Source: Salinimicrobium profundisediminis
GTDB lineage: Bacteria > Bacteroidota > Bacteroidia > Flavobacteriales > Flavobacteriaceae
Direction of reading: 5' to 3'
Assembly (NCBI RefSeq): GCF_026241755.1
Contig: NZ_JAPJDA010000006.1
Coordinates: forward strand, 8,454-72,453
Length of the DNA: 64,000 bases
Shown here: positions 1 to 64,000 of the stretch, piece by piece
Layout of the letters: every line of letters starts with the position of its first letter
Numbering within the stretch: position 1 is the stretch's first letter
Program-made: the position numbers and the translations under genes
The notes under the pieces: model-generated
What the model was told of the DNA's origin: nothing
Database searches by the model: none
Seen by the model: only the letters and a program-made list of their open reading frames with translations

Positions 1-811
1 TAAACCCGCAACTTGCAACCCGAACCTCTTCCGCAGTATTATCTTCCAAAAATGCCATTTTCAGCACCTCTTTCTGATCTTTTTGCAACTGACAATTTCC
101 CATGTCAGAAGGAATTTCTCAGTCTTAAAAAAGCTCCTTCGAAATGACAACAGAAACCTGTAGCAGGACAAAACATGTAACCTGCAACATGCAACAGGGT
201 AAACCCGCAACTTGCAACCCGAACCTCTTCCGCAGTATTATCTTCCAAAAATGCCATTTTCAGCACCTCTTTCTGACCTCTTCGCAACTGACAATTTCCC
301 ATTTCAGAAGAAATTTCGCAGTCTTAAAAAAGCTCCTTCGAAATGACATCAGCAACTTGCAACCGGGCTAAACCCGTACCCCGTAACCCGCAACACTTCC
401 GAAGTATTACCTTCCAAAAATGCCATTTTCAGCACCTCTTCCTGACCTTTTTACAACCGACATTTTTCCATTCCAGAAGAGATCCTTCAGTCGTGAAAAA
501 AGCTCCTTCGAAATAACAACAAGGAACTTGCAACCGGTCTAAACCCGCAACCCGAAACGTCCAACCCGCAACCCGCAACCTGCAACTGGAAAAATTTTCA
601 ACCCGAACCTCTTCCGCAGTATTACCTTCTAAAAATGCCATTTTCAGCACCTCTTGCAACCCGCAACTCGTAACCCGCAACTCGCAACTCGCAACTCGCA
701 ACCTGCAACCCGCAACCTGCAACCCGCAACCTGCAACCCGCAACCCGCAACTCACAACCCGCAACTCACAACCCGCAACTCGCAACCCGCCACTCTTCCG
801 CAGGTATTAAG
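1..811. repeat. Degenerate tandem array of ~170-215 bp units with heptanucleotide tracts
   Basis: Four and a half units share the core CTCTTCCGCAGTATTA (near 27, 226, 395, 610 and, partially, 793). In the first four it is followed by the palindrome AAAAATGCCATTTT (48-61, 247-260, 416-429, 631-644) and then by CAGCACCTCTT. The rest of each unit carries text close to AAAAAAGCTCCTTCGAAATGAC. Units are joined by tracts of 7-bp words such as AACCCGC, AACTCGC and AACCTGC, which expand into an almost pure heptamer tract at 651-790. Unit length varies (about 199, 169 and 215 bp), so it is not a CRISPR. Apparent reading frames here are low-complexity products of the heptamer and are not annotated. The array may extend beyond base 1. 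Confidence 0.9.
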
Positions 812-898
812 AAAAAAATCTACATTTAGTGATAAATTTTGCAACGCGACTTGTTTCCTGTCGTCTTTAAAGTGAAACCCAACCAAACTGAAGTTATT

Positions 899-1444
899 TT
901 GATACAACATCAATTAATAGAGGCTTGCAAACAAAATGACCGCAGAGCCCAGCTCAAGCTCTACAATAAGTATTGCGACGGCATGTACTATGTGGCCCTG
1001 AGGTTCGTAAATGATCCGTTTGAAGCTGAAGATGCCATGCAGGAAGCTTTTATAAAGGCTTTTCAAAAACTGGCACAATTTACAGGCGAGGTATCGTTTG
1101 GGGCCTGGCTTAAACGGATCGTGATAAATAAATGTCTCGATAAATTAAAAGCCCGAAAGCTGGAGATGGTTGCGATCAATGAACAGGTGTTGGGAACGGT
1201 TGAAGAGGAAGAGAACTGGAATGTTGAGGACGGGGTAGGTATTGAAGAGGTGAAGGAGACGATGCAGCAATTGCCCGAAAAATACAGATACCCGTTGATG
1301 TTGTATCTGCTGGAGGGTTATGACCATCAGGAAATTGCAGAAATACTCGACATTTCGCAGGTTGCTTCCAGGACCCTTGTTCACCGCGGAAAGAAAAAAT
1401 TACAGGACGAATTAAAAGAGAAAAGATATGGCACAGGATATTAG
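899..1444 (+). CDS. ECF-type RNA polymerase sigma-70 factor
   Basis: Extracytoplasmic-function sigma factor that would direct RNA polymerase to a small regulon. Region 2 is visible at about residues 12-80 (LYNKYCDGMYYVALRF, then EDAMQEAFIKAF and a WLKRIVINKCLDKL helix). Region 4 lies near residues 115-165 (LPEKYRYPLMLYLLEGYDHQ, then EIAEILDIS and an SRTLVHRGKKKL recognition helix). The frame is open from a TTG at 839 with a GTG at 872, but family members normally begin just before the QLIEACKQND segment, so I favour TTG 899 (181 aa). A TAAATTTTG string at 833-841 resembles the Bacteroidetes -7 element. The last 17 nt overlap the next gene, indicating translational coupling to a probable membrane anti-sigma protein. 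Family is sure, start is not. Confidence 0.9.
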   Translation: MIQHQLIEACKQNDRRAQLKLYNKYCDGMYYVALRFVNDPFEAEDAMQEAFIKAFQKLAQFTGEVSFGAWLKRIVINKCLDKLKARKLEMVAINEQVLGTVEEEENWNVEDGVGIEEVKETMQQLPEKYRYPLMLYLLEGYDHQEIAEILDISQVASRTLVHRGKKKLQDELKEKRYGTGY

Positions 1445-2045
1445 AAAGATGTTGCAGGAAGACAAGTCGTTGCCTTCTCAACCCCCAAGAGGACATCGTA
1501 ATAGATTTGAAGCGAGGCTGGAAGAGCATTTTCCGGAGAATAAACAGGAAAAATCTTCTAACAGGAGTTTCTTTTTCCTCAAAATAGCTGCCGTGCTGGT
1601 CGTAGCACTGGGTGTAGGCTTCTTCTTCCTTAATAATAAAGGAACTTTTAGCGGAAATGAGATCACCGATGCTCCCGCAGAGGTTGAACAGGAAAAGGAA
1701 GAGGAAATCGAGGTAACCAAAGAATATCAGCTTAGCGATGAATCTCCCGAGTTCAGGAAGATTGAGAATTTCTACCTGGCAAGCCTCAATATTGAGCTTG
1801 CAAAACTGGATGTGAATGAATCAAATAAGGCATTAGTAGATTCTTTTATGACACAACTGGCAGGTCTTGACCAGGAATACAAAAAGTTGAATGCCGAAAT
1901 TAGTGAAACCGGCCTTACCGAAAGCAGTGTTGAGGCTTTGATCTCCAACCTGCAGCTTAGGCTGGAGCTATTGTACAAACTGAAGAATAAAATTAAAGAT
2001 GTCAATCAATCAAAAATACAGGGAAATGAAAACTACAAAGCTTAA
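1428..2045 (+). CDS. Single-pass membrane protein, probable anti-sigma partner of the ECF factor
   Basis: 205 residues. A basic, Pro-rich cytoplasmic N-terminus of about 45 residues precedes one strong transmembrane segment (about 50-68, LKIAAVLVVALGVGFFFL), followed by an acidic linker (EVEQEKEEEIEV) and a helical periplasmic region with heptad-like leucines (SNLQLRLELLYKLKNKI). No zinc-binding ZAS motif (HxxxCxxC) is visible, so it is not a classical zinc anti-sigma factor. The 17-nt overlap with the sigma gene, the topology and the size suggest a sigma-regulating role; this is inference from context. It overlaps the next gene by about 20 nt, giving a three-gene operon. Confidence 0.75.
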   Translation: MAQDIRKMLQEDKSLPSQPPRGHRNRFEARLEEHFPENKQEKSSNRSFFFLKIAAVLVVALGVGFFFLNNKGTFSGNEITDAPAEVEQEKEEEIEVTKEYQLSDESPEFRKIENFYLASLNIELAKLDVNESNKALVDSFMTQLAGLDQEYKKLNAEISETGLTESSVEALISNLQLRLELLYKLKNKIKDVNQSKIQGNENYKA

Positions 2046-3426
2046 AACAGCAATTATTGCGCTGCTTTGTGCAACCGCTGGCCTGGCGCAAACGAGTAAA
2101 CTAAATAAAACGTTTAAGACGAATAAGGATGTAACCGTTAATATTAACGCCCGCCACACGCATATTGACGTGGAGTATTGGGACAGGAACGAAGTGCAGG
2201 TTTCGGCCTTTCTCGAAGGTGGCAGTGAGGACCAGAACAAGATGCTGCAAAGCTGGAGGCTTGATGTAGATGGATCGGCTTCAGAAGTAAGGATACATTC
2301 TGAAGCTACGCCAGGCGGCCCGGGAGATTTTAATATGGCTGCCCTGCAGGCACCACTTGCAAAATTACCCGAAATGATAGCGCCCCTCACCGAAATGATG
2401 GGACCAATGCTCGAGAGCCTCGCGACAAACCCGCCACTGCCGCCAGAATTTTATGCGAGTGTGGGGAATATCAATTTTGACTACGAACAGTACCAAAAAG
2501 ATGGCGAGAAATATATGGAGAAGTTCGAGAAACAGATGGAAAAGAATTTTGGGAAAGACTTTGAAAAAGCCATGGAAGAATGGGCCCAAAAGTTTGAAAA
2601 GGATTCTGTGCTCTGGAAAAAGCATGAAATGAGAATGGAGGCCTGGGGCGAAGACTTTGAGAAGGAGATGGAAGCCTGGGGAAAGACCTTCGAAAAAGAT
2701 ATGGAAAAGTGGGGTGAAAGTTTTGGAAAGGAAATGGAAGCCTGGGCTGCCAATATTGAAAAAGAAGCTCGCAATCAAAATCCTAAATCAGGGGCAAATG
2801 TTATTGTGCTCAAAGACCATAACATGGCTAAAAAAGTGCTGAAGGTTAAAATTCCGAGGTCTGGACAGCTTAAACTAAAGGTGCGCCACGGGGAGGTAAA
2901 GCTTGCCGGCACCACAAACAATCTAAGAGGAGAGGTTTCACATTCAAAGTTCAATGCTGCAGAAATAGCAGGGGAAAATACCAATTTTAGAGTTGCGTAT
3001 ACTCCTGTGATGATCAAGAGCTGGAAGTATGGCGTTCTCAATGCCGCTTATGTGCAGGATCTTAAAATTGAAAAAGCCGAGAGCCTGAAGCTCGATTCCA
3101 ATTCCAGTAGTGTTTACCTTAAAGAATTGGGGGAGACAGGAATTCTCTCAGGAACTTTTGGAGAGCTTAAGATCGACAAAGTGTCTCCTAAGTTTAAAAG
3201 TCTGGACGTTACTTTGGAGAATTCAGACCTTATCCTCGACCTGCCCGAAAGTGCTTTTAACTTTACATACAATGGAACCAATAGCGCAGTGAAATACCCT
3301 AAAGGACTCAATCTGACTTCAAGTAACTCCTACGATAATCAAAAACTGAAGGGCTACAATGGAAGCCAGAATGCGGGAGCAGCGATAAATATCTTTGCAA
3401 AATTTAGTGATGTTGTGCTGAAGTAA
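2026..3426 (+). CDS. Exported protein with hendecad coiled-coil insert between beta-strand repeats
   Basis: 466 residues from ATG 2026 (an in-frame ATG at 1999 would put nine polar residues before the signal peptide, so the later start is preferred). The signal peptide MKTTKLKTAIIALLCATAGL ends near AQ. Next comes a strand-rich segment (VTVNINARHTHIDVEYWDRN) resembling DUF4097-type adhesin-like proteins, then a highly charged helical region at about residues 150-250 with repeated FEKxMExWG units. The C-terminal half is strand-rich again (KLKVRHGEVKLAGTTNNLRG). Probably periplasmic or cell-surface. It is the third gene of the sigma/anti-sigma operon, so it may be the effector or the sensed component; function unknown. 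Confidence 0.8.
   Translation: MKTTKLKTAIIALLCATAGLAQTSKLNKTFKTNKDVTVNINARHTHIDVEYWDRNEVQVSAFLEGGSEDQNKMLQSWRLDVDGSASEVRIHSEATPGGPGDFNMAALQAPLAKLPEMIAPLTEMMGPMLESLATNPPLPPEFYASVGNINFDYEQYQKDGEKYMEKFEKQMEKNFGKDFEKAMEEWAQKFEKDSVLWKKHEMRMEAWGEDFEKEMEAWGKTFEKDMEKWGESFGKEMEAWAANIEKEARNQNPKSGANVIVLKDHNMAKKVLKVKIPRSGQLKLKVRHGEVKLAGTTNNLRGEVSHSKFNAAEIAGENTNFRVAYTPVMIKSWKYGVLNAAYVQDLKIEKAESLKLDSNSSSVYLKELGETGILSGTFGELKIDKVSPKFKSLDVTLENSDLILDLPESAFNFTYNGTNSAVKYPKGLNLTSSNSYDNQKLKGYNGSQNAGAAINIFAKFSDVVLK
2635..2766 (+). repeat. Four tandem 33-bp repeats encoding 11-residue units
   Basis: Within the exported protein, ATG-GAR-GCC-TGG-GG-type units begin at 2635, 2668, 2701 and 2734 and encode MEAWGEDFEKE, MEAWGKTFEKD, MEKWGESFGKE and MEAWAANIEKE. 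An exact 11-residue period is the hallmark of a right-handed (hendecad) coiled coil. More degenerate copies precede them (about 2515-2634). Confidence 0.85.
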
Positions 3427-3448
3427 TTTATTTTTGGCAAAAAACATC

Positions 3449-4135
3449 ATGCCAGATGCTCATTTTCTAACCGGCCTCACTACAGGATTTACACCTGTAA
3501 TTGATGCCGGTTTTTCTTTGGAAGATTATCAGCACGTCGATCTTTCGGTTAATAATGCTGAATTGACACAAGAGCAATTAGATTCCCCGGAAGCTTTCCA
3601 GCAGTATATAGAAACATTTCTTCGGAAGAAAGGTGGAAAAGTAGCCTGGGGCGGCTATAACGAACACCGCGGACTTTACAAGCGCAGCAAATTGTTTTCT
3701 TCGGCTGAAGATGAGGAATTAATAAGGAACAGACATATTGGAGTTGATATTTGGGCTCCGGCGGGTACTGCAGTCCTGGCGGTGCTCGATGGGAAGATCC
3801 ACAGCTTCCGGAATAACGACAACTTTGGGGATTACGGCCCTACGATCATTCTTGAACATGAGGCTGAAGGAAAGCACTTTTACACCCTTTATGGCCATCT
3901 TCAAAAGAAATCTTTAGAAGGATTAGCAGTGGGCCTGGCAGTGAGGCAGGGAGAGCAAATCGCTGCTTTAGGTGACGCTTCTGAAAATGGCAATTACGCC
4001 GCCCATCTACATTTTCAGATAATTCTTGATTTGCAGGGAAAAGCAGGGGACTATCCCGGTGTAGCCAACAAAAAAGAGCTGGACTTCTTCCTGAATAACT
4101 GTCCTAATCCTAACTTACTGCTGAAGATAAAGTAA
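3449..4135 (+). CDS. M23 family metallopeptidase (LytM-type endopeptidase)
   Basis: Zinc peptidase that would cleave peptidoglycan cross-links. The M23 signature is complete: HIGVD supplies the first His and the Asp ligand, and HLHFQI near the C-terminus supplies the HxH pair; between them is the usual YTLYGHL segment. About 230 residues. ATG 3449 is preferred over an in-frame TTG at 3434 because the latter adds only MAKNI. No signal peptide or lipobox is visible, unlike many M23 enzymes, so export is unclear. It starts shortly after the preceding gene but is functionally unrelated. The convergent DUF2911 gene ends about 110 bp downstream. Confidence 0.88.
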   Translation: MPDAHFLTGLTTGFTPVIDAGFSLEDYQHVDLSVNNAELTQEQLDSPEAFQQYIETFLRKKGGKVAWGGYNEHRGLYKRSKLFSSAEDEELIRNRHIGVDIWAPAGTAVLAVLDGKIHSFRNNDNFGDYGPTIILEHEAEGKHFYTLYGHLQKKSLEGLAVGLAVRQGEQIAALGDASENGNYAAHLHFQIILDLQGKAGDYPGVANKKELDFFLNNCPNPNLLLKIK

Positions 4136-4233
4136 GTGCTTTAATGAATCGTGCTTAGTAGAGTAAAGATGTTGATTTGAAAGGAGAATTAATGTTTTTT
4201 CCAAAGCCTCGAGATCTAACAAAATCACCTCTC

Positions 4234-4247
4234 AAAAATGCCATTTT
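4234..4247. repeat. Dispersed palindrome AAAAATGCCATTTT at a stop codon
   Basis: Copy of the window-wide palindrome. It overlaps the TAA stop (4246-4248) of the minus-strand DUF2911 gene, between two convergent genes. The flank reads AGAAAGCTCTT, a weak version of the CAGCACCTCTT flank in the 5' array. Confidence 0.7.
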
Positions 4248-4830
4248 AGAAAGCTCTTACTCGTTGCAGTGTCTCCGGATTTCTTATTGGAACACGTATG
4301 AGGGTTTGATCCCATGCCAGATTTAAATTGATGAATTCGCGCTGGTTTTCAAAATTTATGGTGAATTGTTCTACGGGGTTTTTCAGCTTTCGAACAGGAA
4401 CTTCAATGGTAAGCACATCATAATCTGCAACACGTGACGGAAGCTTGTCTGCCGTAATACCCCAGGGGTACATTTCAGAATTAAAAATAACCTTCCACGA
4501 ATCTTCCATCGGGATCGTCCATAGGGTGTAGGTGCCGGCGGGAAGCGGCGAACCATCTACGAGAATATCTTTTGAAGTTGTAAAGGTGGTAGCTTCGTTT
4601 GCTCCTGTTCGCCACACTTCGTTGTATGGTACAAGGCCGCCAAAGATTTCCCTGTCTTTTTTATAAGGTCTGTTGTAAAAGACTTCAAGGTGTAGATCGC
4701 CACTGTTATATTCTACAGTATCTTCAGGACTATAAGACTTGGTGTTATTTTTATAAATTATGTAGATAAGCATTACAACCCCCAGGACTACAAATAGTCC
4801 GGCGAGACCTTTTCTAAACGTACTTTGCAT
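4246..4830 (-). CDS. DUF2911 domain-containing protein
   Basis: 194 residues. An N-terminal hydrophobic segment (about 9-26, LAGLFVVLGVVMLIYIIY) acts as a signal anchor. The DUF2911 fold follows, with its recognisable core: VFYNRPYKKDREIFGGLVPY, then NEVWRTGANEATTFTTSKDI and LPAGTYTLWTIP. The family is common in Bacteroidetes and of unknown biochemical function, probably a periplasmic beta-sandwich. Monocistronic by position: it converges on the M23 gene, and 79 bp separate it from the gene upstream on the same strand. Confidence 0.9.
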   Translation of the reverse strand: MQSTFRKGLAGLFVVLGVVMLIYIIYKNNTKSYSPEDTVEYNSGDLHLEVFYNRPYKKDREIFGGLVPYNEVWRTGANEATTFTTSKDILVDGSPLPAGTYTLWTIPMEDSWKVIFNSEMYPWGITADKLPSRVADYDVLTIEVPVRKLKNPVEQFTINFENQREFINLNLAWDQTLIRVPIRNPETLQRVRAF

Positions 4831-4909
4831 AGATTAAAGATAGCGATTTTCCACCGGAAGCTCACATTTTATATCCCGACCTCATTTAGAAATATACCGG
4901 AAAGTTAGT

Positions 4910-5407
4910 TTATACCGCCTTCAGTTTGCGGACTCGTGGCTGGTTGGAAGGGTCTAAAGCTTCTTCACCAGATTCATACTTCTGGCATTTCTCCACAGCA
5001 TTTTCAATGGTTTCTTTTTGTTTTTTCAGAAGCTTGAGGATCTCTTTTGGTAAAGCTTTCTTTTCCAGTAATTCATTATAAATTTCCAGGTTTTCCTGAT
5101 CCTTTTTTCGACATTTTTTCAGAAGTTTTAAAGGTTTGGCTTTTACAAGGGCTTTTCTCTCTTCCCGCCAGTCACGATCAAGATTTCCTTTTTGCACCCA
5201 ATCTCTTGCAGGTTCTATGCCCGCCTGTACCAGTTGTTCCGAAATTTCGTAGCTAAAGCGATTCCTGTTTACAGTCTCGTGGTTGAAAAATCGCTTCAGC
5301 TCCACTTGCTGTACATCTTCACTTGCGTTGTAGTATATACGCTCTGCTTCAAAACTCTCTGTAAGCAGCCAGTTCAACTTCTTAAATTTAGAGTAACGAT
5401 CTTCCAT
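4910..5407 (-). CDS. DUF2383-like (PA2169-type) four-helix-bundle protein
   Basis: About 165 charged, entirely helical residues, cytoplasmic, without signal peptide. The second half (RKALVKAKPLKLLKKCRKKD followed by NLEIYNELLEKKALPKEIL) fits the DUF2383/PA2169 pattern of a ferritin-like bundle, including the short Leu-Pro turn between the last helices. The frame is open from a TTG nine bases upstream, but ATG 5407 is the natural start. Such proteins are often stress-associated in Bacteroidetes (general knowledge); nothing in this sequence proves a function or metal binding. Confidence 0.7.
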   Translation of the reverse strand: MEDRYSKFKKLNWLLTESFEAERIYYNASEDVQQVELKRFFNHETVNRNRFSYEISEQLVQAGIEPARDWVQKGNLDRDWREERKALVKAKPLKLLKKCRKKDQENLEIYNELLEKKALPKEILKLLKKQKETIENAVEKCQKYESGEEALDPSNQPRVRKLKAV

Positions 5408-5555
5408 AGTTGTCAATTTTATATGTTCGAAGATAACTACAGAAACAGATTATGATCTGCCAATCTATTGTTAAATAGCTGATTTTTAATAGAATATTCA
5501 GTAAAATTTAAGAATAAAAAATGAGTTGTTAAGAATTTAAAGTCTTAGAAAACAA

Positions 5556-6287
5556 TTAGAAGTTTACAAACATTTTCTCAAGCACATCTCCTACAAAATA
5601 GGCTAGAAAAGCAGCTATTCCTCCCAGAAAGAGGGTCTCTAAAATGCCAAAAAAGAGGTTCTTTTCGGTCACAATACTCTTTAAACTACCAATTATAGCA
5701 AGGGCTACTGCTGTGAGGATGCAGGAAAAGGGAAAGAGTTCTTCATCAATGGCAGGCCCTCTGCCTGCAAAGAAATATGAAAGAAGTGGGACCGACCCTA
5801 CTATTACAAAGCTAAAAAAGGTCATGCCTGCAGTTTTGTAAGGGGTTTTATCACTTTTCACCATTTCCAGTTCCTCTTTCATCATGGTGTCTACCCACAC
5901 CTCTTTATCGGCCGTAATTACTTCAACTACTTGCTCGAGCAGTTCGCCTTTAAAGCCCTTTGCAGCATAAATTTCACGTATTTCCTGTATTTCCTTTTCC
6001 CGAAGATTTTCTACTTCCCAGTATTCTATTTGTTTATGGCGCTCAAAAGTGTCTCTTTCGGTCTTTGTTGAAAAGAAATTTCCCACGCTCATAGAAAAGC
6101 CATCAGCAATAAGATTGGCCATTCCCAGAATTACCACAACCTGAATTCCCAAATCTGCTCCTTCGGCCCCGGCGACTACGGCAAAAGTGGTAATAGCACC
6201 GTCAATACCGCCGTAAACAAATTCGGAAATATAATCTTTGTTGAAAAAGAGATTTTTCTTGCCGGAATGAAGTTGTTTTTCCTGCAT
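5556..6287 (-). CDS. VIT1/CCC1 family iron/manganese transporter
   Basis: 243 residues, integral membrane. The first transmembrane signature is clear (SEFVYGGIDGAITTFAVVAG), followed by GMANLIADGFSMSVGNFFST, the acidic cytoplasmic metal-binding helices (residues about 75-135, rich in Glu) and three further membrane segments ending FLAYFVGDVLEKMF. The family moves Fe2+ or Mn2+ out of the cytoplasm by proton antiport. The gene lies 18 nt downstream of a P19-like gene on the same strand, so the two are probably co-transcribed and functionally linked. Confidence 0.9.
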   Translation of the reverse strand: MQEKQLHSGKKNLFFNKDYISEFVYGGIDGAITTFAVVAGAEGADLGIQVVVILGMANLIADGFSMSVGNFFSTKTERDTFERHKQIEYWEVENLREKEIQEIREIYAAKGFKGELLEQVVEVITADKEVWVDTMMKEELEMVKSDKTPYKTAGMTFFSFVIVGSVPLLSYFFAGRGPAIDEELFPFSCILTAVALAIIGSLKSIVTEKNLFFGILETLFLGGIAAFLAYFVGDVLEKMFVNF

Positions 6288-6305
6288 GGGAATTAAATCT
6301 AGAGG

Positions 6306-6836
6306 TTATTCGGGACCATGAGGTTCTCTGCCGGTTTCCATTTCAATTTCGATCTCTACCTGTACATCCTTTTCAAATCGCTTGCCTTTGATCTCATCAT
6401 GTCTGTGGAATTCGGGAGCCGGGATTTCAAGCTGAACGTTATATTTTCCCTCCTTCGGAATTTTAAAGAATGCGCCGTAATGCAACAGGAACGGATGCCA
6501 TAAAAATGGAAAATCTGTTTCTATGATCTCCTTTCCCTGGTCATCAAGTACTTTACCGCGGATTTTTAGGCCGGGAATAAAACGTTTATCGTGTTTATCT
6601 CGCACCACGATTTCAAGATGCGTGTTAAAGCCTTCTTCGGGCGTATTCCATTTTAATTTCCCGTCTTGCAGCTGGTAGGTGCCTTCGGCTTCTTCTGAAG
6701 CAAGGCTAATAATATAATCATCTACCTCTTTTTCGGCATGGTTATCCATTTCCTTCATATAGTCCAGCGCTGCAGAATATGCCTTGCCCTGGTCTTCGGC
6801 CAGTTTGATCTTCTTCTCGTTGTCTTCAATTTTCAT
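6306..6836 (-). CDS. P19/FTR-type iron-binding domain protein (probable), partner of VIT1
   Basis: 176 residues. Residues about 70-165 resemble the Iron_transport (P19/Tp34) beta-sandwich: GLKIRGKVLDDQGKEI, then FPFLWHPFLLHYGAFFKIP and GKYNVQLEIPAPEFHRHDE, with the HYGAFFKIP segment standing for the family's HYGANVKLP-like strand. Unlike canonical P19 proteins there is no signal peptide; the N-terminus is a charged helix (KKIKLAEDQGKAYSAALDYM). First gene of a two-gene unit with the VIT1-like transporter. Proposed role: binding divalent iron on the cytoplasmic side for that transporter. Domain identity is by eye and moderate; the function is inference. Confidence 0.6.
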   Translation of the reverse strand: MKIEDNEKKIKLAEDQGKAYSAALDYMKEMDNHAEKEVDDYIISLASEEAEGTYQLQDGKLKWNTPEEGFNTHLEIVVRDKHDKRFIPGLKIRGKVLDDQGKEIIETDFPFLWHPFLLHYGAFFKIPKEGKYNVQLEIPAPEFHRHDEIKGKRFEKDVQVEIEIEMETGREPHGPE

Positions 6837-6918
6837 TGGATACTTTTTTAGGGTTGTTCCATGAAGTTAAGCAGCAGCTGAATTTTTTCCTGCCAATGTC
6901 CTGTTAAAAAGGGGGCTC

Positions 6919-6933
6919 AAAAATGGCATTTTT
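6919..6933. repeat. Dispersed palindrome AAAAATGGCATTTTT
   Basis: Perfect 15-bp copy in the gap between the DUF4199 gene and the P19-like gene, followed by AAGACCCCTTC, a variant of the CACCTCTT flank. Confidence 0.75.
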
Positions 6934-7033
6934 AAGACCCCTTCTAAAAATTTTTTCAGAAGAAATAAAAGAATCTACTTACAGTCCTTTTAATAATTTT
7001 CCTGCGGAAGGATTTTGCAATCTTCCTGTTTAT

Positions 7034-7552
7034 CTACCTGTATGGGGTAGTGCCTTTAACCTGATGCGGATTTGGTACTTTTCGCCGCAACATGAGCGCA
7101 ACAATAGCAGCTGTGATCAAACCGGTTATTGCCGCCCACACCATACTTTGAATAATGTAGTTTTGAGGGTTGAAATAGGCTTCGGCTTCTTCCGGAGTCA
7201 TTTCTCCTGCTTCCACAGAATATTCGGTGATATGACTGAAGTAGTCGGGCGTGATCACTTCAATTATTAGGAGTTGTACAAAAGGGGAGAAGATCACGAT
7301 ACCAAGGGTTAAAAAAGCTCCCGATTTAAAGCCTTCCTGCCAGTTCATAACCCCGTTATAATAATTTTTCCTTTTATCGTAGAGGGCGAGCAGGTAAATA
7401 CCAATAGCTACTATGGCAAAAAAGCTGGTGTAAAATGAATGTTCTGCAATGTATTCGTCGTGCAGGCCAAAGAGTTTTTCTCCCAGCATCCAGAGTATCA
7501 TAGCCACAGAAAAGATGATCGCCCACTTGATTTCAAAAAGGTATTTTCTCAT
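7034..7552 (-). CDS. DUF4199 domain-containing membrane protein
   Basis: 172 residues with four predicted transmembrane helices (about 8-25, 40-60, 75-100, 138-160) and the DUF4199 layout: NWQEGFKSGAFLTLGIVIFS in the third helix, a periplasmic-side loop with EAEAYFNPQNY, and a basic C-terminus. The family is abundant in Bacteroidetes and uncharacterised. It lies downstream of secA on the same strand but is separated from it by strong hairpins at 7614-7690, so it is probably transcribed independently. Confidence 0.85.
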   Translation of the reverse strand: MRKYLFEIKWAIIFSVAMILWMLGEKLFGLHDEYIAEHSFYTSFFAIVAIGIYLLALYDKRKNYYNGVMNWQEGFKSGAFLTLGIVIFSPFVQLLIIEVITPDYFSHITEYSVEAGEMTPEEAEAYFNPQNYIIQSMVWAAITGLITAAIVALMLRRKVPNPHQVKGTTPYR

Positions 7553-7613
7553 TGTAGTTTAGTTGGTTCTTTAAACTTAATGAAAATTGGAATAAATAAA
7601 GCAGAATAAAAAG

Positions 7614-7690
7614 ATAAAGCCCGAAAAGCAATTTTGCTTTTCAGGCTTTATCCCTCTGTCTTTCGGGCATCTCCCCTCAGAAAGGGGAGA
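7614..7690 (-). terminator. Transcription terminator downstream of secA
   Basis: A long near-perfect inverted repeat (7614-7650; arms ATAAAGCC..GAAAAGCAA and TTGCTTTTC..GGCTTTAT) is followed on the minus strand by a T-rich tail. A second small hairpin (CTCCCC/GGGGAG, about 7672-7690) precedes it. The position just after the secA stop supports a terminator. Confidence 0.65.
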
Positions 7691-7730
7691 AATATGTAAT
7701 ATTTAGAGTCAGCGGACGACTGATTACTGC

Positions 7731-10700
7731 CTATTCATCAACAAGTACCCAGTCTCCTTTGTCTAATAACGGGATAGCCTGTTTGAACTTCATGCTCTTG
7801 TTCTCACCGGTCATTACGTTCTTGATGGTTATCTTATCGTTGCGACCAATTTTAGGACGTTCGCGGGTAATGGTTTCGGTCACCTGCGGGCGGCGCTGCT
7901 GAGTTTGGCCTGCGGCCCTGCTCTGTGCAGCTCTCTCGTCCATATTAGGGATCTCTTCTTTTGAGGTCTCCACATTTTCTTTCCTTCGGGTCTGTCTCGC
8001 TTCGCGGATCTGCTCGGGGTTTGGTGCCGGAAGTTCCCCTTTGAAAAGGAAGGAGATCACATCTTTATTCACCTGGTCAAGCATTACCTTGAACAGCTCA
8101 AAGGCTTCAAACTTATAGATCAAAAGCGGATCTTTTTGCTCGTGCACCGCCAGCTGAACGCTCTGCTTAAGCTCATCCATTTTGCGAAGGTGGGTCTTCC
8201 ACGCATCATCAATAATGGCTAAACTTATGTTCTTTTCGAAATCGGTGATTAATTGCTTTCCTTCAGTTTCATAAGCTTTTTCCAGATTCGTCACCACCTG
8301 CAGGGTTTTCACCCCGTCGGTAAAGGGAACTGCAATTCTTTCAAAGTTATTGCCCTTATCTTCCCACACCTGCTTGATCACCGGGTAGGCAGCTTCGGCA
8401 CTGCTCTTCATTTTATTGCGGTAATGCTCATAAGCAGCTTTATAGATCACCTGTGCGATCTTCTGGAAGTCCATTTTGTCAAACTCTTCTTCAGTAATAG
8501 GAGAGCTCATGGAGAAATAACGGATCAACTCGAATTCAAAGTTCTTGAAATCGCTCGCCATTTTGTTGGTTTCGGCAATATTTTCCGAAGTATCATAGAT
8601 CATATTAGCGATATCCACGCGTAAACGGTCCCCAAAAAGGGCATGGTAACGGCGCTTGTAAACCACCTCGCGTTGTGCGTTCATCACATCATCATATTCT
8701 AACAGACGCTTACGTACACCAAAGTTGTTTTCTTCTACCTTCTTCTGGGCGCGCTCAATAGATTTTGAGATCATGGAATGTTGAATCACTTCTCCTTCTT
8801 CGAGACCCATTCGGTCCATCAACTTCGCAATTTTCTCTGAACCAAAAAGGCGCATCAAATTATCTTCAAGAGACACGTAGAACTGTGAACTACCTGGATC
8901 TCCCTGACGACCGGCACGACCTCTAAGCTGCCTGTCAACACGTCTCGAATCGTGGCGCTCTGTACCTACAATTGCAAGACCCCCTGCTTTTTTTACTTCA
9001 GGAGAAAGCTTGATATCGGTACCACGACCAGCCATGTTGGTGGCAATGGTCACTACGCCGCTGTTACCGGCTTCGGCAACAATATCGGCCTCTTTTTTAT
9101 GGAGTTTTGCGTTTAATACGTTGTGAGGAACTTTTCGAAGCGTAAGCATTCTACTAAGTAATTCTGAAATTTCTACGGAAGTTGTACCAATAAGTACAGG
9201 TCTCCCGGCCCTTGAAAGATCGGTCACGTGATCAATTACAGCATTGTATTTTTCACGTTTTGTTTTGTAAACAAGGTCTTCTTTATCCTGCCGGGCAATA
9301 GGGCGGTTGGTAGGAATTTCTACCACATCAAGTTTGTAGATCTCCCAGAATTCTCCGGCTTCGGTCACGGCAGTACCGGTCATACCAGAAAGTTTACTGT
9401 ACATCCTGAAGTAATTCTGAAGCGTAACTGTAGCAAAAGTTTGCGTTGCATCTTCGATCTTTACACTCTCCTTGGCTTCAATTGCCTGGTGGAGCCCATC
9501 GCTGTAACGGCGGCCTTCCATGATACGCCCGGTTTGCTCATCTACGATCTTCACCTTATTGTCCATTACCACATATTCTGTGTCTTTTTCAAACAGGGTG
9601 TAAGCTTTAAGGAGCTGGCGCATGGTGTGAATACGCTCGCTTTTCACGCTATAATCACGGAAAAGGTCTTCTTTTTTCTCGGCTTCTTGTTCTTTGGAAA
9701 GGCCTTCTTTTTCGATTTTGGCGATCTCCATCCCAATTTCGGGCATTACGAAGAAGTCGGGATCATCTTTCCCAGAAAGGAATTCGATTCCTTTATCGGT
9801 AAGATCAATCTGGTTGTTTTTCTCTTCGATCACAAAGTACAGTTCGGCGTCAACCTTCGGCATTTCCCGGTTGTTGTCGGCCATGTACTTGTTCTCTGTT
9901 TTTTGAAGTAAGGCCTTAACACCTTCTTCACTCAAATATTTAATGAGCGCTTTATTCTTTGGAAGTCCGCGGTACACGCGAAGCAATTTTAACCCACCTT
10001 CTTCAGTATCTCCTGCGGCGATTAATTTTTTAGCTTCAGCAAGAACCCCGGTAAGGTATTTTCGCTGTACTTCAACAATATTGGCAACAGCAGGCTTTAA
10101 CTGATCGAATTCGTGAATATCTCCTTTAGGAATTGGTCCTGAAATGATCAATGGGGTTCTGGCATCATCCACCAACACCGAATCTACCTCATCTACAATC
10201 GCGTAGTTGTGGGGGCGCTGTACAAGATCATCGGGAGAATGCGACATATTATCACGCAGGTAATCGAAACCAAATTCATTATTTGTTCCGTAGGTGATGT
10301 CGGCGTTATAGGCTTTTCTACGTGCTGCCGAATTGGGCCTGTGATAATCTATACAATCAATTGTAAGCCCGTGAAACTGGAAAAGTGGTGCCATCCAGGC
10401 GCTGTCACGCTTGGCCAGGTAATCGTTCACCGTTACCAGGTGAACTCCGTTGCCGGTAAGGGCATTTAGGTACATGGGGAGCGTTGCCACAAGGGTTTTA
10501 CCTTCCCCGGTTTGCATCTCGGCGATTTTCCCCTGGTGCATGGCAACCCCGCCTATAAGCTGTACATCGTAGTGCACCATATCCCAGGTAATAGGTTTCC
10601 CGGCTGCATCCCACGAGTTATTCCACACGGCATAATCGCCATCGAGATTGACATAATCTTTTTCTGCAGAAAGTTCACGATCATAAGCTGATGCTGTGAC

Positions 10701-11090
10701 CTTAAGCTGTGGATTGTCTTTAAATCGTTTGGCAGTTTCCTTTACAGTGGCAAAGGCCTCGGGGAGAATCTCGTTAAGTACACCTTCAGAAATTTCGTAA
10801 GACTTTTCTTTTAAGGCGTCTATTTCGGCGTAGATATCTTCTTTGCGGGTAATGTCTTCAGATGCATCGGCTTCAGTATTAAGGTTGGCAATTTGTTCAT
10901 TCACCTCCTTAAGTGCATCTTTGATCCTTGTTTTGAAAGTAACTGTCTTTTCGCGCAGTTCATCCAGGCTAAGAGCTTCAAATTCTTTTTCGAGAGCGAG
11001 TATCTTGTTGACTATAGGCTGAATTTCCTTAATGTCTTTTTTAGACTTGTCGCCGACAAAAACTTTCAATACGGTATCTAAAAAACTCAT
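7731..11090 (-). CDS. secA: Preprotein translocase subunit SecA
   Basis: 1119 residues; the ATPase motor that drives preproteins through SecYEG. Visible features: N-terminal [20 protein letters not shown], Walker [41 protein letters not shown], helicase motif [20 protein letters not shown], and the [20 protein letters not shown] segment. It is longer than the E. coli protein because of an insertion of roughly 100 residues after the DEAD region, usual in Bacteroidetes. The C-terminus ends [16 protein letters not shown] without the CxC...CH zinc motif, also typical of this phylum. A TAACTTTG promoter element lies just upstream and hairpins follow the stop. Confidence 0.98.
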
Positions 11091-11114
11091 ATGTTTTTGT
11101 GGTATTTAATATTT

Positions 11115-11122
11115 CAAAGTTA
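11115..11122 (-). promoter_or_regulatory. Bacteroidetes -7 promoter element for secA
   Basis: On the minus strand TAACTTTG matches TAnnTTTG exactly, 25 nt upstream of the secA ATG. It follows directly after the upstream gene's terminator. The -33 element is not clear. Confidence 0.5.
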
Positions 11123-11125
11123 AGC

Positions 11126-11156
11126 AAAAAAAAAGCCTCAAATCTGAGACTTTTTT
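11126..11156 (-). terminator. Rho-independent terminator after the DUF2795 gene
   Basis: Read on the minus strand: stem AGTCTCA / TGAGGCT around a GATT loop, followed by nine T residues. It separates the DUF2795 gene from secA. Confidence 0.8.
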
Positions 11157-11178
11157 CTGCTTTTATTGTGGTGTGCTT

Positions 11179-11400
11179 TTAATATTCATCTTCATTCCAG
11201 AGGTAATCCTCATCTGTAGGGTAATCTGGCCAGATTTCCTCTATTGAATCATAGGAATCCCCTTCATCTTCAATCGCCTGTAGGTTTTCGACAACCTCCA
11301 GGGGAGCACCCGTCCTGATGGCGTAATCAATTAACTCATCTTTTGTGGCGGGCCATGGTGCATCGCTAAGATAGGATGCTAATTCTAATGTCCAATACAT
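11179..11400 (-). CDS. DUF2795 domain-containing small protein
   Basis: 73 residues, strongly acidic at the C-terminus. The DUF2795 core is recognisable: LASYLSDAPWPATKDELIDY then AIRTGAPLEVVENLQAI, a small helical domain found beside secA in many Flavobacteria. The tail (SYDSIEEIWPDYPTDEDYLW) is acidic and aromatic. Function unknown. Its own rho-independent terminator follows, so it is not co-transcribed with secA despite the 88-bp spacing. Confidence 0.88.
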   Translation of the reverse strand: MYWTLELASYLSDAPWPATKDELIDYAIRTGAPLEVVENLQAIEDEGDSYDSIEEIWPDYPTDEDYLWNEDEY

Positions 11401-11554
11401 CGGTTAATCGGTTTAAATTTTTGCAAAAATAATTTTTTTGACGAGAAAGTCAAGAAAAAATTCATCTTTTTATCACTAATTTTAAGAACGTGGTATCTAC
11501 TGTAATTCCTTTAAAAATAGAGGACTTCTGCAGAGAAACTGGTTGAAATCAATT

Positions 11555-12130
11555 TTAGGAATTCTTTTGTGGAATCCATTTAACTTCTTTCACCTGTAAG
11601 TCATGAGACAACTTTCGTGCCAGCACAAAAAGATAGTCACTTAGGCGGTTAAGATACTGCAGCACCTGCTCCTCAAAAGGTTCAATTTCATAAAGCGCGG
11701 TGGCAAGACGCTCGGCCCTGCGGCACACACAGCGGGCTACGTGACAAACTGACACGGTTTGATGCCCCCCTGGGAGTATAAAGTGTGTCATGGGCGGCAA
11801 CGCTTCATTCATCCTGTCAATTTCCTGTTCAAGAAGTTCAATATCTTCCGTAGAGATCTTAGGGATATTGAGGCGTTCTTTGCCATTTTTGAGGACTGCC
11901 TTTTCAGGATCGGTGGCAAGAATAGCACCCAGGGTGAACAAACGGTCCTGTATCTTTACAACGATCTCGCGGCTGTGCTCATCTACCTGCTGGTCGCGCA
12001 TAAGGCCCAGGTGTGAATTGAGCTCATCTACCGTGCCGTAGCTATCAATGCGAATATGGTGTTTTGGAACCCGTGTACCGCCAAAAAGAGCGGTTGTTCC
12101 CTTGTCGCCGGTTTTAGTATAAATCTTCAT
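11555..12130 (-). CDS. Cob(I)yrinic acid a,c-diamide adenosyltransferase (PduO-type)
   Basis: 191 residues. ATP:cob(I)alamin adenosyltransferase that makes adenosylcobalamin. The PduO-type ATP-binding N-terminus is clear (MKIYTKTGDKGTTALFGG), followed by VDELNSHLG, the family motif GGHQTVSVCHVARCVCRRAE (normally containing a conserved Arg-Arg-Ala-Glu-Arg) and the C-terminal YLNRLSDYLFVLAR. Length is typical. No cobalamin biosynthesis genes are nearby, so this is probably a salvage enzyme serving B12-dependent enzymes encoded elsewhere. Confidence 0.95.
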   Translation of the reverse strand: MKIYTKTGDKGTTALFGGTRVPKHHIRIDSYGTVDELNSHLGLMRDQQVDEHSREIVVKIQDRLFTLGAILATDPEKAVLKNGKERLNIPKISTEDIELLEQEIDRMNEALPPMTHFILPGGHQTVSVCHVARCVCRRAERLATALYEIEPFEEQVLQYLNRLSDYLFVLARKLSHDLQVKEVKWIPQKNS

Positions 12131-12248
12131 TTTTATGTTTTTAAGAACTTCCTGTTGGAAAGGGCGCCTAAAGTAAGAAAATAAAGAGGGGTTTTAAAAT
12201 GGGATTGTAGGAAGTTAAAGTTCGGAAGTTATTTTCTGAAGAGGTTCC

Positions 12249-12263
12249 AAAAATGCCATTTTT
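12249..12263. repeat. Dispersed palindrome AAAAATGCCATTTTT
   Basis: Perfect 15-bp copy upstream of the adenosyltransferase gene. On the minus strand it is followed by GGAACCTCTTCAG, matching the CAGCACCTCTTTCTG flank of the 5' array. Confidence 0.8.
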
Positions 12264-12335
12264 GGGAGGTATTTTCCGGAGATCATCTTAGTTTAGAAGT
12301 CAGGTGGAAATATTATAAATGAGGCTTTTACATGG

Positions 12336-12536
12336 TCATTTCTTCCCTGCTGAAGAATCCTGTACTTTGCCTGTTTTTTGTCTCCTGAATTTCTTCTGAA
12401 AGTTTTTGCCTAAAGAACGCCTCCATTCCAGCTCTTTTTTCCTGCGTTTACGGCTTCTTATCCATAATAAAAAGGCGACGCAAACACATAAAAGGGCCAG
12501 GTACAAGAATAGTTCGTTATTCCAGAAGTCATTCAT
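12336..12536 (-). CDS. Small single-pass membrane protein
   Basis: 66 residues from ATG 12536 (a TTG three codons upstream is also in frame). A short N-terminus (MNDFWNNELF) leads into one transmembrane helix (LYLALLCVCVAFLLWI) and a very basic cytoplasmic tail (RSRKRRKKELEWRRSLGKNF and onward). No known family recognised. It has the same architecture as the gene immediately upstream (12605-12775), suggesting a diverged tandem pair. Confidence 0.6.
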   Translation of the reverse strand: MNDFWNNELFLYLALLCVCVAFLLWIRSRKRRKKELEWRRSLGKNFQKKFRRQKTGKVQDSSAGKK

Positions 12537-12604
12537 GGCGCACAAAGATTTCAGAAGATAATTTAATAAATCATCTGATTATCCTGTACTTATAAAGTGT
12601 TAAT

Positions 12605-12775
12605 TCAATACCTGCAGAATTTATTTCTTTTTCGCTCGTTGTACCGGTTTCTGAAATTCCTGTTCTTTTTAAGCTCCCGGTTCTTTTTTGTGCGATTGCC
12701 ATTCCATAAGAAGAAGGCTAGAAAAACCACAATAATGATGATATAGAGAATCGTGTCGCTATCTAAAAATGACAT
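12605..12775 (-). CDS. Tiny membrane protein (56 aa), paralogue-like neighbour
   Basis: A short frame: MSFLDSDTILYIIIIVVFLA then FFLWNGNRTKKNRELKKNRN and a basic tail ending KFCRY before a TGA. One transmembrane helix (about residues 9-24) and a positively charged tail, the same layout as the gene at 12336-12536, which lies 68 bp further downstream. Its ATG is part of the dispersed palindrome (12765-12779), so the repeat supplies the start codon. Coding is supported by architecture and paralogy rather than by a named family. Confidence 0.55.
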   Translation of the reverse strand: MSFLDSDTILYIIIIVVFLAFFLWNGNRTKKNRELKKNRNFRNRYNERKRNKFCRY

Positions 12776-12779
12776 TTTT
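12765..12779. repeat. Dispersed palindrome AAAAATGACATTTTT containing a start codon
   Basis: Perfect copy. On the minus strand the central ATG is the start codon of the 56-aa membrane protein. The CACCTCTT-like flank is absent here. Confidence 0.7.
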
Positions 12780-12880
12780 GTTGGTTGAGGGTTAGCTAAT
12801 TCGAGTTCAGAGGTTTTTTCTTAATGAAGAAGTTACTGCTTAAAAATTGTTTTGTCTTAAAACATTTTTCTGCCAACTGA

Positions 12881-13582
12881 TTACTGACCACTAAGAACTT
12901 TTTTGCGTTCGTCACTTTCGATCATTCCGTCCCGAAGTCGGATAATGCGATGGGCGTGACGGGCGATATCTTCTTCGTGAGTAACCAGGATTACGGTGTT
13001 TCCTGAAGCGTGTATGTCATCAAAGAGATTCATGATCTCTACGGAAGTTTTTGAATCGAGGTTCCCTGTAGGCTCATCGGCAAGGATTATTGACGGATTA
13101 TTCACCAGGGCTCTACCCACAGCAACTCTTTGGCGTTGTCCTCCTGAAAGCTGGTTGGGTTTATGGTCCATCCGGTCGGCCAGGCCAACATCGGCAAGTA
13201 CTTTTTCGGCGCGCTCTTTTCTCTGACTTTTTGTAGCTCCGGCATAGATCATGGGGAGTGCCACATTTTCTAAAGCCGTGGTGCGGGGAAGAAGGTTGAA
13301 GGTTTGAAAGACAAATCCTATTTCTTTATTTCTGATCTCTGCCAGCTCATCATCACTCATTTGGCTCACATCCTTACCGTTGAGGATATACTGGCCCGAA
13401 GTTGGGGTGTCAAGACACCCAAGGAGATTCATAAGGGTAGACTTTCCCGATCCCGAAGGACCCATAAAAGCTACATATTCTCCTTTTTCAATATCGAGAT
13501 CGATACCTTTTAGAACTTTTACAACTTCCTGTCCCAGGTGAAAATCCCTGGTAATTTGCCTTATTTTGATTACGCTGCTCAT
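12881..13582 (-). CDS. ABC transporter ATP-binding protein (LolD/MacB type)
   Basis: 233 residues. Complete ABC ATPase: Walker [14 protein letters not shown]-loop [11 protein letters not shown], signature [19 protein letters not shown], Walker [18 protein letters not shown] and H-loop ILVTHEE. The [20 protein letters not shown] segment is typical of the MacB/LolD/FtsE-like group, which works with FtsX-like permeases in mechanotransmission or lipoprotein release. No permease gene is adjacent, so its partner must be encoded elsewhere. Upstream lies a repeat-rich 0.5-kb gap. Confidence 0.93.
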
Positions 13583-13654
13583 AAGCTAATGTGAATTCAA
13601 AAGTTAGACGCAAGTTAGGAGAGTTTGTTACAATTATCAATAAGCAAGAGGAAG

Positions 13655-13697
13655 ATTTGAAGATTTGAAGATGTGGGGATTTGAAGATTTGTTTGTC
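13655..13697. repeat. GAAGATTTG short-period repeat tract
   Basis: GAAGATTTGAAGATTTGAAG followed by ATGTGGGGATTTGAAGATTTG. A close relative occurs at 20990-21033 upstream of the polysaccharide operon. Confidence 0.8.
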
Positions 13698-13792
13698 ATC
13701 CCACACCTTTGACTCTTCCTAAAAGAGTGGAACTATTTAAGAATTCTCCCACTCTTTTGAAGAGGACAGGGAGAGGATAAGTGCATAATTAA

Positions 13793-13858
13793 GCTCCCCG
13801 GAGGAGCGTAATATCTATAGGATGTTAATTAAGTCGATTTAATGAGCTCCAGCGGAGC
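13793..13858. repeat. Two GCTCC...GGAGC hairpin repeats
   Basis: GCTCCCCGGAGGAGC at 13793-13807 and GCTCCAGCGGAGC at 13846-13858. Both are followed by a similar AT-rich flank (GTAATATCTATAGGA and GTCATATTTTTAGGA). A related hairpin sits at 60557-60575 on the other strand. Confidence 0.7.
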
Positions 13859-14089
13859 GTCATATTTTTAGGAGGTAATGCGCAGTGGGAAGTAGTAATT
13901 TTGAAATTCCTCAATCAGGAACAGGTAATCTTTTTTGCGCTTCTTTGCCCCGGCCTAAAAGGAGGACTCCAAAAAATCTTACCTGAAGAGAAATGTTTAG
14001 AAGTAAGAAATTTTATACTAGGAGAAATGACAAAAATGCTATCAGCTTTTTTGTTCACTGCCTACTAAATACTGCGTACTGCAAACTTA

Positions 14090-15043
14090 TCAGACACGAA
14101 TCACGAAATGTTCCTTTTCCTGTTCTCTTCTGAAAAATACGAGGCCCCATTGAAAAGTATCTATAGAAACCTTCACTTTTGGGTGGGCTTTTATCTCTTC
14201 CCAGGCTTCTTCCATACCTTTTGACCAGTGAATATCATCAAAGATCATTACAGAATCGTTATGCACCGTTGGGAGTAGTTTCTCAAAATAGGATAGTGTG
14301 GCTTCTTTTTGATGGTTGCCGTCGATGAATAGTAAATCGAAGTTATGAGTTATGATGAGTTCAGAGTTAAGAGTCTTTGGTCGCATGTTCCCAATTCCCT
14401 GTTGCCTGTCCTCTGAAGCTTCAGCGAAGGATGTCTTGTTATCGATTGAGTAACTCTCTGAATCTTGAATTTTGAATTTTAAATCCTGAATCCCCCCGTC
14501 CGTTGTCCTCTGTCCTCTGACCTCTGATCCCTGAACCCTGACCATTAAATATTTCTCAAATTCCCCAACCTTCAGCTCAATATTCTCTAATCCGAATCTT
14601 TGAAAATTTTCCGAAGCAATTTTAGCTGTTTGGGGGCAACCTTCAATAGTAGTGACCTTTATTTTATTCCCGGCTGCCATTGCCGCTGTGCCCAGCCCAA
14701 GGGAAGTTCCAAGCTCCAGGGCTGTTTCTGCCTCTAAATACCTAACCAGCCGATTAAGGAGTCGGGCGCGTTTGGGAGAAATGCCTGCCGTTTTTGCCAT
14801 TTTTGACAGCTTACGGACTTCAGAAGTAAAAACTTTACTTCCGGCACCAAAATCTTTTACTTTAATTGCTCTTTTGTCCTTCAGCAAAGATCTTCTGTAT
14901 TGCTTCAGCAGCGCATAAGAAGAGTATTTTCTTCGGTCATAAAAACAGCGGGTCACCAGCCCATAAACAAAAGGCGAATGCACTCCATGTTGATTGGTGG
15001 AGCGGAGAAGAAAACGGAAATAGGCTTTGACTAAATGAAACAT
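14090..15043 (-). CDS. O-methyltransferase-like class I SAM methyltransferase with repeat-derived in-frame insertion
   Basis: 317 residues. The Rossmann core is clear: ALELGTSLGLGTAAMAAGN (motif I), VTTIEGCPQTAKIASENFQR (motif II), then FDLLFIDGNHQKEATLSYFE and MIFDDIHWSKGM. Family members are usually about 250 residues. Here residues ~167-233 (VRVQGSEVRGQRTTDGG through RPKTLNSELIITH) are low-complexity and interrupt the link between GEFEKYL and NFDLLFID. This segment (14345-14545) is heptanucleotide-type repeat DNA, in frame and without stops. The rest looks intact, so a functional enzyme with a surface-loop insertion is plausible. Substrate unknown. Confidence 0.85.
   Translation of the reverse strand: MFHLVKAYFRFLLRSTNQHGVHSPFVYGLVTRCFYDRRKYSSYALLKQYRRSLLKDKRAIKVKDFGAGSKVFTSEVRKLSKMAKTAGISPKRARLLNRLVRYLEAETALELGTSLGLGTAAMAAGNKIKVTTIEGCPQTAKIASENFQRFGLENIELKVGEFEKYLMVRVQGSEVRGQRTTDGGIQDLKFKIQDSESYSIDNKTSFAEASEDRQQGIGNMRPKTLNSELIITHNFDLLFIDGNHQKEATLSYFEKLLPTVHNDSVMIFDDIHWSKGMEEAWEEIKAHPKVKVSIDTFQWGLVFFRREQEKEHFVIRV
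14345..14545. repeat. Heptanucleotide-type repeat insertion inside a coding region
   Basis: On the plus strand runs such as TGTCCTCTGACCTCTGAT then CCCTGAACCCTGACC show a 7-bp period, alongside TTGAATTTTGAATTTTAAAT and GAGTTATGATGAGTTCAGAG. The length (about 201 bp) preserves the reading frame of the methyltransferase. The same style of DNA fills many intergenic gaps in this window. Confidence 0.8.
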
Positions 15044-15202
15044 CTATATGTTAATATGATAACTCAATTTTACTCATTTCAAGCTCCAAATTCCAATATT
15101 TGCTTTAATTGAGAAACTAATATCTAAATTTTGCTTTGCTTGCAAATGTAAGTCAAAACCTTATTTTTAGAGCGTGGAAGTTATAACCAACTAAAATGAA
15201 AG

Positions 15203-18025
15203 ATGCAGAATAGTCGACTTTCAAACATGGAATTGATAAAAAGCCTTTTCAAAGGTAGGCAGGATGTTTTTGCACGTCATTGGCAAAAGGGATCAAAAAA
15301 AGGTTATATGCCGGCATATCAATTTGATCCTTACATGTTCCGGCTTCACAAGATGAAGGGTGGTACATTTAAGTCTTATGAGCAAAAAACTTTTCTTTCG
15401 CTTACAGATAATGAAATTGAGAAGCATCTACAGGGCGAGCAGCTCATTGGTATTTATCCTTTATTGCAGGACAATACCTCCTGGTTTATTGTTGCAGATT
15501 TCGACGGCAATAACTGGGCAGAAGAATGTATTTCTGTAATTAATACTTTAAAAAGCAGGGGAATTCCTGCATACATTGAAAGATCACGTTCGGGAAACGG
15601 AGGACACGTCTGGATCTTTTTTGAGGGGAGTTATCCGGCGATCAAAAGTCGAAAATTATTCAAGACCCTGCTGGAAGAAACCGGCGCATTTTCTTTGTTG
15701 GATAAAAGTTCAAGTTTTGACAGACTCTTCCCTAATCAGGATGCTTTATCGGGAAAAGGTTTGGGAAATTTAATTGCCTTGCCATTAAAAAGGGCAGGTT
15801 CAGGAAAGCTGAGAGTAACACTTGATAATAAAGTTATTTTGAATAAATGGTCATTGCCTCCTTCAGTTGCAGCATATTTAAAAGATGAATTGAATTTTGC
15901 CAATTCAGAATTTTTCATCAAAAAGAAGACAGGTAAAAGTACCTGGGGCACAGATCGATATTTTAAGACTTATGAAGAGACAAGTGATCATCTACTACTG
16001 CCGCGGGGATTTATTGGGAAATTTATCCGGTTCTGTAGAAAGCAGAATGTCGATCATGAATTTATAGATCAAAGAAAAAAACCAAAAAAGGTTAAATTTT
16101 CAGCAGGAATAGCGCTGCGGGAACATCAAAAAAATGCTGTTGCAGCAGCAAAAAGAAAAGATTTTGGAGTTATTACAGCACCTCCGGGTTCAGGAAAAAC
16201 TGTTATTGGCCTGCAGATTGTTGCAGATAAAGGATTACCGGCCCTTATTGTGGTGCATAGGAAACAATTAATGGAGCAGTGGATAGAGCGTATTGAAGGC
16301 TTTCTCGGAATTCCGAAAAGGGAAATTGGTAGGATTGGACAGGGAAAAGCCAAAAGTGGAAAGTTAGTTACGGTGGCTATGATACAGAGTTTAAGTAAAC
16401 AAATAAAAAAAGCTGAAAATTCTAATTTCTCTCAATCCTTTGGAACCGTTATCATTGATGAATGCCACCATATCCCTGCTGAAACTTATAAAAATGTGAT
16501 TTCCCAACTTACTCCATTTTTTCAGTATGGATTAACTGCAACCCCTTTTAGAAAAGGAAGTGACGGAAAAATGATCTTTACATATTTGGGAGAGCTTATA
16601 GCTCATATAAATTCCCATGAAATTGAAAATTACAAACGGGCGAGGGTAATAATTCGCAATACTTCTCTTGATATACCATACAATTCAAAAACAGATCCTT
16701 TCGAAGTATTGTCTAAGGTACTCGTGCATGATTCAAACAGGAACAGGCTTATTTGTGAAGATGTAACACTTCAAGTTGAGAAAGGGAGAAATGTTGTTTT
16801 GCTAACTGAACGTAAAGAACACATAGACATACTTTACCTACTACTTAAACAGTTCTTTGAAACGATAACCTTGAGCGGAGATGATTCACAGGTAAGCCGG
16901 AGCCTAAAATGGGAGAGCTTGAGAAAAGGAGATTACCAGGTTTTAATCACCACCGGCCAGTTTTTTGGCGAAGGATCTGACCTGCAAAATGCCTCTACTC
17001 TTTTTCTTGTTTATCCTTTTTCCTTTAAAGGAAAGTTGATTCAGTACATAGGTCGGGTTCAGCGTTCTGAGCTTACTCCTGTAATTTATGATTATCGGGA
17101 TCATAAAATAGAGTACCTGAATAAACTATTTCTGAAGAGAAATACCTATTATCGTCATTTCGACAAGCAGGTTACTTTGTTTAATGAAGAAGAACTGTCA
17201 ATGAAAAATTCTACAGCTCCAAAAATTTTTAGTGTTGATGAGGATCTCAATATTTTGTGGGAGGATCTTGATTTTCGCTTTGGTGCAGTTGCTTTTACTT
17301 ATCAAATACCCAACCCTGCCATTAAACTTGAATTTGAAGTTGAAAATGACCTTTTTAGACCGGAGTTTGACGTTCTGAAACCCTATTTTGCTAAAGTTTT
17401 GAAGTCGGGAAAAGTCCGGATTAAAATTTCTGCTGAAATTCAGGAGGGAAAAATAATTTCTCAAATGGCAACTTCCAGTGATCTGGAAGAGCTTGATGAG
17501 GAAATACTGCAAAGTGTAAAATTCAAATTCCTTGAGAAAGGACTTTTCAGAAAAAAAAGTAAAGGTGAAGAAATGGAAAAAGATCAACTTCAGACAGAAA
17601 ATAACATTTCAGCTATTTTTGGTTCCGGGGAAGACTTACTTCAGGTTATTTTAGACAATAACAAGTATAAGCATTCCCGGCAATTAAAATATTTGGCAGC
17701 CAGGCATGAATACAATATTCTGAAGCTCCGTTTTGTTCTTGATCCTTTTTCTTTCCTTTTCCTTATTTCAGGAATAGATCAATACCACCTTGTGCTCGAA
17801 ACTCTAGACACAGAAGAAGCGACTTATGTGTGGCATTTCAATAAGAATGAACTTCAGAAAAATCTAGTTTATATTGATGGGGAATTAAATTTCATTCGGA
17901 ATAAAGGAAGAAAACAATATCTAGAAAATCAGCCAAAAAATTTCAGCCGTATTTTTCATGATTATTCTGATGATCGAAAAGGATTTGTTATTTGGAAGGA
18001 TTTGCTGGAGGAGAGGATGGTTTAG
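15203..18025 (+). CDS. TOTE-type primase (AEP) fused to SF2 helicase, probable defence protein
   Basis: 940 residues (ATG 15203; ATG 15230 also possible). The N-terminus MELIKSLFKGRQDVFARHW and the block GIYPLLQDNTSWFIVADFDG, then AYIERSRSGNGGHVWIFFE and SSFDRLFPNQDALSGKGLGN, are diagnostic of the archaeo-eukaryotic primase domain of TOTE conflict systems; D99, D101 and H135 look like the catalytic/metal and nucleotide-binding residues. An SF2 helicase follows: Walker A TAPPGSGKT (325-333), DECH (419-422), TATPFRKGSDG, and motif VI QYIGRVQRS. The Cys cluster many homologues carry before the primase core is absent. The C-terminal ~270 residues are unassigned. No other defence genes are adjacent; a RAYT/REP block follows directly. 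Confidence 0.9.
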   Translation: MQNSRLSNMELIKSLFKGRQDVFARHWQKGSKKGYMPAYQFDPYMFRLHKMKGGTFKSYEQKTFLSLTDNEIEKHLQGEQLIGIYPLLQDNTSWFIVADFDGNNWAEECISVINTLKSRGIPAYIERSRSGNGGHVWIFFEGSYPAIKSRKLFKTLLEETGAFSLLDKSSSFDRLFPNQDALSGKGLGNLIALPLKRAGSGKLRVTLDNKVILNKWSLPPSVAAYLKDELNFANSEFFIKKKTGKSTWGTDRYFKTYEETSDHLLLPRGFIGKFIRFCRKQNVDHEFIDQRKKPKKVKFSAGIALREHQKNAVAAAKRKDFGVITAPPGSGKTVIGLQIVADKGLPALIVVHRKQLMEQWIERIEGFLGIPKREIGRIGQGKAKSGKLVTVAMIQSLSKQIKKAENSNFSQSFGTVIIDECHHIPAETYKNVISQLTPFFQYGLTATPFRKGSDGKMIFTYLGELIAHINSHEIENYKRARVIIRNTSLDIPYNSKTDPFEVLSKVLVHDSNRNRLICEDVTLQVEKGRNVVLLTERKEHIDILYLLLKQFFETITLSGDDSQVSRSLKWESLRKGDYQVLITTGQFFGEGSDLQNASTLFLVYPFSFKGKLIQYIGRVQRSELTPVIYDYRDHKIEYLNKLFLKRNTYYRHFDKQVTLFNEEELSMKNSTAPKIFSVDEDLNILWEDLDFRFGAVAFTYQIPNPAIKLEFEVENDLFRPEFDVLKPYFAKVLKSGKVRIKISAEIQEGKIISQMATSSDLEELDEEILQSVKFKFLEKGLFRKKSKGEEMEKDQLQTENNISAIFGSGEDLLQVILDNNKYKHSRQLKYLAARHEYNILKLRFVLDPFSFLFLISGIDQYHLVLETLDTEEATYVWHFNKNELQKNLVYIDGELNFIRNKGRKQYLENQPKNFSRIFHDYSDDRKGFVIWKDLLEERMV

Positions 18026-18056
18026 CGGTGACTAAAATTTGGTCATGCCCTGTCTC

Positions 18057-18295
18057 AATCACCCCTTTCGGCGGCTTAGAGTCCCGAAAGAGGGTTTGGA
18101 GAAATCAACCGCTTTCAGGGTAAAAAAACCGCTGAAAGGGTTGGGCAATCGATCAGCTCTTTCGGCGGCTTGGAGCCCCGAAAGAGGGTTTGGGGAAATT
18201 AACCGCTTTCAGAGATAATAAAACTGCTGAAAGGGTTGGGCGACCGGTCACCCCTTTCGGCGGCTTAGAGCCCCGAAAGCGGGTTCAAAACAAAT
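18057..18295. repeat. REP-like hairpin array, left side of the RAYT gene
   Basis: Two and a half copies of a 94/95-bp unit starting at 18062, 18156 and 18251. Each full unit has two bulged hairpins: hairpin A with arms CTTTCGG / CCGAAAG, an inner GGCT / AGCC stem and a one-base bulge; and hairpin B with arms CTTTCAG / CTGAAAG, an inner GGT / ACC-like pairing and a one-base bulge. Confidence 0.9.
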
Positions 18296-18875
18296 CCCTT
18301 CCCTCATTTCTCTCATGGTAAGCCTTAAAGTTATCTATGTCACCGAATATTTCAATGACTTCTTTTCGCTTTACGAAAGTTGGATTATCGGATATAATAA
18401 TATTATAGGAGGACCAGGGATATTCTCTCATTCTTTGAACAACCTTATGATGAACAGGATTATTATGGATGTAAAAAATTATTTGTTTAAGATAATCTTC
18501 AGACGTGATCCTTTTTCGTTCAAATGATTTCTCCATTAGACTTCCCGTTCTGCCATATTTTTTGTTGATGGCTTGAGCATAAGCATTAAATAAATGACCA
18601 AGCTGCCTGGAGGCATCGGGTTTCTTCGGTTCTTTACCCGGAAAAAATAAATAATCTTCTTTCCTGATTTCACTATCTGTTTTGAGATAAAGAAGTACGT
18701 GAAAATGATTACGCATGAGACACCAGGCAAAGGTATCGGCTACGGGATGGATGTATTTCTCATAGAGTCGCAGGAAATACGCATAATTTTCCTCCTCGAA
18801 AAAGATATTCGAGCCATTGTTTCCACGGTTGTAGATGTGGTAGAAGTTTCCTGGTTCTATAGGTTCAATCTGCAA
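18285..18875 (-). CDS. REP-associated tyrosine transposase (RAYT, Y1_Tnp/IS200-like)
   Basis: 196 residues. Single-strand transposase-like HUH nuclease: N-terminal GNFYHIYNRGNNGSNIFFEE, the HUH motif MRNHFHVLL (H57, H59), and the helix DYLKQIIFYIHNNPVHH carrying the candidate catalytic Tyr (Y135; Y128 is the alternative). Length fits RAYT proteins. It is flanked on both sides by REP-like hairpins of the same sequence (18057-18295 and 18919-19055), the standard arrangement for a RAYT and its own REPs. RAYTs are thought to be domesticated, vertically kept enzymes that spread REPs. Intact, with no frameshift. It starts 44 bp from the right-hand array. Confidence 0.95.
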   Translation of the reverse strand: MQIEPIEPGNFYHIYNRGNNGSNIFFEEENYAYFLRLYEKYIHPVADTFAWCLMRNHFHVLLYLKTDSEIRKEDYLFFPGKEPKKPDASRQLGHLFNAYAQAINKKYGRTGSLMEKSFERKRITSEDYLKQIIFYIHNNPVHHKVVQRMREYPWSSYNIIISDNPTFVKRKEVIEIFGDIDNFKAYHERNEGRDLF

Positions 18876-18918
18876 CTTTTTGTTATTGAGGCTTTAATTT
18901 AAAGATATGAATTTCCTT

Positions 18919-19055
18919 AAATCAACCGCTTTCAGGGTTGAAAAAACCGCTGAAAGAGTTTCAATCACCCCCTTTCGGCGGCTTGGAGCCCCGAAAGAGG
19001 GTTAGGAGAAATCAACCGCTTCCAGGGTTAGGGTTAAAAAACAGCTGAAAGGGTT
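18919..19055. repeat. REP-like hairpins, right side of the RAYT gene
   Basis: Hairpin B (18919-18960), hairpin A (18969-19003) and a further hairpin B variant (19013-19054, expanded by GGGTTAGGGTTA), in the same orientation as the left array. Confidence 0.9.
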
Positions 19056-19058
19056 CTC

Positions 19059-20924
19059 TTACTCCATTTTAGCACCCAGTTCAAACCACCTCTCGGTTTT
19101 TTTCTCTATTTCAGCATCGATCTTTCCAAGTTCCATGGAGGCTTTTGTGATCTCGTCGGGGCTTAGGTCTTCAAGGAATTTTTGCTGCACATCATTCTTT
19201 TTCTTCTCCAGGTTATGGATTTCTTTTTCGAGCCTGTTGTATTCTTTCTGCTCGTTGTAGGTGAGGGTGGCCGAGGTGCTGTTCTCTTTTTTCCAGGCTT
19301 TTTTCTCTGTTGAAACTTCGGTCTTTTCGGTAGGTTCAGCTATAGAACTGGCTTCATATTCCCTGTAATCGGTATAGTTTCCGGGGAAATCTTCAATTTC
19401 TGTTTTTCCTTTAAAGACAAAAAGATGGTCCACGATCTTATCCATAAAATAACGGTCGTGAGAAACCACTACAAGACAACCCGGAAAATCGAGCAGGAAG
19501 TCTTCGAGTACGTTCAAGGTCACAATATCAAGATCGTTTGTGGGCTCATCCAGGATAAGAAAGTTTGGATTCTGAATAAGGACGGTACACAGGTAAAGCC
19601 TCTTTTTTTCTCCCCCACTTAATTTTTCTACATAATCGTACTGCTTCTTACGGTCAAAAAGGAAACGTTCCAAAAGCTGCTGTGCAGAGATTTGCCGACC
19701 TTTTTTCAGCGGAATATAATCCCCGAATTCCCTTATCACATCAATGACCTTCTGGCCTTCCTTTACCTCAATTCCGCGTTGGGTGTAGTAACCAAACTTA
19801 ATAGTTTCCCCAATGGTGATCTTCCCGGAATCGGGAGCAAGGGTGCCGGTGAGAATGTTTAGAAAAGTGGATTTTCCGGTTCCGTTTTTTCCGATAATTC
19901 CCAGCCTGTCGCCCGGCTGAAAGTTGTAACTGAATTTATCAAGCAGTTGGAGATCGCCAAAGCTTTTGGAAATATTATGGAACTCCACAATCTTATTCCC
20001 CAGGCGCTCCATATTGATCTCCAGTTGCACCTGGTGGTCGTTGCGGCGTTTTGAGGCGCGGTCTTTAATTTCGAAAAAGTCGTCTATACGCGATTTAGAT
20101 TTGGTGGTTCGAGCTTTTGGCTGGCGTCGCATCCAGTCCAGTTCCTTCTTGAAAAGTTGTTTGGCTTTATCGGTATTGGTTTGCTCTAAAGCAATGCGTT
20201 CATCTTTTTTGCTGAGGTAGTAGGAGTAATTGCCTTTGTAGGTGTAAAGATTTCCGTCCTCAAGCTCTACGATCTCGTTACATACACGTTCCAGGAAGTA
20301 CCTGTCGTGCGTTACCATAAAAATGGTGAAGTTCTCTTTACGGAAGAATTCCTCCAGCCACTCGATCATATCAAGATCGAGGTGGTTGGTAGGTTCATCC
20401 ATGATGATGAGGTCGGGTTTATTTAGGATCATGGAGGCCAGGGCGAGACGTTTCTTTTGTCCGCCGCTAAGACTTCCTACCAGCGCGTGAAGATCTTCAA
20501 GCTTCAGTTTAAAAAGGATCTGTTTATAGGTAGTTTCAAAATCCCAGGCTTGATGGGCATCCATCTGTTCAAAAGCCTTTTGGTAGGCATCGGAATCTTC
20601 AGGATTTTCGAGAGCTTTTTCGTAGCGCTCGATGACTTTCAGGATTTCATTATCTGAAGCAAAGATGGTTTGTTCTACTGTAAGCTTCGGATCTAAATTA
20701 GGTTCCTGCGGAAGAAAAGCTGTGGTGATATCTTTACGATATACCACATTGCCGGCATCGGGAGTATCGGCGCCCGAAAGTATATTGAGGAGAGAGGTTT
20801 TTCCTGTTCCGTTCTTGGCTACAAATCCCACCTTATCTCCTTCATTAATTCCGAAGGAAAGATTTGAAAAAAGTTCTCTTTCTCCGTAAGCCTTGGCTAC
20901 ATTTTCTACAGATAAATAATTCAC
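19059..20924 (-). CDS. ABC-F family ATPase (Uup/EttA-like)
   Basis: About 621 residues from GTG 20924 (the frame is open 13 codons further, but family members begin MNYLSVENV-like). Two ABC cassettes without membrane segments: Walker A GFVAKNGTGKTSLLNILSG with signature GSLSGGQKKRLALA and Walker B LIIMDEPTNHLDLD; then GIIGKNGTGKSTFLNILTG, EKLSGGEKKRLYLC and FLILDEPTNDLD. The inter-cassette linker is basic (DWMRRQPKARTTKSKSRIDD), and a C-terminal coiled coil resembles Uup. ABC-F proteins act on ribosomes in translation or antibiotic resistance, or, for Uup, influence DNA transposition and replication. The gene ends directly at the REP array. Confidence 0.93.
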   Translation of the reverse strand: MNYLSVENVAKAYGERELFSNLSFGINEGDKVGFVAKNGTGKTSLLNILSGADTPDAGNVVYRKDITTAFLPQEPNLDPKLTVEQTIFASDNEILKVIERYEKALENPEDSDAYQKAFEQMDAHQAWDFETTYKQILFKLKLEDLHALVGSLSGGQKKRLALASMILNKPDLIIMDEPTNHLDLDMIEWLEEFFRKENFTIFMVTHDRYFLERVCNEIVELEDGNLYTYKGNYSYYLSKKDERIALEQTNTDKAKQLFKKELDWMRRQPKARTTKSKSRIDDFFEIKDRASKRRNDHQVQLEINMERLGNKIVEFHNISKSFGDLQLLDKFSYNFQPGDRLGIIGKNGTGKSTFLNILTGTLAPDSGKITIGETIKFGYYTQRGIEVKEGQKVIDVIREFGDYIPLKKGRQISAQQLLERFLFDRKKQYDYVEKLSGGEKKRLYLCTVLIQNPNFLILDEPTNDLDIVTLNVLEDFLLDFPGCLVVVSHDRYFMDKIVDHLFVFKGKTEIEDFPGNYTDYREYEASSIAEPTEKTEVSTEKKAWKKENSTSATLTYNEQKEYNRLEKEIHNLEKKKNDVQQKFLEDLSPDEITKASMELGKIDAEIEKKTERWFELGAKME

Positions 20925-20984
20925 ACAGTTATTTTTGGCAAAAGTAGGTATTTCAATGATCAATTAACAATTTAGAATTAGCAG

Positions 20985-21045
20985 AGAGATTTTGAAGATT
21001 TGAAAATTTGAGGATGTGGGAATTTGAAGATGAAATGGAGTTCGA
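20985..21045. repeat. AAGATTTGAAAATTTG repeat tract upstream of the polysaccharide operon
   Basis: TTTGAAGATTTGAAAATTTG, then GAGGATGTGGGAATTTGAAG; near-identical in style to 13655-13697. Confidence 0.75.
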
Positions 21046-21164
21046 ACAATCTAACGCCGATATGTATTTGTAAAAATCTCACATCCAACATCAGCCTTCT
21101 GCCTTTGATTAACAGTATTTAACAAACTAGTGATGCAATTATTTTATTATTAACCTTCAAGACC

Positions 21165-21172
21165 TATATTTG
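21165..21172 (+). promoter_or_regulatory. Bacteroidetes -7 promoter element for the polysaccharide export operon
   Basis: TATATTTG matches TAnnTTTG exactly, 21 nt upstream of the Wza-like start. The T-rich segment about 20 bp upstream may serve as the -33 region. Confidence 0.5.
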
Positions 21173-21192
21173 TCTCAAGCTATTAGTCCCAA

Positions 21193-21981
21193 ATGAGTAT
21201 CAGGCAATTAATTGTTGTTGTTAGTATTCTGTTTTTTGTTTCTTCCTGTGTGCCCACTAAGCGGTTGATGTACTTGCAGGAAGATGGTAAGGAGACAGAC
21301 AGTTTAATTTCTATAGAAAGAATTCAGAAACCCTATAGAATTCAGGTTAATGATCTTCTAAGTATCAGGGTTAAGGCAATAGACCAGGACGTGGTTGGGA
21401 TGTTTAACCCTATTGGGGAGCAAAATCCTAACGCCACGGGAGAAGAAAGGCTTTATTATGACGGCTTCTTAGTGGATGCTCATGGAAATATTCGAGTGCC
21501 CACCCTGGGCGAGGTGAATGTGCTGGGTTTCACGGTAGAGGAGGTGAGAGAGAAGATCGAAAAAGCCCTTTTAGACAAGTATTTCAAGGAACAGGCAAAC
21601 ATCTTTGTCACGGTTAAGCTGGCGGGAATAAGATATACCACAATTGGAGAGATAGGATCAGGAACCCAGGTGATCTATAAAGAGCAGGTGACGATTATGG
21701 AAGCCATAGCCCAGGCCGGGGATATATCTGAGTTCGGAGACAGGACCGATGTGGTGATTGTGCGCCAATACCCGGGCGGGGAGAAAAGACACCATATTGA
21801 TCTTACAAGCATAGATGCGATGAAGTCGCCGTACTATTATATTCAGCCTAACGATCTTATTATCGTGAATCCGCTTCCGCAGAAAGCATTGGGACTGGGT
21901 ACTACAGGGCTGGAAGCCTTTCGTACTATCACGACTATTTTAGCGTTTGTAACTTCAACAATATTATTAATTACCCGGTGA
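21193..21981 (+). CDS. Wza-like polysaccharide export lipoprotein
   Basis: 262 residues. Signal peptide with lipobox (ILFFVSSC, Cys19), then the Poly_export domain (YRIQVNDLLSIRVKAIDQDV, with GFLVDAHGNIRVPTLGEVNV) and an SLBB-type segment (TTIGEIGSGTQVIYKEQVTI). A C-terminal hydrophobic helix (ITTILAFVTSTILLITR) would form the outer-membrane helical barrel as in Wza. Forms the secretion channel for capsule or exopolysaccharide together with the tyrosine autokinase encoded three bases downstream. Confidence 0.93.
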   Translation: MSIRQLIVVVSILFFVSSCVPTKRLMYLQEDGKETDSLISIERIQKPYRIQVNDLLSIRVKAIDQDVVGMFNPIGEQNPNATGEERLYYDGFLVDAHGNIRVPTLGEVNVLGFTVEEVREKIEKALLDKYFKEQANIFVTVKLAGIRYTTIGEIGSGTQVIYKEQVTIMEAIAQAGDISEFGDRTDVVIVRQYPGGEKRHHIDLTSIDAMKSPYYYIQPNDLIIVNPLPQKALGLGTTGLEAFRTITTILAFVTSTILLITR

Positions 21982-21984
21982 TGT

Positions 21985-24453
21985 ATGGCACATGAAGATG
22001 ATCATATTAGTGATGTAGGTTCCACATTTGACTTTAAAGGATTTGTGCTGAAAGTCTTTAGCTACTGGCAATTAATTCTGTTGTCTATAGCTATAAGTCT
22101 GGGAGTGGCTTATTACAATAATGTACGTAAACTTCCTGTTTATCAATTAGGGAATTCCATTTCCATAAAAGACGATCAAAACCCCTTTTTTACCAGCAAT
22201 ACCAGCCTCACTTTTAACTGGGGAGGAACCTCAGACAAGGTGAATACGGCCATGACCATTTTGCGGTCAAGATCGCATAATGAAGAGGTGGTAGAGCGCT
22301 TGCAGTATTATATTGCTTATCAACAGGACGGAGAATATCAACGTGTGAATGCTTACGGTTTCACTCCTTTTAAAGTAGTGGCCGATACTTCTGCGTACCA
22401 GGCCCAGGGAACCACTTTTACCATTCGTTTTAAAGACCCTGAAACCTTTACGCTCAGCACGACTTTTGCCGGAGGAAATGCTTCGGTATATAATTATGAT
22501 ACGAAAGAATATGGCAATGTGGTGGTCGAGGAAGGGGAGTTTAGCCGTGAATACCGGCTTAACGAGCCCATAAATTTGCCATTTTTCAATGGTAAGCTTG
22601 TGCCAACGCCACGAGTTCCTGTTATAGATAAACCTTTTTACGTGCAATTCCGGCATTTTGATGGTACTGTGGGGAGGTTCCGCGGAGTGGCGGTAAGTCC
22701 GCAGTCGCAGGGAGCTTCGGTTTTAAATCTTTCCATGACAGGTGATAATAAAGCTGAGATCGTAGATTACCTCAATGGAACTGTACGGGTATTGAGTCAA
22801 AATATGCTGGAGCGCAAGAATCTTTTTGCCACCAAGACCATTCGGTTTATTGACAGTAGTTTAAGTGTCAAGGCTATGGAGCTTAAGGTGGTGGAAGATG
22901 AATTGAATAGGTTTAGAAATACCAATTCTATCCTGGATATTTCTGCGGAAAGCAGTCAGCTAAACTCCAAACTTACAGGGCTTGATGTGAGGAAAGAAGA
23001 TATTTCACGTCAACTGGCCTATTATGAAACCCTGCAGGATTACCTGCAATCACGAAATGATTATTCTGATGTGCCGGCACCTTCGGTAGCGGGAATTGCT
23101 GAAGGAAGTATTGTTAGCGGAGTAGGACGAATTGTTTCCCTTGCCGAAGAAAGGCGGAAATACGAATATTCCCTACAGGAAAATTCCCCTGTTTTTCAGG
23201 ATATAGACCGGCAGATAAATGCAGTAAAAGATGTGCTGCTCGAAAATATGTCTTCTTCTCAAAACCTCCTGCGGCAGGAGCTGCGAGACATCAATAGAGA
23301 AATTGCCCTGGCTGAAGCCGAAATTAGGAAACTACCGCAGGAAGAGCAGGACTTGCTTAAAATCCAGCGAAAGTATTCTATAAGTGAGCGCACTTATAAT
23401 ATGTTCCTGGAAAAACGCAGTGAAGCCGGACTCGTAAAAGCAGCCAACGTGAGTGATGTTATGGTTATTGATACCGCCAAAGATACCGGTGGCGGACAGA
23501 TTGGACCAAATACACAACTTAACTATGTGATGGCATTAATGGTGGGTGGAATGATTCCGCTGACTTTTGTTTTCCTGTTAGTTTTTCTGAATACCAACGT
23601 GCACAACGCACAGGAAGTCACCCGTTTATCACCCATTCCCATTCTGGGGATGATTGGGAAAAGTAGGATGGACACAAATCTTGCGGTCTTCAATAAACCC
23701 AAATCGGCTATTGCTGAAGGGTTTCGAGGGTTGAGGTCCAGTCTGCAGTTTATGTACAAAAAGCAGGGGGTGAGCGGCTCTAAAACGGTGATGATCACTT
23801 CATCGGTTTCGGGGGAAGGGAAAACTTTTTGTGCCATGAACCTCGCCACTGTTTTTGCTTTGAGTGAAAAGAAGACCCTGTTACTGGGTGCCGATCTACG
23901 TAAACCGAAGATCTTTGATGACTTTAAGATCAATAACGATGTGGGAGTGGTGAATTATCTTATAGGGCAGGAGTCGCTGGAGGCAATCATACAGCCAAGT
24001 ATGGTGCCACACCTGGATGTGATTACTGCAGGGCCAATTCCGCCAAACCCTTCAGAATTACTTATGAACGAGCAGATGGAAACCCTCATGAGTGAACTGC
24101 GGGAGCGTTATGATTATATTATTATGGATACCCCGCCGGTGGGTGTGGTTGCCGATGCGCTCAACCTCATAAAATACGCCGATGCCACTCTATACCTCAT
24201 CCGCCAGGATTACACCAAACGCGGAATGCTTGAAGTGATCAACGAGAAGTATAACAAAGGTGAAGTAAAGAATATTTCATTCGTTCTTAACCACTTTGTG
24301 CACCGGGCCAAGTATGGTTATGGCTATGGTTACGGCTATGGCTATGGTTACGGTTATGGGTATGGCCAGTATGGTAAAGGTTATGGGCAGCAGGAAACAA
24401 GGACTGGTAAGCTGAAGAAGAAGTGGAGGGAGATAATGCGGAATTTTGAGTAA
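21985..24453 (+). CDS. Wzc-like polysaccharide co-polymerase / BY-type tyrosine autokinase
   Basis: 822 residues. N-terminal Wzz domain with a first transmembrane helix (about 27-47, YWQLILLSIAISLGVAYY), a large periplasmic coiled-coil region, a GNVR-like EEQDLLKIQRKYSISERTYN segment, and a second membrane helix near residue 525. The cytoplasmic BY-kinase follows: Walker A SSVSGEGKTF (about 605-614), Walker A' LLLGADLRKPKIFDDF, Walker B YDYIIMDTPPVGVVADAL. The tail is a tyrosine cluster encoded by nine tandem TAYGGN hexamers. It controls chain length and export with the Wza-like lipoprotein; cyclic autophosphorylation of the tail is the known control. Confidence 0.95.
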   Translation: MAHEDDHISDVGSTFDFKGFVLKVFSYWQLILLSIAISLGVAYYNNVRKLPVYQLGNSISIKDDQNPFFTSNTSLTFNWGGTSDKVNTAMTILRSRSHNEEVVERLQYYIAYQQDGEYQRVNAYGFTPFKVVADTSAYQAQGTTFTIRFKDPETFTLSTTFAGGNASVYNYDTKEYGNVVVEEGEFSREYRLNEPINLPFFNGKLVPTPRVPVIDKPFYVQFRHFDGTVGRFRGVAVSPQSQGASVLNLSMTGDNKAEIVDYLNGTVRVLSQNMLERKNLFATKTIRFIDSSLSVKAMELKVVEDELNRFRNTNSILDISAESSQLNSKLTGLDVRKEDISRQLAYYETLQDYLQSRNDYSDVPAPSVAGIAEGSIVSGVGRIVSLAEERRKYEYSLQENSPVFQDIDRQINAVKDVLLENMSSSQNLLRQELRDINREIALAEAEIRKLPQEEQDLLKIQRKYSISERTYNMFLEKRSEAGLVKAANVSDVMVIDTAKDTGGGQIGPNTQLNYVMALMVGGMIPLTFVFLLVFLNTNVHNAQEVTRLSPIPILGMIGKSRMDTNLAVFNKPKSAIAEGFRGLRSSLQFMYKKQGVSGSKTVMITSSVSGEGKTFCAMNLATVFALSEKKTLLLGADLRKPKIFDDFKINNDVGVVNYLIGQESLEAIIQPSMVPHLDVITAGPIPPNPSELLMNEQMETLMSELRERYDYIIMDTPPVGVVADALNLIKYADATLYLIRQDYTKRGMLEVINEKYNKGEVKNISFVLNHFVHRAKYGYGYGYGYGYGYGYGYGQYGKGYGQQETRTGKLKKKWREIMRNFE
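24313..24366 (+). repeat. Hexanucleotide repeat encoding a (Tyr-Gly)9 tail
   Basis: Nine consecutive TAYGGN units near the 3' end of the autokinase gene, followed by CAG-TAT-GGT-AAA-GGT-TAT. Unit-number change would add or remove Tyr-Gly pairs without shifting the frame. Confidence 0.9.
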
Positions 24454-24610
24454 TTCTCGCGTAGCTCGAATTAGAGGAGAGTGGGAAGAGGGGCTGTGTA
24501 ACTTCGAATAGGAAGTCGGAGACGGAACTTTGGAGCTACTACTGAATTTTGAGCACAAGAAAATTTGTTTGTTGTTTTTGGTTTTTTGTTTATTGTAATT
24601 CTGAGAAACG

Positions 24611-25006
24611 ATGGGAAAAGTGGAGCGATTTGAGGATCTGGAAGTTTGGAAGCTGGCTCGTGTAATTTGTCAGAAGATAGAAACTTTATTTCAGGAAACG
24701 GGTTTAGGGAAAAACTATTCACTCAGAAATCAAATGGAACGTAGTTCAGGTTCTATAATGGACAATATTGCTGAAGGTTTCGGAAGAGGAGGTAATCAAG
24801 AATTTATAAACTTTCTAAGTTATTCGAAAGGATCTACTACCGAACTAAAATCCCAACTTTATAGAGCATTAGATAAAAAGCTGATTTCCCAAGAACAGTT
24901 TGACAATCTCGGAGCCGATTGCACTCAAGCCGATAATCGTATAGGTGCATTCATGGCATACCTCCGGAAATCGGATATGCGAGGAATAAAGTTCAAGAAG
25001 ACTTAA
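24611..25006 (+). CDS. S23-type four-helix-bundle protein
   Basis: 131 residues, all helical. The S23/IVS family pattern is clear: FEDLEVWKLARVICQKIETL, then LRNQMERSSGSIMDNIAEGF and GRGGNQEFINFLSYSKGSTT with ELKSQLYRALD. These pentameric bundles were first seen in intervening sequences of 23S rRNA genes, but free chromosomal copies are common in Bacteroidetes and have no assigned function. It lies between the autokinase and gmd, in the operon direction. A second diverged copy occurs at 30890-31252. Confidence 0.9.
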   Translation: MGKVERFEDLEVWKLARVICQKIETLFQETGLGKNYSLRNQMERSSGSIMDNIAEGFGRGGNQEFINFLSYSKGSTTELKSQLYRALDKKLISQEQFDNLGADCTQADNRIGAFMAYLRKSDMRGIKFKKT

Positions 25007-25061
25007 CCATAAACCATAGACTACAAACAATAAACAACAGCTTATTCCGTAAATAATTGAA

Positions 25062-26222
25062 TTGCAAAACACTTTAAAGAAAAGAGCTATCAATAAAGAA
25101 CCCCGACAAAAAACCGCCCTCATAACCGGCATCACAGGCCAGGATGGTGCTTATTTGGCCGAATTCCTCCTGGAGAAAGGATATGTGGTGCATGGGATCA
25201 AAAGGAGGTCTAGCCTTTTTAATACAGAAAGGGTAGATCACCTGTATCAGGATCCGCACGAGAAAGATATCAGGTTTAAACTTCATTATGGAGATTTGAG
25301 TGATTCTATGAATCTCACGAGGATCATTCAGGAAGTGCAGCCCGATGAAATATACAATCTTGGAGCTATGTCTCATGTGAAGGTGAGCTTTGACACCCCT
25401 GAATATACTGCTAATGTCGACGGATTAGGGACTCTTAGGATTTTAGAGGCGGTAAGGCTTCTTGGCCTCACTAAGAAAACAAAGATCTATCAGGCTTCAA
25501 CTTCAGAGTTGTATGGACTGGTACAGCAGGTGCCGCAAAACGAAAACACCCCTTTCTATCCGCGAAGCCCTTATGGCGTTGCGAAATTGTATGCCTACTG
25601 GATAACAATTAATTACCGGGAGGCTTATAAGATGTTTGCATGTAATGGAATTCTATTCAACCATGAATCTCCGTTAAGGGGAGAAACTTTTGTCACCCGT
25701 AAAATAACTCGTGCCGTTGCCCGTATTGCCCTGGGAATGCAGGAAAATTTCTTTTTAGGAAATCTTAATGCTGAAAGAGATTGGGGGCACGCAAAAGATT
25801 ATGTGGAAGCTATGTGGCTCATGCTGCAACAGGATCAGCCGGATGATTATGTGATCGCCACTGGAAAAACCACTTCAGTAAGAGAACTGGTGCGTATGGC
25901 CTTTGCCTGTGTTGGAATTACTGTGGAATTTTTGGGTGCCGGAATTGAAGAAGTTGCAAAAGTGATAAAGTGCGAAAATCCCGATTACCAGATAGCATCG
26001 GGAGCTACAGTACTTCAGGTAGATCCTAAATACCATCGCCCCACCGAAGTCGATCAGCTTATTGGAGACGCTTCAAAATGTAAAGAAAAGTTGGGCTGGA
26101 CGCCGAAGTATGATTTAAAAGATCTGGTGCAGGAAATGATGGAAGCCGATGTGAACCTCTTCCGTAAAGAAAAATATTTAAGAGAAGGAGGGCATAAGAC
26201 ATTAGATTATAATGGAGAGTAG
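25062..26222 (+). CDS. gmd: GDP-mannose 4,6-dehydratase
   Basis: 386 residues from TTG 25062. Converts GDP-D-mannose to GDP-4-keto-6-deoxymannose, the first step to GDP-L-fucose. NAD(P) site [35 protein letters not shown], the catalytic [10 protein letters not shown] with the [12 protein letters not shown] Tyr-Lys pair, and the family block [20 protein letters not shown] are all present. The next gene is fcl, 37 bp downstream. The spacer before gmd is a short AAACAATAAACAAC-type repeat tract. Confidence 0.97.
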
Positions 26223-26259
26223 TTCGTAGTCTATGGACGTTAGACGGTAGATTTTAGAA

Positions 26260-27183
26260 ATGGAGAAAGATTCAAAAATATATGTTGCAGGACACACCGG
26301 AATGGTGGGTTCGGCGTTACTGCGGAAGCTGGAAAAGGAGGGTTTCAAAAATGTCATTTTTCGCACCTCTTCCCAACTCGACCTCACAAACCAGGAAGCG
26401 GTAAAAAACTTCTTTAAAGAGGAGAAACCTGATTATGTCTTTCTGGCAGCGGCAAAAGTAGGGGGTATTATGGCCAATAATACTTACAGAGCTGATTTTT
26501 TGTATGAAAACCTGATGATCCAGAATAATGTCATCCACCAGAGCTATTTAAATGGTGTCAAAAAGCTCCTTTTTTTCGCTTCTTCCTGTATTTATCCTAA
26601 AATGTCACCCCAGCCCATAAAAGAAGACTACCTGCTCACAGGAAAACTCGAAGATACCAATGAGCCTTATGCCATTGCAAAAATTGCCGGGCTAAAAATG
26701 TGCGAGAATTACAATCGGCAGTACGGTTGTGATTTTATTTCAGTAATGCCTACAAATCTATATGGTCCCAATGATAACTATGATCCTGAGACTTCTCATG
26801 TGCTTCCGGCTTTACTTCGGAAGTTTCATGAGGCAAAAGTAGAAGATAAAGTTTCCGTAGAAGTATGGGGAAGCGGGGAGCCGAAAAGGGAATTTTTACA
26901 TGTAGACGATCTTGCTGCTGCCTGCCTGCACCTCATGAATACTTACAGCGGAAATGTTAGCGTAAACATTGGGACAGGAGAAGATTTATCTATTAAAGAA
27001 CTTGCAGAAATGATAAAAGACATTTCAGGTTACTCTGGAGCGATTACCTGGAATAGATCTAAACCCGATGGTACGCCCCGAAAGCTGTTGGATGTAAGCC
27101 TGATTCACAACCTTGGCTGGAGGCATAAAATTGGTCTGGAAGAAGGTCTTGCAAAAGTTTATGAGGAGGAATTTTTGATGTAG
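26260..27183 (+). CDS. fcl: GDP-L-fucose synthase
   Basis: 307 residues. Epimerase/reductase that completes GDP-L-fucose. NADP site [38 protein letters not shown], the catalytic [20 protein letters not shown], and [16 protein letters not shown] with the Tyr-Lys pair. The N-terminal strand [15 protein letters not shown] is encoded by a copy of the dispersed palindrome plus its CACCTCTT flank (26347-26371). Follows gmd in the same operon; fucose is probably a component of the exported polysaccharide. Confidence 0.97.
26347..26361. repeat. Dispersed palindrome AAAAATGTCATTTTT inside fcl
   Basis: Perfect copy within the coding sequence, followed by CGCACCTCTTCC, matching the flank CAGCACCTCTTCC seen at 416-445. 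It encodes Lys-Asn-Val-Ile-Phe. Confidence 0.8.
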
Positions 27184-27300
27184 TGGAGAGAGGCAACCAA
27201 CTAATGACTACCCACAATCGACTATAGACTACCGGCTACAGACAAATCCTATCCGCCTCAAATGAAATAATTCTCCATCTTATCCGTTAGATAAATGCAA
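27184..27300. repeat. Heptamer-like tract after fcl
   Basis: Text such as GACTATAGACTACCGGCTAC with 7-bp spacing of CTA-words (about 27205-27243). Related text occurs at 25005-25040 and 26220-26250 between the operon genes. Confidence 0.6.
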
Positions 27301-27365
27301 ATTTATTGGGGTATAAAAAAAATTCCTTTTTATTTGTAAACAAATTGACGCATATTCCAAATCTT

Positions 27366-28040
27366 ATGAAAAAATATCTTTTAGGCCTGTTTTTTATCTT
27401 GACCACAGTTTCAATATGCTTTTCTCAAGAATTGAGTTATGGCCTAAAAGCCGGAGTTAATCATCCTATGGGTGGTGAGATTGTAGGGTTACAAAACAAC
27501 TATGCATTCCAGAAGAATACTTCTGAGGCTGAGGGGAATCTTGGCTTTCATGGAGGTATCTTTTTACAGGTTGATTTTGGTAAGTTTTTTGTCCGGCCCG
27601 AGGTAGTTTATACTTCATTAGATACAGAATTCACTTTTATAGAAGAAACTTCAATCTATTCTGTTCAAAAATTTGATATTCCTTTATTAGTAGGTTATAA
27701 TATTTGGGGACCAATTGATATTTATGCCGGACCTGTGTATTCGAATATACTGGATGCTACTTTGGAGGGGGAAGAATTCCTGAACCCAATTGTTGTTCAA
27801 GACACACCAATAAATGCTCAGGCTGGCGTGAAGGTTGAATTTGGAAGGTTTGGATTGGATCTACGATATGAAAGATCTTTGTCTTCGGCTGAGCTTCAGC
27901 GTTTAGATTTTGGTGAAGGTTATAATGAAATCAATGAAGCAGAATTCACAGATTCCAGGCTAAATCAAATAATTGTGGGAGTGATCTTCAAAATTGGAGG
28001 TCCAGGACTAAACGAAAGACGACGAAGGGCTTGTTACTAA
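27366..28040 (+). CDS. Outer-membrane beta-barrel protein (PorT-like)
   Basis: 224 residues from ATG 27366 (an in-frame ATG sixty bases upstream would add a polar extension before the signal peptide). Signal peptide MKKYLLGLFFILTTVSICFS then QELSYGLKAGVNHP, the usual start of the small PorT/OmpA-like eight-stranded barrels of Bacteroidetes. Alternating aromatic strands follow (KFFVRPEVVYTSL, FGLDLRYERSLSS, NQIIVGVIFKIGG). Role in the polysaccharide locus is unclear; it follows fcl after a 180-bp gap of repeat-like DNA and may be separate. Confidence 0.85.
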   Translation: MKKYLLGLFFILTTVSICFSQELSYGLKAGVNHPMGGEIVGLQNNYAFQKNTSEAEGNLGFHGGIFLQVDFGKFFVRPEVVYTSLDTEFTFIEETSIYSVQKFDIPLLVGYNIWGPIDIYAGPVYSNILDATLEGEEFLNPIVVQDTPINAQAGVKVEFGRFGLDLRYERSLSSAELQRLDFGEGYNEINEAEFTDSRLNQIIVGVIFKIGGPGLNERRRRACY

Positions 28041-28106
28041 AAAGAACTTTTGAAAGTTAGCTAGTCGCACCTGTCCTCAGTATCATTATATTTTATCGTT
28101 AATTAG

Positions 28107-29807
28107 TTATAGAAGTAATGCTGTGTTCACCCATTGCCACACATGGAAGCTACTCGTGTTATCTCCTGCCAGATACTTTTTCCATTCTTTCTGAATTTTT
28201 TCGTGATCAAACCAATCTGTTGCTGAAGTATTTTTAAGGTGAAGCAATTTCTCTTCCACAAATGCTTTAAGTTCCTGACTTAACCATTCCCGCTGGGGAG
28301 TTTGGAGAGGACGTTTTGGAGCATAAGAGATAGTAGAGGGAACTAGCGGTTTTAGGATCTCGCGGAGCATATATTTTCCAACTCCATTCTTAATTTTATA
28401 ACCCTCTGGTTGTGCAAAAGCGAGTTCGACGAGGCGATAATCAAGAAAAGGCTCCCGAAGTTCAGTGCTATAGGTCATGGAAACCCTGTCATTGAATCGC
28501 AGCGCTCGTGGGAGTTTGGTATAAAAAAGATCCCGAAACTGCAGATTCTGCAGTCTGTTGTCGAACGGTTCTGGATATTCTGTCTTTTGTGCCAAAGCGG
28601 CAAATTCGGGATTTAGCACATGCGTTCGGAAAGGAGAATTTTGTCCGGTGCCCTGGATGATTGAGCCGGAGGTTTGATAATAGTCATACCCTGCCCATTG
28701 CTCATCCATTCCCTGCCCGTCAAGTAACACCTTTACACCGTTGGCATGAGCCTGTTCAAAAATTTTAGAATAAGCCATGGTAGGAATACCTCCAAAAGGT
28801 TCATCCTGTTGCCGACTCATTTTTATTGCATTCGTTTGAACTTCGGAAGCCGAAAAAAGTACTTTGTGAAGCGGGTTTTGTGTAGTTGAGATCATCTGTT
28901 CTACCCATGGAAGCTCATCATAACGTTCATCTCCCGTGTAAAAAGAATAAGCATTGACCTGCTGTTTATCTTCAAACATATTCACCAGTGCAAGGAGGAG
29001 GGAACTATCCACTCCGCCGCTTATGTTAAATGCTACAGGCACATCGGCACGGAAACGAAGTTTGATACTGTCTTTCAGTAGTTCGAGATATTCAGCTTTT
29101 GCTTGTTCAATAGAGCTTTCAGATCTTATATTTTGGACTCTTGAAACAAAATTATACCACTTTTCAAGCTTTAGCCGACCTTCAGAATATTCCAGCAAAT
29201 ATCCACCCGGTAATTGTTTGATGTTACTGTAAAAAGCCTCTTCCGGCATACCGTAGGAGCCATAGCTAAAATAATTTGCCCAGACCTTTAGGTTTGGTGG
29301 GGTGTCAAAAATGACATTTTTGAGTGTCTTTATTTCACTGCTGAAGTAGAGGTTTTTATCAGCTTCAGAATAATAAAAAGGTTTCACTCCAAACCTATCC
29401 CGTGCAGCAAAAAGCTTTTTTTCCCGGCAATCCCAGATGGCAAAGGAAAACATTCCGTTAAATCTATTAAGGCATTCTTTTCCCCAGTAGATAAAAGCTG
29501 CCAGCAGTACTTCAGTATCCGACGAGGTTTTAAAATTGTAATGCGGTTTTAATTCCTCTTTCAGCTCTTTATAATTATAAATTTCCCCGTTAAAACTCAA
29601 ATAATATCTACCGGAATTATCTATAAAGGGTTCATTGGCATCGGGGGAAAGATCAATAATGGAAAGCCGGTTGTGGCCTATGGCTGCAAAACCCGGATCG
29701 AAGTATGTGCCGGTGTGATCAGGGCCACGGTGATGTTGTGCCTGAAGCATTTTTTGAAGTTCTGCTTCAGAAGGGTTTGGGCCAATGATTCCTGCAATTC
29801 CACACAT
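28107..29807 (-). CDS. asnB: Asparagine synthase (glutamine-hydrolysing)
   Basis: 566 residues. N-terminal class II amidotransferase with Cys2 nucleophile (MCGIAGIIG), RGPDHTGTYF and SFNGEIYNYKELKEEL; C-terminal synthase domain with the PP-loop FNISGGVDSSLLLALVNMF and LDGQGMDEQWAGYDYY. Makes asparagine, but in polysaccharide loci such proteins often amidate sugar acids (for example WbpS-like enzymes), which fits this setting; which reaction applies cannot be told from sequence. A dispersed palindrome lies within the gene (29307-29321). A TAGCTTTG promoter element precedes it, and it runs opposite to the gmd/fcl operon. Confidence 0.93.
   Translation of the reverse strand: MCGIAGIIGPNPSEAELQKMLQAQHHRGPDHTGTYFDPGFAAIGHNRLSIIDLSPDANEPFIDNSGRYYLSFNGEIYNYKELKEELKPHYNFKTSSDTEVLLAAFIYWGKECLNRFNGMFSFAIWDCREKKLFAARDRFGVKPFYYSEADKNLYFSSEIKTLKNVIFDTPPNLKVWANYFSYGSYGMPEEAFYSNIKQLPGGYLLEYSEGRLKLEKWYNFVSRVQNIRSESSIEQAKAEYLELLKDSIKLRFRADVPVAFNISGGVDSSLLLALVNMFEDKQQVNAYSFYTGDERYDELPWVEQMISTTQNPLHKVLFSASEVQTNAIKMSRQQDEPFGGIPTMAYSKIFEQAHANGVKVLLDGQGMDEQWAGYDYYQTSGSIIQGTGQNSPFRTHVLNPEFAALAQKTEYPEPFDNRLQNLQFRDLFYTKLPRALRFNDRVSMTYSTELREPFLDYRLVELAFAQPEGYKIKNGVGKYMLREILKPLVPSTISYAPKRPLQTPQREWLSQELKAFVEEKLLHLKNTSATDWFDHEKIQKEWKKYLAGDNTSSFHVWQWVNTALLL
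29307..29321. repeat. Dispersed palindrome AAAAATGACATTTTT inside asnB
   Basis: Perfect copy inside the coding sequence. On the coding strand AAAAATGTCATTTTT is followed by GACACCCCACC and encodes Lys-Asn-Val-Ile-Phe, as in fcl. Confidence 0.8.
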
Positions 29808-29848
29808 TAGCTATTGTATATAGTATAATGAATATTGTATAATTTTTT

Positions 29849-29856
29849 CAAAGCTA
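29849..29856 (-). promoter_or_regulatory. Bacteroidetes promoter for asnB
   Basis: On the minus strand TAGCTTTG fits TAnnTTTG, with a TTG 17 bp upstream as a possible -33 element, about 40 nt before the asnB ATG. Confidence 0.45.
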
Positions 29857-29931
29857 TAAAAAGCACCAATAAACAAGCACCAAATTCCAATTTAGTGTTG
29901 TATTTGGTATAACAATAAGAAATATACGCAA

Positions 29932-29996
29932 CCGTTTTTGGTTTTGCCCCTCACCCTAAAGCCCGCCTGCGGCCGGCAGGGGAGCCCACAAACGGG
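29932..29996. repeat. CCGTTTTTGG hairpin repeat, copy 1
   Basis: Left arm CCGTTTTTGG (29932-29941) and right arm CCACAAACGG near 29986-29995 with one mismatch, flanking TTTTGCCCCTCACCCTAAAG and an inner GCCTGC/GCAGG-type hairpin. A second copy is at 33766-33810. Confidence 0.75.
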
Positions 29997-30065
29997 TTCA
30001 GAAAATTTAGAACAACAAACAATAAACTAAAAACAACAAACCAATAGTAAACGCTAACAGCCTAC
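29997..30065. repeat. AAACAACAAACAATAAAC-type repeat tract downstream of neuA
   Basis: AACAACAAACAATAAACTAA with further AACAACAAACC text; a 7-bp word pattern in the gap between neuA and the asnB promoter. A CGGTTAGCGGTTAGCGG tract lies on the other side of neuA (30787-30806). Confidence 0.6.
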
Positions 30066-30084
30066 GGAAAAATCTGATAATCGT

Positions 30085-30783
30085 TTATTGTTCCCTGAAA
30101 ATTGTCAGAAGCCTCTCGGCTTTCTCCCAATCTGCCGGCGTATCAATATTTACATGCGGATCTCCGGTAGTGTCAATGAAACCTATCTTATTTCCGTAAA
30201 GGGAATTTTGTTTCTGAAGAACCTCTGTTTTTGTTATATAAATTGCACCATCACGATGATAGGCCTTAGGCAGGTCCTGCCTTCGGGAAATAATCTCTTT
30301 CTCTCCGGTAGCAATTGCTAATTGTCCATTGTTTTGTTCAAAGATCCAGTGCGGATTGAATTCTGCAGGCACTTCCCGAACAGAGATCAAGGAATCGAAT
30401 TTCCCTTTAGAAAATTGCTCTATGGCTGCATCTATCAATCCATTTCTACGCAAGGGAGAAGTCACCTGCAGCAGACAAACTGCATCAAAATTTTGCCCTT
30501 TTTGAGCAAAGAAGTTCAGTGCGTGTTGAATAACTTCCAGAGAAGAAGTACCATCGGCTGCCAGGGCTGCAGGTCTGATGAAAGGAACTTCCAGTCCAAT
30601 TTCTTTAGCGATCCGAATGATCTCAGGATCATCTGAACTCAGGATCACACTGGATAGCAGGGTTGAGTTTTTGGCTGCCTCATAAGTGTACTGCAGCAAA
30701 GGTTTTCCGTCGAGAGATTTAATATTCTTTCCGGGTATTCCTTTACTGCCGCCGCGGGCGGGAATGAGTCCAAGGATTTTCAT
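30085..30783 (-). CDS. neuA: Acylneuraminate (nonulosonate) cytidylyltransferase
   Basis: 232 residues. Activates a nonulosonic acid (sialic or related) to its CMP form. Nucleotide-binding N-terminus LGLIPARGGSKGIPGKNIKS, then SSVILSSDDPEIIRIA, LLQVTSPLRRNGLIDAAIEQ, and C-terminal YHRDGAIYITKTEVL with FIDTTGDPHVNIDTPADWEK are typical. Together with neuC and neuB in this window it makes a complete UDP-GlcNAc to CMP-sialic acid route. Similar enzymes act on legionaminic or pseudaminic acid; no dehydratase or aminotransferase for those pathways is present here, so the NeuA reading is favoured but not proven. Confidence 0.93.
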   Translation of the reverse strand: MKILGLIPARGGSKGIPGKNIKSLDGKPLLQYTYEAAKNSTLLSSVILSSDDPEIIRIAKEIGLEVPFIRPAALAADGTSSLEVIQHALNFFAQKGQNFDAVCLLQVTSPLRRNGLIDAAIEQFSKGKFDSLISVREVPAEFNPHWIFEQNNGQLAIATGEKEIISRRQDLPKAYHRDGAIYITKTEVLQKQNSLYGNKIGFIDTTGDPHVNIDTPADWEKAERLLTIFREQ

Positions 30784-30889
30784 TTTTCGGTTAGCGGTTA
30801 GCGGTTATCAGTTTGTCAGGTCGGGTTATTGATTTATGAAGTCGTAAAATTAACCGATAACTCAGTATCTGACAGCCTGAAACAGAAGA

Positions 30890-31252
30890 TCATGTTTTCC
30901 AGTTCTTTTCGACATAAAGCATAAAAGAAAATATTTTCCCTCCTAAAAGATCATATTTCTTTATTAGTTCAAGGGTTCCCTCCAGTTTATATAATTCATT
31001 GATCATTTCCAGTTGGGAAATGCATTCCAACAATGACGCATGAGCATAGGTGAGAAATTTTAGAAAATCCTGTTTGTATACTTTTCGACCATATCCCTCA
31101 ACAATAGCATCCTTAATACTTTTTGAGGATCTTCTTACTTGACTTCCCTGTTCATATAATTCAAACTTCGGCAACTTTAAGGAAAGCTTATGGACTTCAA
31201 TAGCATATTCAAAAGCTAAATTGTAAATATCAAGATCCTTGTGGCTTTTCAT
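30890..31252 (-). CDS. S23-type four-helix-bundle protein (second copy)
   Basis: 120 residues, helical: HKDLDIYNLAFEYAIEVHKL, GSQVRRSSKSIKDAIVEGYG, DFLKFLTYAHASLLECISQL. Same family as the 24611-25006 gene but strongly diverged. It is inserted between neuA and neuC on the same strand, flanked by heptamer-type repeat DNA on both sides, which suggests that this small gene and the repeats entered the locus together or that such gaps tolerate insertion. Function unknown. Confidence 0.9.
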   Translation of the reverse strand: MKSHKDLDIYNLAFEYAIEVHKLSLKLPKFELYEQGSQVRRSSKSIKDAIVEGYGRKVYKQDFLKFLTYAHASLLECISQLEMINELYKLEGTLELIKKYDLLGGKIFSFMLYVEKNWKT

Positions 31253-31284
31253 GCTTCATCATTTTCTGGATTTCACCAATTTAA

Positions 31285-31325
31285 AAAAATTCAACCGACA
31301 ACAGAGAACCGACAACTGACAACTC
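31285..31325. repeat. Heptanucleotide tract (AACCGAC / AACTGAC)
   Basis: CAACCGACAACAGAGAACCG then ACAACTGACAACTC: strict 7-bp spacing of AAC-words, between the S23 gene and the neuC stop. Confidence 0.8.
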
Positions 31326-32479
31326 TAATAAGTAATCGTCTTCGAATACGTCAATTCCACCGTAGCAAGGATCTCCGCTATTTTTTCTCCCGCATTCCCA
31401 TCTCCATAAAGTTCTGAAGAAGGATAATGTTCTCTTACAAGAGCATTTTTGGTTACCTTCAGGATCTGCTCTCTATTGTAATCTACATCTGTAACATTTT
31501 GTGCCCGGCTCCTCCTGTGTTGACGGTTTCCAATATTTACAACAGGTACTCCAAGATAGGCACATTCACGTAATCCTGCACTGGAATTCCCTATTAAAGC
31601 TTTTGCATTTTTTAGAAGTTTAAGGAAGTCGATAGGATTCATATTCTTGAAAAAGTGAATATTTCCTGGTTTTTCCAGTTCACGGAAAGATCGGATCCCG
31701 TTTGATGTGCCGTCTGATCCTGCATCTACATTAGGCCAGAACCAGAAAGTGGGATAATCAAGAACTTTAATGGCATGTAGTGTTTCCAGCACATGCTTTT
31801 TAGCTTGTTTATACTCTGTGGTTACAGGGTGCTGCATCACCACAATATAGCCCTCCTGCCAGTTTAATTCCATCCCGACTCCGCCATATTTTGCAATAGG
31901 ATTAAAATTTAGGTTTGGATTTTCACTTACCATTTTCGCAAGATCAATCGAAGGGCATCCGGTATTAATTACTTTCTCAGGTTCTTCTCCTAGTTTTATT
32001 ACACGTTCCCGTGCGTCATGGGTGCAGACGAGGTGCAGATCGGCAAGTTTTGTATTAGCATGCCTTACTTTCTCATCGATACTGCCGGTTACTTCTCCGC
32101 CCTGTATGTGAACGAGGGGAATGTTTTGATAAGATGCTGCAATGGAAGTTGCGATGGTTTCAAATCTGTCGGCAATGGTAATCACCGCATCTGGTTTTAG
32201 GTTGTAAAAGACATTAGTAAGTTCCATCACTCCCAATCCGGTGGTCTTAGCCATAGTGGTGGGATTTTCTCCCTCCAGTACCATAAATACTTTTGCAGCG
32301 ATGGGAAAACCGTCCTTTTCAATGAAATCCACGGCATTTCCGTAACGGTCCAGTAAGGCCGAACCGGCAATTACCAGTTGCAACTCCAGGTCTGGATGAT
32401 TTTGTATTGCAGTGAGTGCTGTTTTTATTCTGCTGTAGGAGGGGCGGGCAGTGACTACGACGCAGATTTTTCTTTTCAT
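31325..32479 (-). CDS. neuC: UDP-N-acetylglucosamine 2-epimerase (hydrolysing)
   Basis: 384 residues from ATG 32479; the frame is open further, but the extra N-terminus is translated repeat DNA. Converts UDP-GlcNAc to ManNAc plus UDP, committing carbon to sialic acid. Features: KICVVVTARPSYSRIKTALT, the DAVITIADRFETIATSIAAS block, PLVHIQGGEVTGSIDEKVRH, VINTGCPSIDL and the C-terminal LIGNSSAGLRECAYLGVPVV with NIGNRQHRR. The NeuC/LegG-type GGEVTGSIDE signature separates it from non-hydrolysing WecB. Belongs with neuB and neuA in this window. Confidence 0.93.
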   Translation of the reverse strand: MKRKICVVVTARPSYSRIKTALTAIQNHPDLELQLVIAGSALLDRYGNAVDFIEKDGFPIAAKVFMVLEGENPTTMAKTTGLGVMELTNVFYNLKPDAVITIADRFETIATSIAASYQNIPLVHIQGGEVTGSIDEKVRHANTKLADLHLVCTHDARERVIKLGEEPEKVINTGCPSIDLAKMVSENPNLNFNPIAKYGGVGMELNWQEGYIVVMQHPVTTEYKQAKKHVLETLHAIKVLDYPTFWFWPNVDAGSDGTSNGIRSFRELEKPGNIHFFKNMNPIDFLKLLKNAKALIGNSSAGLRECAYLGVPVVNIGNRQHRRSRAQNVTDVDYNREQILKVTKNALVREHYPSSELYGDGNAGEKIAEILATVELTYSKTITY

Positions 32480-32616
32480 TCGGTTCCCGGTTTGATGTTT
32501 TCGGTTTGGAGTAGCTAATGTAGCAAATTTGTCTGTTCTTTTTTGCATTGCATTCCTCTCCCTGTGGTCGTCGGATGCAGGCAAAAGAACCAATCCCGAA
32601 GCGTCGGGACTAGGTT

Positions 32617-32775
32617 TACGAAAATTTGTCTAAATTTTTTGTTCGGCACCTAAATTGTAGGAACTCGCGGGAAAAAGAACAGTAAAAGAGAAAAAGCAGC
32701 TTAGCTCAAACAGCCTAAAATTTCACCCCCGATAGCTATCGGGGTTCACTTCAAATTTTACGACAAATTTTCGTA
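32617..32775. mobile_element. MITE-like element with 14-bp terminal inverted repeats (candidate)
   Basis: Arms TACGAAAATTTGTC (32617-32630) and GACAAATTTTCGTA (32762-32775) are perfect; similarity continues inward with a gap (TAAATTT / AAATTTTA). No coding capacity in the 159 bp. It contains the palindrome CCCCGATAGCTATCGGGG at 32727-32744. No clear target-site duplication could be seen. Confidence 0.45.
32727..32744. repeat. 18-bp perfect palindrome CCCCGATAGCTATCGGGG
   Basis: Fully self-complementary. Similar palindromes are frequently iterated in Flavobacteriia genomes (general knowledge); only one copy is in this window, with a related TCCCGA...TCGGGA hairpin at 32594-32609. Confidence 0.8.
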
Positions 32776-33014
32776 GGCCGTTTTAAACTTAAACTATCCA
32801 TAGTTAAACAGTAAAAAGTAAAATCTGCTAATAAAAAACATAGTGCCTGTCAGTCTGAGCCTCCTTATATGCCCGGCAGGGCAGAGAAGGAGAAGGTCGA
32901 AGACGACAGGAGTTATTATAAATTCCCAATCCAACAAACGATAAAGTAAAAACTCTCCATTTCCTACTTCCCATTTCCCGCTCTCCACCATTTTTCCGAA
33001 ATTCGAAATTTTCT

Positions 33015-33022
33015 TATATTTG
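33015..33022 (+). promoter_or_regulatory. Bacteroidetes -7 promoter element for the kinase-like gene
   Basis: TATATTTG is an exact TAnnTTTG match. A transcript starting about seven bases later would begin upstream of TTG 33038 but downstream of the alternative TTG 33020, which supports the later start. Confidence 0.5.
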
Positions 33023-33037
33023 TCAAAGCAATATCAT

Positions 33038-33676
33038 TTGAAAAATGAACTACATAATGTCCTTTCAGGAAAGAGCGAAGTTAGGTTTGGAAAACTTATC
33101 CAGGCAATCGCCAATTACCTTAAAGATGGCGCGCAAACAAGCTCAACTTCTCAGAACAACAAGTACTACAAAAAAGAAGAAACAAAGAAATTAATAAAAT
33201 ATATTTCTGAGAATAATCTTTGGATCGATATCGACACATCGCAATATGTTAGTGAAGGAGCTGAACAGAAAGTCTATTTAAAAGATACCGAGAAGGTTCT
33301 AAAATTAAACGATAGCATTTACTATACTTCCTGGAAAGATTATTTTTATAATCTCCTCCTACATAACTACTTTTTTCCAGACACGGCATATAATTTAAAA
33401 GGGTTTACAACCGATAATAATATTCTGTATGCAGTAGTAGAACAATCTTTCGTGTCAATTACTGAAAGGACAGATCTTGCTCAAGTTAAAGCATTTTTAA
33501 CTCTAAATGGGTTTGAAAATAATCGCAACAACGACTATTTCAATCCTCAATTGGGTATCATTTTAGAGGATTTACATGACGAGAATGTCTTAACCAAAAA
33601 TGATATTCTATATTTTATTGACACGGTCTTTTACTTAACTGAATCCTTTTGGAGTGCTGAAAATTTCAATAGTTAA
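33038..33676 (+). CDS. Polyvalent-type protein kinase-like protein (free-standing)
   Basis: 212 residues from TTG 33038 (TTG 33020 adds six). The first ~45 residues (LHNVLSGKSEVRFGKLIQAI) are the usual lead-in of the Kinase-PolyVal family. The kinase-like core has a short glycine-poor loop SEGAEQKVYLKD, a VLKL Lys, a hinge near YAVVEQSFV, the catalytic loop LEDLHDENVL (DxHxxN, as in aminoglycoside phosphotransferases) and metal-binding FID. The family is best known from polyvalent proteins of phages and conjugative elements. Here it stands alone, on the opposite strand to the sialic-acid genes, in a repeat-rich gap. Substrate unknown. Confidence 0.75.
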   Translation: MKNELHNVLSGKSEVRFGKLIQAIANYLKDGAQTSSTSQNNKYYKKEETKKLIKYISENNLWIDIDTSQYVSEGAEQKVYLKDTEKVLKLNDSIYYTSWKDYFYNLLLHNYFFPDTAYNLKGFTTDNNILYAVVEQSFVSITERTDLAQVKAFLTLNGFENNRNNDYFNPQLGIILEDLHDENVLTKNDILYFIDTVFYLTESFWSAENFNS

Positions 33677-33765
33677 AAAACTAACCTTCAGCAGGTAAGC
33701 AAAAACGAACTCAGGAACTTTCTCTACCGACTCTCGACTACCGTCTAAAGATTGTTCACAATAAA

Positions 33766-33810
33766 CCGTTTTTGGTTTTACCCCTCATCCTAAAGAGAGC
33801 CCAAAAACGG
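33766..33810. repeat. CCGTTTTTGG hairpin repeat, copy 2
   Basis: Perfect 10-bp arms CCGTTTTTGG (33766-33775) and CCAAAAACGG (33801-33810) around TTTTACCCCTCATCCTAAAG, matching copy 1 at 29932-29996. Heptamer-like ACTACCGACTCTCGACTACC text lies on either side (about 33715-33860). Confidence 0.8.
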
Positions 33811-33872
33811 AATCAGGAACTTACACTACCGACTCCCGACCACCGTCTAAAGACTTTTCCAGAAACAACAAA

Positions 33873-34868
33873 CTACTCAAGGTCCTCCTCCTGTAAGAAC
33901 TCCCACTGCACCAAATTTCTGCTCAAATTTTTCCCGATCACCTCCCTAAAATTTGAAGCGTCGATTCCAAAACCTTTTGGCTTTTTAGACTCCAGGTCTT
34001 CAAAACTAAGGATATGTCCTGCGGGGAGATCTTTGTTTACAGCAAGGGATTTTTCGAAGATATTTTTAAGATCGCTAAAGGAGCTATTGTCCGATTTATC
34101 TACAGGGTGTTGCTGCGCCAGTGAAATGTTTTTTACTGCGGAAACTAATTGCTTTATTTCATCAATTTCTAAAGAAGAAGATGCATCGGGGCCAAACATT
34201 TGCCGGTTGAATACAGCATGAAACTCCAGAATCTCAGCTCCTAGTGCGGTGGCAGCAATGCAGGTTTCTATGCGAGCTGAATGATCCGAATATCCTACTG
34301 TGACTCCGTATCGCTCCTTTAACTGCTGAATCACATTAAGCCCATAATTTTCGGTACGGGTAGGGTAGGAGGTAGTGCACTGGAGGATGGAAAAATCCAC
34401 ATTCAGGTCTTTAAGGAAATCTGCAGTTTTATCCAGCTCTTCAAAAGAACTCATTCCTGAAGAAAGGATCATTGGCTTTTTAGTAGCAGCGATCTTTTGC
34501 AGCAGCAGAAAATTATTGACCTCGCCCGATCCAATCTTGTATCTTTTTAGATCAAGCTCCTCCAGCAGGTCCACTGCTGCATTGCTAAACGGCGAAGCCA
34601 TGAATTCCACCCCCGCTTCTTCACAATGGGTCTTTAATTCCTGCCATTGTTGAAGGGAAAATTCCATGCGTTTCCAATAGTCAAACCGGATTTTATCCTG
34701 AGTAGAAAATTTCACTCTGAAAGGCTCATGTACGCTGCTTTCAGCTTCGGCAATATGCACCTGGAATTTTACGGCATCGACGCCGGTTTTCGCCAGGGCG
34801 TCTATATAGGAGTGGGCGATCCCGAGGCTGCCCTCATGGGCTTGTGCTATTTCTGCTATGATGAACAT
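33873..34868 (-). CDS. neuB: N-acetylneuraminate (nonulosonate) synthase
   Basis: 331 residues. Condenses phosphoenolpyruvate with ManNAc (or a related 6-deoxy sugar) to a nine-carbon acid. TIM-barrel NeuB domain: IAEIAQAHEGSLGIAHSYID, VDAVKFQVHIAEAE, EFMASPFSNAAVDLLEEL, YKIGSGEVNN, LSSGMSSFEELDKT, LQCTTSYPT and GYSDHSARIE; a C-terminal SAF (antifreeze-like) domain begins near residue 275 (LAVNKDLPAGHILSFEDLES). Same strand as neuC and neuA, but separated from neuC by the divergent kinase-like gene and repeats. Confidence 0.94.
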   Translation of the reverse strand: MFIIAEIAQAHEGSLGIAHSYIDALAKTGVDAVKFQVHIAEAESSVHEPFRVKFSTQDKIRFDYWKRMEFSLQQWQELKTHCEEAGVEFMASPFSNAAVDLLEELDLKRYKIGSGEVNNFLLLQKIAATKKPMILSSGMSSFEELDKTADFLKDLNVDFSILQCTTSYPTRTENYGLNVIQQLKERYGVTVGYSDHSARIETCIAATALGAEILEFHAVFNRQMFGPDASSSLEIDEIKQLVSAVKNISLAQQHPVDKSDNSSFSDLKNIFEKSLAVNKDLPAGHILSFEDLESKKPKGFGIDASNFREVIGKNLSRNLVQWEFLQEEDLE

Positions 34869-35012
34869 GTTGTTTTCAGTTCTCGGTTGTCGGTTCTCGG
34901 TGCCAGTTGCTAATTGCTAGTTGCTAGTTGCCGATTTGTTTAAAGGCTAAAGTAGTGAAAATGTAATTCAGGACAACCTACCGACTACCGCCTCTGGCCT
35001 AAAGACTCCCCA
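34869..35012. repeat. Heptanucleotide repeat tract between neuB and the AONS-GNAT gene
   Basis: GTTCTCGGTTGTCGGTTCTC then TTGCTAATTGCTAGTTGC show 7-bp periodicity; a short non-repeat core separates it from a CTACCGACTACCGCCTCTGG tract. Confidence 0.75.
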
Positions 35013-37418
35013 CTAATCCTTCCTCATCCATTCCAGGGCTTCAAGAGCAAAATTGTCACGGGCCTGAATATAGGCGCAGCGGTCATGGATTTGCGCCCCT
35101 ACCTTGCGTTTTTCAAATCCGGCAGTCAAACCAAAATCGATCCTGCGCGTTCCTAACTCTTTCGCCCGGAGGATGGTTTGGTATAACAGCTGCCTGTAGA
35201 CATTGTATTCCCGCGAAAATTCGTAATCCATACCCACGACTGCAGGCGTATAAATATTCGCGGAATTTTTATAACAAAACATCACCCCCACCTGCTGCAT
35301 TCCTTTCTTCTTTAAATAAAGCAAAATAAATTCCCATTGTGGCGCTTCATTCATGTGCTTAAAAAGGGAATAAGGATAGTTAAATGTGTTGAGGCCAAAA
35401 TTATTTTCCTTGACTGCAAGGTAAAGTTCATAGCTCTTTTCTAATTCATTGTTAGTTAAGTTTACGAGGTGCCTTACATAAAATTCATCTTTGAAATTCT
35501 CTATCTCTTTTCTAAAGTGCCTGCGAGAACTTTTACTCAAAGTTGCGAGGTAAGAAGTTTCATCTACCCAATCAAAATTGGAGTAAGATGCAGCTTCGGG
35601 CATAGCTAATTGTAAGAATCCTTTGTTGTGAAGAAAAGATTTTATCTCTGCGTTTTTTGGATGGAAATCCCGGAGAATCAAATACTGTGGTTTTAGTTTT
35701 TTCTCGATTGTTTCCAGTTGCTCCAACAATAGGTTAAAGGCTTCTTTCCATTTGGGATGGTCGTAATTTAGATATAAATGTTCCCCTTCAGTGATCATGG
35801 AACCCATACAAAGACAGGTGCTAATGTGGTAATATGGTTCGGTTTTCCTAACTTTTTCGAGTCTTTTTGAAACAGATTCGGGAGCCAGCATATCTTCCTT
35901 CCATAAACTATAGGTGAAGAAGGTGGATAATATACATTCTCCCTTGTCATCCCTTACCAGAAAGTAATAGAAAATGAAGTTTTCCTCAGGGGGGTCATTA
36001 TCTTGGAAAATTTCCTCCATTGCTTTAAGACCTTTCCAATCATAAAAACTTTGACCTCCCACAGTACTGTTCCACAGCTCGGGATCTATTTGTTCTATTG
36101 ATTTAAAACATTCAATGGTAAGTGCAGATTTTATCGTAGAAACTTCTAAAACTTTATTTGACCTGCCAAAGGCAAAATTGATCCGTTCTAAGTTGGTATT
36201 TGTGTCTTCAAGGGCCTTTGGAAAATGATATTCCAAAGCTTCCACCAGGCCTTTAATCTCTTCTTTTTGATTATGTCTGGATATGGTAATTCTAAGTCCC
36301 GTATTTTTCACCGGGACAGCGGGAAAAATTCCGGTGTTTACATAGAACCCACTTCTCATGAGACGATTCACCAGGTTAAATCCGGTCTCGGGCATTCCTG
36401 CTCCAATATAGAATACAGGTGAATCATTGATCGTTATTAAAGGGAGATTGGTTTGCAGCAAAAGTTCATTGAAGTAGTTGATACGTTCCAAAAGCTCTTC
36501 CTGCAAAGTATAGATTTCCGGACTTATATGAATTATTGCAGAGGCTATCGCGGCTGCAACCGATGCAGGTTCCAATTGAACGGAAAAGGTTAGAGGTCCT
36601 CCAAAATTTTTAATCTTTTGGTGGATCTTTTTATCGGTACATGCCATCACGGCACCGCTGGCGCCAAAGGTTTTACTAAGGGTTCCAAAGAGAACTACTT
36701 TTTCTGGCAGCTCTTCTAAAACACTCATTACATAGCCACTACCGTGTTTCCCTTTCCAGCTCATGCCGTGAACATCATCAAAATAGATATGAAGTTGATC
36801 ATATTTCTTACAAAGCAGCATAAGCTCTTTAACAGGAGCAAAGTCCCCATACATTGAGTATACCCCATCTGCCATGTACCATATCTTATTACATCTGGAT
36901 TGCAACTTTTTTATTTTGTCTTCGAGCATTTCCAGGTTGTTGTGGCGAATCATTTCTACGGGAACCGAACGCAGCTTCAAAGGATTCACAGCCCCTTGCA
37001 CACTCCAGTGTACCTGGTGGTCCAGGATCACTCCATCCCCGTCACCAACAATTGAAGGGATTACTCCCAGGTGCCCCAGGCTACTGTTCTTCGTTATTAC
37101 CACCGGACTATTGTAGATATCTCCCATTAAAGATTCCAGATGGGCATAGAGGGGATGGGAGACGTAGGACTTGGAAAGCGGAAATTGGGTGCCGTACGCT
37201 TCAACGGCGCGAATTGCTGCCTGCTTTAAGCGCCTGTCCTGCTCTAATCCAAGATATCCGGTGGTACCAAAGTGGAAAAGCTTTTTTCCTTTAATCTGGA
37301 TCTGCCTGCCATCAAAATGTTCTCCTTCCGCATATAAATGTAATGCGCCGGACTCTTTAGCATTGGTCATTACCGAAACAACGGTATCAAGAAGATTATT
37401 AGGTTTAATTTTTGCCAT
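35013..37418 (-). CDS. Fused alpha-oxoamine synthase / GNAT (FemAB-like) N-acyltransferase
   Basis: 801 residues. Residues ~1-400 are a PLP-dependent alpha-oxoamine synthase (serine palmitoyltransferase/KBL/BioF type): YLGLEQDRRLKQAAIRAVEA, IYFDDVHGMSWKGKHGSGYV (Asp and His of the PLP site) and VVLFGTLSKTFGASGAVMAC with the Schiff-base Lys249; the end RITISRHNQKEEI is typical. Residues ~430-801 form a GNAT/FemAB-like acyltransferase (SKSSRRHFRKEIENF, YNVYRQLLYQTILRAKELGT, IDFGLTAGFEKRKVGAQ). Such fusions could condense an acyl thioester with an amino acid and then N-acylate the product, as in sphingo- or sulfonolipid assembly. No signal peptide. Downstream gene on its strand is neuB. Product not known. 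Confidence 0.85.
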   Translation of the reverse strand: MAKIKPNNLLDTVVSVMTNAKESGALHLYAEGEHFDGRQIQIKGKKLFHFGTTGYLGLEQDRRLKQAAIRAVEAYGTQFPLSKSYVSHPLYAHLESLMGDIYNSPVVITKNSSLGHLGVIPSIVGDGDGVILDHQVHWSVQGAVNPLKLRSVPVEMIRHNNLEMLEDKIKKLQSRCNKIWYMADGVYSMYGDFAPVKELMLLCKKYDQLHIYFDDVHGMSWKGKHGSGYVMSVLEELPEKVVLFGTLSKTFGASGAVMACTDKKIHQKIKNFGGPLTFSVQLEPASVAAAIASAIIHISPEIYTLQEELLERINYFNELLLQTNLPLITINDSPVFYIGAGMPETGFNLVNRLMRSGFYVNTGIFPAVPVKNTGLRITISRHNQKEEIKGLVEALEYHFPKALEDTNTNLERINFAFGRSNKVLEVSTIKSALTIECFKSIEQIDPELWNSTVGGQSFYDWKGLKAMEEIFQDNDPPEENFIFYYFLVRDDKGECILSTFFTYSLWKEDMLAPESVSKRLEKVRKTEPYYHISTCLCMGSMITEGEHLYLNYDHPKWKEAFNLLLEQLETIEKKLKPQYLILRDFHPKNAEIKSFLHNKGFLQLAMPEAASYSNFDWVDETSYLATLSKSSRRHFRKEIENFKDEFYVRHLVNLTNNELEKSYELYLAVKENNFGLNTFNYPYSLFKHMNEAPQWEFILLYLKKKGMQQVGVMFCYKNSANIYTPAVVGMDYEFSREYNVYRQLLYQTILRAKELGTRRIDFGLTAGFEKRKVGAQIHDRCAYIQARDNFALEALEWMRKD

Positions 37419-37626
37419 GGGTATTTACTTTATTTCCATGAAGCTAAAAAAAGAATCTGGTATTCAATCTGTTAGGTGAATAATATGACTTGTAGGGCTA
37501 ATTCGATTCTTTTAAGGCAAATCTTATGAAATACTTTGCTTTTCGTAAGTTTTTATCCTTTAAAGGCAAATTTCTTCTTTAAAAGCAATAATTTTTTTAA
37601 TTACATTAGGAATGAAATAAGGATAT

Positions 37627-37995
37627 ATGGTTAAAGGACAGGACTTTGCAGACTTCTGGATTGAAGAGGGGATCCTGCATTTCGTCTACAAACCTAATAG
37701 CCTAATAGATCTTGAAGCTGCACGGGCAGTTGTAAAGGAAAGGTTACGTTTTCAAAACGGGATATCTTATCCTATTTTATGTGATATAAGGCTTTTAAAG
37801 ACAGCTAATAAGGCTGCTCGCGAATATCTTGCAGAACAGGGTTGCGTGAATGCTCTTGCCGTAGCCTTGCTAATCGAAAAAGCCTACTCAGGTACTTTAA
37901 GCACAGCTTTTATAAACATAAGTAATCCTTCGGTCCCTACCCGTGAGTTTACTTCGATGCCGGAAGCCTTATGGTTTCTGGACAGCTTTAATTAA
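37627..37995 (+). CDS. DUF7793 / STAS-like small protein
   Basis: 122 residues, cytoplasmic, alternating strands and helices: FWIEEGILHFVYKPNSLIDL, then YPILCDIRLLKTANKAAREY and a C-terminal SMPEALWFLDSF. This is the SpoIIAA/STAS-like layout that I associate with the DUF7793 family of Flavobacteriia. Such proteins may act as small regulatory partners. The gene is 19 bp upstream of the PAS-AraC regulator on the same strand, so they form a two-gene unit; a regulatory link is inference. Confidence 0.7.
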   Translation: MVKGQDFADFWIEEGILHFVYKPNSLIDLEAARAVVKERLRFQNGISYPILCDIRLLKTANKAAREYLAEQGCVNALAVALLIEKAYSGTLSTAFINISNPSVPTREFTSMPEALWFLDSFN

Positions 37996-38014
37996 GTAAT
38001 AAAATCATACAGGT

Positions 38015-38929
38015 ATGTTTACCGCTAATTTTCAAAGTAGGGTACAGGAAATTCTAGATTTTATAGCAGAGATTACTCTGGGAAATTATACATACACCCT
38101 AGCGTTAAGAAACCGTAAAGATGAGCTGGAACAAATTGTTCTTTCGTTAAATACTATGGTTGAAGAGGTTGATACTGCGGTGCATCAAATCAATCATGAG
38201 AAAAGCAAAGAGGTTATTGAGAATGTAATTTTTAATCTCGATCAGGATCTCCATATAATTTCTTATTCTGCCAATGTTGAAGAAATCTTTAAATACCCGA
38301 AGGAGGGTTTGCTAAAAAGACCGATCAAATTGTATTTAAGTGAAGATACTGAGTTACCAGATGATCCCGAACGGCTACTGGATCAAGCCCATGAGAGGCA
38401 TTTTCCTTTTATAGTAGAATTCAGGCATGGCAACGGTTACCACTGGGTGGGGAAGGCTTACCTGCATCCCCTGGTTTCCAACGGTAAAAAAACATACACC
38501 TTATCGGCCTTTAAATCGACCTACTATAACGAAAAATTGAAGAAGGACCTTAGCGGTGACAAAAAAGAAACCGGTTATCCCAGTGAGTACCGTAGTCTGC
38601 TTCTCCGGGAACAACGGCAGTTAACCAGGAGGTTGCACAAATACGTAATGAAAAGACTGGACAGAAAGCTGAAGAGCCTGCCGGTGATTGCCCGGGAAGT
38701 AGGGGGTAGTGCAAGCAAGATCAAAGCCATCTTTAAGCGGGCTTACGGTGATACCATCTACAATTATCACCTGCGTAAGCGCCTGGAGAAGGCGCATTTG
38801 CTATTGCAAAATACCAGCCTGCCTGTAAATGAAATTGCAGAAGAATGTGGTTTTGCCAGCTTCTCGCATTTCTCCAGATCCTTTAAAAAAGAATACGGTG
38901 TAACTCCTTCCCAAATTAGAAAATCCTGA
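38015..38929 (+). CDS. AraC-family regulator with N-terminal HAMP-like and PAS domains
   Basis: 304 residues. An N-terminal helical segment (LDFIAEITLGNYTYTLALRN, then LEQIVLSLNTMVEEV) looks like a HAMP-type linker but there is no membrane helix. Next is a PAS-like domain (about 75-180; IFNLDQDLHIISYSANVEEI, HWVGKAYLHPLV). The C-terminal AraC double helix-turn-helix covers about 205-304: LPVIAREVGGSASKIKAIFK and LPVNEIAEECGFASFSHFSR then FKKEYGVTPSQIRKS. Probably senses a cytoplasmic ligand and controls neighbouring genes, such as the DUF6520 gene just downstream or the convergent susCD/M16 operon; targets are inference. Confidence 0.9.
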   Translation: MFTANFQSRVQEILDFIAEITLGNYTYTLALRNRKDELEQIVLSLNTMVEEVDTAVHQINHEKSKEVIENVIFNLDQDLHIISYSANVEEIFKYPKEGLLKRPIKLYLSEDTELPDDPERLLDQAHERHFPFIVEFRHGNGYHWVGKAYLHPLVSNGKKTYTLSAFKSTYYNEKLKKDLSGDKKETGYPSEYRSLLLREQRQLTRRLHKYVMKRLDRKLKSLPVIAREVGGSASKIKAIFKRAYGDTIYNYHLRKRLEKAHLLLQNTSLPVNEIAEECGFASFSHFSRSFKKEYGVTPSQIRKS

Positions 38930-39089
38930 ACAAAATGACTTCCGGGACTACTTATAAAGCTTCTAAGGCAAGTGACAAAGCCTTTAATTACAGAACTTTA
39001 TCTCATTAAATCATTATTGCGCGATAATGCAGGGGAAGCCTAACCTGTAGAACTCATAGGTATTTGTTTAATGATTAAATAATAATGTG

Positions 39090-39368
39090 ATGAAAAATCT
39101 AAAAATTTTATTACCGATGCTGGCATTTATTTTTGCCATAGGAATGGCCTTTGCCATAGATCACAAAGAAGAACCTGAAGTTCTGGCTCTTGACTATTAT
39201 AAAGTGGGAAGCACATGGTACTCCGTTGCTGAACAGGATTGTGGTATAGGGGAATTTACATGCCGTATCCAATTTGGAGCAAACGGTACTCCGCATGATC
39301 TTTATGAGAACATGGGCGATAAAGACCCCAAGCCTAGTGGGACACCGGATATAATTGTACTTCCATAG
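39090..39368 (+). CDS. DUF6520 family small secreted protein
   Basis: 92 residues. Signal peptide MKNLKILLPMLAFIFAIGMA then FAIDHKEEP; the mature part of about 70 residues has two cysteines spaced C-x6-C (CGIGEFTC) and no hydrophobic helix. The signal-peptide wording and the DYYKVGSTWY segment match the DUF6520 family of Flavobacteriia. ATG 39090 is preferred to the GTG one codon earlier. It follows the PAS-AraC gene by 160 bp and converges on the M16 peptidase gene, with a strong shared hairpin terminator between. Role unknown; a secreted peptide or peptide precursor is one possibility. Confidence 0.75.
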   Translation: MKNLKILLPMLAFIFAIGMAFAIDHKEEPEVLALDYYKVGSTWYSVAEQDCGIGEFTCRIQFGANGTPHDLYENMGDKDPKPSGTPDIIVLP

Positions 39369-39400
39369 CCGGGAAAGTTGGGTTAGTTATTTTTAATGCT

Positions 39401-39439
39401 GAAGATATTACCTCAGATCTTCTCTGAGGTGATATCTTC
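39401..39439. terminator. Bidirectional terminator between DUF6520 and M16 genes
   Basis: 17-bp arms GAAGATATTACCTCAGA and TCTGAGGTGATATCTTC (one G-T wobble) around a TCTTC loop, in the 104-bp gap between two convergent genes. Confidence 0.8.
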
Positions 39440-39472
39440 AATTTGCAGTACTTGTCCTGAAATAAACTTTTA

Positions 39473-42304
39473 TTAATAATGCTCTGGAAGTCCAATAAAT
39501 TCTAGTAGGTTTTCCTCACTTAGATAATTTTTCGCCGCTCTGTTAAAGTCCTGGAAATTTATAAAATGTTCCAGAATTGTGCCATACTGTAGGACTTCTT
39601 TTTCAAGATTTTCTTTGCTCATTACTTTGGACTGTAGATAATTCTGCCAAAAATTATTATAATCTAGAAAATTGTTGAATTTACTTTCATAGCTGAGTAA
39701 TTCCTGTGTTATAGCGTTCTCCAACCATTCTTTTTCAACACCATGATCTCGCAAGTTTTGAAACTCTTCCATTGCCCATGTGATCATCTTTTTCTCCTCA
39801 CCTAAGCTACTGTCGAAGATAATTTTAAAGGCGAAAATTCCATTCTCTCTATCTATATATTCTCCTTGAGAAATTGGGGAATAGGAGCCGTCTCGCAGTC
39901 TGTCATGAATTCGCTCATTTAAGGCTCTGCTTAGCAATCTTAGATGTATTTTTGTTTTAATATCTTTTTCCACTTTGACAGGAAAGAAGAGTCGTACATA
40001 GGCTGCATTTATATTTTTGAATGCCAGTTTTTCCTGCATTTTCACCAAAGGAAAATGGAATTCCTTATCTTTGATAACATGGGCTCTGTTTTTTGCAGGA
40101 AAGCCAGAGAGTTTCCTGATCAGAATGGGCAGAACGCGATCAGTATCAAAATCGCCGGTAACAATGAATGTATAGCCTTCAATAGAAGAAAACCATTCTT
40201 TTACAGCGGTAAACACCTTTTCTTTGGTGAGCTCCCGTAGGGCTTTCTCATCCAGATTAGGGAGCTGAGGATACCATACTTGTTCAATTTTGTCCACGAC
40301 AAAACTGGAAGATCCTCTGATATTCCTTCCTTGGAGTTCCTCTTTTTTTTTGTCTCTCCATGCCTCAAATGCTTCTTTGTCCTCTCTTGGATGAAGGAGG
40401 TGGAGATAGAATAAATTTAAAAGTTCCGGCAGGTCTTGAACATATGAATCCCCGGAGATGATCTGACTATCCTTATTCATTAAAAAATGAAGATTGAGGC
40501 GTTTTTTATTCGTGAACCTTTCAAGATCATATTTAGAGTATGGTCCAGCACCGGAAAACAGCATAACTTCAGGAGCAACTTGAGCGGCAAGATATCTTTG
40601 TGGATTCTCTAAAGGAACAGGGTTAGGTCGAAACGCTTGTATAGAGATTCTGTTTCTATAAATTTCTGCACCAGGCTTTGAGGGTTTAAGAAGTAGCTTT
40701 ACTCCATTAGGAAGTTCGACTGTAGAAGCGCCAATAGTGTTTGTTGCTACACCAATGTTTTCTACAGACAATGAAACTGATATTTTAGCTGCGTCTTCCA
40801 ATGATTCTATTGTTGGTGCAGGAGCTTCTAAAGGTTTAATAGTTATGGAGTCAACTTCTTTTTTCCATTGCTTGAATACCTCATGATCCGGTATTTTTAT
40901 GTTTTTATTTTTGAAGAAGACAAAATGAGTGGACTCATTCAAATCGCCATTTTCTTCCATAAAACTTTGCAGGTCCCCAACAGATATCTCCTTTAAGAGA
41001 TTCTTTATCAGTGCAGTCTCAACTTCCGGATCTGGAGCAGCTTTCCCATCGACGAAATGATCTTTAAATATTTTTGCAAATTGCGTGACAGTAGTCGACT
41101 GGCCAAATTCATTACGATCAATAATTTCATTTTTTGCCTCCTCAAGTTCTCCTTCGGTTATTTTAAGGTGCAATTGTTTCCAGGTTTTCACTGCCCTTTG
41201 AAATTTCTCCTTCATATTTTGCAAATCTCTCTTTAGTTTTACGCTCATTTGAGTAGCATTAACCTGTCCTCCTGCCAGAATTCCGGGACGATAGTTAGCC
41301 CAGAAATAAGAGAAAGGAGGATCATATTGCTGAGAAACAAACTTTGATCTTTTATCAAGAACTGCCATATATAGCTGTTGTAATAGCATGCTACGGTAGT
41401 TTACTCCTGACTTTGGATTCTGTTGAAAATTAGGACGCACTTTAAGAATTTCCATACTTACTGCAGGCTCAAGGCTGTCATTAACAACTGCAAAATGTTC
41501 TTTACCACCAAAATGTACTGTTTGCGGATACAGATATTTTTTAGGATCCGGGGGATAGGGAGGACCTTTTAGTATACCGAATTTTTCTCTGATGACATTT
41601 TCGAGGCTGTCAACGTTAATATCCCCTACAATGATAACGGCCTGTAGATCGGGACGATACCAGTCGTTATAGAATCGATAAAAGGCTTCTGCATTGAAAT
41701 TTTTAATGCTTTCCAGGGATGCCTTGATATCAGTCGGGTTGTATCCCATCGTTTTTAAAACCTCACGTTCCAGTTTCCTGGTTTTCCAATCCCTGTAAGG
41801 ATCGGTAGTACGCATCTCTCCCTCAATAGCACCTCGTTCTACAGCTATTGATTCCGGCTTCCACGCGTTGCCTTGAGCCCAATCGAGTAATACTTGCAAA
41901 CCATCATTCAAAACCTGTTCATCATTTTTAGGTATGATAGCAAAATATCGAGTACTATGGGTGTTTGTAAAGGCATGCCTTCTCCTGCCATCCTGAGAGA
42001 AATATCTCCTTAAAGTGGAGAAATGTTTTGTTTCCTTGGCGAGCATGTGTTCTAATAGATGAGCATATTCTCTTTGATCCCCATCCTCGTGATAACGTCC
42101 TGCCTTTACAATTAAATCAAATCGTACTGCATTTTGTGGATCCTCCACATTTTTGAGATAATAGGTAAATCCATTTTTAAGTTTTCCGTAACGCACAGCG
42201 GGATCTAAAGGGAGCGGTTCATCTTGCTGCAACTTCGCGGCGGTCTGACTCTGGCAGGACCCTGAGAATATTAACAGGGCCCATAATAAAAATTTGAATT
42301 TCAT
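39473..42304 (-). CDS. M16 family zinc metallopeptidase, lipoprotein
   Basis: 943 residues. Lipoprotein signal MKFKFLLWALLIFSGSC (Cys17). First M16 unit has the inverted zinc motif HLLEH (H82, E85, H86) and a downstream acidic segment VERGAIEGEM with the third ligand candidate; the usual second, inactive unit follows in the C-terminal half (YTFIVTGDFDTDRVLPILIR). Such pitrilysin-like enzymes degrade peptides up to a few kDa and are often two-domain in Bacteroidetes. It is the third gene of a susC-susD-M16 operon (14-bp spacing), so it probably processes the peptide substrate of that transporter at the cell envelope. Confidence 0.93.
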   Translation of the reverse strand: MKFKFLLWALLIFSGSCQSQTAAKLQQDEPLPLDPAVRYGKLKNGFTYYLKNVEDPQNAVRFDLIVKAGRYHEDGDQREYAHLLEHMLAKETKHFSTLRRYFSQDGRRRHAFTNTHSTRYFAIIPKNDEQVLNDGLQVLLDWAQGNAWKPESIAVERGAIEGEMRTTDPYRDWKTRKLEREVLKTMGYNPTDIKASLESIKNFNAEAFYRFYNDWYRPDLQAVIIVGDINVDSLENVIREKFGILKGPPYPPDPKKYLYPQTVHFGGKEHFAVVNDSLEPAVSMEILKVRPNFQQNPKSGVNYRSMLLQQLYMAVLDKRSKFVSQQYDPPFSYFWANYRPGILAGGQVNATQMSVKLKRDLQNMKEKFQRAVKTWKQLHLKITEGELEEAKNEIIDRNEFGQSTTVTQFAKIFKDHFVDGKAAPDPEVETALIKNLLKEISVGDLQSFMEENGDLNESTHFVFFKNKNIKIPDHEVFKQWKKEVDSITIKPLEAPAPTIESLEDAAKISVSLSVENIGVATNTIGASTVELPNGVKLLLKPSKPGAEIYRNRISIQAFRPNPVPLENPQRYLAAQVAPEVMLFSGAGPYSKYDLERFTNKKRLNLHFLMNKDSQIISGDSYVQDLPELLNLFYLHLLHPREDKEAFEAWRDKKKEELQGRNIRGSSSFVVDKIEQVWYPQLPNLDEKALRELTKEKVFTAVKEWFSSIEGYTFIVTGDFDTDRVLPILIRKLSGFPAKNRAHVIKDKEFHFPLVKMQEKLAFKNINAAYVRLFFPVKVEKDIKTKIHLRLLSRALNERIHDRLRDGSYSPISQGEYIDRENGIFAFKIIFDSSLGEEKKMITWAMEEFQNLRDHGVEKEWLENAITQELLSYESKFNNFLDYNNFWQNYLQSKVMSKENLEKEVLQYGTILEHFINFQDFNRAAKNYLSEENLLEFIGLPEHY

Positions 42305-42317
42305 AATTGCTCTGGAA

Positions 42318-43718
42318 TTAATAACCCGGGTTCTGGCTTAGATTGGGGTTTTTCATTCGTTCTTCTTCAGGAATTGGATATAATAAATCGGCAGATTGCC
42401 ATGTTTCCTCAGGACCAAAGACTTCCTCAGCTCTTCCGCTCCGCTTGAGATCAAACCAGCGATGGCCCCACTCTGCAAATAGTTCCTTCCGGCGTTCCTC
42501 AAAAATGAGGTCAAGTAGATTTTCCTGATTAATGCCGGGATCAGTTTCAGCCAATAGCGGCAGCCCTGCTCTGTCTCTAATTACGTCAAGATCCTCGATG
42601 CTGCCAACCAGATTTCCCATTTTGGCCCTGGCCTCAGCACGTATAAGATATTGCTCGGCCAGACGCAGTACCATGGAATATTCTGTTATTGGAAAGCTAT
42701 TACTAGTAAATATTTTGTATTTATACGGGAAAAAAGCATTCTCTCCCTCATGAAAGCCAATCCAATTGAGCAATCTTTTGTCATTTTTGTCAAAAGCTTC
42801 AGGAAATTCGTTATTGAGTTTGAAGGCAGCCATAAAATAGATCACTGGATCAATTATAAAGTTAAAACCTTCGTTCGTCTGTGTCATGTACCCTCCGCCT
42901 CCAAGGGGGGTGATTTGCAAAATGGCCTCTCTGCTATTTGCTAAAAAGACCTCATCAAGATCATTCAAAAGCTCGTATTGCATGGTTGTTTCAATTATCA
43001 TGGTGCTTAGCGCTTCTGCCTGTTCCCAGTTTTCCAGGTATAAATGAACCCGTGCCAGGAGGGCTGTAGCAGCAGTCGTATTTACCTGAGTTCGTTCTCC
43101 GTCACGATAATCTGTACTCAAAAGCTCCCGGGAAATCTCAAGATCTTCAATGATTTGAAGATAAACGTCGGCCACGGGATCTCGCGAGGCCAATCTGTTT
43201 TCATTATAGTCGGTAGTCAACAAAAGAGGAACATCTCCATATAAATTGGCTAAATAAAAATAACTGAAAGCTCTAATAAACCGGGCTTCTCCTTCAAGTT
43301 GTTGCTTTAATGCAGGCGAAAGGTTCTTAGATTCAAGAAGTCCTTCGAGCATCGAATTTGTCATATAGACAACATTATACGCACTAGACCATATGTATAG
43401 GTTTTCGGGGTTGCTTGGTTCCAATTGATGATCTTCAAACTGTATTCTTGAAGGATAGTTCTTATGGTTTTCTATTATATCCCCGGACAGTCCTGATAAT
43501 ACTGTGACACTGGAAAAATGGCCGTTTGCGAATTCAGCCAGGAAGAGTTGATTATAGATCCCTATCATGGCGCTCTGGGCAGTGTCGTCGCTGTCAAAGA
43601 CTACCTCCTGAATAAGTTGATTATTGGGAACTTCTACTTCAATAAAATCCTCACAAGAAATTAAGATGAGAAGGAGGAGTACAAAGGAAGGAATCCTGAA
43701 TAAATGGTTCTGTTTCAT
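42318..43718 (-). CDS. SusD/RagB family surface-binding lipoprotein
   Basis: 466 residues. Lipoprotein signal (FVLLLLILISC) and SusD-like TPR architecture: the N-terminal SDDTAQSAMIGIYNQLFLAE, GEARFIRAFSYFYLANLYGD and VPLLL block, and C-terminal LAEQYLIRAEARAKMGN, LIFEERRKELFAEWGHRWFD then LKRSGRAEE with YPIPEEERMKNPNLSQNPGY at the end. Binds substrate outside the cell and delivers it to the SusC-like porin encoded 11 bp upstream. No glycan-active enzyme is linked; a peptidase is, as in peptide-importing RagAB systems. Confidence 0.97.
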   Translation of the reverse strand: MKQNHLFRIPSFVLLLLILISCEDFIEVEVPNNQLIQEVVFDSDDTAQSAMIGIYNQLFLAEFANGHFSSVTVLSGLSGDIIENHKNYPSRIQFEDHQLEPSNPENLYIWSSAYNVVYMTNSMLEGLLESKNLSPALKQQLEGEARFIRAFSYFYLANLYGDVPLLLTTDYNENRLASRDPVADVYLQIIEDLEISRELLSTDYRDGERTQVNTTAATALLARVHLYLENWEQAEALSTMIIETTMQYELLNDLDEVFLANSREAILQITPLGGGGYMTQTNEGFNFIIDPVIYFMAAFKLNNEFPEAFDKNDKRLLNWIGFHEGENAFFPYKYKIFTSNSFPITEYSMVLRLAEQYLIRAEARAKMGNLVGSIEDLDVIRDRAGLPLLAETDPGINQENLLDLIFEERRKELFAEWGHRWFDLKRSGRAEEVFGPEETWQSADLLYPIPEEERMKNPNLSQNPGY

Positions 43719-43729
43719 ATTAGGGTTAT

Positions 43730-46702
43730 TTAAAAGTTGATTTGAAGACCTCCTGTAATGGATCTTAGATTTCCAAAACTGGTTGGATTCTGTTGTTCCG
43801 GATCAATGGCATCGAAAGAGGAAAAAGTCAAAAGATTCTGACCGTGGAGGAAAAGCCTGAAATTTTCAAGGCCGGCGGTTTCTATATACTGGAGAGGTAA
43901 ATCATAATTTAAAGAAATGTTCTTGAGCCTTAGGAAAGAAGCATTTCGATAGGGGAATGTTGAGTTTTGAGTATAAAACGATCCCAGATATCCTTCATAA
44001 GATTGGGTGATGGTCTGGTAAGAGTCTTCATTGTTCAAAGCCTCTTTAAGAATATTATTAATCCTCCCTATATTGAAGTTACTTAACTTACCTTCCTGTT
44101 TTACAAATTGAAGAAGGAATTGCAATGAGATATTTTTAAAGGAGAAACTGTTGTTCATACCTCCAAAATATTTCCTGTTCATGTCTTTGATAATTAATCT
44201 GTCATTGTAGTCATACCTGCCATCATCATTTACATCTCTTATGGTATAAAACCCTGTTTCAGGATCCAGACCGGTATATTCATATAACAGGTCAATGTTT
44301 AGTGGATGTCCCACCCTGTAAGTGTTTGCGTAAGATGATTGTTCTATGTCAGGATAGCTTACCAGTTCATTCCTTGGGAAAGTAAAATTGAAAGACGTTT
44401 CCCAGGCGAAATCTTTATTCGATACGTTGAAGCTTGTAAATTCAAATTCCCATCCGCTGTTTTCTACAGTGGCAGGGAGATTGGCTTGTACAGAAGAGAA
44501 GCCCGTAGTATAGGGCAGGGGATAACCCACCAGTTGGTTTGAAGACCTGTTTTGATAACGGCTAACACCCAACCTTAAACGATCTTCAAAGAATCCGAGT
44601 TCGATGCCTCCCTCCAACTTCTTATTGACTTCCCAGGAGTAGTTGGGATTTGCAAGGGCGGTGGGGTAGAGCCCGCCTGGACCTGTAGTGGCTTCATAAG
44701 CATCGAGATACCCATAATCTCCAATTTGATCATTTCCGGTTGTGCCATAGCTGCCTCTAAGTTTCCCAAAACTTAGGAAAGGAAGATTGTTTTCAATAAA
44801 ACCTTCCTCAGTAAAGATCCAGGCTGTTCCAACCGCTCCAAAATTAGCAAAGCGATTATTAGGGCCAAATCGGGAGGAGCCATCCCGTCTTCCGGTTAAG
44901 TTTAAAAAATATTTCTTATCCCAGTTGAGGCCTAATCTTGAGAACAGGGCAATGTATCGGTACTCTGAGTTCTCCCGCCTTGGAAAGGAGATTCGTTCAG
45001 CTGCAGCTAATTTTCCTATTAAAGCTTCAGTTACATATCCAATAGCCTGAAAGCGCTCAAGGGAATTTTCGTTTTCCTGGAAAGTGGCTCCTATTAAGGA
45101 CTCTATATTTAATTTTCCAAAGGACTGTCTGAAATGCAGTTGGGGTTCGGCTATCCAGGAGCTTCGATTTAATTTGATGTGGGAAGAATTACTGGTGTTG
45201 GCTCCTGAAGGATTATAAGATCTTCTTGGTTGTTTCCGCAGCTCTTGAGAATCAAAATAAGTATATCCCAGGCTTGTTTTGAATTGTAAGCCGGGAAGAA
45301 ATTCATAAGATAAAGCTACATTAGTGATAAAGTTATTGGTTTGGGTGGTGCTCTGGTTGAAAAAGCCCTGGAGCGGATTACTCAGGCCTGCAACTCCCCA
45401 GTCTTCCCAGTGGAGGCTACCATCCTCATTAAAAATTGCCGGGGCATTAGGTGGAAGAAAAATCGTGCCGGCATTGAAACTTACATTCCCTACGAGATTG
45501 TTGATGTTCCTACTGTAATTGGTGGAGAGTTGCAAATTAAACTTGTTATCTATTGAACGATGGCGTAGATTTAAATTCCCACTCATTTTCCTGTAATCAT
45601 AATCCCCCGGGTAGATCGTACTTTGTTTAAAATAAGAACCTCCCAAACGAAAGGATGTTGTTTCATTTCCTCCGGAATAGGTTAGGTTGGCATTGGTCGT
45701 TTCTGCTGTCCCGCCAATAAGGAAATCCTGCCAGTCTGTATACCGTTCCTGGTCCCACAGCAGTAAATCATAGGCATTACGCGCAGTAGGTTCTACCCCG
45801 TCATTTTCAAAGGCTCTGCGCCTTATATCAAGATATTCTTCCGTATTTAATAAATCCAGTCGACCCGGTGCCGTGGCTGTTCCATAATAGAACCTGGCCT
45901 CTATAAGAGAGCCCACGCCCGGGTTTTTTTTGGTGGTGATTAAAACCACCCCATTTGCTCCACGGGATCCATAGATAGCCGTGGCATCTGCATCTTTTAA
46001 TACTTCAATGCTCGCAATATTATTAAGATCGAGGTTGCTCAAAGGATCTATCCCCGTATACCCCGCGAGGGAGCTGGTCTCTACAGGAGTTGCATTAATA
46101 GGCACCCCATCTATAATATACAAGGGGTAGTTTCCTTCTTCCCGTAAGCTGTTGGTTCCTCTAATCCTTATAGTGGGTGCCATCCCTGGATGACTACCCC
46201 CGGGAATGATCTCTACCCCGGCCATACGGCCCTGCAAAGCCTGGAGCGGACTCACAACCGGCTGGAGTTCTATCTCCTCTGCAGTGACACGGGAGATGTT
46301 TCCTGTGCTTTCTCTCCTGGTGGTGTTGTAGTATCCCGCATTTATCTGTACTTCATCAAGGGCTGTGATGTCTTCTACCAGCCTTACGTTTATTTCACCC
46401 CGCCCGTCAACGGGTACTTCCATGACTTTAAATCCTACAAAAGAGAATACCAGCGTTCCCTGTGGTGCAACTGTTATTTGATATTCCCCGTCTATGTTTG
46501 TAGCTGTGCCCCTGTTGCTGCCTTTTACAGTAACGGTGACGCCCGGCAGGGGCATTCCTGCTTCATCTTTCACAGTCCCTGTTACCGTCTCCTGTAGAGC
46601 GGCCGGGAGTCCTGCTGCATAACTTTTAACGGTTAATGCAAAGAGAAAGATAATTATGGTGATTAGCGTGATCACAATGTACCGGCCATAGTTATTTTTC
46701 AT
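43730..46702 (-). CDS. SusC/RagA family TonB-dependent outer-membrane transporter
   Basis: 990 residues. Signal peptide (about 1-30, ending AAG), N-terminal carboxypeptidase-regulatory-like domain (VTGTVKDEAGMPLPGVTVTV), plug domain with LQALQGRMAGVEIIPGGSHP, TIRIRGTNSL and YPLYIIDGVPI, then the large beta-barrel ending in NLRSITGGLQINF. No separate N-terminal STN/DUF4880-type signalling extension is visible, so it is a transporter rather than a FecA-type sigma regulator. First gene of the susC-susD-M16 operon. Substrate is inferred to be peptide because of the M16 partner and absence of glycoside hydrolases. Confidence 0.97.
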   Translation of the reverse strand: MKNNYGRYIVITLITIIIFLFALTVKSYAAGLPAALQETVTGTVKDEAGMPLPGVTVTVKGSNRGTATNIDGEYQITVAPQGTLVFSFVGFKVMEVPVDGRGEINVRLVEDITALDEVQINAGYYNTTRRESTGNISRVTAEEIELQPVVSPLQALQGRMAGVEIIPGGSHPGMAPTIRIRGTNSLREEGNYPLYIIDGVPINATPVETSSLAGYTGIDPLSNLDLNNIASIEVLKDADATAIYGSRGANGVVLITTKKNPGVGSLIEARFYYGTATAPGRLDLLNTEEYLDIRRRAFENDGVEPTARNAYDLLLWDQERYTDWQDFLIGGTAETTNANLTYSGGNETTSFRLGGSYFKQSTIYPGDYDYRKMSGNLNLRHRSIDNKFNLQLSTNYSRNINNLVGNVSFNAGTIFLPPNAPAIFNEDGSLHWEDWGVAGLSNPLQGFFNQSTTQTNNFITNVALSYEFLPGLQFKTSLGYTYFDSQELRKQPRRSYNPSGANTSNSSHIKLNRSSWIAEPQLHFRQSFGKLNIESLIGATFQENENSLERFQAIGYVTEALIGKLAAAERISFPRRENSEYRYIALFSRLGLNWDKKYFLNLTGRRDGSSRFGPNNRFANFGAVGTAWIFTEEGFIENNLPFLSFGKLRGSYGTTGNDQIGDYGYLDAYEATTGPGGLYPTALANPNYSWEVNKKLEGGIELGFFEDRLRLGVSRYQNRSSNQLVGYPLPYTTGFSSVQANLPATVENSGWEFEFTSFNVSNKDFAWETSFNFTFPRNELVSYPDIEQSSYANTYRVGHPLNIDLLYEYTGLDPETGFYTIRDVNDDGRYDYNDRLIIKDMNRKYFGGMNNSFSFKNISLQFLLQFVKQEGKLSNFNIGRINNILKEALNNEDSYQTITQSYEGYLGSFYTQNSTFPYRNASFLRLKNISLNYDLPLQYIETAGLENFRLFLHGQNLLTFSSFDAIDPEQQNPTSFGNLRSITGGLQINF

Positions 46703-47437
46703 AATATTGTAATGGTTAAATGAAACTTAGGTTTTGTTTGATTTAAGGCCTTCCGTCGTACTTCGCAAAAAGTGACCGGGAGGCCTTTATTGATGTTAAC
46801 CCGTTCCTGGAACAGGTGTAGGTGGTGCAAAATGCCTGGGGGGACCGGCAATTTTGCGTGAAGTTCTTTTAATACTGTGTCATTGGCATCTCATTTAAAT
46901 TAGCTTTCTTCATCCCTCCAAAGAGGGCAAAATGTCGCCCACCCACCCATCACCATTACAGGTTGTAGGAGTTGTGTAATGGTTAACCCACGGGTACTTT
47001 CCAGTGACCCTACACGGCTTGCTCTTCAATATGAAATAAGGCTAATAAAAACAGAGCAAAGCCAAAGTTCTTTCTGTAATTGAGAAACTTCTATAGAAGG
47101 AGCAATGGCTTTGAAAAGAAGAGTAACGGGGGGACGTCTTAATGAGGGGAATCAAAAAGGCGTGGATACTCTACTTACCGGATTGGGGTACTGGTATACC
47201 TGACAACGATAAGAGAGCCCACGCCCGGGTCGTGAGCATCTTGCTTATCATCTCGTTGTCTAAAAATTACCAGTTTTCAATCCGAGATTCAAAGCGAATG
47301 CTTCTAATGTTTTACCTAAAGAAGGTTAGCAAATTTATTATAAATATTAGTCAAATATATAAAAAACTTTTACATACTCATATGTATGTGAAACTTTTTT
47401 TTGAATTGCCTTCTTTCATTAGTTGTAGAAAGCTCAA
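46703..47437. other. 735-bp region without a clear gene; structured inverted repeat at 47178-47260
   Basis: Contains a hairpin near the susC start (AAGGCC...GGCCTT, 46745-46788) and several hundred bases with no recognisable protein. A 21-bp string at 47209-47229 is identical to susC bases 45903-45923 (it includes GAGCCCACGCCCGGG). Around it lie arms GACAACGA (47202-47209) and TCGTTGTC (47253-47260), an inner GTGGGC/GCTCAC-type stem and palindrome GGTATACC (47193-47200). A small frame at 47142-47441 has no recognisable features. Confidence 0.5.
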
Positions 47438-47869
47438 ATGAAAATTCAAATAATTATCTCATATCTAGATTTTTTTATAATTGAAAAGGTGCGTGAATTG
47501 CGGATTCGAGCTACACCCTACATGGATCAAGTAACTTTAGCACAACATTTAGGCTTATCTGAAGGCTATATTGGAAATATTGAAAATCCAAAGATTCGTT
47601 CTAAGTACAATATTAGAATGCTGACAAGAATAGCTGAAGCCTTAAATTTAGATTCATATAAGTACTTTTTTCCTGAAGACGTACTAAAATATGATTTAGT
47701 TAAGATCTGTTTGGATTTGAAGAAGGTTTCAACTAGAAAGCACGAAATGGATGGAGAGGGGAATATTGTCAAAAGGTTTGAAGTTTTATCCATAACTCCT
47801 CTAAGTCAGGAAGAAAAGGAAGCATGGAAAAGGAATGCTTTGAATTACTTAACCGTTATTGAAAAATAA
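47438..47869 (+). CDS. XRE-type helix-turn-helix regulator
   Basis: 143 residues. HTH at about residues 15-75: REL-RIRATPYMDQVTLAQH, LGLSEGYIGNIENPKIRSKY, NIRMLTRIAEALNLDSYKYF. The C-terminal half (about 80-143) is a charged helical tail of unknown role. The upstream 130 bp and the gene are unusually AT-rich compared with the neighbouring polysaccharide genes, which hints at separate acquisition. Divergent from susC across a 735-bp gap; precedes the first pyruvyl transferase gene by about 100 bp. Exact start uncertain. Confidence 0.75.
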   Translation: MKIQIIISYLDFFIIEKVRELRIRATPYMDQVTLAQHLGLSEGYIGNIENPKIRSKYNIRMLTRIAEALNLDSYKYFFPEDVLKYDLVKICLDLKKVSTRKHEMDGEGNIVKRFEVLSITPLSQEEKEAWKRNALNYLTVIEK

Positions 47870-47971
47870 CCAGCAAAATTCTGTTCAGGCAATAAAACAG
47901 AATTTTAGGTTGATCTTTTCCACTCTTTCCAGGCCAAACCATATTTACTTATCTTCGGCATTGATTAAATT

Positions 47972-48811
47972 TTGCTTTTGAAAAAGCCTTTCAATTTTAA
48001 GAACCTCAAAAAAATCCCTCTCTTCTACTGGAGTGAAAGGCGCTTTATCTTCAGGGAGAAAGAGAACTACGGGGATTTACTTTCCAAATACCTGGTGGAG
48101 AAGATCAGCGGAAAGGAGACGAACTTTGTTCATCCTAAAAAACAGGCCTGGTACAAAACCAAGAAAGCCAATCTGCTGGCGATAGGTAGTATCATACATC
48201 ACGCATCCAGGGATAGTGTAGTTTGGGGCAGCGGAATCATAGATCATGAACAGGAGCTTCAAAAAGCTGATTTTAGAGCAGTGCGTGGGCCCAGAACCAG
48301 GGAATATCTTTTAAAATTGGGTTATGAGTGTCCTGAAGTATATGGAGACCCGGCTATCCTGCTGCCGGACTATTATAACCCACAAGTAAAAAAGATTTTT
48401 AAATTGGGCATAGTACCACATTATCACGATTATTCAAATGCCTTGGAAGTCTTTGCGGGCATGCAGGAAGTAAAGGTGATAGAACTGCTCACGATGGATG
48501 TAGAGGCGACTACCAGAGAGATCCTTGGATGTGATCGCATTCTTTCCACTTCCTTGCACGGCTTAATTGTTGCTCATGCCTACGGAATCCCGGCAGTCTG
48601 GGTGAAGATGTCGAACAAGATCTTCGGGAACGAGATTAAGTATGCCGATTACCTGGAATCGGTTGAACTGGAAACTTATGAAGCGGAATTTATAGAAAAC
48701 GAAATTTCAGAGGAAAAGATTTCAGACCTGTTTAAAAAATATCCCAATCTTATTTCCGAAGCTAAGCTGAACAAGCTAAAAACAGGATTATTGGAAGTGA
48801 AACCTTTTTAA
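47972..48811 (+). CDS. Polysaccharide pyruvyl transferase (copy 1)
   Basis: 279 residues from a TTG. Transfers pyruvate ketal groups from PEP to a sugar of the surface glycan. Family features: YWSERRFIFREKENYGDLLS, LLAIGSIIHHASRDSVVWGS then GIIDHE, AVRGPRTREYLLKLGY, VYGDPAILLPDYY, GIVPHYHDY and the C-terminal STSLHGLIVAHAYGIPAVWV. The stop overlaps the start of the next gene (methyltransferase) by one base. A closely related paralogue lies at 59684-60505. Confidence 0.9.
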   Translation: MLLKKPFNFKNLKKIPLFYWSERRFIFREKENYGDLLSKYLVEKISGKETNFVHPKKQAWYKTKKANLLAIGSIIHHASRDSVVWGSGIIDHEQELQKADFRAVRGPRTREYLLKLGYECPEVYGDPAILLPDYYNPQVKKIFKLGIVPHYHDYSNALEVFAGMQEVKVIELLTMDVEATTREILGCDRILSTSLHGLIVAHAYGIPAVWVKMSNKIFGNEIKYADYLESVELETYEAEFIENEISEEKISDLFKKYPNLISEAKLNKLKTGLLEVKPF

Positions 48812-49678
48812 TGAGTACAGAAAATCAGAACAAGAACAAGGAACACTATGATCGCTTGTATAAAGACGGGCAGGTGAGTAATATTCTGCACTGGATCAAC
48901 AACCTGAATACCTTCCTCGATTCGGTGACTACTACCGAGATCAGTTGGTTTGCGATCTATAAAAATAATTTCAGGGATAGACTAGCGGGAAAGAAAGTGC
49001 TGGAAATGGGATGTGGGGATTGTACGAATGCAGCGATAATGGCAGCTCTCGGTGCTGAGGTGTACGCGAATGATATTGCCGATTCCAGTGGAAGGATTAT
49101 AGAACTGCTAAATGAGAATTATGAATTTAAACATCCCATAAAATTTATTTCCGGGGATTTCATTAAGAATAATCTGAAGGGGAACCAGTTTGATTTCGTA
49201 ATTGGTAAGGCATTTCTTCATCACCTGGAAATTCCTCTGGAAGAGAAATTTTTGGCAGAAACTGCCCGACTTTTAATCTCAAACGGGGAAGCTCGTTTTT
49301 TTCGAACCTGCCGTAAATTTGCAATTGCTGGATGAACTCCGTTGGCATATTCCGGTGGGAAATCGTCCCTCCAAATTTCAAAAAGAGAAATTTCAGGAGT
49401 GGAAAAATAATGACCCACATCCCGATCGTAGTTTCAGCAGTAAACATTTCGAAACAGCAGGTAGAAAATTTTTTAAGGAGGTGGAAATTCATCCTGTAGG
49501 TACTATAGAGCGCTTTAGCCGCATATTTCAATGGGGTGAAAAGAAAAACAAGTTCAAACAATGGGCATTGAAAGAAGAACAGAAACTACCTTACGACTTG
49601 AACAGGAGTTTAACAAGGAGCCAATTGATAGTTTACAAACAACCTCTGTCAATTGACAATTATGCAATAAACAATTAA
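48811..49678 (+). pseudogene. SAM-dependent methyltransferase split by a frameshift in a T7 run
   Basis: The first frame (48811-49335) gives MSTENQNKNKEHYDRLYKDG, the SAM motif KVLEMGCGDCTNAAI, FDFVIGKAFLHHLEIPLEEK and LISNGEARFF, then meaningless RTCRKFAIAG and a stop. In the next frame the natural continuation EPAVNLQLLDELRWHIPVGN runs on to 49678. The break is the homopolymer at 49296-49302: with six T residues instead of seven the reading would be continuous (about 288 aa). Translationally coupled to the pyruvyl transferase. Could be a true pseudogene, a phase-variable gene or a sequencing error. Confidence 0.85.
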
Positions 49679-49749
49679 CAAGAAGGGTAAACAGCAAACA
49701 AATAATTAAAAATACCGGCAACTGAGAACCGACAACTGAGAACCGTAAT
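49670..49749. repeat. Heptanucleotide tract between convergent genes
   Basis: CGGCAACTGAGAACCGACAA then CTGAGAACCG, with AAACAATTAACAAG-type text before it; 7-bp spacing of AAC-words. Confidence 0.75.
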
Positions 49750-50907
49750 TTACCCGTGCTCCATCCTCTGACTACTGACAACTCCTTCATAAAACCGAAT
49801 ATTCTCCTTTACCACCACTTCTGTAGAAAACTTTTTTAAGACCCGTTCCCTGGCTGCCTTTCCAAACTGTTCTGTTAGTTCAGGGTCCTTTAATAGTGTA
49901 ACTACTTTTTCTGAATAGGCTTCATGATCTTTAGGGTTAACCATAAAACCCGTTTTCCCCTCTATCATAACCTCTTTTGCCCATCCAATGTCTGAGGTTA
50001 TCAATGCTTTTTCCATGGCCATGGCTTCGATCCAGGTCATGGGCAAAGCTTCAGCAAAGGAAGGAAGGACCACTACCCGGGCTTTGGCAATTTCATCAAG
50101 TATAGCTTCATACGGCAGACTTCCCAGCCATTCCACCTTTTCTGCTGCTTCGGGAGAGAAGTTTTCTGTTATTAATTCTTTGGTAGACCTCCCGGTGCGG
50201 TTATCCGGTACATCCTTTCCTGCAAATAAGAAGCGTGCTGTGGGGAATTCTTCTATGACCCTGTTGAAGATCGCGGGCAGCTCCAGGACACCTTTTTTTC
50301 TAATCATGCTTCCAAAGTAAAGGATACTTCCTTCCTGCATCTTCTCCTGTAGGGGTTGAAATCGCTTTACATCTATGGAATTGGGAATTACTTTAATTTC
50401 CTTTTTAAGCTGAAAGATCTTTTGGGTTTCTTCTGCAGTGAACTTGCTCACGGATAATAAATGATCTGCTCCCTGCAGCGCCAGTTTCTCAAACCAGAAA
50501 TTCTTTTGTTTCTGTTTTCTGTTTTCCAGTTTACAAAAATACGCATCACTGCCGTTCATTCTTATTACCAAAGGGCAACACAGTTTCATAAAAGCAGTGA
50601 TCCCGGTCCAGTCGGGGGCTTCTATGGCGTCAATTTTATCTACAGCAATATATTTGTTGAGGTAATTCTGAAGGAATTTCCGGTGCAGGTACCATCCAAA
50701 TAGCTTAAAGCTCCTATGTTTTATGAAATGAAATTTTATCCCGTTTTCGGTAAAGATGTGATCCTCCTGCTGGTCAAATATAAAAATGGAAACTTTTACT
50801 TCATTTTCTACAAGGGCAGTCACCATATTCTTTATGCTGGTGCCGAGTCCCGCGGCAGGACCGGAACGGGAGTGAGGATATTCTGGAGTGAGGAAGCCTA
50901 TGTGCAT
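49750..50907 (-). CDS. Glycosyltransferase family 4
   Basis: 385 residues, GT-B fold. N-terminal acceptor half begins MHIGFLTPEYPHSRSGPAAG with a glycine-rich loop (LGTSIKNMVTAL). The donor half starts near residue 190: SILYFGSMIRKKGVLELPAI, ARFLFAGKDVPD, EWLGSLPYEAILDEIAKARV then VVLPSFAEALPMTWIEAMAM with the GT4 E-x7-E pattern, and GKTGFMVNPKDHEAYSEKVV. Probably adds a hexose to the O-antigen-type glycan. Separated from the following minus-strand genes by a repeat tract. Confidence 0.92.
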   Translation of the reverse strand: MHIGFLTPEYPHSRSGPAAGLGTSIKNMVTALVENEVKVSIFIFDQQEDHIFTENGIKFHFIKHRSFKLFGWYLHRKFLQNYLNKYIAVDKIDAIEAPDWTGITAFMKLCCPLVIRMNGSDAYFCKLENRKQKQKNFWFEKLALQGADHLLSVSKFTAEETQKIFQLKKEIKVIPNSIDVKRFQPLQEKMQEGSILYFGSMIRKKGVLELPAIFNRVIEEFPTARFLFAGKDVPDNRTGRSTKELITENFSPEAAEKVEWLGSLPYEAILDEIAKARVVVLPSFAEALPMTWIEAMAMEKALITSDIGWAKEVMIEGKTGFMVNPKDHEAYSEKVVTLLKDPELTEQFGKAARERVLKKFSTEVVVKENIRFYEGVVSSQRMEHG

Positions 50908-51010
50908 AATCGGTTATCGGTTATCAGTTCTCAGTTGTGAGTTGTCATTGCGAGCCTGCCTGTCTGCCGGCAGGCGCAGCGAAGCAATCTGTTGTCGGTT
51001 ATCATGCTAT
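50905..51010. repeat. Heptamer tract with an ATTGCG...GCAAT hairpin element
   Basis: CGGTTATCGGTTATCAGTTC (7-bp period) leads into a hairpin at 50947-50988 with outer arms ATTGC/GCAAT and inner GCCTGCC/GGCAGGC, then GTTGTCGGTTATC. Similar ATTGCGAG...GAAGCAAT elements are frequent in Bacteroidetes (general knowledge). Confidence 0.7.
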
Positions 51011-51019
51011 CTTCATACA

Positions 51020-51925
51020 TCAATTCTTAGCCTTTGTCTCCCGCTGAAGGAAGTCTGTTATCAGGATCTTTGTAAATTCTTTAGCTCCCTCTAAATTAAT
51101 ATGTCCGCAATCAGCAAAGAAATTTTCTTTCCTGTCAAAAATGTCAATATAATTAAACATTTCCGGTAGCTTATCCTGAAGTTTTTTTGCGTATTCCCGG
51201 TTCTTAACTTCGGAGCAATAGGGAGCCAAAAAATAATACAAATTAGCTTCTTGTTGTGACATCAGTTGTTGAATTTCGACCAAACTGTTATTTTTATCTG
51301 CTATTTCAGAGGGTAGGGAACCATAGAGTTTTTTACCTGTTCCAGTAAGTGGAAAAAATCCATTTTCATAATTCCTTCCTGTTTTGTTGCGGATTGTCTG
51401 ATTAAAGAATTCTCTAAAGCCAACAACCTTTTCGTACTTCAAATAGCCATAGAACGGCACATTCAGGATGTAAGGTCCATCTTCTTCTTTAAGGAGCTGC
51501 TCCCGTATAACCGGATTCTTCCTGTAGGGGATGAGTGTGGCTTTGAATGCAGGAGATAAGGTTATATCTTTTTCATTATAGGAGTAATCGACCTGAACAA
51601 ACACATGCTTTACTTTTACTCCTTTTGCAATTAGAAGCTTTAAAAGAACGTAAGAATCCTGAAGTGAGCTGCCGGAAATACCGAGATTAATACAGGGTTT
51701 GCCTGTGATCTGTTCAACAACTTCACAGTCTATACTATTCTCTGTACGGGAGGACCCTAAAAAAACATATTCGAAATATTCCCCTTCTTCTAAGGATTGT
51801 ACTTTTTGATGCTTGGAGCGGATAACTCCATTGGCAAAAATGAAATCATAAGTCTGTTCCAACAACAGCAAGCCGATCACAAAAACCATTAATATTTTTA
51901 ATATGTATAGGAGAAATTTTTTCAT
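51020..51925 (-). CDS. SGNH-like membrane-anchored protein, MBOAT partner
   Basis: 301 residues. One N-terminal transmembrane helix (about 5-24) then a periplasmic domain with the DltD/AlgX-like SGNH pattern: FLGSSRTENSID (Ser at 58/59), INLGISGSSLQDSYVLLKLL, and the C-terminal DCGHINLEGAKEF (catalytic Asp-x-x-His). Its start overlaps the last base region of the MBOAT gene (51925), indicating coupled translation. In such pairs the MBOAT protein moves an acyl group across the membrane and the SGNH partner passes it to the glycan. Substrate unknown. Confidence 0.75.
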   Translation of the reverse strand: MKKFLLYILKILMVFVIGLLLLEQTYDFIFANGVIRSKHQKVQSLEEGEYFEYVFLGSSRTENSIDCEVVEQITGKPCINLGISGSSLQDSYVLLKLLIAKGVKVKHVFVQVDYSYNEKDITLSPAFKATLIPYRKNPVIREQLLKEEDGPYILNVPFYGYLKYEKVVGFREFFNQTIRNKTGRNYENGFFPLTGTGKKLYGSLPSEIADKNNSLVEIQQLMSQQEANLYYFLAPYCSEVKNREYAKKLQDKLPEMFNYIDIFDRKENFFADCGHINLEGAKEFTKILITDFLQRETKAKN

Positions 51926-53355
51926 CAGAACTGGAAGTAAATAAATTCCTGATAGTCAGAATATACTCCTAAGGTTAGTAACATAAATACTACAACAGTT
52001 ATTTTCAACCATTTTAGTTTACCGGTGAAAGGATGTTCAGCCATTCTGTGAAACCATTCGAACCCTATGAATATTAAAAGAAGTAGCACTAATTCAACGC
52101 TGAATCTTTCTATCGGAAGATATTCAATATCAAATTTTAAGGACATGAATATTCTTTTGATATACTCAAATGCGGCAGAAACACTTTCCGATCTAAAGAA
52201 TATCCAGGCGAAAGTTACGAGAGAAAAGGTTCCCAAGATCTTCAGAAGCTCCCTGAAGGAGGGAAAAATCGAGTTGCTGTGTTTTGGGTTTAAATATTTC
52301 CTATTCGTTTTCGTAATTAATAGAGGAATGAAAAGAGCTGCATGAATTCCGCCCCAAATTAAAAAAGTCCAGTTTGCTCCATGCCAGAAACCGCTTAAAA
52401 GAAAAACTATCAGGATATTTCTGATGCGGTACCATTCTCCCACTCGTGAGCCTCCCAATGGGATATATATGTAGTCCCGGAACCAGGTAGATAAAGAAAT
52501 ATGCCATCTTCTCCAGAATTCGCCTATGTTCCTGGAGAAATATGGGTAATTGAAATTGCGCATCAGGTCATATCCAAATAATTTCGCGACACCTATGGCT
52601 ATATCTGTGTATCCGGAAAAATCGGCATAGATCTGGAACGAGAAATAAAAAGCGCCCAATAGTAGAGTGGCCGAATTTAAATTCTCATAATTCCTGAAAA
52701 TAGAATCGGCATAGATCGCGCAGTTATCGGCAATAACTATCTTTTTGAACAGCCCCCACAAAATCAGGTTTAGCCCAAAAATTATCTGACTGGGAATAAA
52801 TCTTTTTTTCCTCCTGAATTGAGGTAGGAGATTGGCCGCCCTCTCAATGGGGCCGGCGACTAACTGAGGAAAGAAGGAGACAAAAGCAGCGAAATTTATA
52901 AAGTTTTTGGTCGCCTTTATTTTTCCTCTATAAATGTCGATAATATAACTTAATGTCTGAAAGGTATAGAAAGAAATTCCTACCGGAAGGATGATATTAA
53001 GGCTTGAGATATTGAAATTTACACCCAAACCTCCCCATGCTTCTGTCCAGCTTTCCAGAAAGAAATTAAAATATTTAAAAAAGGCCAGGATGCCTATGTT
53101 CACACAGAGACTAAGAACCAGAAGTGATCTCCGGACGCTCTTTTCTTTTTGGTTTTCAAGAGCTAAACCTATTAAATAATCAACAAGGGTACTTAGAGCT
53201 AACAATCCAAGAAATCTATAGTCCCACCACCCATAGAAAAAATAGCTGGAAATTAGAATAATTATGTTCTGGATTTTCTTAGACCCTTTGAAAGACCAGT
53301 AAAGGATAAAGACCAGAGGGAGAAAGACCAGGAAAGCAAGGGAATTGAAGAGCAC
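51925..53355 (-). CDS. MBOAT family membrane-bound O-acyltransferase (AlgI-like)
   Basis: 476 residues, about ten membrane segments. AlgI/DltB-type motifs: FFPQLVAGPIERAANLLPQF, FSGYTDIAIGVAKLFGYDLM, NFNYPYFSRNIGEFWRRWHI then SLSTWFRDYIYIPLGGSR, and the catalytic His in SGFWHGANWTFLIWGGIHA (H325). Likely O-acetylates a polysaccharide of this locus together with the SGNH-like protein encoded next to it. Upstream neighbour (19-bp gap) is a GT-B-like protein on the same strand. Confidence 0.93.
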   Translation of the reverse strand: MLFNSLAFLVFLPLVFILYWSFKGSKKIQNIIILISSYFFYGWWDYRFLGLLALSTLVDYLIGLALENQKEKSVRRSLLVLSLCVNIGILAFFKYFNFFLESWTEAWGGLGVNFNISSLNIILPVGISFYTFQTLSYIIDIYRGKIKATKNFINFAAFVSFFPQLVAGPIERAANLLPQFRRKKRFIPSQIIFGLNLILWGLFKKIVIADNCAIYADSIFRNYENLNSATLLLGAFYFSFQIYADFSGYTDIAIGVAKLFGYDLMRNFNYPYFSRNIGEFWRRWHISLSTWFRDYIYIPLGGSRVGEWYRIRNILIVFLLSGFWHGANWTFLIWGGIHAALFIPLLITKTNRKYLNPKHSNSIFPSFRELLKILGTFSLVTFAWIFFRSESVSAAFEYIKRIFMSLKFDIEYLPIERFSVELVLLLLIFIGFEWFHRMAEHPFTGKLKWLKITVVVFMLLTLGVYSDYQEFIYFQF

Positions 53356-53374
53356 AGTTAGGGGGCTGATTAAA

Positions 53375-54796
53375 CTATTTTAAAACTATTTTTTTAATCT
53401 TCTCCCAAATCCTCTGCGAAGCCTCTTGAGGGGGATGTATATTTATTTTTTTGAACCATTTCCTGGTTTCCTCAAAATCTTCCGGTTTGGCCGAAAGTGC
53501 AAATTCTAATTTTTCAGGAATCTCATCTTTGGAATTCAGCCAGAAAACGGCCTTTTTAGAAGGCATAGACCTGAAGTGGACAAAATTGTAAACCTTCTGC
53601 GGTGTCCAGGATTTATCTGTTCTATTTTTTACTTTGTAGTTTAAATATAGACAAGGTTTATCAAAAATTCCATAATCGAAAACCATGGAAGAAGCAAGAT
53701 TCACCACAGCCTCTGTATGAATTATGGTATTGATCTGCAATGCAAGATCATTTATAGTTGGTAAAATAGAATTCCAATTATCTCCCACTTTTTTCCAAAG
53801 CGGATTGACAGGAATAATTATATCCTGGTGTTTTTCCAGTACAGCATCATATCGATTCGAAAAATCCACCGGACATCTCCTGAAAACAATTCCCAAACTC
53901 CTGCCTTCGTTGTTGAGTTGTCTTACACTTTCAGCAATGTCGTCCAGATATTGAGGATCATCCGGGCAGGTAGTATTATCGTCTCCGCTGAAACAAATAT
54001 ATCTTTTCGAAAGATCCAAACCGTGTTCCTCAAAAAAATCCTGCCGGCTTTGTCTCAAACTCATATCAGAATGCGGTTCGAATTGAGGGCTACCCGTAAT
54101 TAAAATCTGTTGCGGTTTGATATGGGAATAATACTTCAGTAGCTCTTCCGCCATATAAGCGCTCCAAACAAAATAATGATCTGTATCAACTACCATAGTC
54201 GCCTTGGGTAGGTTGTCCCAGGAAAATATAAAAGTAGCAGTAGGTATTTCCAAATCCCGGGCGGCAGTAAGCGGAGCAATAGCATTTACTGGGCGTTGAT
54301 TTGTACAGAAAACCAGGTCTGGCTTTTCCTCTTCCAGGACTGCTTTGCAGTGTTCATAGAATCTTCCCTTTCTCTCTGAAGCTTGCATCTTACTTCGGAG
54401 CTCCTGCAAGCCCTTCTCACTACTGTGACTATGAATCAAATACTTTATAATACTATTCTTGATCTGGGCTTTTATACCTTTTTGTGAAGCCGGAAATTTA
54501 TAGGTCTGGTATACAGGATCTTTAAATGTTCTGGTAAAATGGTCAAGCTCTGCTTCTATTTTCGCTCTTTTGAGGAGATCAGTTTTTGCCTTTGCCCTTC
54601 CTTCCAGCTTAATTTCTTTATAGCTTAAACAGGAAAGATCAAAAGGAGTATGATTCCAGAAGATCACCTCCCAATCCATTTTTTCTCCTATGTCTACAAA
54701 AGAGGTGAAGGCAAAATTCCGTAAGCCCACTCCATCAGGAAGCAGAATAAGAATTTTCTTTTTAGCGGTCAAGGCGGCAGATTTGGTTGGATTCAA
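53375..54796 (-). CDS. Putative GT-B glycosyltransferase (capsule/UGT-like)
   Basis: 473 residues, soluble. N-terminal Rossmann start KKILILLPDGVGLRNFAFTS; middle PDLVFCTNQRPVNAIAPLTA and TATFIFSWDNLPKATMVVDT; the second domain opens with QILITGSPQFEPHSDMSLRQ, followed by RYICFSGDDNTTCPDDPQYL, FRRCPVDFSNRYDAVLEKHQ and the AVVNLASSMVFDYGIFDKPC block with an acidic residue where GT-B nucleotide-sugar sites lie. Similar to poorly characterised proteins of LPS loci. No confident family, so the glycosyltransferase call rests on fold-like features and context. Confidence 0.65.
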   Translation of the reverse strand: MNPTKSAALTAKKKILILLPDGVGLRNFAFTSFVDIGEKMDWEVIFWNHTPFDLSCLSYKEIKLEGRAKAKTDLLKRAKIEAELDHFTRTFKDPVYQTYKFPASQKGIKAQIKNSIIKYLIHSHSSEKGLQELRSKMQASERKGRFYEHCKAVLEEEKPDLVFCTNQRPVNAIAPLTAARDLEIPTATFIFSWDNLPKATMVVDTDHYFVWSAYMAEELLKYYSHIKPQQILITGSPQFEPHSDMSLRQSRQDFFEEHGLDLSKRYICFSGDDNTTCPDDPQYLDDIAESVRQLNNEGRSLGIVFRRCPVDFSNRYDAVLEKHQDIIIPVNPLWKKVGDNWNSILPTINDLALQINTIIHTEAVVNLASSMVFDYGIFDKPCLYLNYKVKNRTDKSWTPQKVYNFVHFRSMPSKKAVFWLNSKDEIPEKLEFALSAKPEDFEETRKWFKKINIHPPQEASQRIWEKIKKIVLK

Positions 54797-54968
54797 ATAT
54801 AGGGATTTTTGGGAATGGGGAATTGGTGAATGGTTAATTGTAGATGGGTTATTTGGTAATTTTTAATTGTAAATTGAAAACAGCCATGAATTCACGAATA
54901 TCTTTGTTATAGCCCGCTAATTGACAGGTTCCATTTTGGAATTTAGTGCTTAATCTGTGAAATCCACT

Positions 54969-55769
54969 TTAATTTGTGTAATTCTTGACAATGGGCTTAG
55001 CCTCATCCCTTCTTCTCTTATCCGCCAAATAATCCTCCATTAAACCTCCGTCAAAACTCATGTAGATCTCCTTTAACACCTCCGGACTAAGATCCTTATT
55101 CCTGCAAAGCTTTCCGGAGTTTTCTTGTTTTTTTGGAGTGATGTTTCTGGCATTATATTTCTTTAGGATTTTAGGAAGGATTTTGCCAGCCTTTAAAATT
55201 GTTTTGTTTCCTATATCGTGAAGATTATCGCCCTGTTCGATATTGGGACGAAACTGATGCAAAATATCCCCCCTATCCACGGCAGTAGTTGCCAGGTGAA
55301 TCGTACCGCCCACGCATTCGGGTTCTTTATAAAAATAAGGAAATAGGTTGGTGGCAGAACCCCGGTAATAAGGAGAAATTCCAAGATGTAGATTAATAAT
55401 GCGACCGGGATATTTTTCCAGGAGCTGTTTCTTTATAATTGAGGTGCCAAAAAGGACAATAAATTGAGGTTCTATTTTTTCTATGGCTGTACCAACCTGT
55501 GCCGAATTTATCTCTCCGTAGCTTACCTCTATTACTGTGGAAGTTGATGGGAATTTTCGGAAATCATTAAAATATTGTTCTTCTGAAGTTTCCCTGGCTT
55601 CAAAATGTTCTTTGATGAACAAAGCCTCCTCTTCGCCGTAAGAACAGGTTTCGGTAATTCCAGAAGATTTCTTTTCAGTGATTATAAGGGGCAGGTCCAG
55701 TTGCACTGCCAGAGAATGGGCAATATATTTATGCCGCAGGTTATCGCTTGTGAGTAAGACTATTTTCAT
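54969..55769 (-). CDS. Formyltransferase (sugar N-formyltransferase-like)
   Basis: 266 residues from ATG 55769; the frame is open 20 codons further upstream but those overlap the deacetylase gene in another frame. Formyl_trans_N core: MKIVLLTSDNLRHKYIAHSL, IEPQFIVLFGTSIIKKQLLE, IINLHLGISPYYRGSATNLF (Asn-x-His of the catalytic triad) and VDRGDILHQFRPNIEQGDNL (Asp). Would transfer a formyl group from 10-formyl-tetrahydrofolate to an amino sugar. The start lies inside the end of the polysaccharide deacetylase gene, so both are probably one translational unit. Confidence 0.88.
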   Translation of the reverse strand: MKIVLLTSDNLRHKYIAHSLAVQLDLPLIITEKKSSGITETCSYGEEEALFIKEHFEARETSEEQYFNDFRKFPSTSTVIEVSYGEINSAQVGTAIEKIEPQFIVLFGTSIIKKQLLEKYPGRIINLHLGISPYYRGSATNLFPYFYKEPECVGGTIHLATTAVDRGDILHQFRPNIEQGDNLHDIGNKTILKAGKILPKILKKYNARNITPKKQENSGKLCRNKDLSPEVLKEIYMSFDGGLMEDYLADKRRRDEAKPIVKNYTN

Positions 55770-56715
55770 AAGTATGCCATTGTCTAAAAGCCGTTTTTTC
55801 AAAAGGATTTTTATTTTCAAAAAGGTCATTTTTTCCTCCGGGCAGGTCGTTGCAATCGTATCTGGCTAAAAGTAAACTGTCTTCTTCCAGGGAAGCATTA
55901 GCTGCCCTTTCCATACTAAAGCCCAACTCGAATCCTGCCTCTTTTACCATTTTTTGAATTCCTACACAGGAATCCCGGGAGCCATAGGGATAACTAAGGG
56001 AAATGGCCTTTTTGCCAAATCGCTTCAAAAAGAAATCCTGCGTCTTGTGCATTTCATTTTTTACTTCAGAAGCCTTAAGCCGTCCCAGGGGCAAATGCCG
56101 GTGTGAATGAGACCCTAAAGCCCTTTTTTTATGTAATTCCTGAAGCATTTCTTCTGTGAAGTACAGTTCTTTTGCAATTTTCTCTTCCTCAAAGACCTCA
56201 GCAAACAAAGGTTCCACAAAATTCTTTTGCTCCTCGTGGCTGAGTTTAAAATTGAGCAGGTATTTCAACAGCGCGTTCTCTTTACTGTCGTAATTGTAAT
56301 GTTTTAAGGCAGCTTTTTCTTCTATTTCTGAAAGTGGATTTACCTCCAATTCCTGCAGCAGCTCTAGGGGGGGTATCTGTGACCGCAGTAAATGGATCTT
56401 ATGTACCAAAGAAACTTTGTTGTCACTGAAGTTGAAGGTATTGATAAAAAACACATGCGGAATCCCCATCTCCTCCAGCACAGGCTGTGCCAGGTCATAT
56501 TGTTCTTTTAAACCATCATCAAAAGTGATGAGAAAAAAGTTTTTATCAAATGCCCTTTTTGGATGGTAAAGTAAATCTTCCTGCGAAATAAAATTTCCAA
56601 ATCTGGAAAGCTGCTCCAATTGGCTACGGAATTGTTGCGGAGTTAGCCCAAATATGCTCGGATAGGGGGCGGAGAAATCTTCCCGTATATAATGATAATT
56701 GGCAACTATGAGCAT
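55741..56715 (-). CDS. Polysaccharide deacetylase family protein (NodB-like)
   Basis: 324 residues, no signal peptide. NodB motif 1 FLITFDDGLKEQYDLAQPVL (D66, D67), the metal-binding histidines in GSHSHRHLPLGRL, and motif FGKKAISLSYPYGSRDSCVG are present. Between motifs 1 and 2 lies a longer helical insert than usual. May remove an N-acetyl group from a lipid-linked or nucleotide-linked sugar on the cytoplasmic side. Its end overlaps the formyltransferase start by about 29 nt, which suggests deacetylation followed by formylation of the same amino group. Confidence 0.88.
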   Translation of the reverse strand: MLIVANYHYIREDFSAPYPSIFGLTPQQFRSQLEQLSRFGNFISQEDLLYHPKRAFDKNFFLITFDDGLKEQYDLAQPVLEEMGIPHVFFINTFNFSDNKVSLVHKIHLLRSQIPPLELLQELEVNPLSEIEEKAALKHYNYDSKENALLKYLLNFKLSHEEQKNFVEPLFAEVFEEEKIAKELYFTEEMLQELHKKRALGSHSHRHLPLGRLKASEVKNEMHKTQDFFLKRFGKKAISLSYPYGSRDSCVGIQKMVKEAGFELGFSMERAANASLEEDSLLLARYDCNDLPGGKNDLFENKNPFEKTAFRQWHTYENSLTHKR

Positions 56716-56764
56716 AAAATTTTACTGAAATCAAAAATAGACATTTCTGGTTGATGCTGAAAAT

Positions 56765-58039
56765 TCAGCCTTTGTTTAAGCTTCTTCTCTTGGTCATCTC
56801 TCTAATTGCAAAGATCATAAATAATAATTCCAGACCTGCCTGGGGAGATCTAAATCTAAAACCGGAATACGTGATGATGGTAATACCAATAGTAGATATA
56901 ATTAGCGCAAGTACAAGGGATCGAACCAATTTGTTTTTAGAGAATGCCAGGAGATAGACCATAGCTATTAGAGCAAATAGTTGAAAAACCCACCTGCCGG
57001 TTTCCAATATCCCCGGTTTCGCAGTCTCCGGAAATGGATTAAAAGCACTTAAAAGTTTTCTGCTTACTGTGGGAAGTATTAATTCAGGATTAGAACATAT
57101 AAAGGCTAAAGTGGCTTCTTTATATAAACGCATTTTTGAAATTTCATCATATTCTCTCATTCTGTCATAGTCAATATATTTCAATACCAATGTTTCATCT
57201 GCCAAATCCCCTTGTGTGTTGGTGTGCTCATTTTTAACCTTTTTATTCCAGCCTTTTGCCATAACCGCTCCTGATGAAGTTGTGAGGATTAGACTATTTG
57301 AGTCCAGGACTATAAAATTTCTGGCAATCCAAATAGAAATAACGGCAGCACATATTATAGAGGAAAAAAGAAAAATTTTGAAATAAAGTTCTTTGTATAA
57401 AAAAAGAATGAACCAAACCGAAAAAGGTAAAAATATATAATAAGGATGAGCCAGAACAAGAATACCTCCTACCAGGGCCTGCGGTAAAAATCCAGATCTA
57501 TTTTTTACGAATCTCACCAAAAGATAAAGCCAAAGGGTGATAAAAAACAGAGTAATAGGTTCTGATAAGAAAACCCGCGAGTAAAGCTGCCAGGCCGGAC
57601 TTATGGCATATAAAAAAACACCCACTATTGCTATAATTTCCTGAACCTTTAGAGTCTTTAAAATTTGATAAAAGTAGTACATCCCCAATAGGTGTAGGAG
57701 GAATTTAAATGCAATCAAGTATGTAAGATTATACCCGAATATTATAAATATACCAGCTATCAGTAATGGCCAAACTGGAGGCCTGAATGCAGTACTTTCT
57801 GTGAAATCATATTTTTCGGAATCTATTCTATTAGCCTTGAAATGTGAAATAATTTGTTCTCTGGACGCATCGAAATGGCCGTATTTCCCGGTTTTTGCAA
57901 TACTCAGTCCAAGATGAATATAATCCCAGGCATCTCCTTCCGCTTGATGTTTATTATCTAAAGCAACGAGTCCGTTGTACACGAATACAAAAAGAAAAGT
58001 TAATCCAAAACCTATTTTTAGAGATGTTAATATTTTCAC
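56765..58039 (-). CDS. Multi-pass membrane glycosyltransferase (GT-C, ArnT/GT39-like)
   Basis: 424 residues with about nine to eleven transmembrane helices. The first periplasmic loop contains the acidic QAEGDAWDYIHLGLSIAKTG, matching the Asp-rich loop of GT-C enzymes, and ESTAFRPPVWPLLIAGIFII (RPPxyP pattern) is typical of PMT/ArnT-like proteins. The rest is hydrophobic with SPAWQLYSRVFLSEPITLFF and the C-terminal RFRSPQAGLELLFMIFAIRE. Would transfer a sugar from a polyprenyl-phosphate carrier; the GT2 polyprenyl-phosphate glycosyltransferase encoded two genes upstream would supply it. Confidence 0.8.
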   Translation of the reverse strand: MKILTSLKIGFGLTFLFVFVYNGLVALDNKHQAEGDAWDYIHLGLSIAKTGKYGHFDASREQIISHFKANRIDSEKYDFTESTAFRPPVWPLLIAGIFIIFGYNLTYLIAFKFLLHLLGMYYFYQILKTLKVQEIIAIVGVFLYAISPAWQLYSRVFLSEPITLFFITLWLYLLVRFVKNRSGFLPQALVGGILVLAHPYYIFLPFSVWFILFLYKELYFKIFLFSSIICAAVISIWIARNFIVLDSNSLILTTSSGAVMAKGWNKKVKNEHTNTQGDLADETLVLKYIDYDRMREYDEISKMRLYKEATLAFICSNPELILPTVSRKLLSAFNPFPETAKPGILETGRWVFQLFALIAMVYLLAFSKNKLVRSLVLALIISTIGITIITYSGFRFRSPQAGLELLFMIFAIREMTKRRSLNKG

Positions 58040-58048
58040 TTCATAATT

Positions 58049-58777
58049 TTATTTTCTTCCAACTACTATGGAGGAGAGCCCAACCCTGTTTTTTACTATT
58101 TTGTCCAGCATTTTCCAGGCAGGCACAAGTTTTTCATATAATTTCATTTGGCTGGAGGGGATGCTTTTATTTTTTAATATGCTGCCACTGAAATACCATC
58201 CTACGATTCCCATAACATTGAAATACTGTTTGTGTAAAATTTCAAAGTTATTTTCAAGGAATAACTCTGATAGGTTTTCCAATGTATACCTTCTGTAATG
58301 ACCCAATTCTTTATCAAACTTATTATATAATTTCTGGTAAGAAGGCACAAGAATAATTAAATGACCATTCTTGTTCAGTAGTTTTTTACAATTCCCAATC
58401 GCGAGATGGTCATTTTCAATATGTTCAATCACATTGAGGGAAAAAACGGTATCAAATTTTCCCAGATACTCCTTATACACGTAGTCAAACTCCGGATGAA
58501 CCAGATCCACCTGATCTATCCCTAACAAATTAATTTTTGAATTGAATTGGACCTCAAGCAACTCACAATATTCTTTCCGTAGATCAGTGAGCATTATTTC
58601 TCGCTCAGTCTGTAGGAAAAAATTAGAAATGTTTCCCAATCCACTTCCTATTTCCAGGATTTTTCCTTTGGTAAAAGGGAGAATGGTTTGAAACATCCAA
58701 TTGTTAAACCCGTTAGCCTCACTAATGATTTGTAAGGTATCTTTACCTGTTTTATCTGTAATAGACTCTTCCATCAC
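58049..58777 (-). CDS. Class I SAM-dependent methyltransferase
   Basis: 242 residues. Motif I KILEIGSGLGNISNFFLQTE, post-motif EIMLTDLRKEYCELLEVQF, motif II-like FDTVFSLNVIEHIENDHLAI and CKKLLNKNGHLIILVPSYQK match Methyltransf_11/12-type enzymes of O-antigen loci. Followed by a 10-bp gap to the GT-C gene and overlapping the GT2 gene upstream by four bases (ATGA), so it is in one operon with both. In many genomes this GT2-methyltransferase-GT-C trio is conserved in polyprenyl-linked sugar transfer. Confidence 0.9.
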   Translation of the reverse strand: MMEESITDKTGKDTLQIISEANGFNNWMFQTILPFTKGKILEIGSGLGNISNFFLQTEREIMLTDLRKEYCELLEVQFNSKINLLGIDQVDLVHPEFDYVYKEYLGKFDTVFSLNVIEHIENDHLAIGNCKKLLNKNGHLIILVPSYQKLYNKFDKELGHYRRYTLENLSELFLENNFEILHKQYFNVMGIVGWYFSGSILKNKSIPSSQMKLYEKLVPAWKMLDKIVKNRVGLSSIVVGRK

Positions 58778-59487
58778 CGAAATATGTTATATCGAAATAC
58801 ACAATAAATCGCCTTCATCCCATCTTTCCAGTTAATCTTTTTGCCTTCTTCATAGGTGCGACCATAATATGAGATTCCGACTTCATAGATCCTGATTTTT
58901 GGTATTCTGCATATCTTTGCAGTCACTTCAGGTTCAAAACCAAATCTTTTTTCTTTCAACACTAAACTTTTAAGAATATCTGATTTGAAAAGTTTGTAAC
59001 AAGTTTCCATGTCAGTAAGGTTGAGATTGGTGAAAGCATTATTAAGGTTTGTAAGGAATTTATTTCCTATAGTATGCCAGAAGAATAAGACCCTGTGAGC
59101 ATTTCCGCCCATAAATCTGGAGCCGTAGACGACATCTGCTCTTCCGGTCATAATTGGCTTCAATAAATGATTATATTCATTTGGATCATATTCTAGATCT
59201 GCATCCTGTATGACTATGAGGTCTCCCGTAGCTAATTCAATAGCTTTGTGTAAAGCTGCCCCTTTCCCCTGGTTGGATTCCTGATGGTGCAAGGTTACAG
59301 GAAGATCGGGATTGGACCTCGTAAAATTTTCAATCAGGTTTTTTGTGTTATCTGTAGAGGCGTCATTTACGACAACTACTTCTTTTTCTAAAGGGTAATG
59401 GAGTTCAAGATCTGCGAGTACTTCTAAAAGTGAGATGATACTTTCCTCTTCATTATATGCTGCAATAAGAATAGATAATTTCTTCAA
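58774..59487 (-). CDS. Glycosyltransferase family 2 (polyprenyl-phosphate sugar synthase-like)
   Basis: 237 residues. GT-A fold: LSILIAAYNEEESIISLLEV, EVVVVNDASTDNTKNLIENF, NQGKGAALHKAIELATGDLI and VIQDADLEYDPNEYNHLLKP (DAD motif), then ADVVYGSRFMGGNAHRVLFF. This pattern is that of DPM1/dolichyl-phosphate-mannose-synthase-like enzymes that charge a polyprenyl carrier. No C-terminal membrane helices of the GtrB type are seen. First gene of the GT2-methyltransferase-GT-C operon; its promoter region is shared divergently with the second pyruvyl transferase gene. Confidence 0.93.
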   Translation of the reverse strand: MKKLSILIAAYNEEESIISLLEVLADLELHYPLEKEVVVVNDASTDNTKNLIENFTRSNPDLPVTLHHQESNQGKGAALHKAIELATGDLIVIQDADLEYDPNEYNHLLKPIMTGRADVVYGSRFMGGNAHRVLFFWHTIGNKFLTNLNNAFTNLNLTDMETCYKLFKSDILKSLVLKEKRFGFEPEVTAKICRIPKIRIYEVGISYYGRTYEEGKKINWKDGMKAIYCVFRYNIFR

Positions 59488-59683
59488 GTGAATACCTGTT
59501 TAAGAAGCAAATATATCTTTTTAGCTCAGAATGTAACTTCCTTGGGACGGTAAAGTCGTTCAAAAGAACTATCCCATTCTAATTTTAATTATGTTTTCTG
59601 CGAGATTCTTCTCAATAGTCCCTTTATTCTTCTATTTTCGTATTCATTCTTGATATTAAAAAGGTACCACGACTTTAAGGGAC

Positions 59684-60505
59684 ATGGCAAAAAAAGAAGA
59701 AGCAATACCACTTTTCTATTGGAGTGAAATTAAATTTTCTTTTAAACAAAAAGAAAATTATGGTGATCTACTTTCAAAATACCTGGTTGAAAAACTTTCG
59801 GGGCGGTCTGTAAAATGGGTCCATCCTAAAAAACAGCCGTGGTATAGATTTAACAGGAAAAATTTCCTGGCGGTTGGAAGTATTCTTCATCATGCTACAA
59901 AAAATAGTGTGGTATGGGGGAGTGGGATCATAGATAGGAAGCAAATGATCCCACCTGCTAATTTTCTGGCAGTACGCGGTCCACAAACCAGGAAGGCTGT
60001 TCTCAAAGCCGGTTATGGATGCCCTGCGATATACGGAGATCCTGCACTTTTACTGCCAAGATTCTTCCAGCCTGAGGTGGAGAAGAAATATGAACTGGGA
60101 ATTATTCCACATTATCATGATTTTAAACAGGTGGAGCAGGAGTACCGGGACTCTCCCGGAGTCCTTGTGATAGATTTGATGACCATGGATGTGGAAGAAG
60201 TAACCTGGCAAATTCTTCAGTGTGAAAAAACCATATCTTCCTCCCTTCATGGCTTAATTGTTTCACATGCCTATAAAATACCTTCTGTTTGGGTGGAATT
60301 TTCGAACAAGTTGTTTGGAGATGGTGTAAAATTTCAGGATTATTTTGAATCAGTGGGGTTAATTGTTTATCAGCCGTTATTTTTTCAGGAAAAGAGGGAT
60401 TGGCAGGAGCTTGAGCAAATTATAGAACAATATCCAGCCTTGCCTGGAAGGGACACAATTGACGGCTTATGTAATACCTTAATAGCCAGTTGTCCATTTA
60501 TATAA
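59684..60505 (+). CDS. Polysaccharide pyruvyl transferase (copy 2)
   Basis: 273 residues. Highly similar to copy 1 at 47972-48811 throughout (IPLFYWSEIKFSFKQKENYG, KNFLAVGSILHHATKNSVVW, AVRGPQTRKAVLKAGYGCPA, GIIPHYHDF, SSSLHGLIVSHAYKIPSVWV). The two copies bracket the minus-strand glycan block. Position upstream of the ABC exporter genes suggests that it acts on the exported glycan. The two copies differ mostly in the C-terminal ~40 residues, which may reflect different acceptor sugars. Confidence 0.92.
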   Translation: MAKKEEAIPLFYWSEIKFSFKQKENYGDLLSKYLVEKLSGRSVKWVHPKKQPWYRFNRKNFLAVGSILHHATKNSVVWGSGIIDRKQMIPPANFLAVRGPQTRKAVLKAGYGCPAIYGDPALLLPRFFQPEVEKKYELGIIPHYHDFKQVEQEYRDSPGVLVIDLMTMDVEEVTWQILQCEKTISSSLHGLIVSHAYKIPSVWVEFSNKLFGDGVKFQDYFESVGLIVYQPLFFQEKRDWQELEQIIEQYPALPGRDTIDGLCNTLIASCPFI

Positions 60506-60805
60506 TGAAATCCTTACTGTTCTAATATAATTATTCTTTGAAAGAGGTAAAAATATCTCCCGCTGGAGGGAGCTCAAAGATAACATTTATAAGAGCCTGA
60601 TGTTTTTAAACAAATAAAGAAATTTAAAATTTTAGAAATATAGCAAGATTTATATTGAGAAGCTATCTTTTCAATTGCTGAAATTATAAGCTCATAAAAG
60701 AACAAGATAAATGCAGACATTTGCAATACCTTTATCTCATTATTTCAGGTAGTAGTTGATATTTTGGGCTTTACTGGACAATAAATTTTTGATTCCAATA
60801 TTAGA
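60506..60805. other. 300-bp AT-rich gap with one hairpin
   Basis: No gene seen. Contains CTCCCGCTGGAGGGAGCTC (60557-60575), which on the minus strand resembles the GCTCC hairpins at 13793-13858 with the same AT-rich flank (ATATTTTTA). The remainder is AT-rich and probably holds the promoter of the ABC permease gene; TAAATTTTTG near 60781 is a poor match to TAnnTTTG. Confidence 0.6.
60557..60575. repeat. GCTCC-type hairpin, third copy (opposite strand)
   Basis: Minus strand reads GAGCTCCCTCCAGCGGGAG followed by ATATTTTTA, like the copy at 13846-13858 with flank GTCATATTTTTA. Confidence 0.55.
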
Positions 60806-61672
60806 ATGTTGAAGAAAAGAAATAACAACGATTGGATTTATGAAATATCCCCTAAACGAAAGTTGATCGAATTTAATTTTAGGGAGATCTGGCAATACCG
60901 GGATTTGCTTGTTTTGTTCGTGAAACGGGATATCGTTACGGTTTATAAACAGACTATTTTGGGGCCTTTATGGTATTTTATTCAACCTCTTTTTACCGCT
61001 GTAATCTTTACCCTGATTTTTAATAACATTGCTGACATTCCTACTGGGAATGTACCTCCATTTTTGTTTAATCTGGCGGGAATTACTGCCTGGAATTACT
61101 TTAATGAGAGTTTTACTAAGACGTCCAATACTTTCACCGCTAATGCCGGAATTTTTGGGAAAGTTTATTTTCCACGTGTAATTATGCCCTTAAAAACAGT
61201 TATAGCCGGACTTTTCAAATTTGGAATTCAGTTGATGATCTTAATTGTCTTTTACTTTTATTTCTTGATTAGGGGCTTTGAATTAAGTCCTAACGCTAAT
61301 CTTTTATTATTTCCTGTTTATGTTTTAATGATGGCATTACTAGGCCTCGGTGCGGGAATGATCATTTCAGCTCTTACCACGAAATACCGGGATCTAACCG
61401 TTATGGTGGGTTTTGCCACCTCATTATTGATGTATATCTCAGCGGTACCTTATCCGTTGAGTGAAGTTTCACATAAAGTACCGTCTCTGGCCTGGGTGGT
61501 ACAATATAATCCTTTAGCCCAAATTATAGAAGGATTTAGATATATGGTCTTAGATTTGGGGGTATTTAGTTGGAGTGGGTTTTTTTATACACTTGGTGTT
61601 TCGGTTGTTCTTTTCCTTTTAGGACTGGTTGTCTTTAATCGTACCGAAAAGAATTTTATTGATACAGTATAA
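60806..61672 (+). CDS. ABC-2 type polysaccharide export permease (Wzm-like)
   Basis: 288 residues. N-terminal amphipathic IEFNFREIWQYRDLLVLFVK then RDIVTVYKQTILGPLWYFIQ, the standard start of Wzm/TagG-like permeases, followed by six membrane segments (for example LFTAVIFTLIFNNIADIP, LFPVYVLMMALLGLGAGMII, FFYTLGVSVVLFLLGLVVF). Exports an undecaprenyl-linked polysaccharide across the inner membrane with the ATPase encoded 206 bp downstream. Confidence 0.94.
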   Translation: MLKKRNNNDWIYEISPKRKLIEFNFREIWQYRDLLVLFVKRDIVTVYKQTILGPLWYFIQPLFTAVIFTLIFNNIADIPTGNVPPFLFNLAGITAWNYFNESFTKTSNTFTANAGIFGKVYFPRVIMPLKTVIAGLFKFGIQLMILIVFYFYFLIRGFELSPNANLLLFPVYVLMMALLGLGAGMIISALTTKYRDLTVMVGFATSLLMYISAVPYPLSEVSHKVPSLAWVVQYNPLAQIIEGFRYMVLDLGVFSWSGFFYTLGVSVVLFLLGLVVFNRTEKNFIDTV

Positions 61673-61878
61673 TTTGTTGATATTCAATTGTCTGTTGTAT
61701 TAGATTTGGAATAAATTGATGAATAATTCATAATCTGAAATTCAGAGGGAATTGTGTTCTTGTCTGAAATAATTTTCCGACTTGGAATTGGAATAAAGGG
61801 AAACCCTGAAAAATTTCTTATTTTCCCCCGGGAAATAAATAACCATAAGTAATTTTCTTTTAAACTTACCTATTAAAG

Positions 61879-63156
61879 ATGAGTGCCATCCTTAAAGCCG
61901 AAAACATTTCGAAACAATACCGCCTCGGAAAGGTGGGGACGGGGACTTTAGGCGATGATATAAAACGATGGTGGTATGGTTTAAGAGGTAAAGAAGATCC
62001 TTTTTTGAAAGTGGGCGGCGTAAACGATCGAAAGGCCAAAGCAACCGAAGATTACATTTGGGCGCTTCGGGATATTAATTTTGAAGTAAAACAAGGGGAA
62101 GTACTGGGGATTATTGGTAAGAACGGTGCAGGAAAATCTACTTTGCTCAAACTACTTTCCCGGGTAACCGCCCCAACTACGGGCAGTATTAAAGCAAAGG
62201 GTAGAATTGCTTCTTTACTGGAAATAGGAACCGGTTTTCATCCCGAACTTACAGGTAGGGAAAATATTTTTATGAATGGTGCAGTTTTGGGAATGACAAA
62301 AACTGAAATTAAAGCTAAGCTCGATGAGATCATAGCTTTTTCAGGCTGTGAAATGTACATCGATACCCCAGTAAAGCGCTATAGCAGTGGAATGACAGTG
62401 CGGCTGGGTTTTGCCGTGGCCGCACATCTGGAACCGGAAATTCTGGTGGTAGATGAGGTGCTTGCTGTGGGGGACGCAGAATTTCAGAAAAAGGCTATTG
62501 GCAAGATGCAAGATCTTTCTACAGGGGAAGGGAGAACAGTTTTATTTGTAAGCCATAATATGGCGAGCATAAAAACTCTTTGTCAAAGAGGTCTTGTTCT
62601 TGACAAAGGAATGATAGATTTTTCTGGAGAAGCAATAGAGAGTGTGGATCATTATTTGTTAAATACGAAAGCTATTCCAAAAAGAGAAAATACTATAAGC
62701 GAGGATCATAGAAGACAGAAAACTTCAAAAGAATTTCAAATTGTGAAAGTTCGATCTTTAAATGAAAATCTTCAACAGGATATTCCTATTATATTTCATA
62801 TTCTCATAAAGAAAAATTCATCCCTTGCTGTACCCATTAGTATTACTGGTACTATTGTAAACCAAAGCGGTTTCGGGATTGGGTCGTTTTTTTCAGATTC
62901 AATAGTTGTAAACAATGAGGAACAATGGGTAGATTTAAAGATTCCAAATCATAATTTATCTCCCGGAGAATATTATTTGAACTTTTCAGTAGCTAATGGC
63001 AGTTTGAAAGAGTCGAATTTTATCATTTTTGATCAGGCATTTGAATCTATTGGCTTTGATGTTCTACAAGAGAAAAATTCAGGGATTTTTATTAGGTGGA
63101 ATAAGGGATGGGGTGATATCCACTTTGATTCTAAATTAGGTAAGTATGAGATTTAA
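61879..63156 (+). CDS. ABC polysaccharide export ATPase with C-terminal carbohydrate-recognition domain (Wzt-like)
   Basis: 425 residues. The ATPase domain covers about 1-255 (Walker A GIIGKNGAGKSTLLKLLSRV, ENIFMNGAVLGMTK, signature RYSSGMTVRLGFAVAAHLEP, Walker B ILVVDEVLAVGDAEFQKKA, H-loop LFVSHNM). After GLVLDKGMIDFSGEAIESVD comes a ~165-residue beta-sandwich (FQIVKVRSLNENLQQDIPII, LSPGEYYLNFSVANG) typical of Wzt_C, which recognises a terminal cap such as a methyl or other group on the finished O-antigen. This supports a role for the methyltransferases in the locus as capping enzymes. An N-terminal insert (WWYGLRGKEDPFLKVGG) is common in Bacteroidetes. Overlaps the FkbM gene by 11 nt. Confidence 0.94.
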   Translation: MSAILKAENISKQYRLGKVGTGTLGDDIKRWWYGLRGKEDPFLKVGGVNDRKAKATEDYIWALRDINFEVKQGEVLGIIGKNGAGKSTLLKLLSRVTAPTTGSIKAKGRIASLLEIGTGFHPELTGRENIFMNGAVLGMTKTEIKAKLDEIIAFSGCEMYIDTPVKRYSSGMTVRLGFAVAAHLEPEILVVDEVLAVGDAEFQKKAIGKMQDLSTGEGRTVLFVSHNMASIKTLCQRGLVLDKGMIDFSGEAIESVDHYLLNTKAIPKRENTISEDHRRQKTSKEFQIVKVRSLNENLQQDIPIIFHILIKKNSSLAVPISITGTIVNQSGFGIGSFFSDSIVVNNEEQWVDLKIPNHNLSPGEYYLNFSVANGSLKESNFIIFDQAFESIGFDVLQEKNSGIFIRWNKGWGDIHFDSKLGKYEI

Positions 63157-63943
63157 AGAGTTGATTATTAAATTAAATAAATTTCTTAGGAGGAAAATTT
63201 ATCCCAATCCATCCAGGGATGATATATTACAGTTGATATCCATTTTGAAGCCTTTAAAGACTGATAAAAAATTAATCCGTCTTGGAGGAGAAAGTGATGG
63301 AGGATATCTGGTTCCAGATGACCTTAAAGGAATAAAGGCTTGTTTTTCACCCGGCGTAGGTAACCTAAGCGATTTTGAGCTGGACTGTGCGGAAGTTGGC
63401 ATGAAAATATTTATGGCTGATGCCTCTGTATATGGTCCGGCAATTCAAGACAGTAGATTCCATTTTACCAAAAAATTCCTTGGAAATAAAACCAGGGGAA
63501 AATATGTTACATTGGATAAATGGGTCAAAGATTCAAAAATGGCAAATTCCGATGATCTTTTACTCCAAATGGACATTGAAGGGCATGAATTTGTAGTACT
63601 AAACTCAACTTCAGAAAAGGTCCTCGAAAAATTTAGAATAATTGTAATTGAATTTCACGGTCTCCATTTTTTATCAGATCCAATATACTACTATGAAGCC
63701 ACAAAAGCTTTTAAGAAGCTGCTTAAAAATCATTTCTGCGTACATATTCATCCCAATAACTGCTGTGGAATAAGAACTGTCCACGAGGTTGAGGTACCTG
63801 TAGTAGCTGAATTTACCTTTATAAGAAAAAATAGAATCAAAACGTTTGGGAAAGTGGAGAGTTTCCCTCACCCTCTGGACAGGGATAATGTCACGAACTC
63901 CAGTCTGGTTCTTCCGGAAGTATGGTATAGTGGGAATGAATAA
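63146..63943 (+). CDS. FkbM family methyltransferase
   Basis: 265 residues. FkbM pattern: LIRLGGESDGGYLVPDDLKG, CFSPGVGNLSDFELDCAEVG then MKIFMADAS for the SAM-binding region, LLQMDIEGHEFVVLNSTSEK (the conserved D-x-E-G-x-E) and IIVIEFHGLHFLS. Probably O-methylates a sugar of the exported glycan, possibly the terminal residue sensed by the Wzt C-terminal domain, since the two genes overlap by 11 nt; that link is inference. Confidence 0.9.
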   Translation: MRFKELIIKLNKFLRRKIYPNPSRDDILQLISILKPLKTDKKLIRLGGESDGGYLVPDDLKGIKACFSPGVGNLSDFELDCAEVGMKIFMADASVYGPAIQDSRFHFTKKFLGNKTRGKYVTLDKWVKDSKMANSDDLLLQMDIEGHEFVVLNSTSEKVLEKFRIIVIEFHGLHFLSDPIYYYEATKAFKKLLKNHFCVHIHPNNCCGIRTVHEVEVPVVAEFTFIRKNRIKTFGKVESFPHPLDRDNVTNSSLVLPEVWYSGNE

Positions 63944-63964
63944 TTTTTTTATCCAAGTGAAAAA

Positions 63965-64000
63965 ATGAGAAATCCATGTCTTCTTAGCATTATCACAGTT
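63965..64000 (+). CDS. Start of a glycosyltransferase family 2 gene (truncated by window end)
   Basis: Twelve codons from ATG 63965 read MRNPCLLSIITV, which matches the standard N-terminal strand of GT2 enzymes (LSIITVNYN-like). It begins 21 nt after the FkbM stop, in operon orientation. The rest lies outside the window. Confidence 0.65.
   Translation, partial: MRNPCLLSIITV

What the first reader, a model, noticed from the sequence alone, without database searches (positions are those of the whole stretch)
48..29321. Dispersed 15-bp palindrome AAAAATGNCATTTTT with a conserved 3' flank, in intergenic and coding DNA
Ten copies: 48-61, 247-260, 416-429, 631-644, 4234-4247, 6919-6933, 12249-12263, 12765-12779, 26347-26361, 29307-29321. 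Most are followed (on one strand) by NNCACCTCTT or a close variant, so the unit is longer than the palindrome and has an orientation. Two lie inside genes, one at a stop codon, one forms a start codon. All lie in the first 30 kb; none was seen after that. A palindrome with a fixed centre could be a regulator or nucleoid-protein site, a methylation target, or the recognition end of a small mobile repeat. I know of no description of it.
Basis: seen in the sequence. Interest (0 to 1): 0.75.

Follow-up and report, generated by a model that had tools for sequence, protein, structure and literature searches.

The report
Genus-wide repeated 41-bp DNA recognition site
The short mirror-image DNA word found in this window is one of about 460 copies scattered over the chromosome of a bacterium; it is really the core of a 41-letter two-sided site, apparently kept by selection and seen at this level only in the genus Salinimicrobium, and what reads it is unknown.

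Summary
AAAATGNCATTTT occurs 460 times in the window's own genome against 3 for the reversed pattern. The 12 genomes of its genus, Salinimicrobium, hold 0 to 460; other genera hold 0-11 in a family sample and 0-14 in a phylum sample. The site is a 41-bp dyad: both halves match one half-site, roughly AAAWnASSTnYCAAAAATG, and the signal ends at +-20. The halves vary independently, so hairpins are not what is conserved. Aligned relatives show that copies come and go mostly by substitution, not insertion of a unit, and are retained while the centre base changes. By a crude ORF call about half lie between genes and over a third inside. No chromosome domain was found. Low counts (0-34) branch early in the genus; the sister genomes with 424 and 460 are deep inside. 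Best reading: a duplex recognition site for an unknown symmetric protein acting chromosome-wide, gained within one genus. An architectural role is my first guess; transmission drive, as with uptake sequences, is the main rival. No paper describing it was found.

The parts
48..61 (.). site 1 of the tandem cluster, AAAAATGCCATTTT
247..260 (.). site 2 of the tandem cluster
416..429 (.). site 3 of the tandem cluster
631..644 (.). site 4 of the tandem cluster
1..700 (.). imperfect tandem repeat (unit about 200 bp) that carries sites 1-4
   Evidence: read by eye; no repeat program was run
4234..4247 (.). site 5, overlaps the stop of the DUF2911 gene 4246-4830 (-)
6919..6933 (.). site 6, between two genes on the minus strand
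12249..12263 (.). site 7, intergenic; retained in G157 with the centre base changed C to G
12765..12779 (.). site 8, intergenic; the G157 alignment has small gaps here, and an ungapped reading of G157 also contains the core
26347..26361 (.). site 9, inside the NAD-dependent epimerase gene 26260-27183 (+); retained in G151 and G154, changed in G152 and G158
29307..29321 (.). site 10, inside the asparagine synthase gene 28107-29807 (-); retained in G157, G156, G150; absent without indel in G007

Best explanation
It is a 41-bp, two-fold symmetric, double-stranded recognition site for a sequence-specific DNA-binding protein that works as a symmetric oligomer on the chromosome as a whole. Each half reads roughly AAAWnASSTnYCAAAAATG, and the halves meet at one free, G/C-favouring base. 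The site became abundant after the earliest sampled Salinimicrobium lineages had split off, and copies are retained by selection or drive. SHOWN: enrichment, restriction to one genus in the samples searched, change mostly by substitution, retention above neutral expectation, symmetry without covariation of the halves, absence of a chromosome domain, shorter distance to gene 3' ends. INFERRED: that a protein reads it, and that the protein is symmetric. GUESSED: that its job is architectural (bending or wrapping DNA, anchoring loops). The layout suggests this: A-tract, flexible TGNCA centre, T-tract, further A/T-rich stretches at +-16 to 20.
For: 460 copies against 3 for the reversed control; 424 against 1 in G157. 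One-mismatch copies are also in excess: 53 and 112 in the G000 and G157 samples, against 6-9 and 5-20 for three control palindromes. Dyad signal to +-20 (153 sites). Halves match each other about as independence predicts, for example 0.31 observed and 0.30 expected at -12, 0.33 and 0.31 at -13; the largest departure from -7 to -30 is 7 percentage points, in both directions. Centre free: at one intergenic site (L027 15117) G000, G151, G158, G154 and G156 have centre C, A, T, A and G with exact arms (G151 and G154 are close relatives). Over 27 gap-free ortholog pairs, 21 of 324 core cells changed (6.5%) against 117 of 432 cells at +-21 to 28 (27%) (pairs are not independent). Exact core kept in 21 of 36 aligned comparisons outside the low-copy genomes; in G157 8 of 15, p 0.001 if each base were kept at 86%. 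Counts on the tree: G155 0, G149 19, G007 34 branch early; then 118-225; G157 424 and G000 460 are sisters.
Against: No binding protein was identified. HU/IHF, a natural family for a bent 35-40 bp footprint (recalled), has the same two full-length members in all 12 genomes, so an extra HU/IHF gene is not the answer. Other architectural or occlusion sites known to me are biased to chromosome domains (recalled); none is seen here. Large differences between species (118 to 460) fit drive at least as well as a housekeeping role, and 15 of 36 comparisons had lost or never had the exact core. G101, another genus, has a different palindrome at a similar density (12 in 100 kb), so dense palindromes alone do not prove an unusual system.
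Confidence: 0.5

Rival explanations
1. A self-recognition signal for DNA exchange (uptake, packaging or transfer), accumulating by transmission drive as DNA uptake sequences do in Neisseriaceae.
For: No chromosome domain and near-random spacing, change by substitution, presence in genes (asparagine synthase site), closeness to gene 3' ends (median 76 bp against 162 for uniform placement), build-up within one genus, no hit in 2.9 million viral contigs for a stringent form that at most 14 of 62 and 29 of 92 sampled sites satisfy.
Against: Neisseriaceae uptake sequences are short and present in thousands of copies (abstract and passages of PMC3630211); that they are oriented is recalled. This one is palindromic, 41 bp and at most 460 copies. 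No receptor was sought. A second, oriented motif in the same genomes (TTCNGMAG) fits an uptake word better.
Confidence: 0.22
2. A highly iterated palindrome of the cyanobacterial HIP1 type, created or kept by a methylation-linked repair process.
For: Similar behaviour: over-represented palindrome, substitutional (the title of a 1997 paper cited in PMC4390886 says so), patchy between relatives (PMC4390886 abstract and passages).
Against: A core of 12 fixed bases plus graded flanks is far longer than a usual methyltransferase target (recalled). HIP1 deviations are biased to the first and last base; here they are commonest at the inner T and G (32 and 25 of 112 in G157; outermost A 21). No methyltransferase was examined.
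Confidence: 0.08
3. Ordinary transcription terminators or regulatory operators that happen to share a word.
For: Shorter distance to gene 3' ends; a few copies are long near-perfect inverted repeats (L024 16636, L027 11272).
Against: 59 of 154 sampled sites lie inside called ORFs (a few of these ORFs may be spurious). Halves do not covary, so hairpins are not generally selected. Divergent gaps, where operators belong, hold 9 of 78 typed intergenic sites where their share of gap length (21%) predicts about 16.
Confidence: 0.07
4. A small mobile repeat (MITE, REP) or the end of one.
For: The four window copies at 1-700, a cluster at G000 C3 83.9-85.0 kb, and copies in cassette arrays are duplicated as part of longer repeats.
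Against: Outside those arrays, places without the site are mostly aligned with substitutions; three of five G000-only sites differ from G157 by one substitution, one by six, one by small gaps; the asparagine synthase place in G007 has no indel. No sequence beyond +-20 is shared.
Confidence: 0.03
5. A nucleoid-occlusion or macrodomain site (Noc, SlmA, MatP type).
For: Similar palindrome length with a free centre (matS, recalled).
Against: Those sites are biased with respect to the terminus (recalled). Here five stretches (100 kb) near the terminus inferred from GC skew hold 18 sites, more than the mean of 2.3 per 20 kb, and the first 100 of 203 plus-strand purine-centred copies in G157 are uniform in 200-kb bins from 0 to 2.0 Mb (p 0.92).
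Confidence: 0.05

Closest known systems
HIP1, highly iterated palindrome of cyanobacteria (GCGATCGC)
   Same: Over-represented palindrome, clade-limited with exceptions, function not settled (PMC4390886, abstract and passages).
   Different: HIP1 is 8 bp and tied to methyltransferases; this is a 13-bp core in a 41-bp graded dyad, 1 per 8.8 kb in G000, with no known enzyme.
DNA uptake sequences of Neisseriaceae (DUS) and Pasteurellaceae (USS, recalled)
   Same: Genome-wide, lineage dialects (PMC3630211, abstract and passages); location in genes and at gene ends is recalled.
   Different: DUS is a 10-12 base word in thousands of copies, read by ComP (PMC3868556, listing only); this is palindromic, longer and sparser.
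matS/MatP, NBS/Noc, SBS/SlmA (recalled)
   Same: 12-14 bp palindromes read by dimers, dispersed on the chromosome.
   Different: Those are domain-biased and few; this shows no domain, up to 460 copies, and one genus.
IHF/HU and Fis sites (recalled)
   Same: Long footprint with A-tracts and flexible steps, suited to bending.
   Different: IHF sites are asymmetric; HU/IHF gene number does not change with site number.

Membership tests
HIP1-type highly iterated palindrome | Palindrome far above composition expectation | tested here: met
   460 vs 3 reversed control; control palindromes; palindrome scan
HIP1-type highly iterated palindrome | Propagates by substitution | tested here: met
   mostly substitutions at places without the site; a few small gaps
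HIP1-type highly iterated palindrome | Sequence GCGATCGC or alternate short GC-rich palindrome | tested here: not met
   AT-rich 13-bp core, 41-bp dyad
HIP1-type highly iterated palindrome | Cognate DNA methyltransferase in the same genomes | not tested
   no methyltransferase search was run
DNA uptake sequence | Oriented (non-palindromic) word (recalled) | tested here: not met
   palindromic core; halves share one consensus
DNA uptake sequence | Biased uptake of DNA that bears it | not testable with these tools
   needs transformation assays
Macrodomain or nucleoid-occlusion site (matS, NBS, SBS) | Enriched in or excluded from the terminus region (recalled) | tested here: not met
   uniform bins over the listed part, terminus stretches not depleted
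Mobile repeat (REP, MITE) | Gained and lost as an inserted unit | tested here: not met
   mostly substitutions, not a missing unit, at places without the site
Intrinsic terminator / hairpin | Complementary arms maintained by covariation | tested here: not met
   arm matches close to independence
HU/IHF binding site | Extra or lineage-specific HU/IHF gene where sites are many | tested here: not met
   two full-length PF00216 genes in all 12 genomes; a third, partial hit over cut-off in G150 and G152 and below it in G153. A changed specificity of a shared HU is not excluded.

The most novel reading that the evidence does not exclude
Salinimicrobium has evolved its own genome-marking system within one genus: an unknown symmetric protein reads a 41-bp dyad, and marks have multiplied from a handful to about 460 per chromosome by point mutation, some inside genes, because marked DNA is favoured in DNA exchange or because the marks fold the chromosome. 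The genus would be a natural time series of such a system being built.
Probability: 0.35. Interest if true: 0.85.

Novelty: new variant of a known kind. Interest (0 to 1): 0.68.

Why it matters
Dispersed recognition words (Chi, KOPS, DUS, matS) are often old and shared by a whole clade (recalled). Here the species of one genus hold 0, 19, 34, 118-225 and 424-460 copies, and the low counts branch early on a one-locus tree. That makes it possible to watch a chromosome acquire a motif system, to ask whether selection or drive builds it, and to look for the protein by simple bait experiments. It would also be a chromosome-wide sequence code in Bacteroidota, whose nucleoid proteins are, as far as I recall, little known.

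Tried and rejected
Mobile element: rejected for dispersed copies from alignments. Hairpin or terminator: rejected from lack of covariation and from coding copies. Terminus or origin domain: a first sparse sample hinted at depletion near the terminus (9 sites in 7 stretches against 83 in 32, counted by hand); five more stretches there held 18 sites, so the hint was dropped. Dialects in other genera: in eight genera, 100 kb each, this palindrome has 0 or 1 copies, but other palindromes recur: TCCGCC-N3-GGCGGA 12 times in G101, TTCAGC-N3-GCTGAA 7 times in G101, AAACAA-N10-TTGTTT 8 times in G143, against 18 and 21 for the present core in 100 kb of G000 and G157; whether those are mobile repeats or something like this was not examined. 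In the early-branching G007, weak relatives of the motif are in mild excess (5.0 per 100 kb at score 16 or more, against 0 in the eight other genera, 1.0 in G149, 21.8 in G157 and 29.7 in G000). Outside spread: a stringent 29-bp form in the genome-contig collection hit 16 stretches, 15 Salinimicrobium and one Gillisia limnaea (most sites do not fit this form, and the tool may leave out the window's own records); the two Gillisia hits are one inverted repeat duplicated with its gene, and that genome has 8 core copies. Extra HU/IHF gene: rejected. Cassette arrays as the source of the dispersed sites: not supported, because many weaker matches to the array element cover only the motif and its close flanks. 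First tree was wrong because three loci were on the other strand; redone, from one 3.2-kb locus, midpoint-rooted, without an outgroup. Counting error noticed on review: the patterns that are not symmetric may count one site twice, so only the symmetric ones are used here. Limits: gene calls are crude (ORFs of 100 aa or more, longest first; they call the repeat region at 429-785 an ORF), most counts rest on 380 kb of G000 and 780 kb of G157, and tandem copies and related species are not independent.

Papers: PMC4390886 and PMC3630211 were seen as abstract and passages; all others only in search listings. Statements about matS, NBS, SBS, USS, IHF, Fis, Chi, KOPS, the size of methyltransferase targets and integron rules are recalled.
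Full report
OBSERVATION. Four of the ten belong to a tandem repeat at 1-700. The window lies at G000:C68:8454-72453 in a 4.04-Mb assembly of 101 contigs. That genome holds 460 copies, and the same pattern read backwards occurs 3 times.

DISTRIBUTION. In a family sample of 149 genomes, the genomes of other genera have 0-11 copies, with reversed-pattern controls of 0-9. In a phylum sample of 296 genomes, those other than G000 have 0-14. The 12 genomes of the genus have 460, 34, 19, 118, 225, 121, 164, 207, 0, 201, 424 and 191 copies, with controls of 0-4; the genome with 0 is 74% complete and the one with 164 is 75% complete. A stringent 29-bp form in the genome-contig collection found 16 stretches: 15 in Salinimicrobium (S. 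xinjiangense, S. sediminilitoris, S. terrae, S. nanhaiense, strain TH3, MAG LH_M86) and one in Gillisia limnaea, whose genome has 8 core copies. No viral contig holds a stringent 21-bp form; at most 14 of 62 and 29 of 92 sampled sites fit that form, judged by the shorter symmetric pattern.

ANATOMY. From 153 sites in samples of G000 and G157, the signal is symmetric and runs from -20 to +20. Counting from the centre, each half is A-rich at -20 to -16, A at -14, often GG or CC at -13 and -12, T at -11, Y at -9, C at -8, A at -7, then AAAATG. The centre is C 56, G 45, T 29, A 23. The two halves are close to independent: matching between arms differs from expectation by at most 7 percentage points from -7 to -30, in both directions. 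A selected hairpin or cruciform would show an excess; a symmetric protein reading duplex DNA would not. Single deviations in G157 are commonest at the inner T (32 of 112) and G (25), then at the outermost A (21), and rarer in between (8, 9, 17), which may mean that the A-tracts are read by shape (inference).

PLACEMENT. Of 154 sites, 84 are between called ORFs, 59 inside and 11 at edges, in sequence that is 87-88% coding by a crude ORF call. Intergenic sites lie nearer gene 3' ends than uniform placement predicts (median 76 against 162 bp) and are fewer in divergent gaps (9 of 78 typed, where 21% of gap length predicts about 16). In the complete 3.51-Mb genome G157 the tool listed the first 100 of 203 plus-strand purine-centred copies, up to 2.0 Mb: their 200-kb bins are uniform (p 0.92) and their gaps fit an exponential (p 0.71, coefficient of variation 1.24). 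Thirty-eight evenly spaced stretches show no significant over-dispersion (p 0.11; one further stretch chosen by hand was left out). Five stretches near the terminus inferred from GC skew hold 18 sites.

EVOLUTION. In 22 aligned blocks between G000 and the G157 sample (85.6 kb, mean identity 85%) 6 sites were shared, 5 were G000-only and 2 G157-only. Of the five, three differ from G157 by one substitution, one by six (in a 70% identical block), one by small gaps. Of the two, one is the same place as a G000 site (window 12766) shifted by gaps, and one lies in a gapped stretch. With more relatives, exact cores were kept in 21 of 36 comparisons at 70-89% block identity; in G007, left out of that count, 0 of 3 were kept. 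One G157 loss (L027 15117) is a one-base deletion. Over 27 gap-free pairs, 6.5% of core cells and 27% of outer flank cells changed. The site in asparagine synthase (29308) is retained in G157, G156 and G150; in G007 the aligned stretch has the same length but a different sequence, which fits a site made, or unmade, by base replacement at the cost of amino acids. A midpoint-rooted tree of one 3.2-kb locus places G149 (19) and G155 (0) first, then G007 (34), then G153 (164), G158 (191) and the rest, with G157 (424) and G000 (460) as sisters. Copy number thus appears to have grown within the genus. G007 already has a mild excess of weak sites.

MECHANISM. I take a symmetric DNA-binding protein as likely (about 0.8) because of the dyad, the free centre and the graded independent flanks. 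What the protein does is open. Architecture is favoured by the bendable layout and the spread over the whole chromosome; drive through DNA exchange is favoured by the genus-limited growth and the presence in coding sequence. HU/IHF gene number does not follow the sites.

KNOWN KINDS. It behaves like HIP1 and like uptake sequences but does not meet defining features of each (membership table). No description was found in full-text searches for highly iterated palindromes with HIP1, uptake sequences with Bacteroidetes and palindromes, Salinimicrobium genomes (15 of 75 papers listed), chromosome-wide or nucleoid-occlusion palindromes and over-represented palindromes with flavobacteria. The library holds only open-licence papers.

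SIDE FINDINGS. The same genomes carry a second, oriented over-represented word TTCNGMAG. Nine of 12 genus genomes have matches covering most of a ~118-bp folding element that separates small ORFs in arrays; in G007 nine copies of this element on one contig carry the present motif.

Noticed in passing
L044 1-15124 (G007 contig 15); element matches also at G157:C1:2925800-2947237, G151:C11:343169-365962, G152:C8:499479-503498, G158 C34/C38, G150 C14/C22, G000 C39/C40/C33: Integron-like cassette arrays: in L044 16 of 21 listed ORFs are on one strand, and nine ~118-bp elements with outer inverted repeats (CGGTTAACG...CGTTAACCG) carry AAAATGNCATTTT in their middle; one element folded as single-stranded DNA has z -3.7. 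Matches over most of the element occur in 9 of 12 genus genomes (G153 matched only at the motif, G149 and G155 not at all). 11 of G007's 34 copies are on this contig. Whether the elements in other genomes carry the motif was not checked one by one.
   Followed up: partly
G152:C8:498030-498821, G151:C11:371975-372766, G150:C12:330310-331104, G000:C24:64899-65696 and others: A tyrosine recombinase of about 400-420 aa matches the integron-integrase model TIGR02249 in two blocks but stays below its cut-off (0 of 12 genomes over it; control genomes also ring) and lies within several kb of array elements in several genomes. A shorter one beside an element in L223 may belong to an insertion element (judged by eye).
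   Followed up: partly
samples of G000, G157, G149, G007, G101: A second over-represented, oriented word, TTCNGMAG (TTCCGAAG 152 vs 23 and 306 vs 44 expected in G000 and G157), also enriched in G149, G007 and in another genus, G101; TTCCGAAG is not clearly enriched in the seven other sampled genera. The form TTCTTCGGAA shows no gene-strand or replichore bias; the form TTCTTCTGAA does show a gene-strand bias.
   Followed up: partly
L020 3500-5500 (G000:C3 83.5-85.5 kb): Tandem array of ~123-bp units; five units carry the exact motif and others carry variants with one or more changes.
   Followed up: no
window 540-790: Low-complexity stretch of AACCCGCAACTCGCAACCTGC-like units next to the site cluster.
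   Followed up: no
samples of G101 and G143: Other genera show different repeated palindromes: TCCGCC-N3-GGCGGA (12 in 100 kb) and TTCAGC-N3-GCTGAA (7) in G101; AAACAA-N10-TTGTTT (8) in G143. Not examined further.
   Followed up: no
L105 2520 and 6823 (Gillisia limnaea): A gene end and its long inverted repeat are present twice 4.3 kb apart, the second copy of the gene shorter at its 5' side; could be an assembly effect.
   Followed up: no
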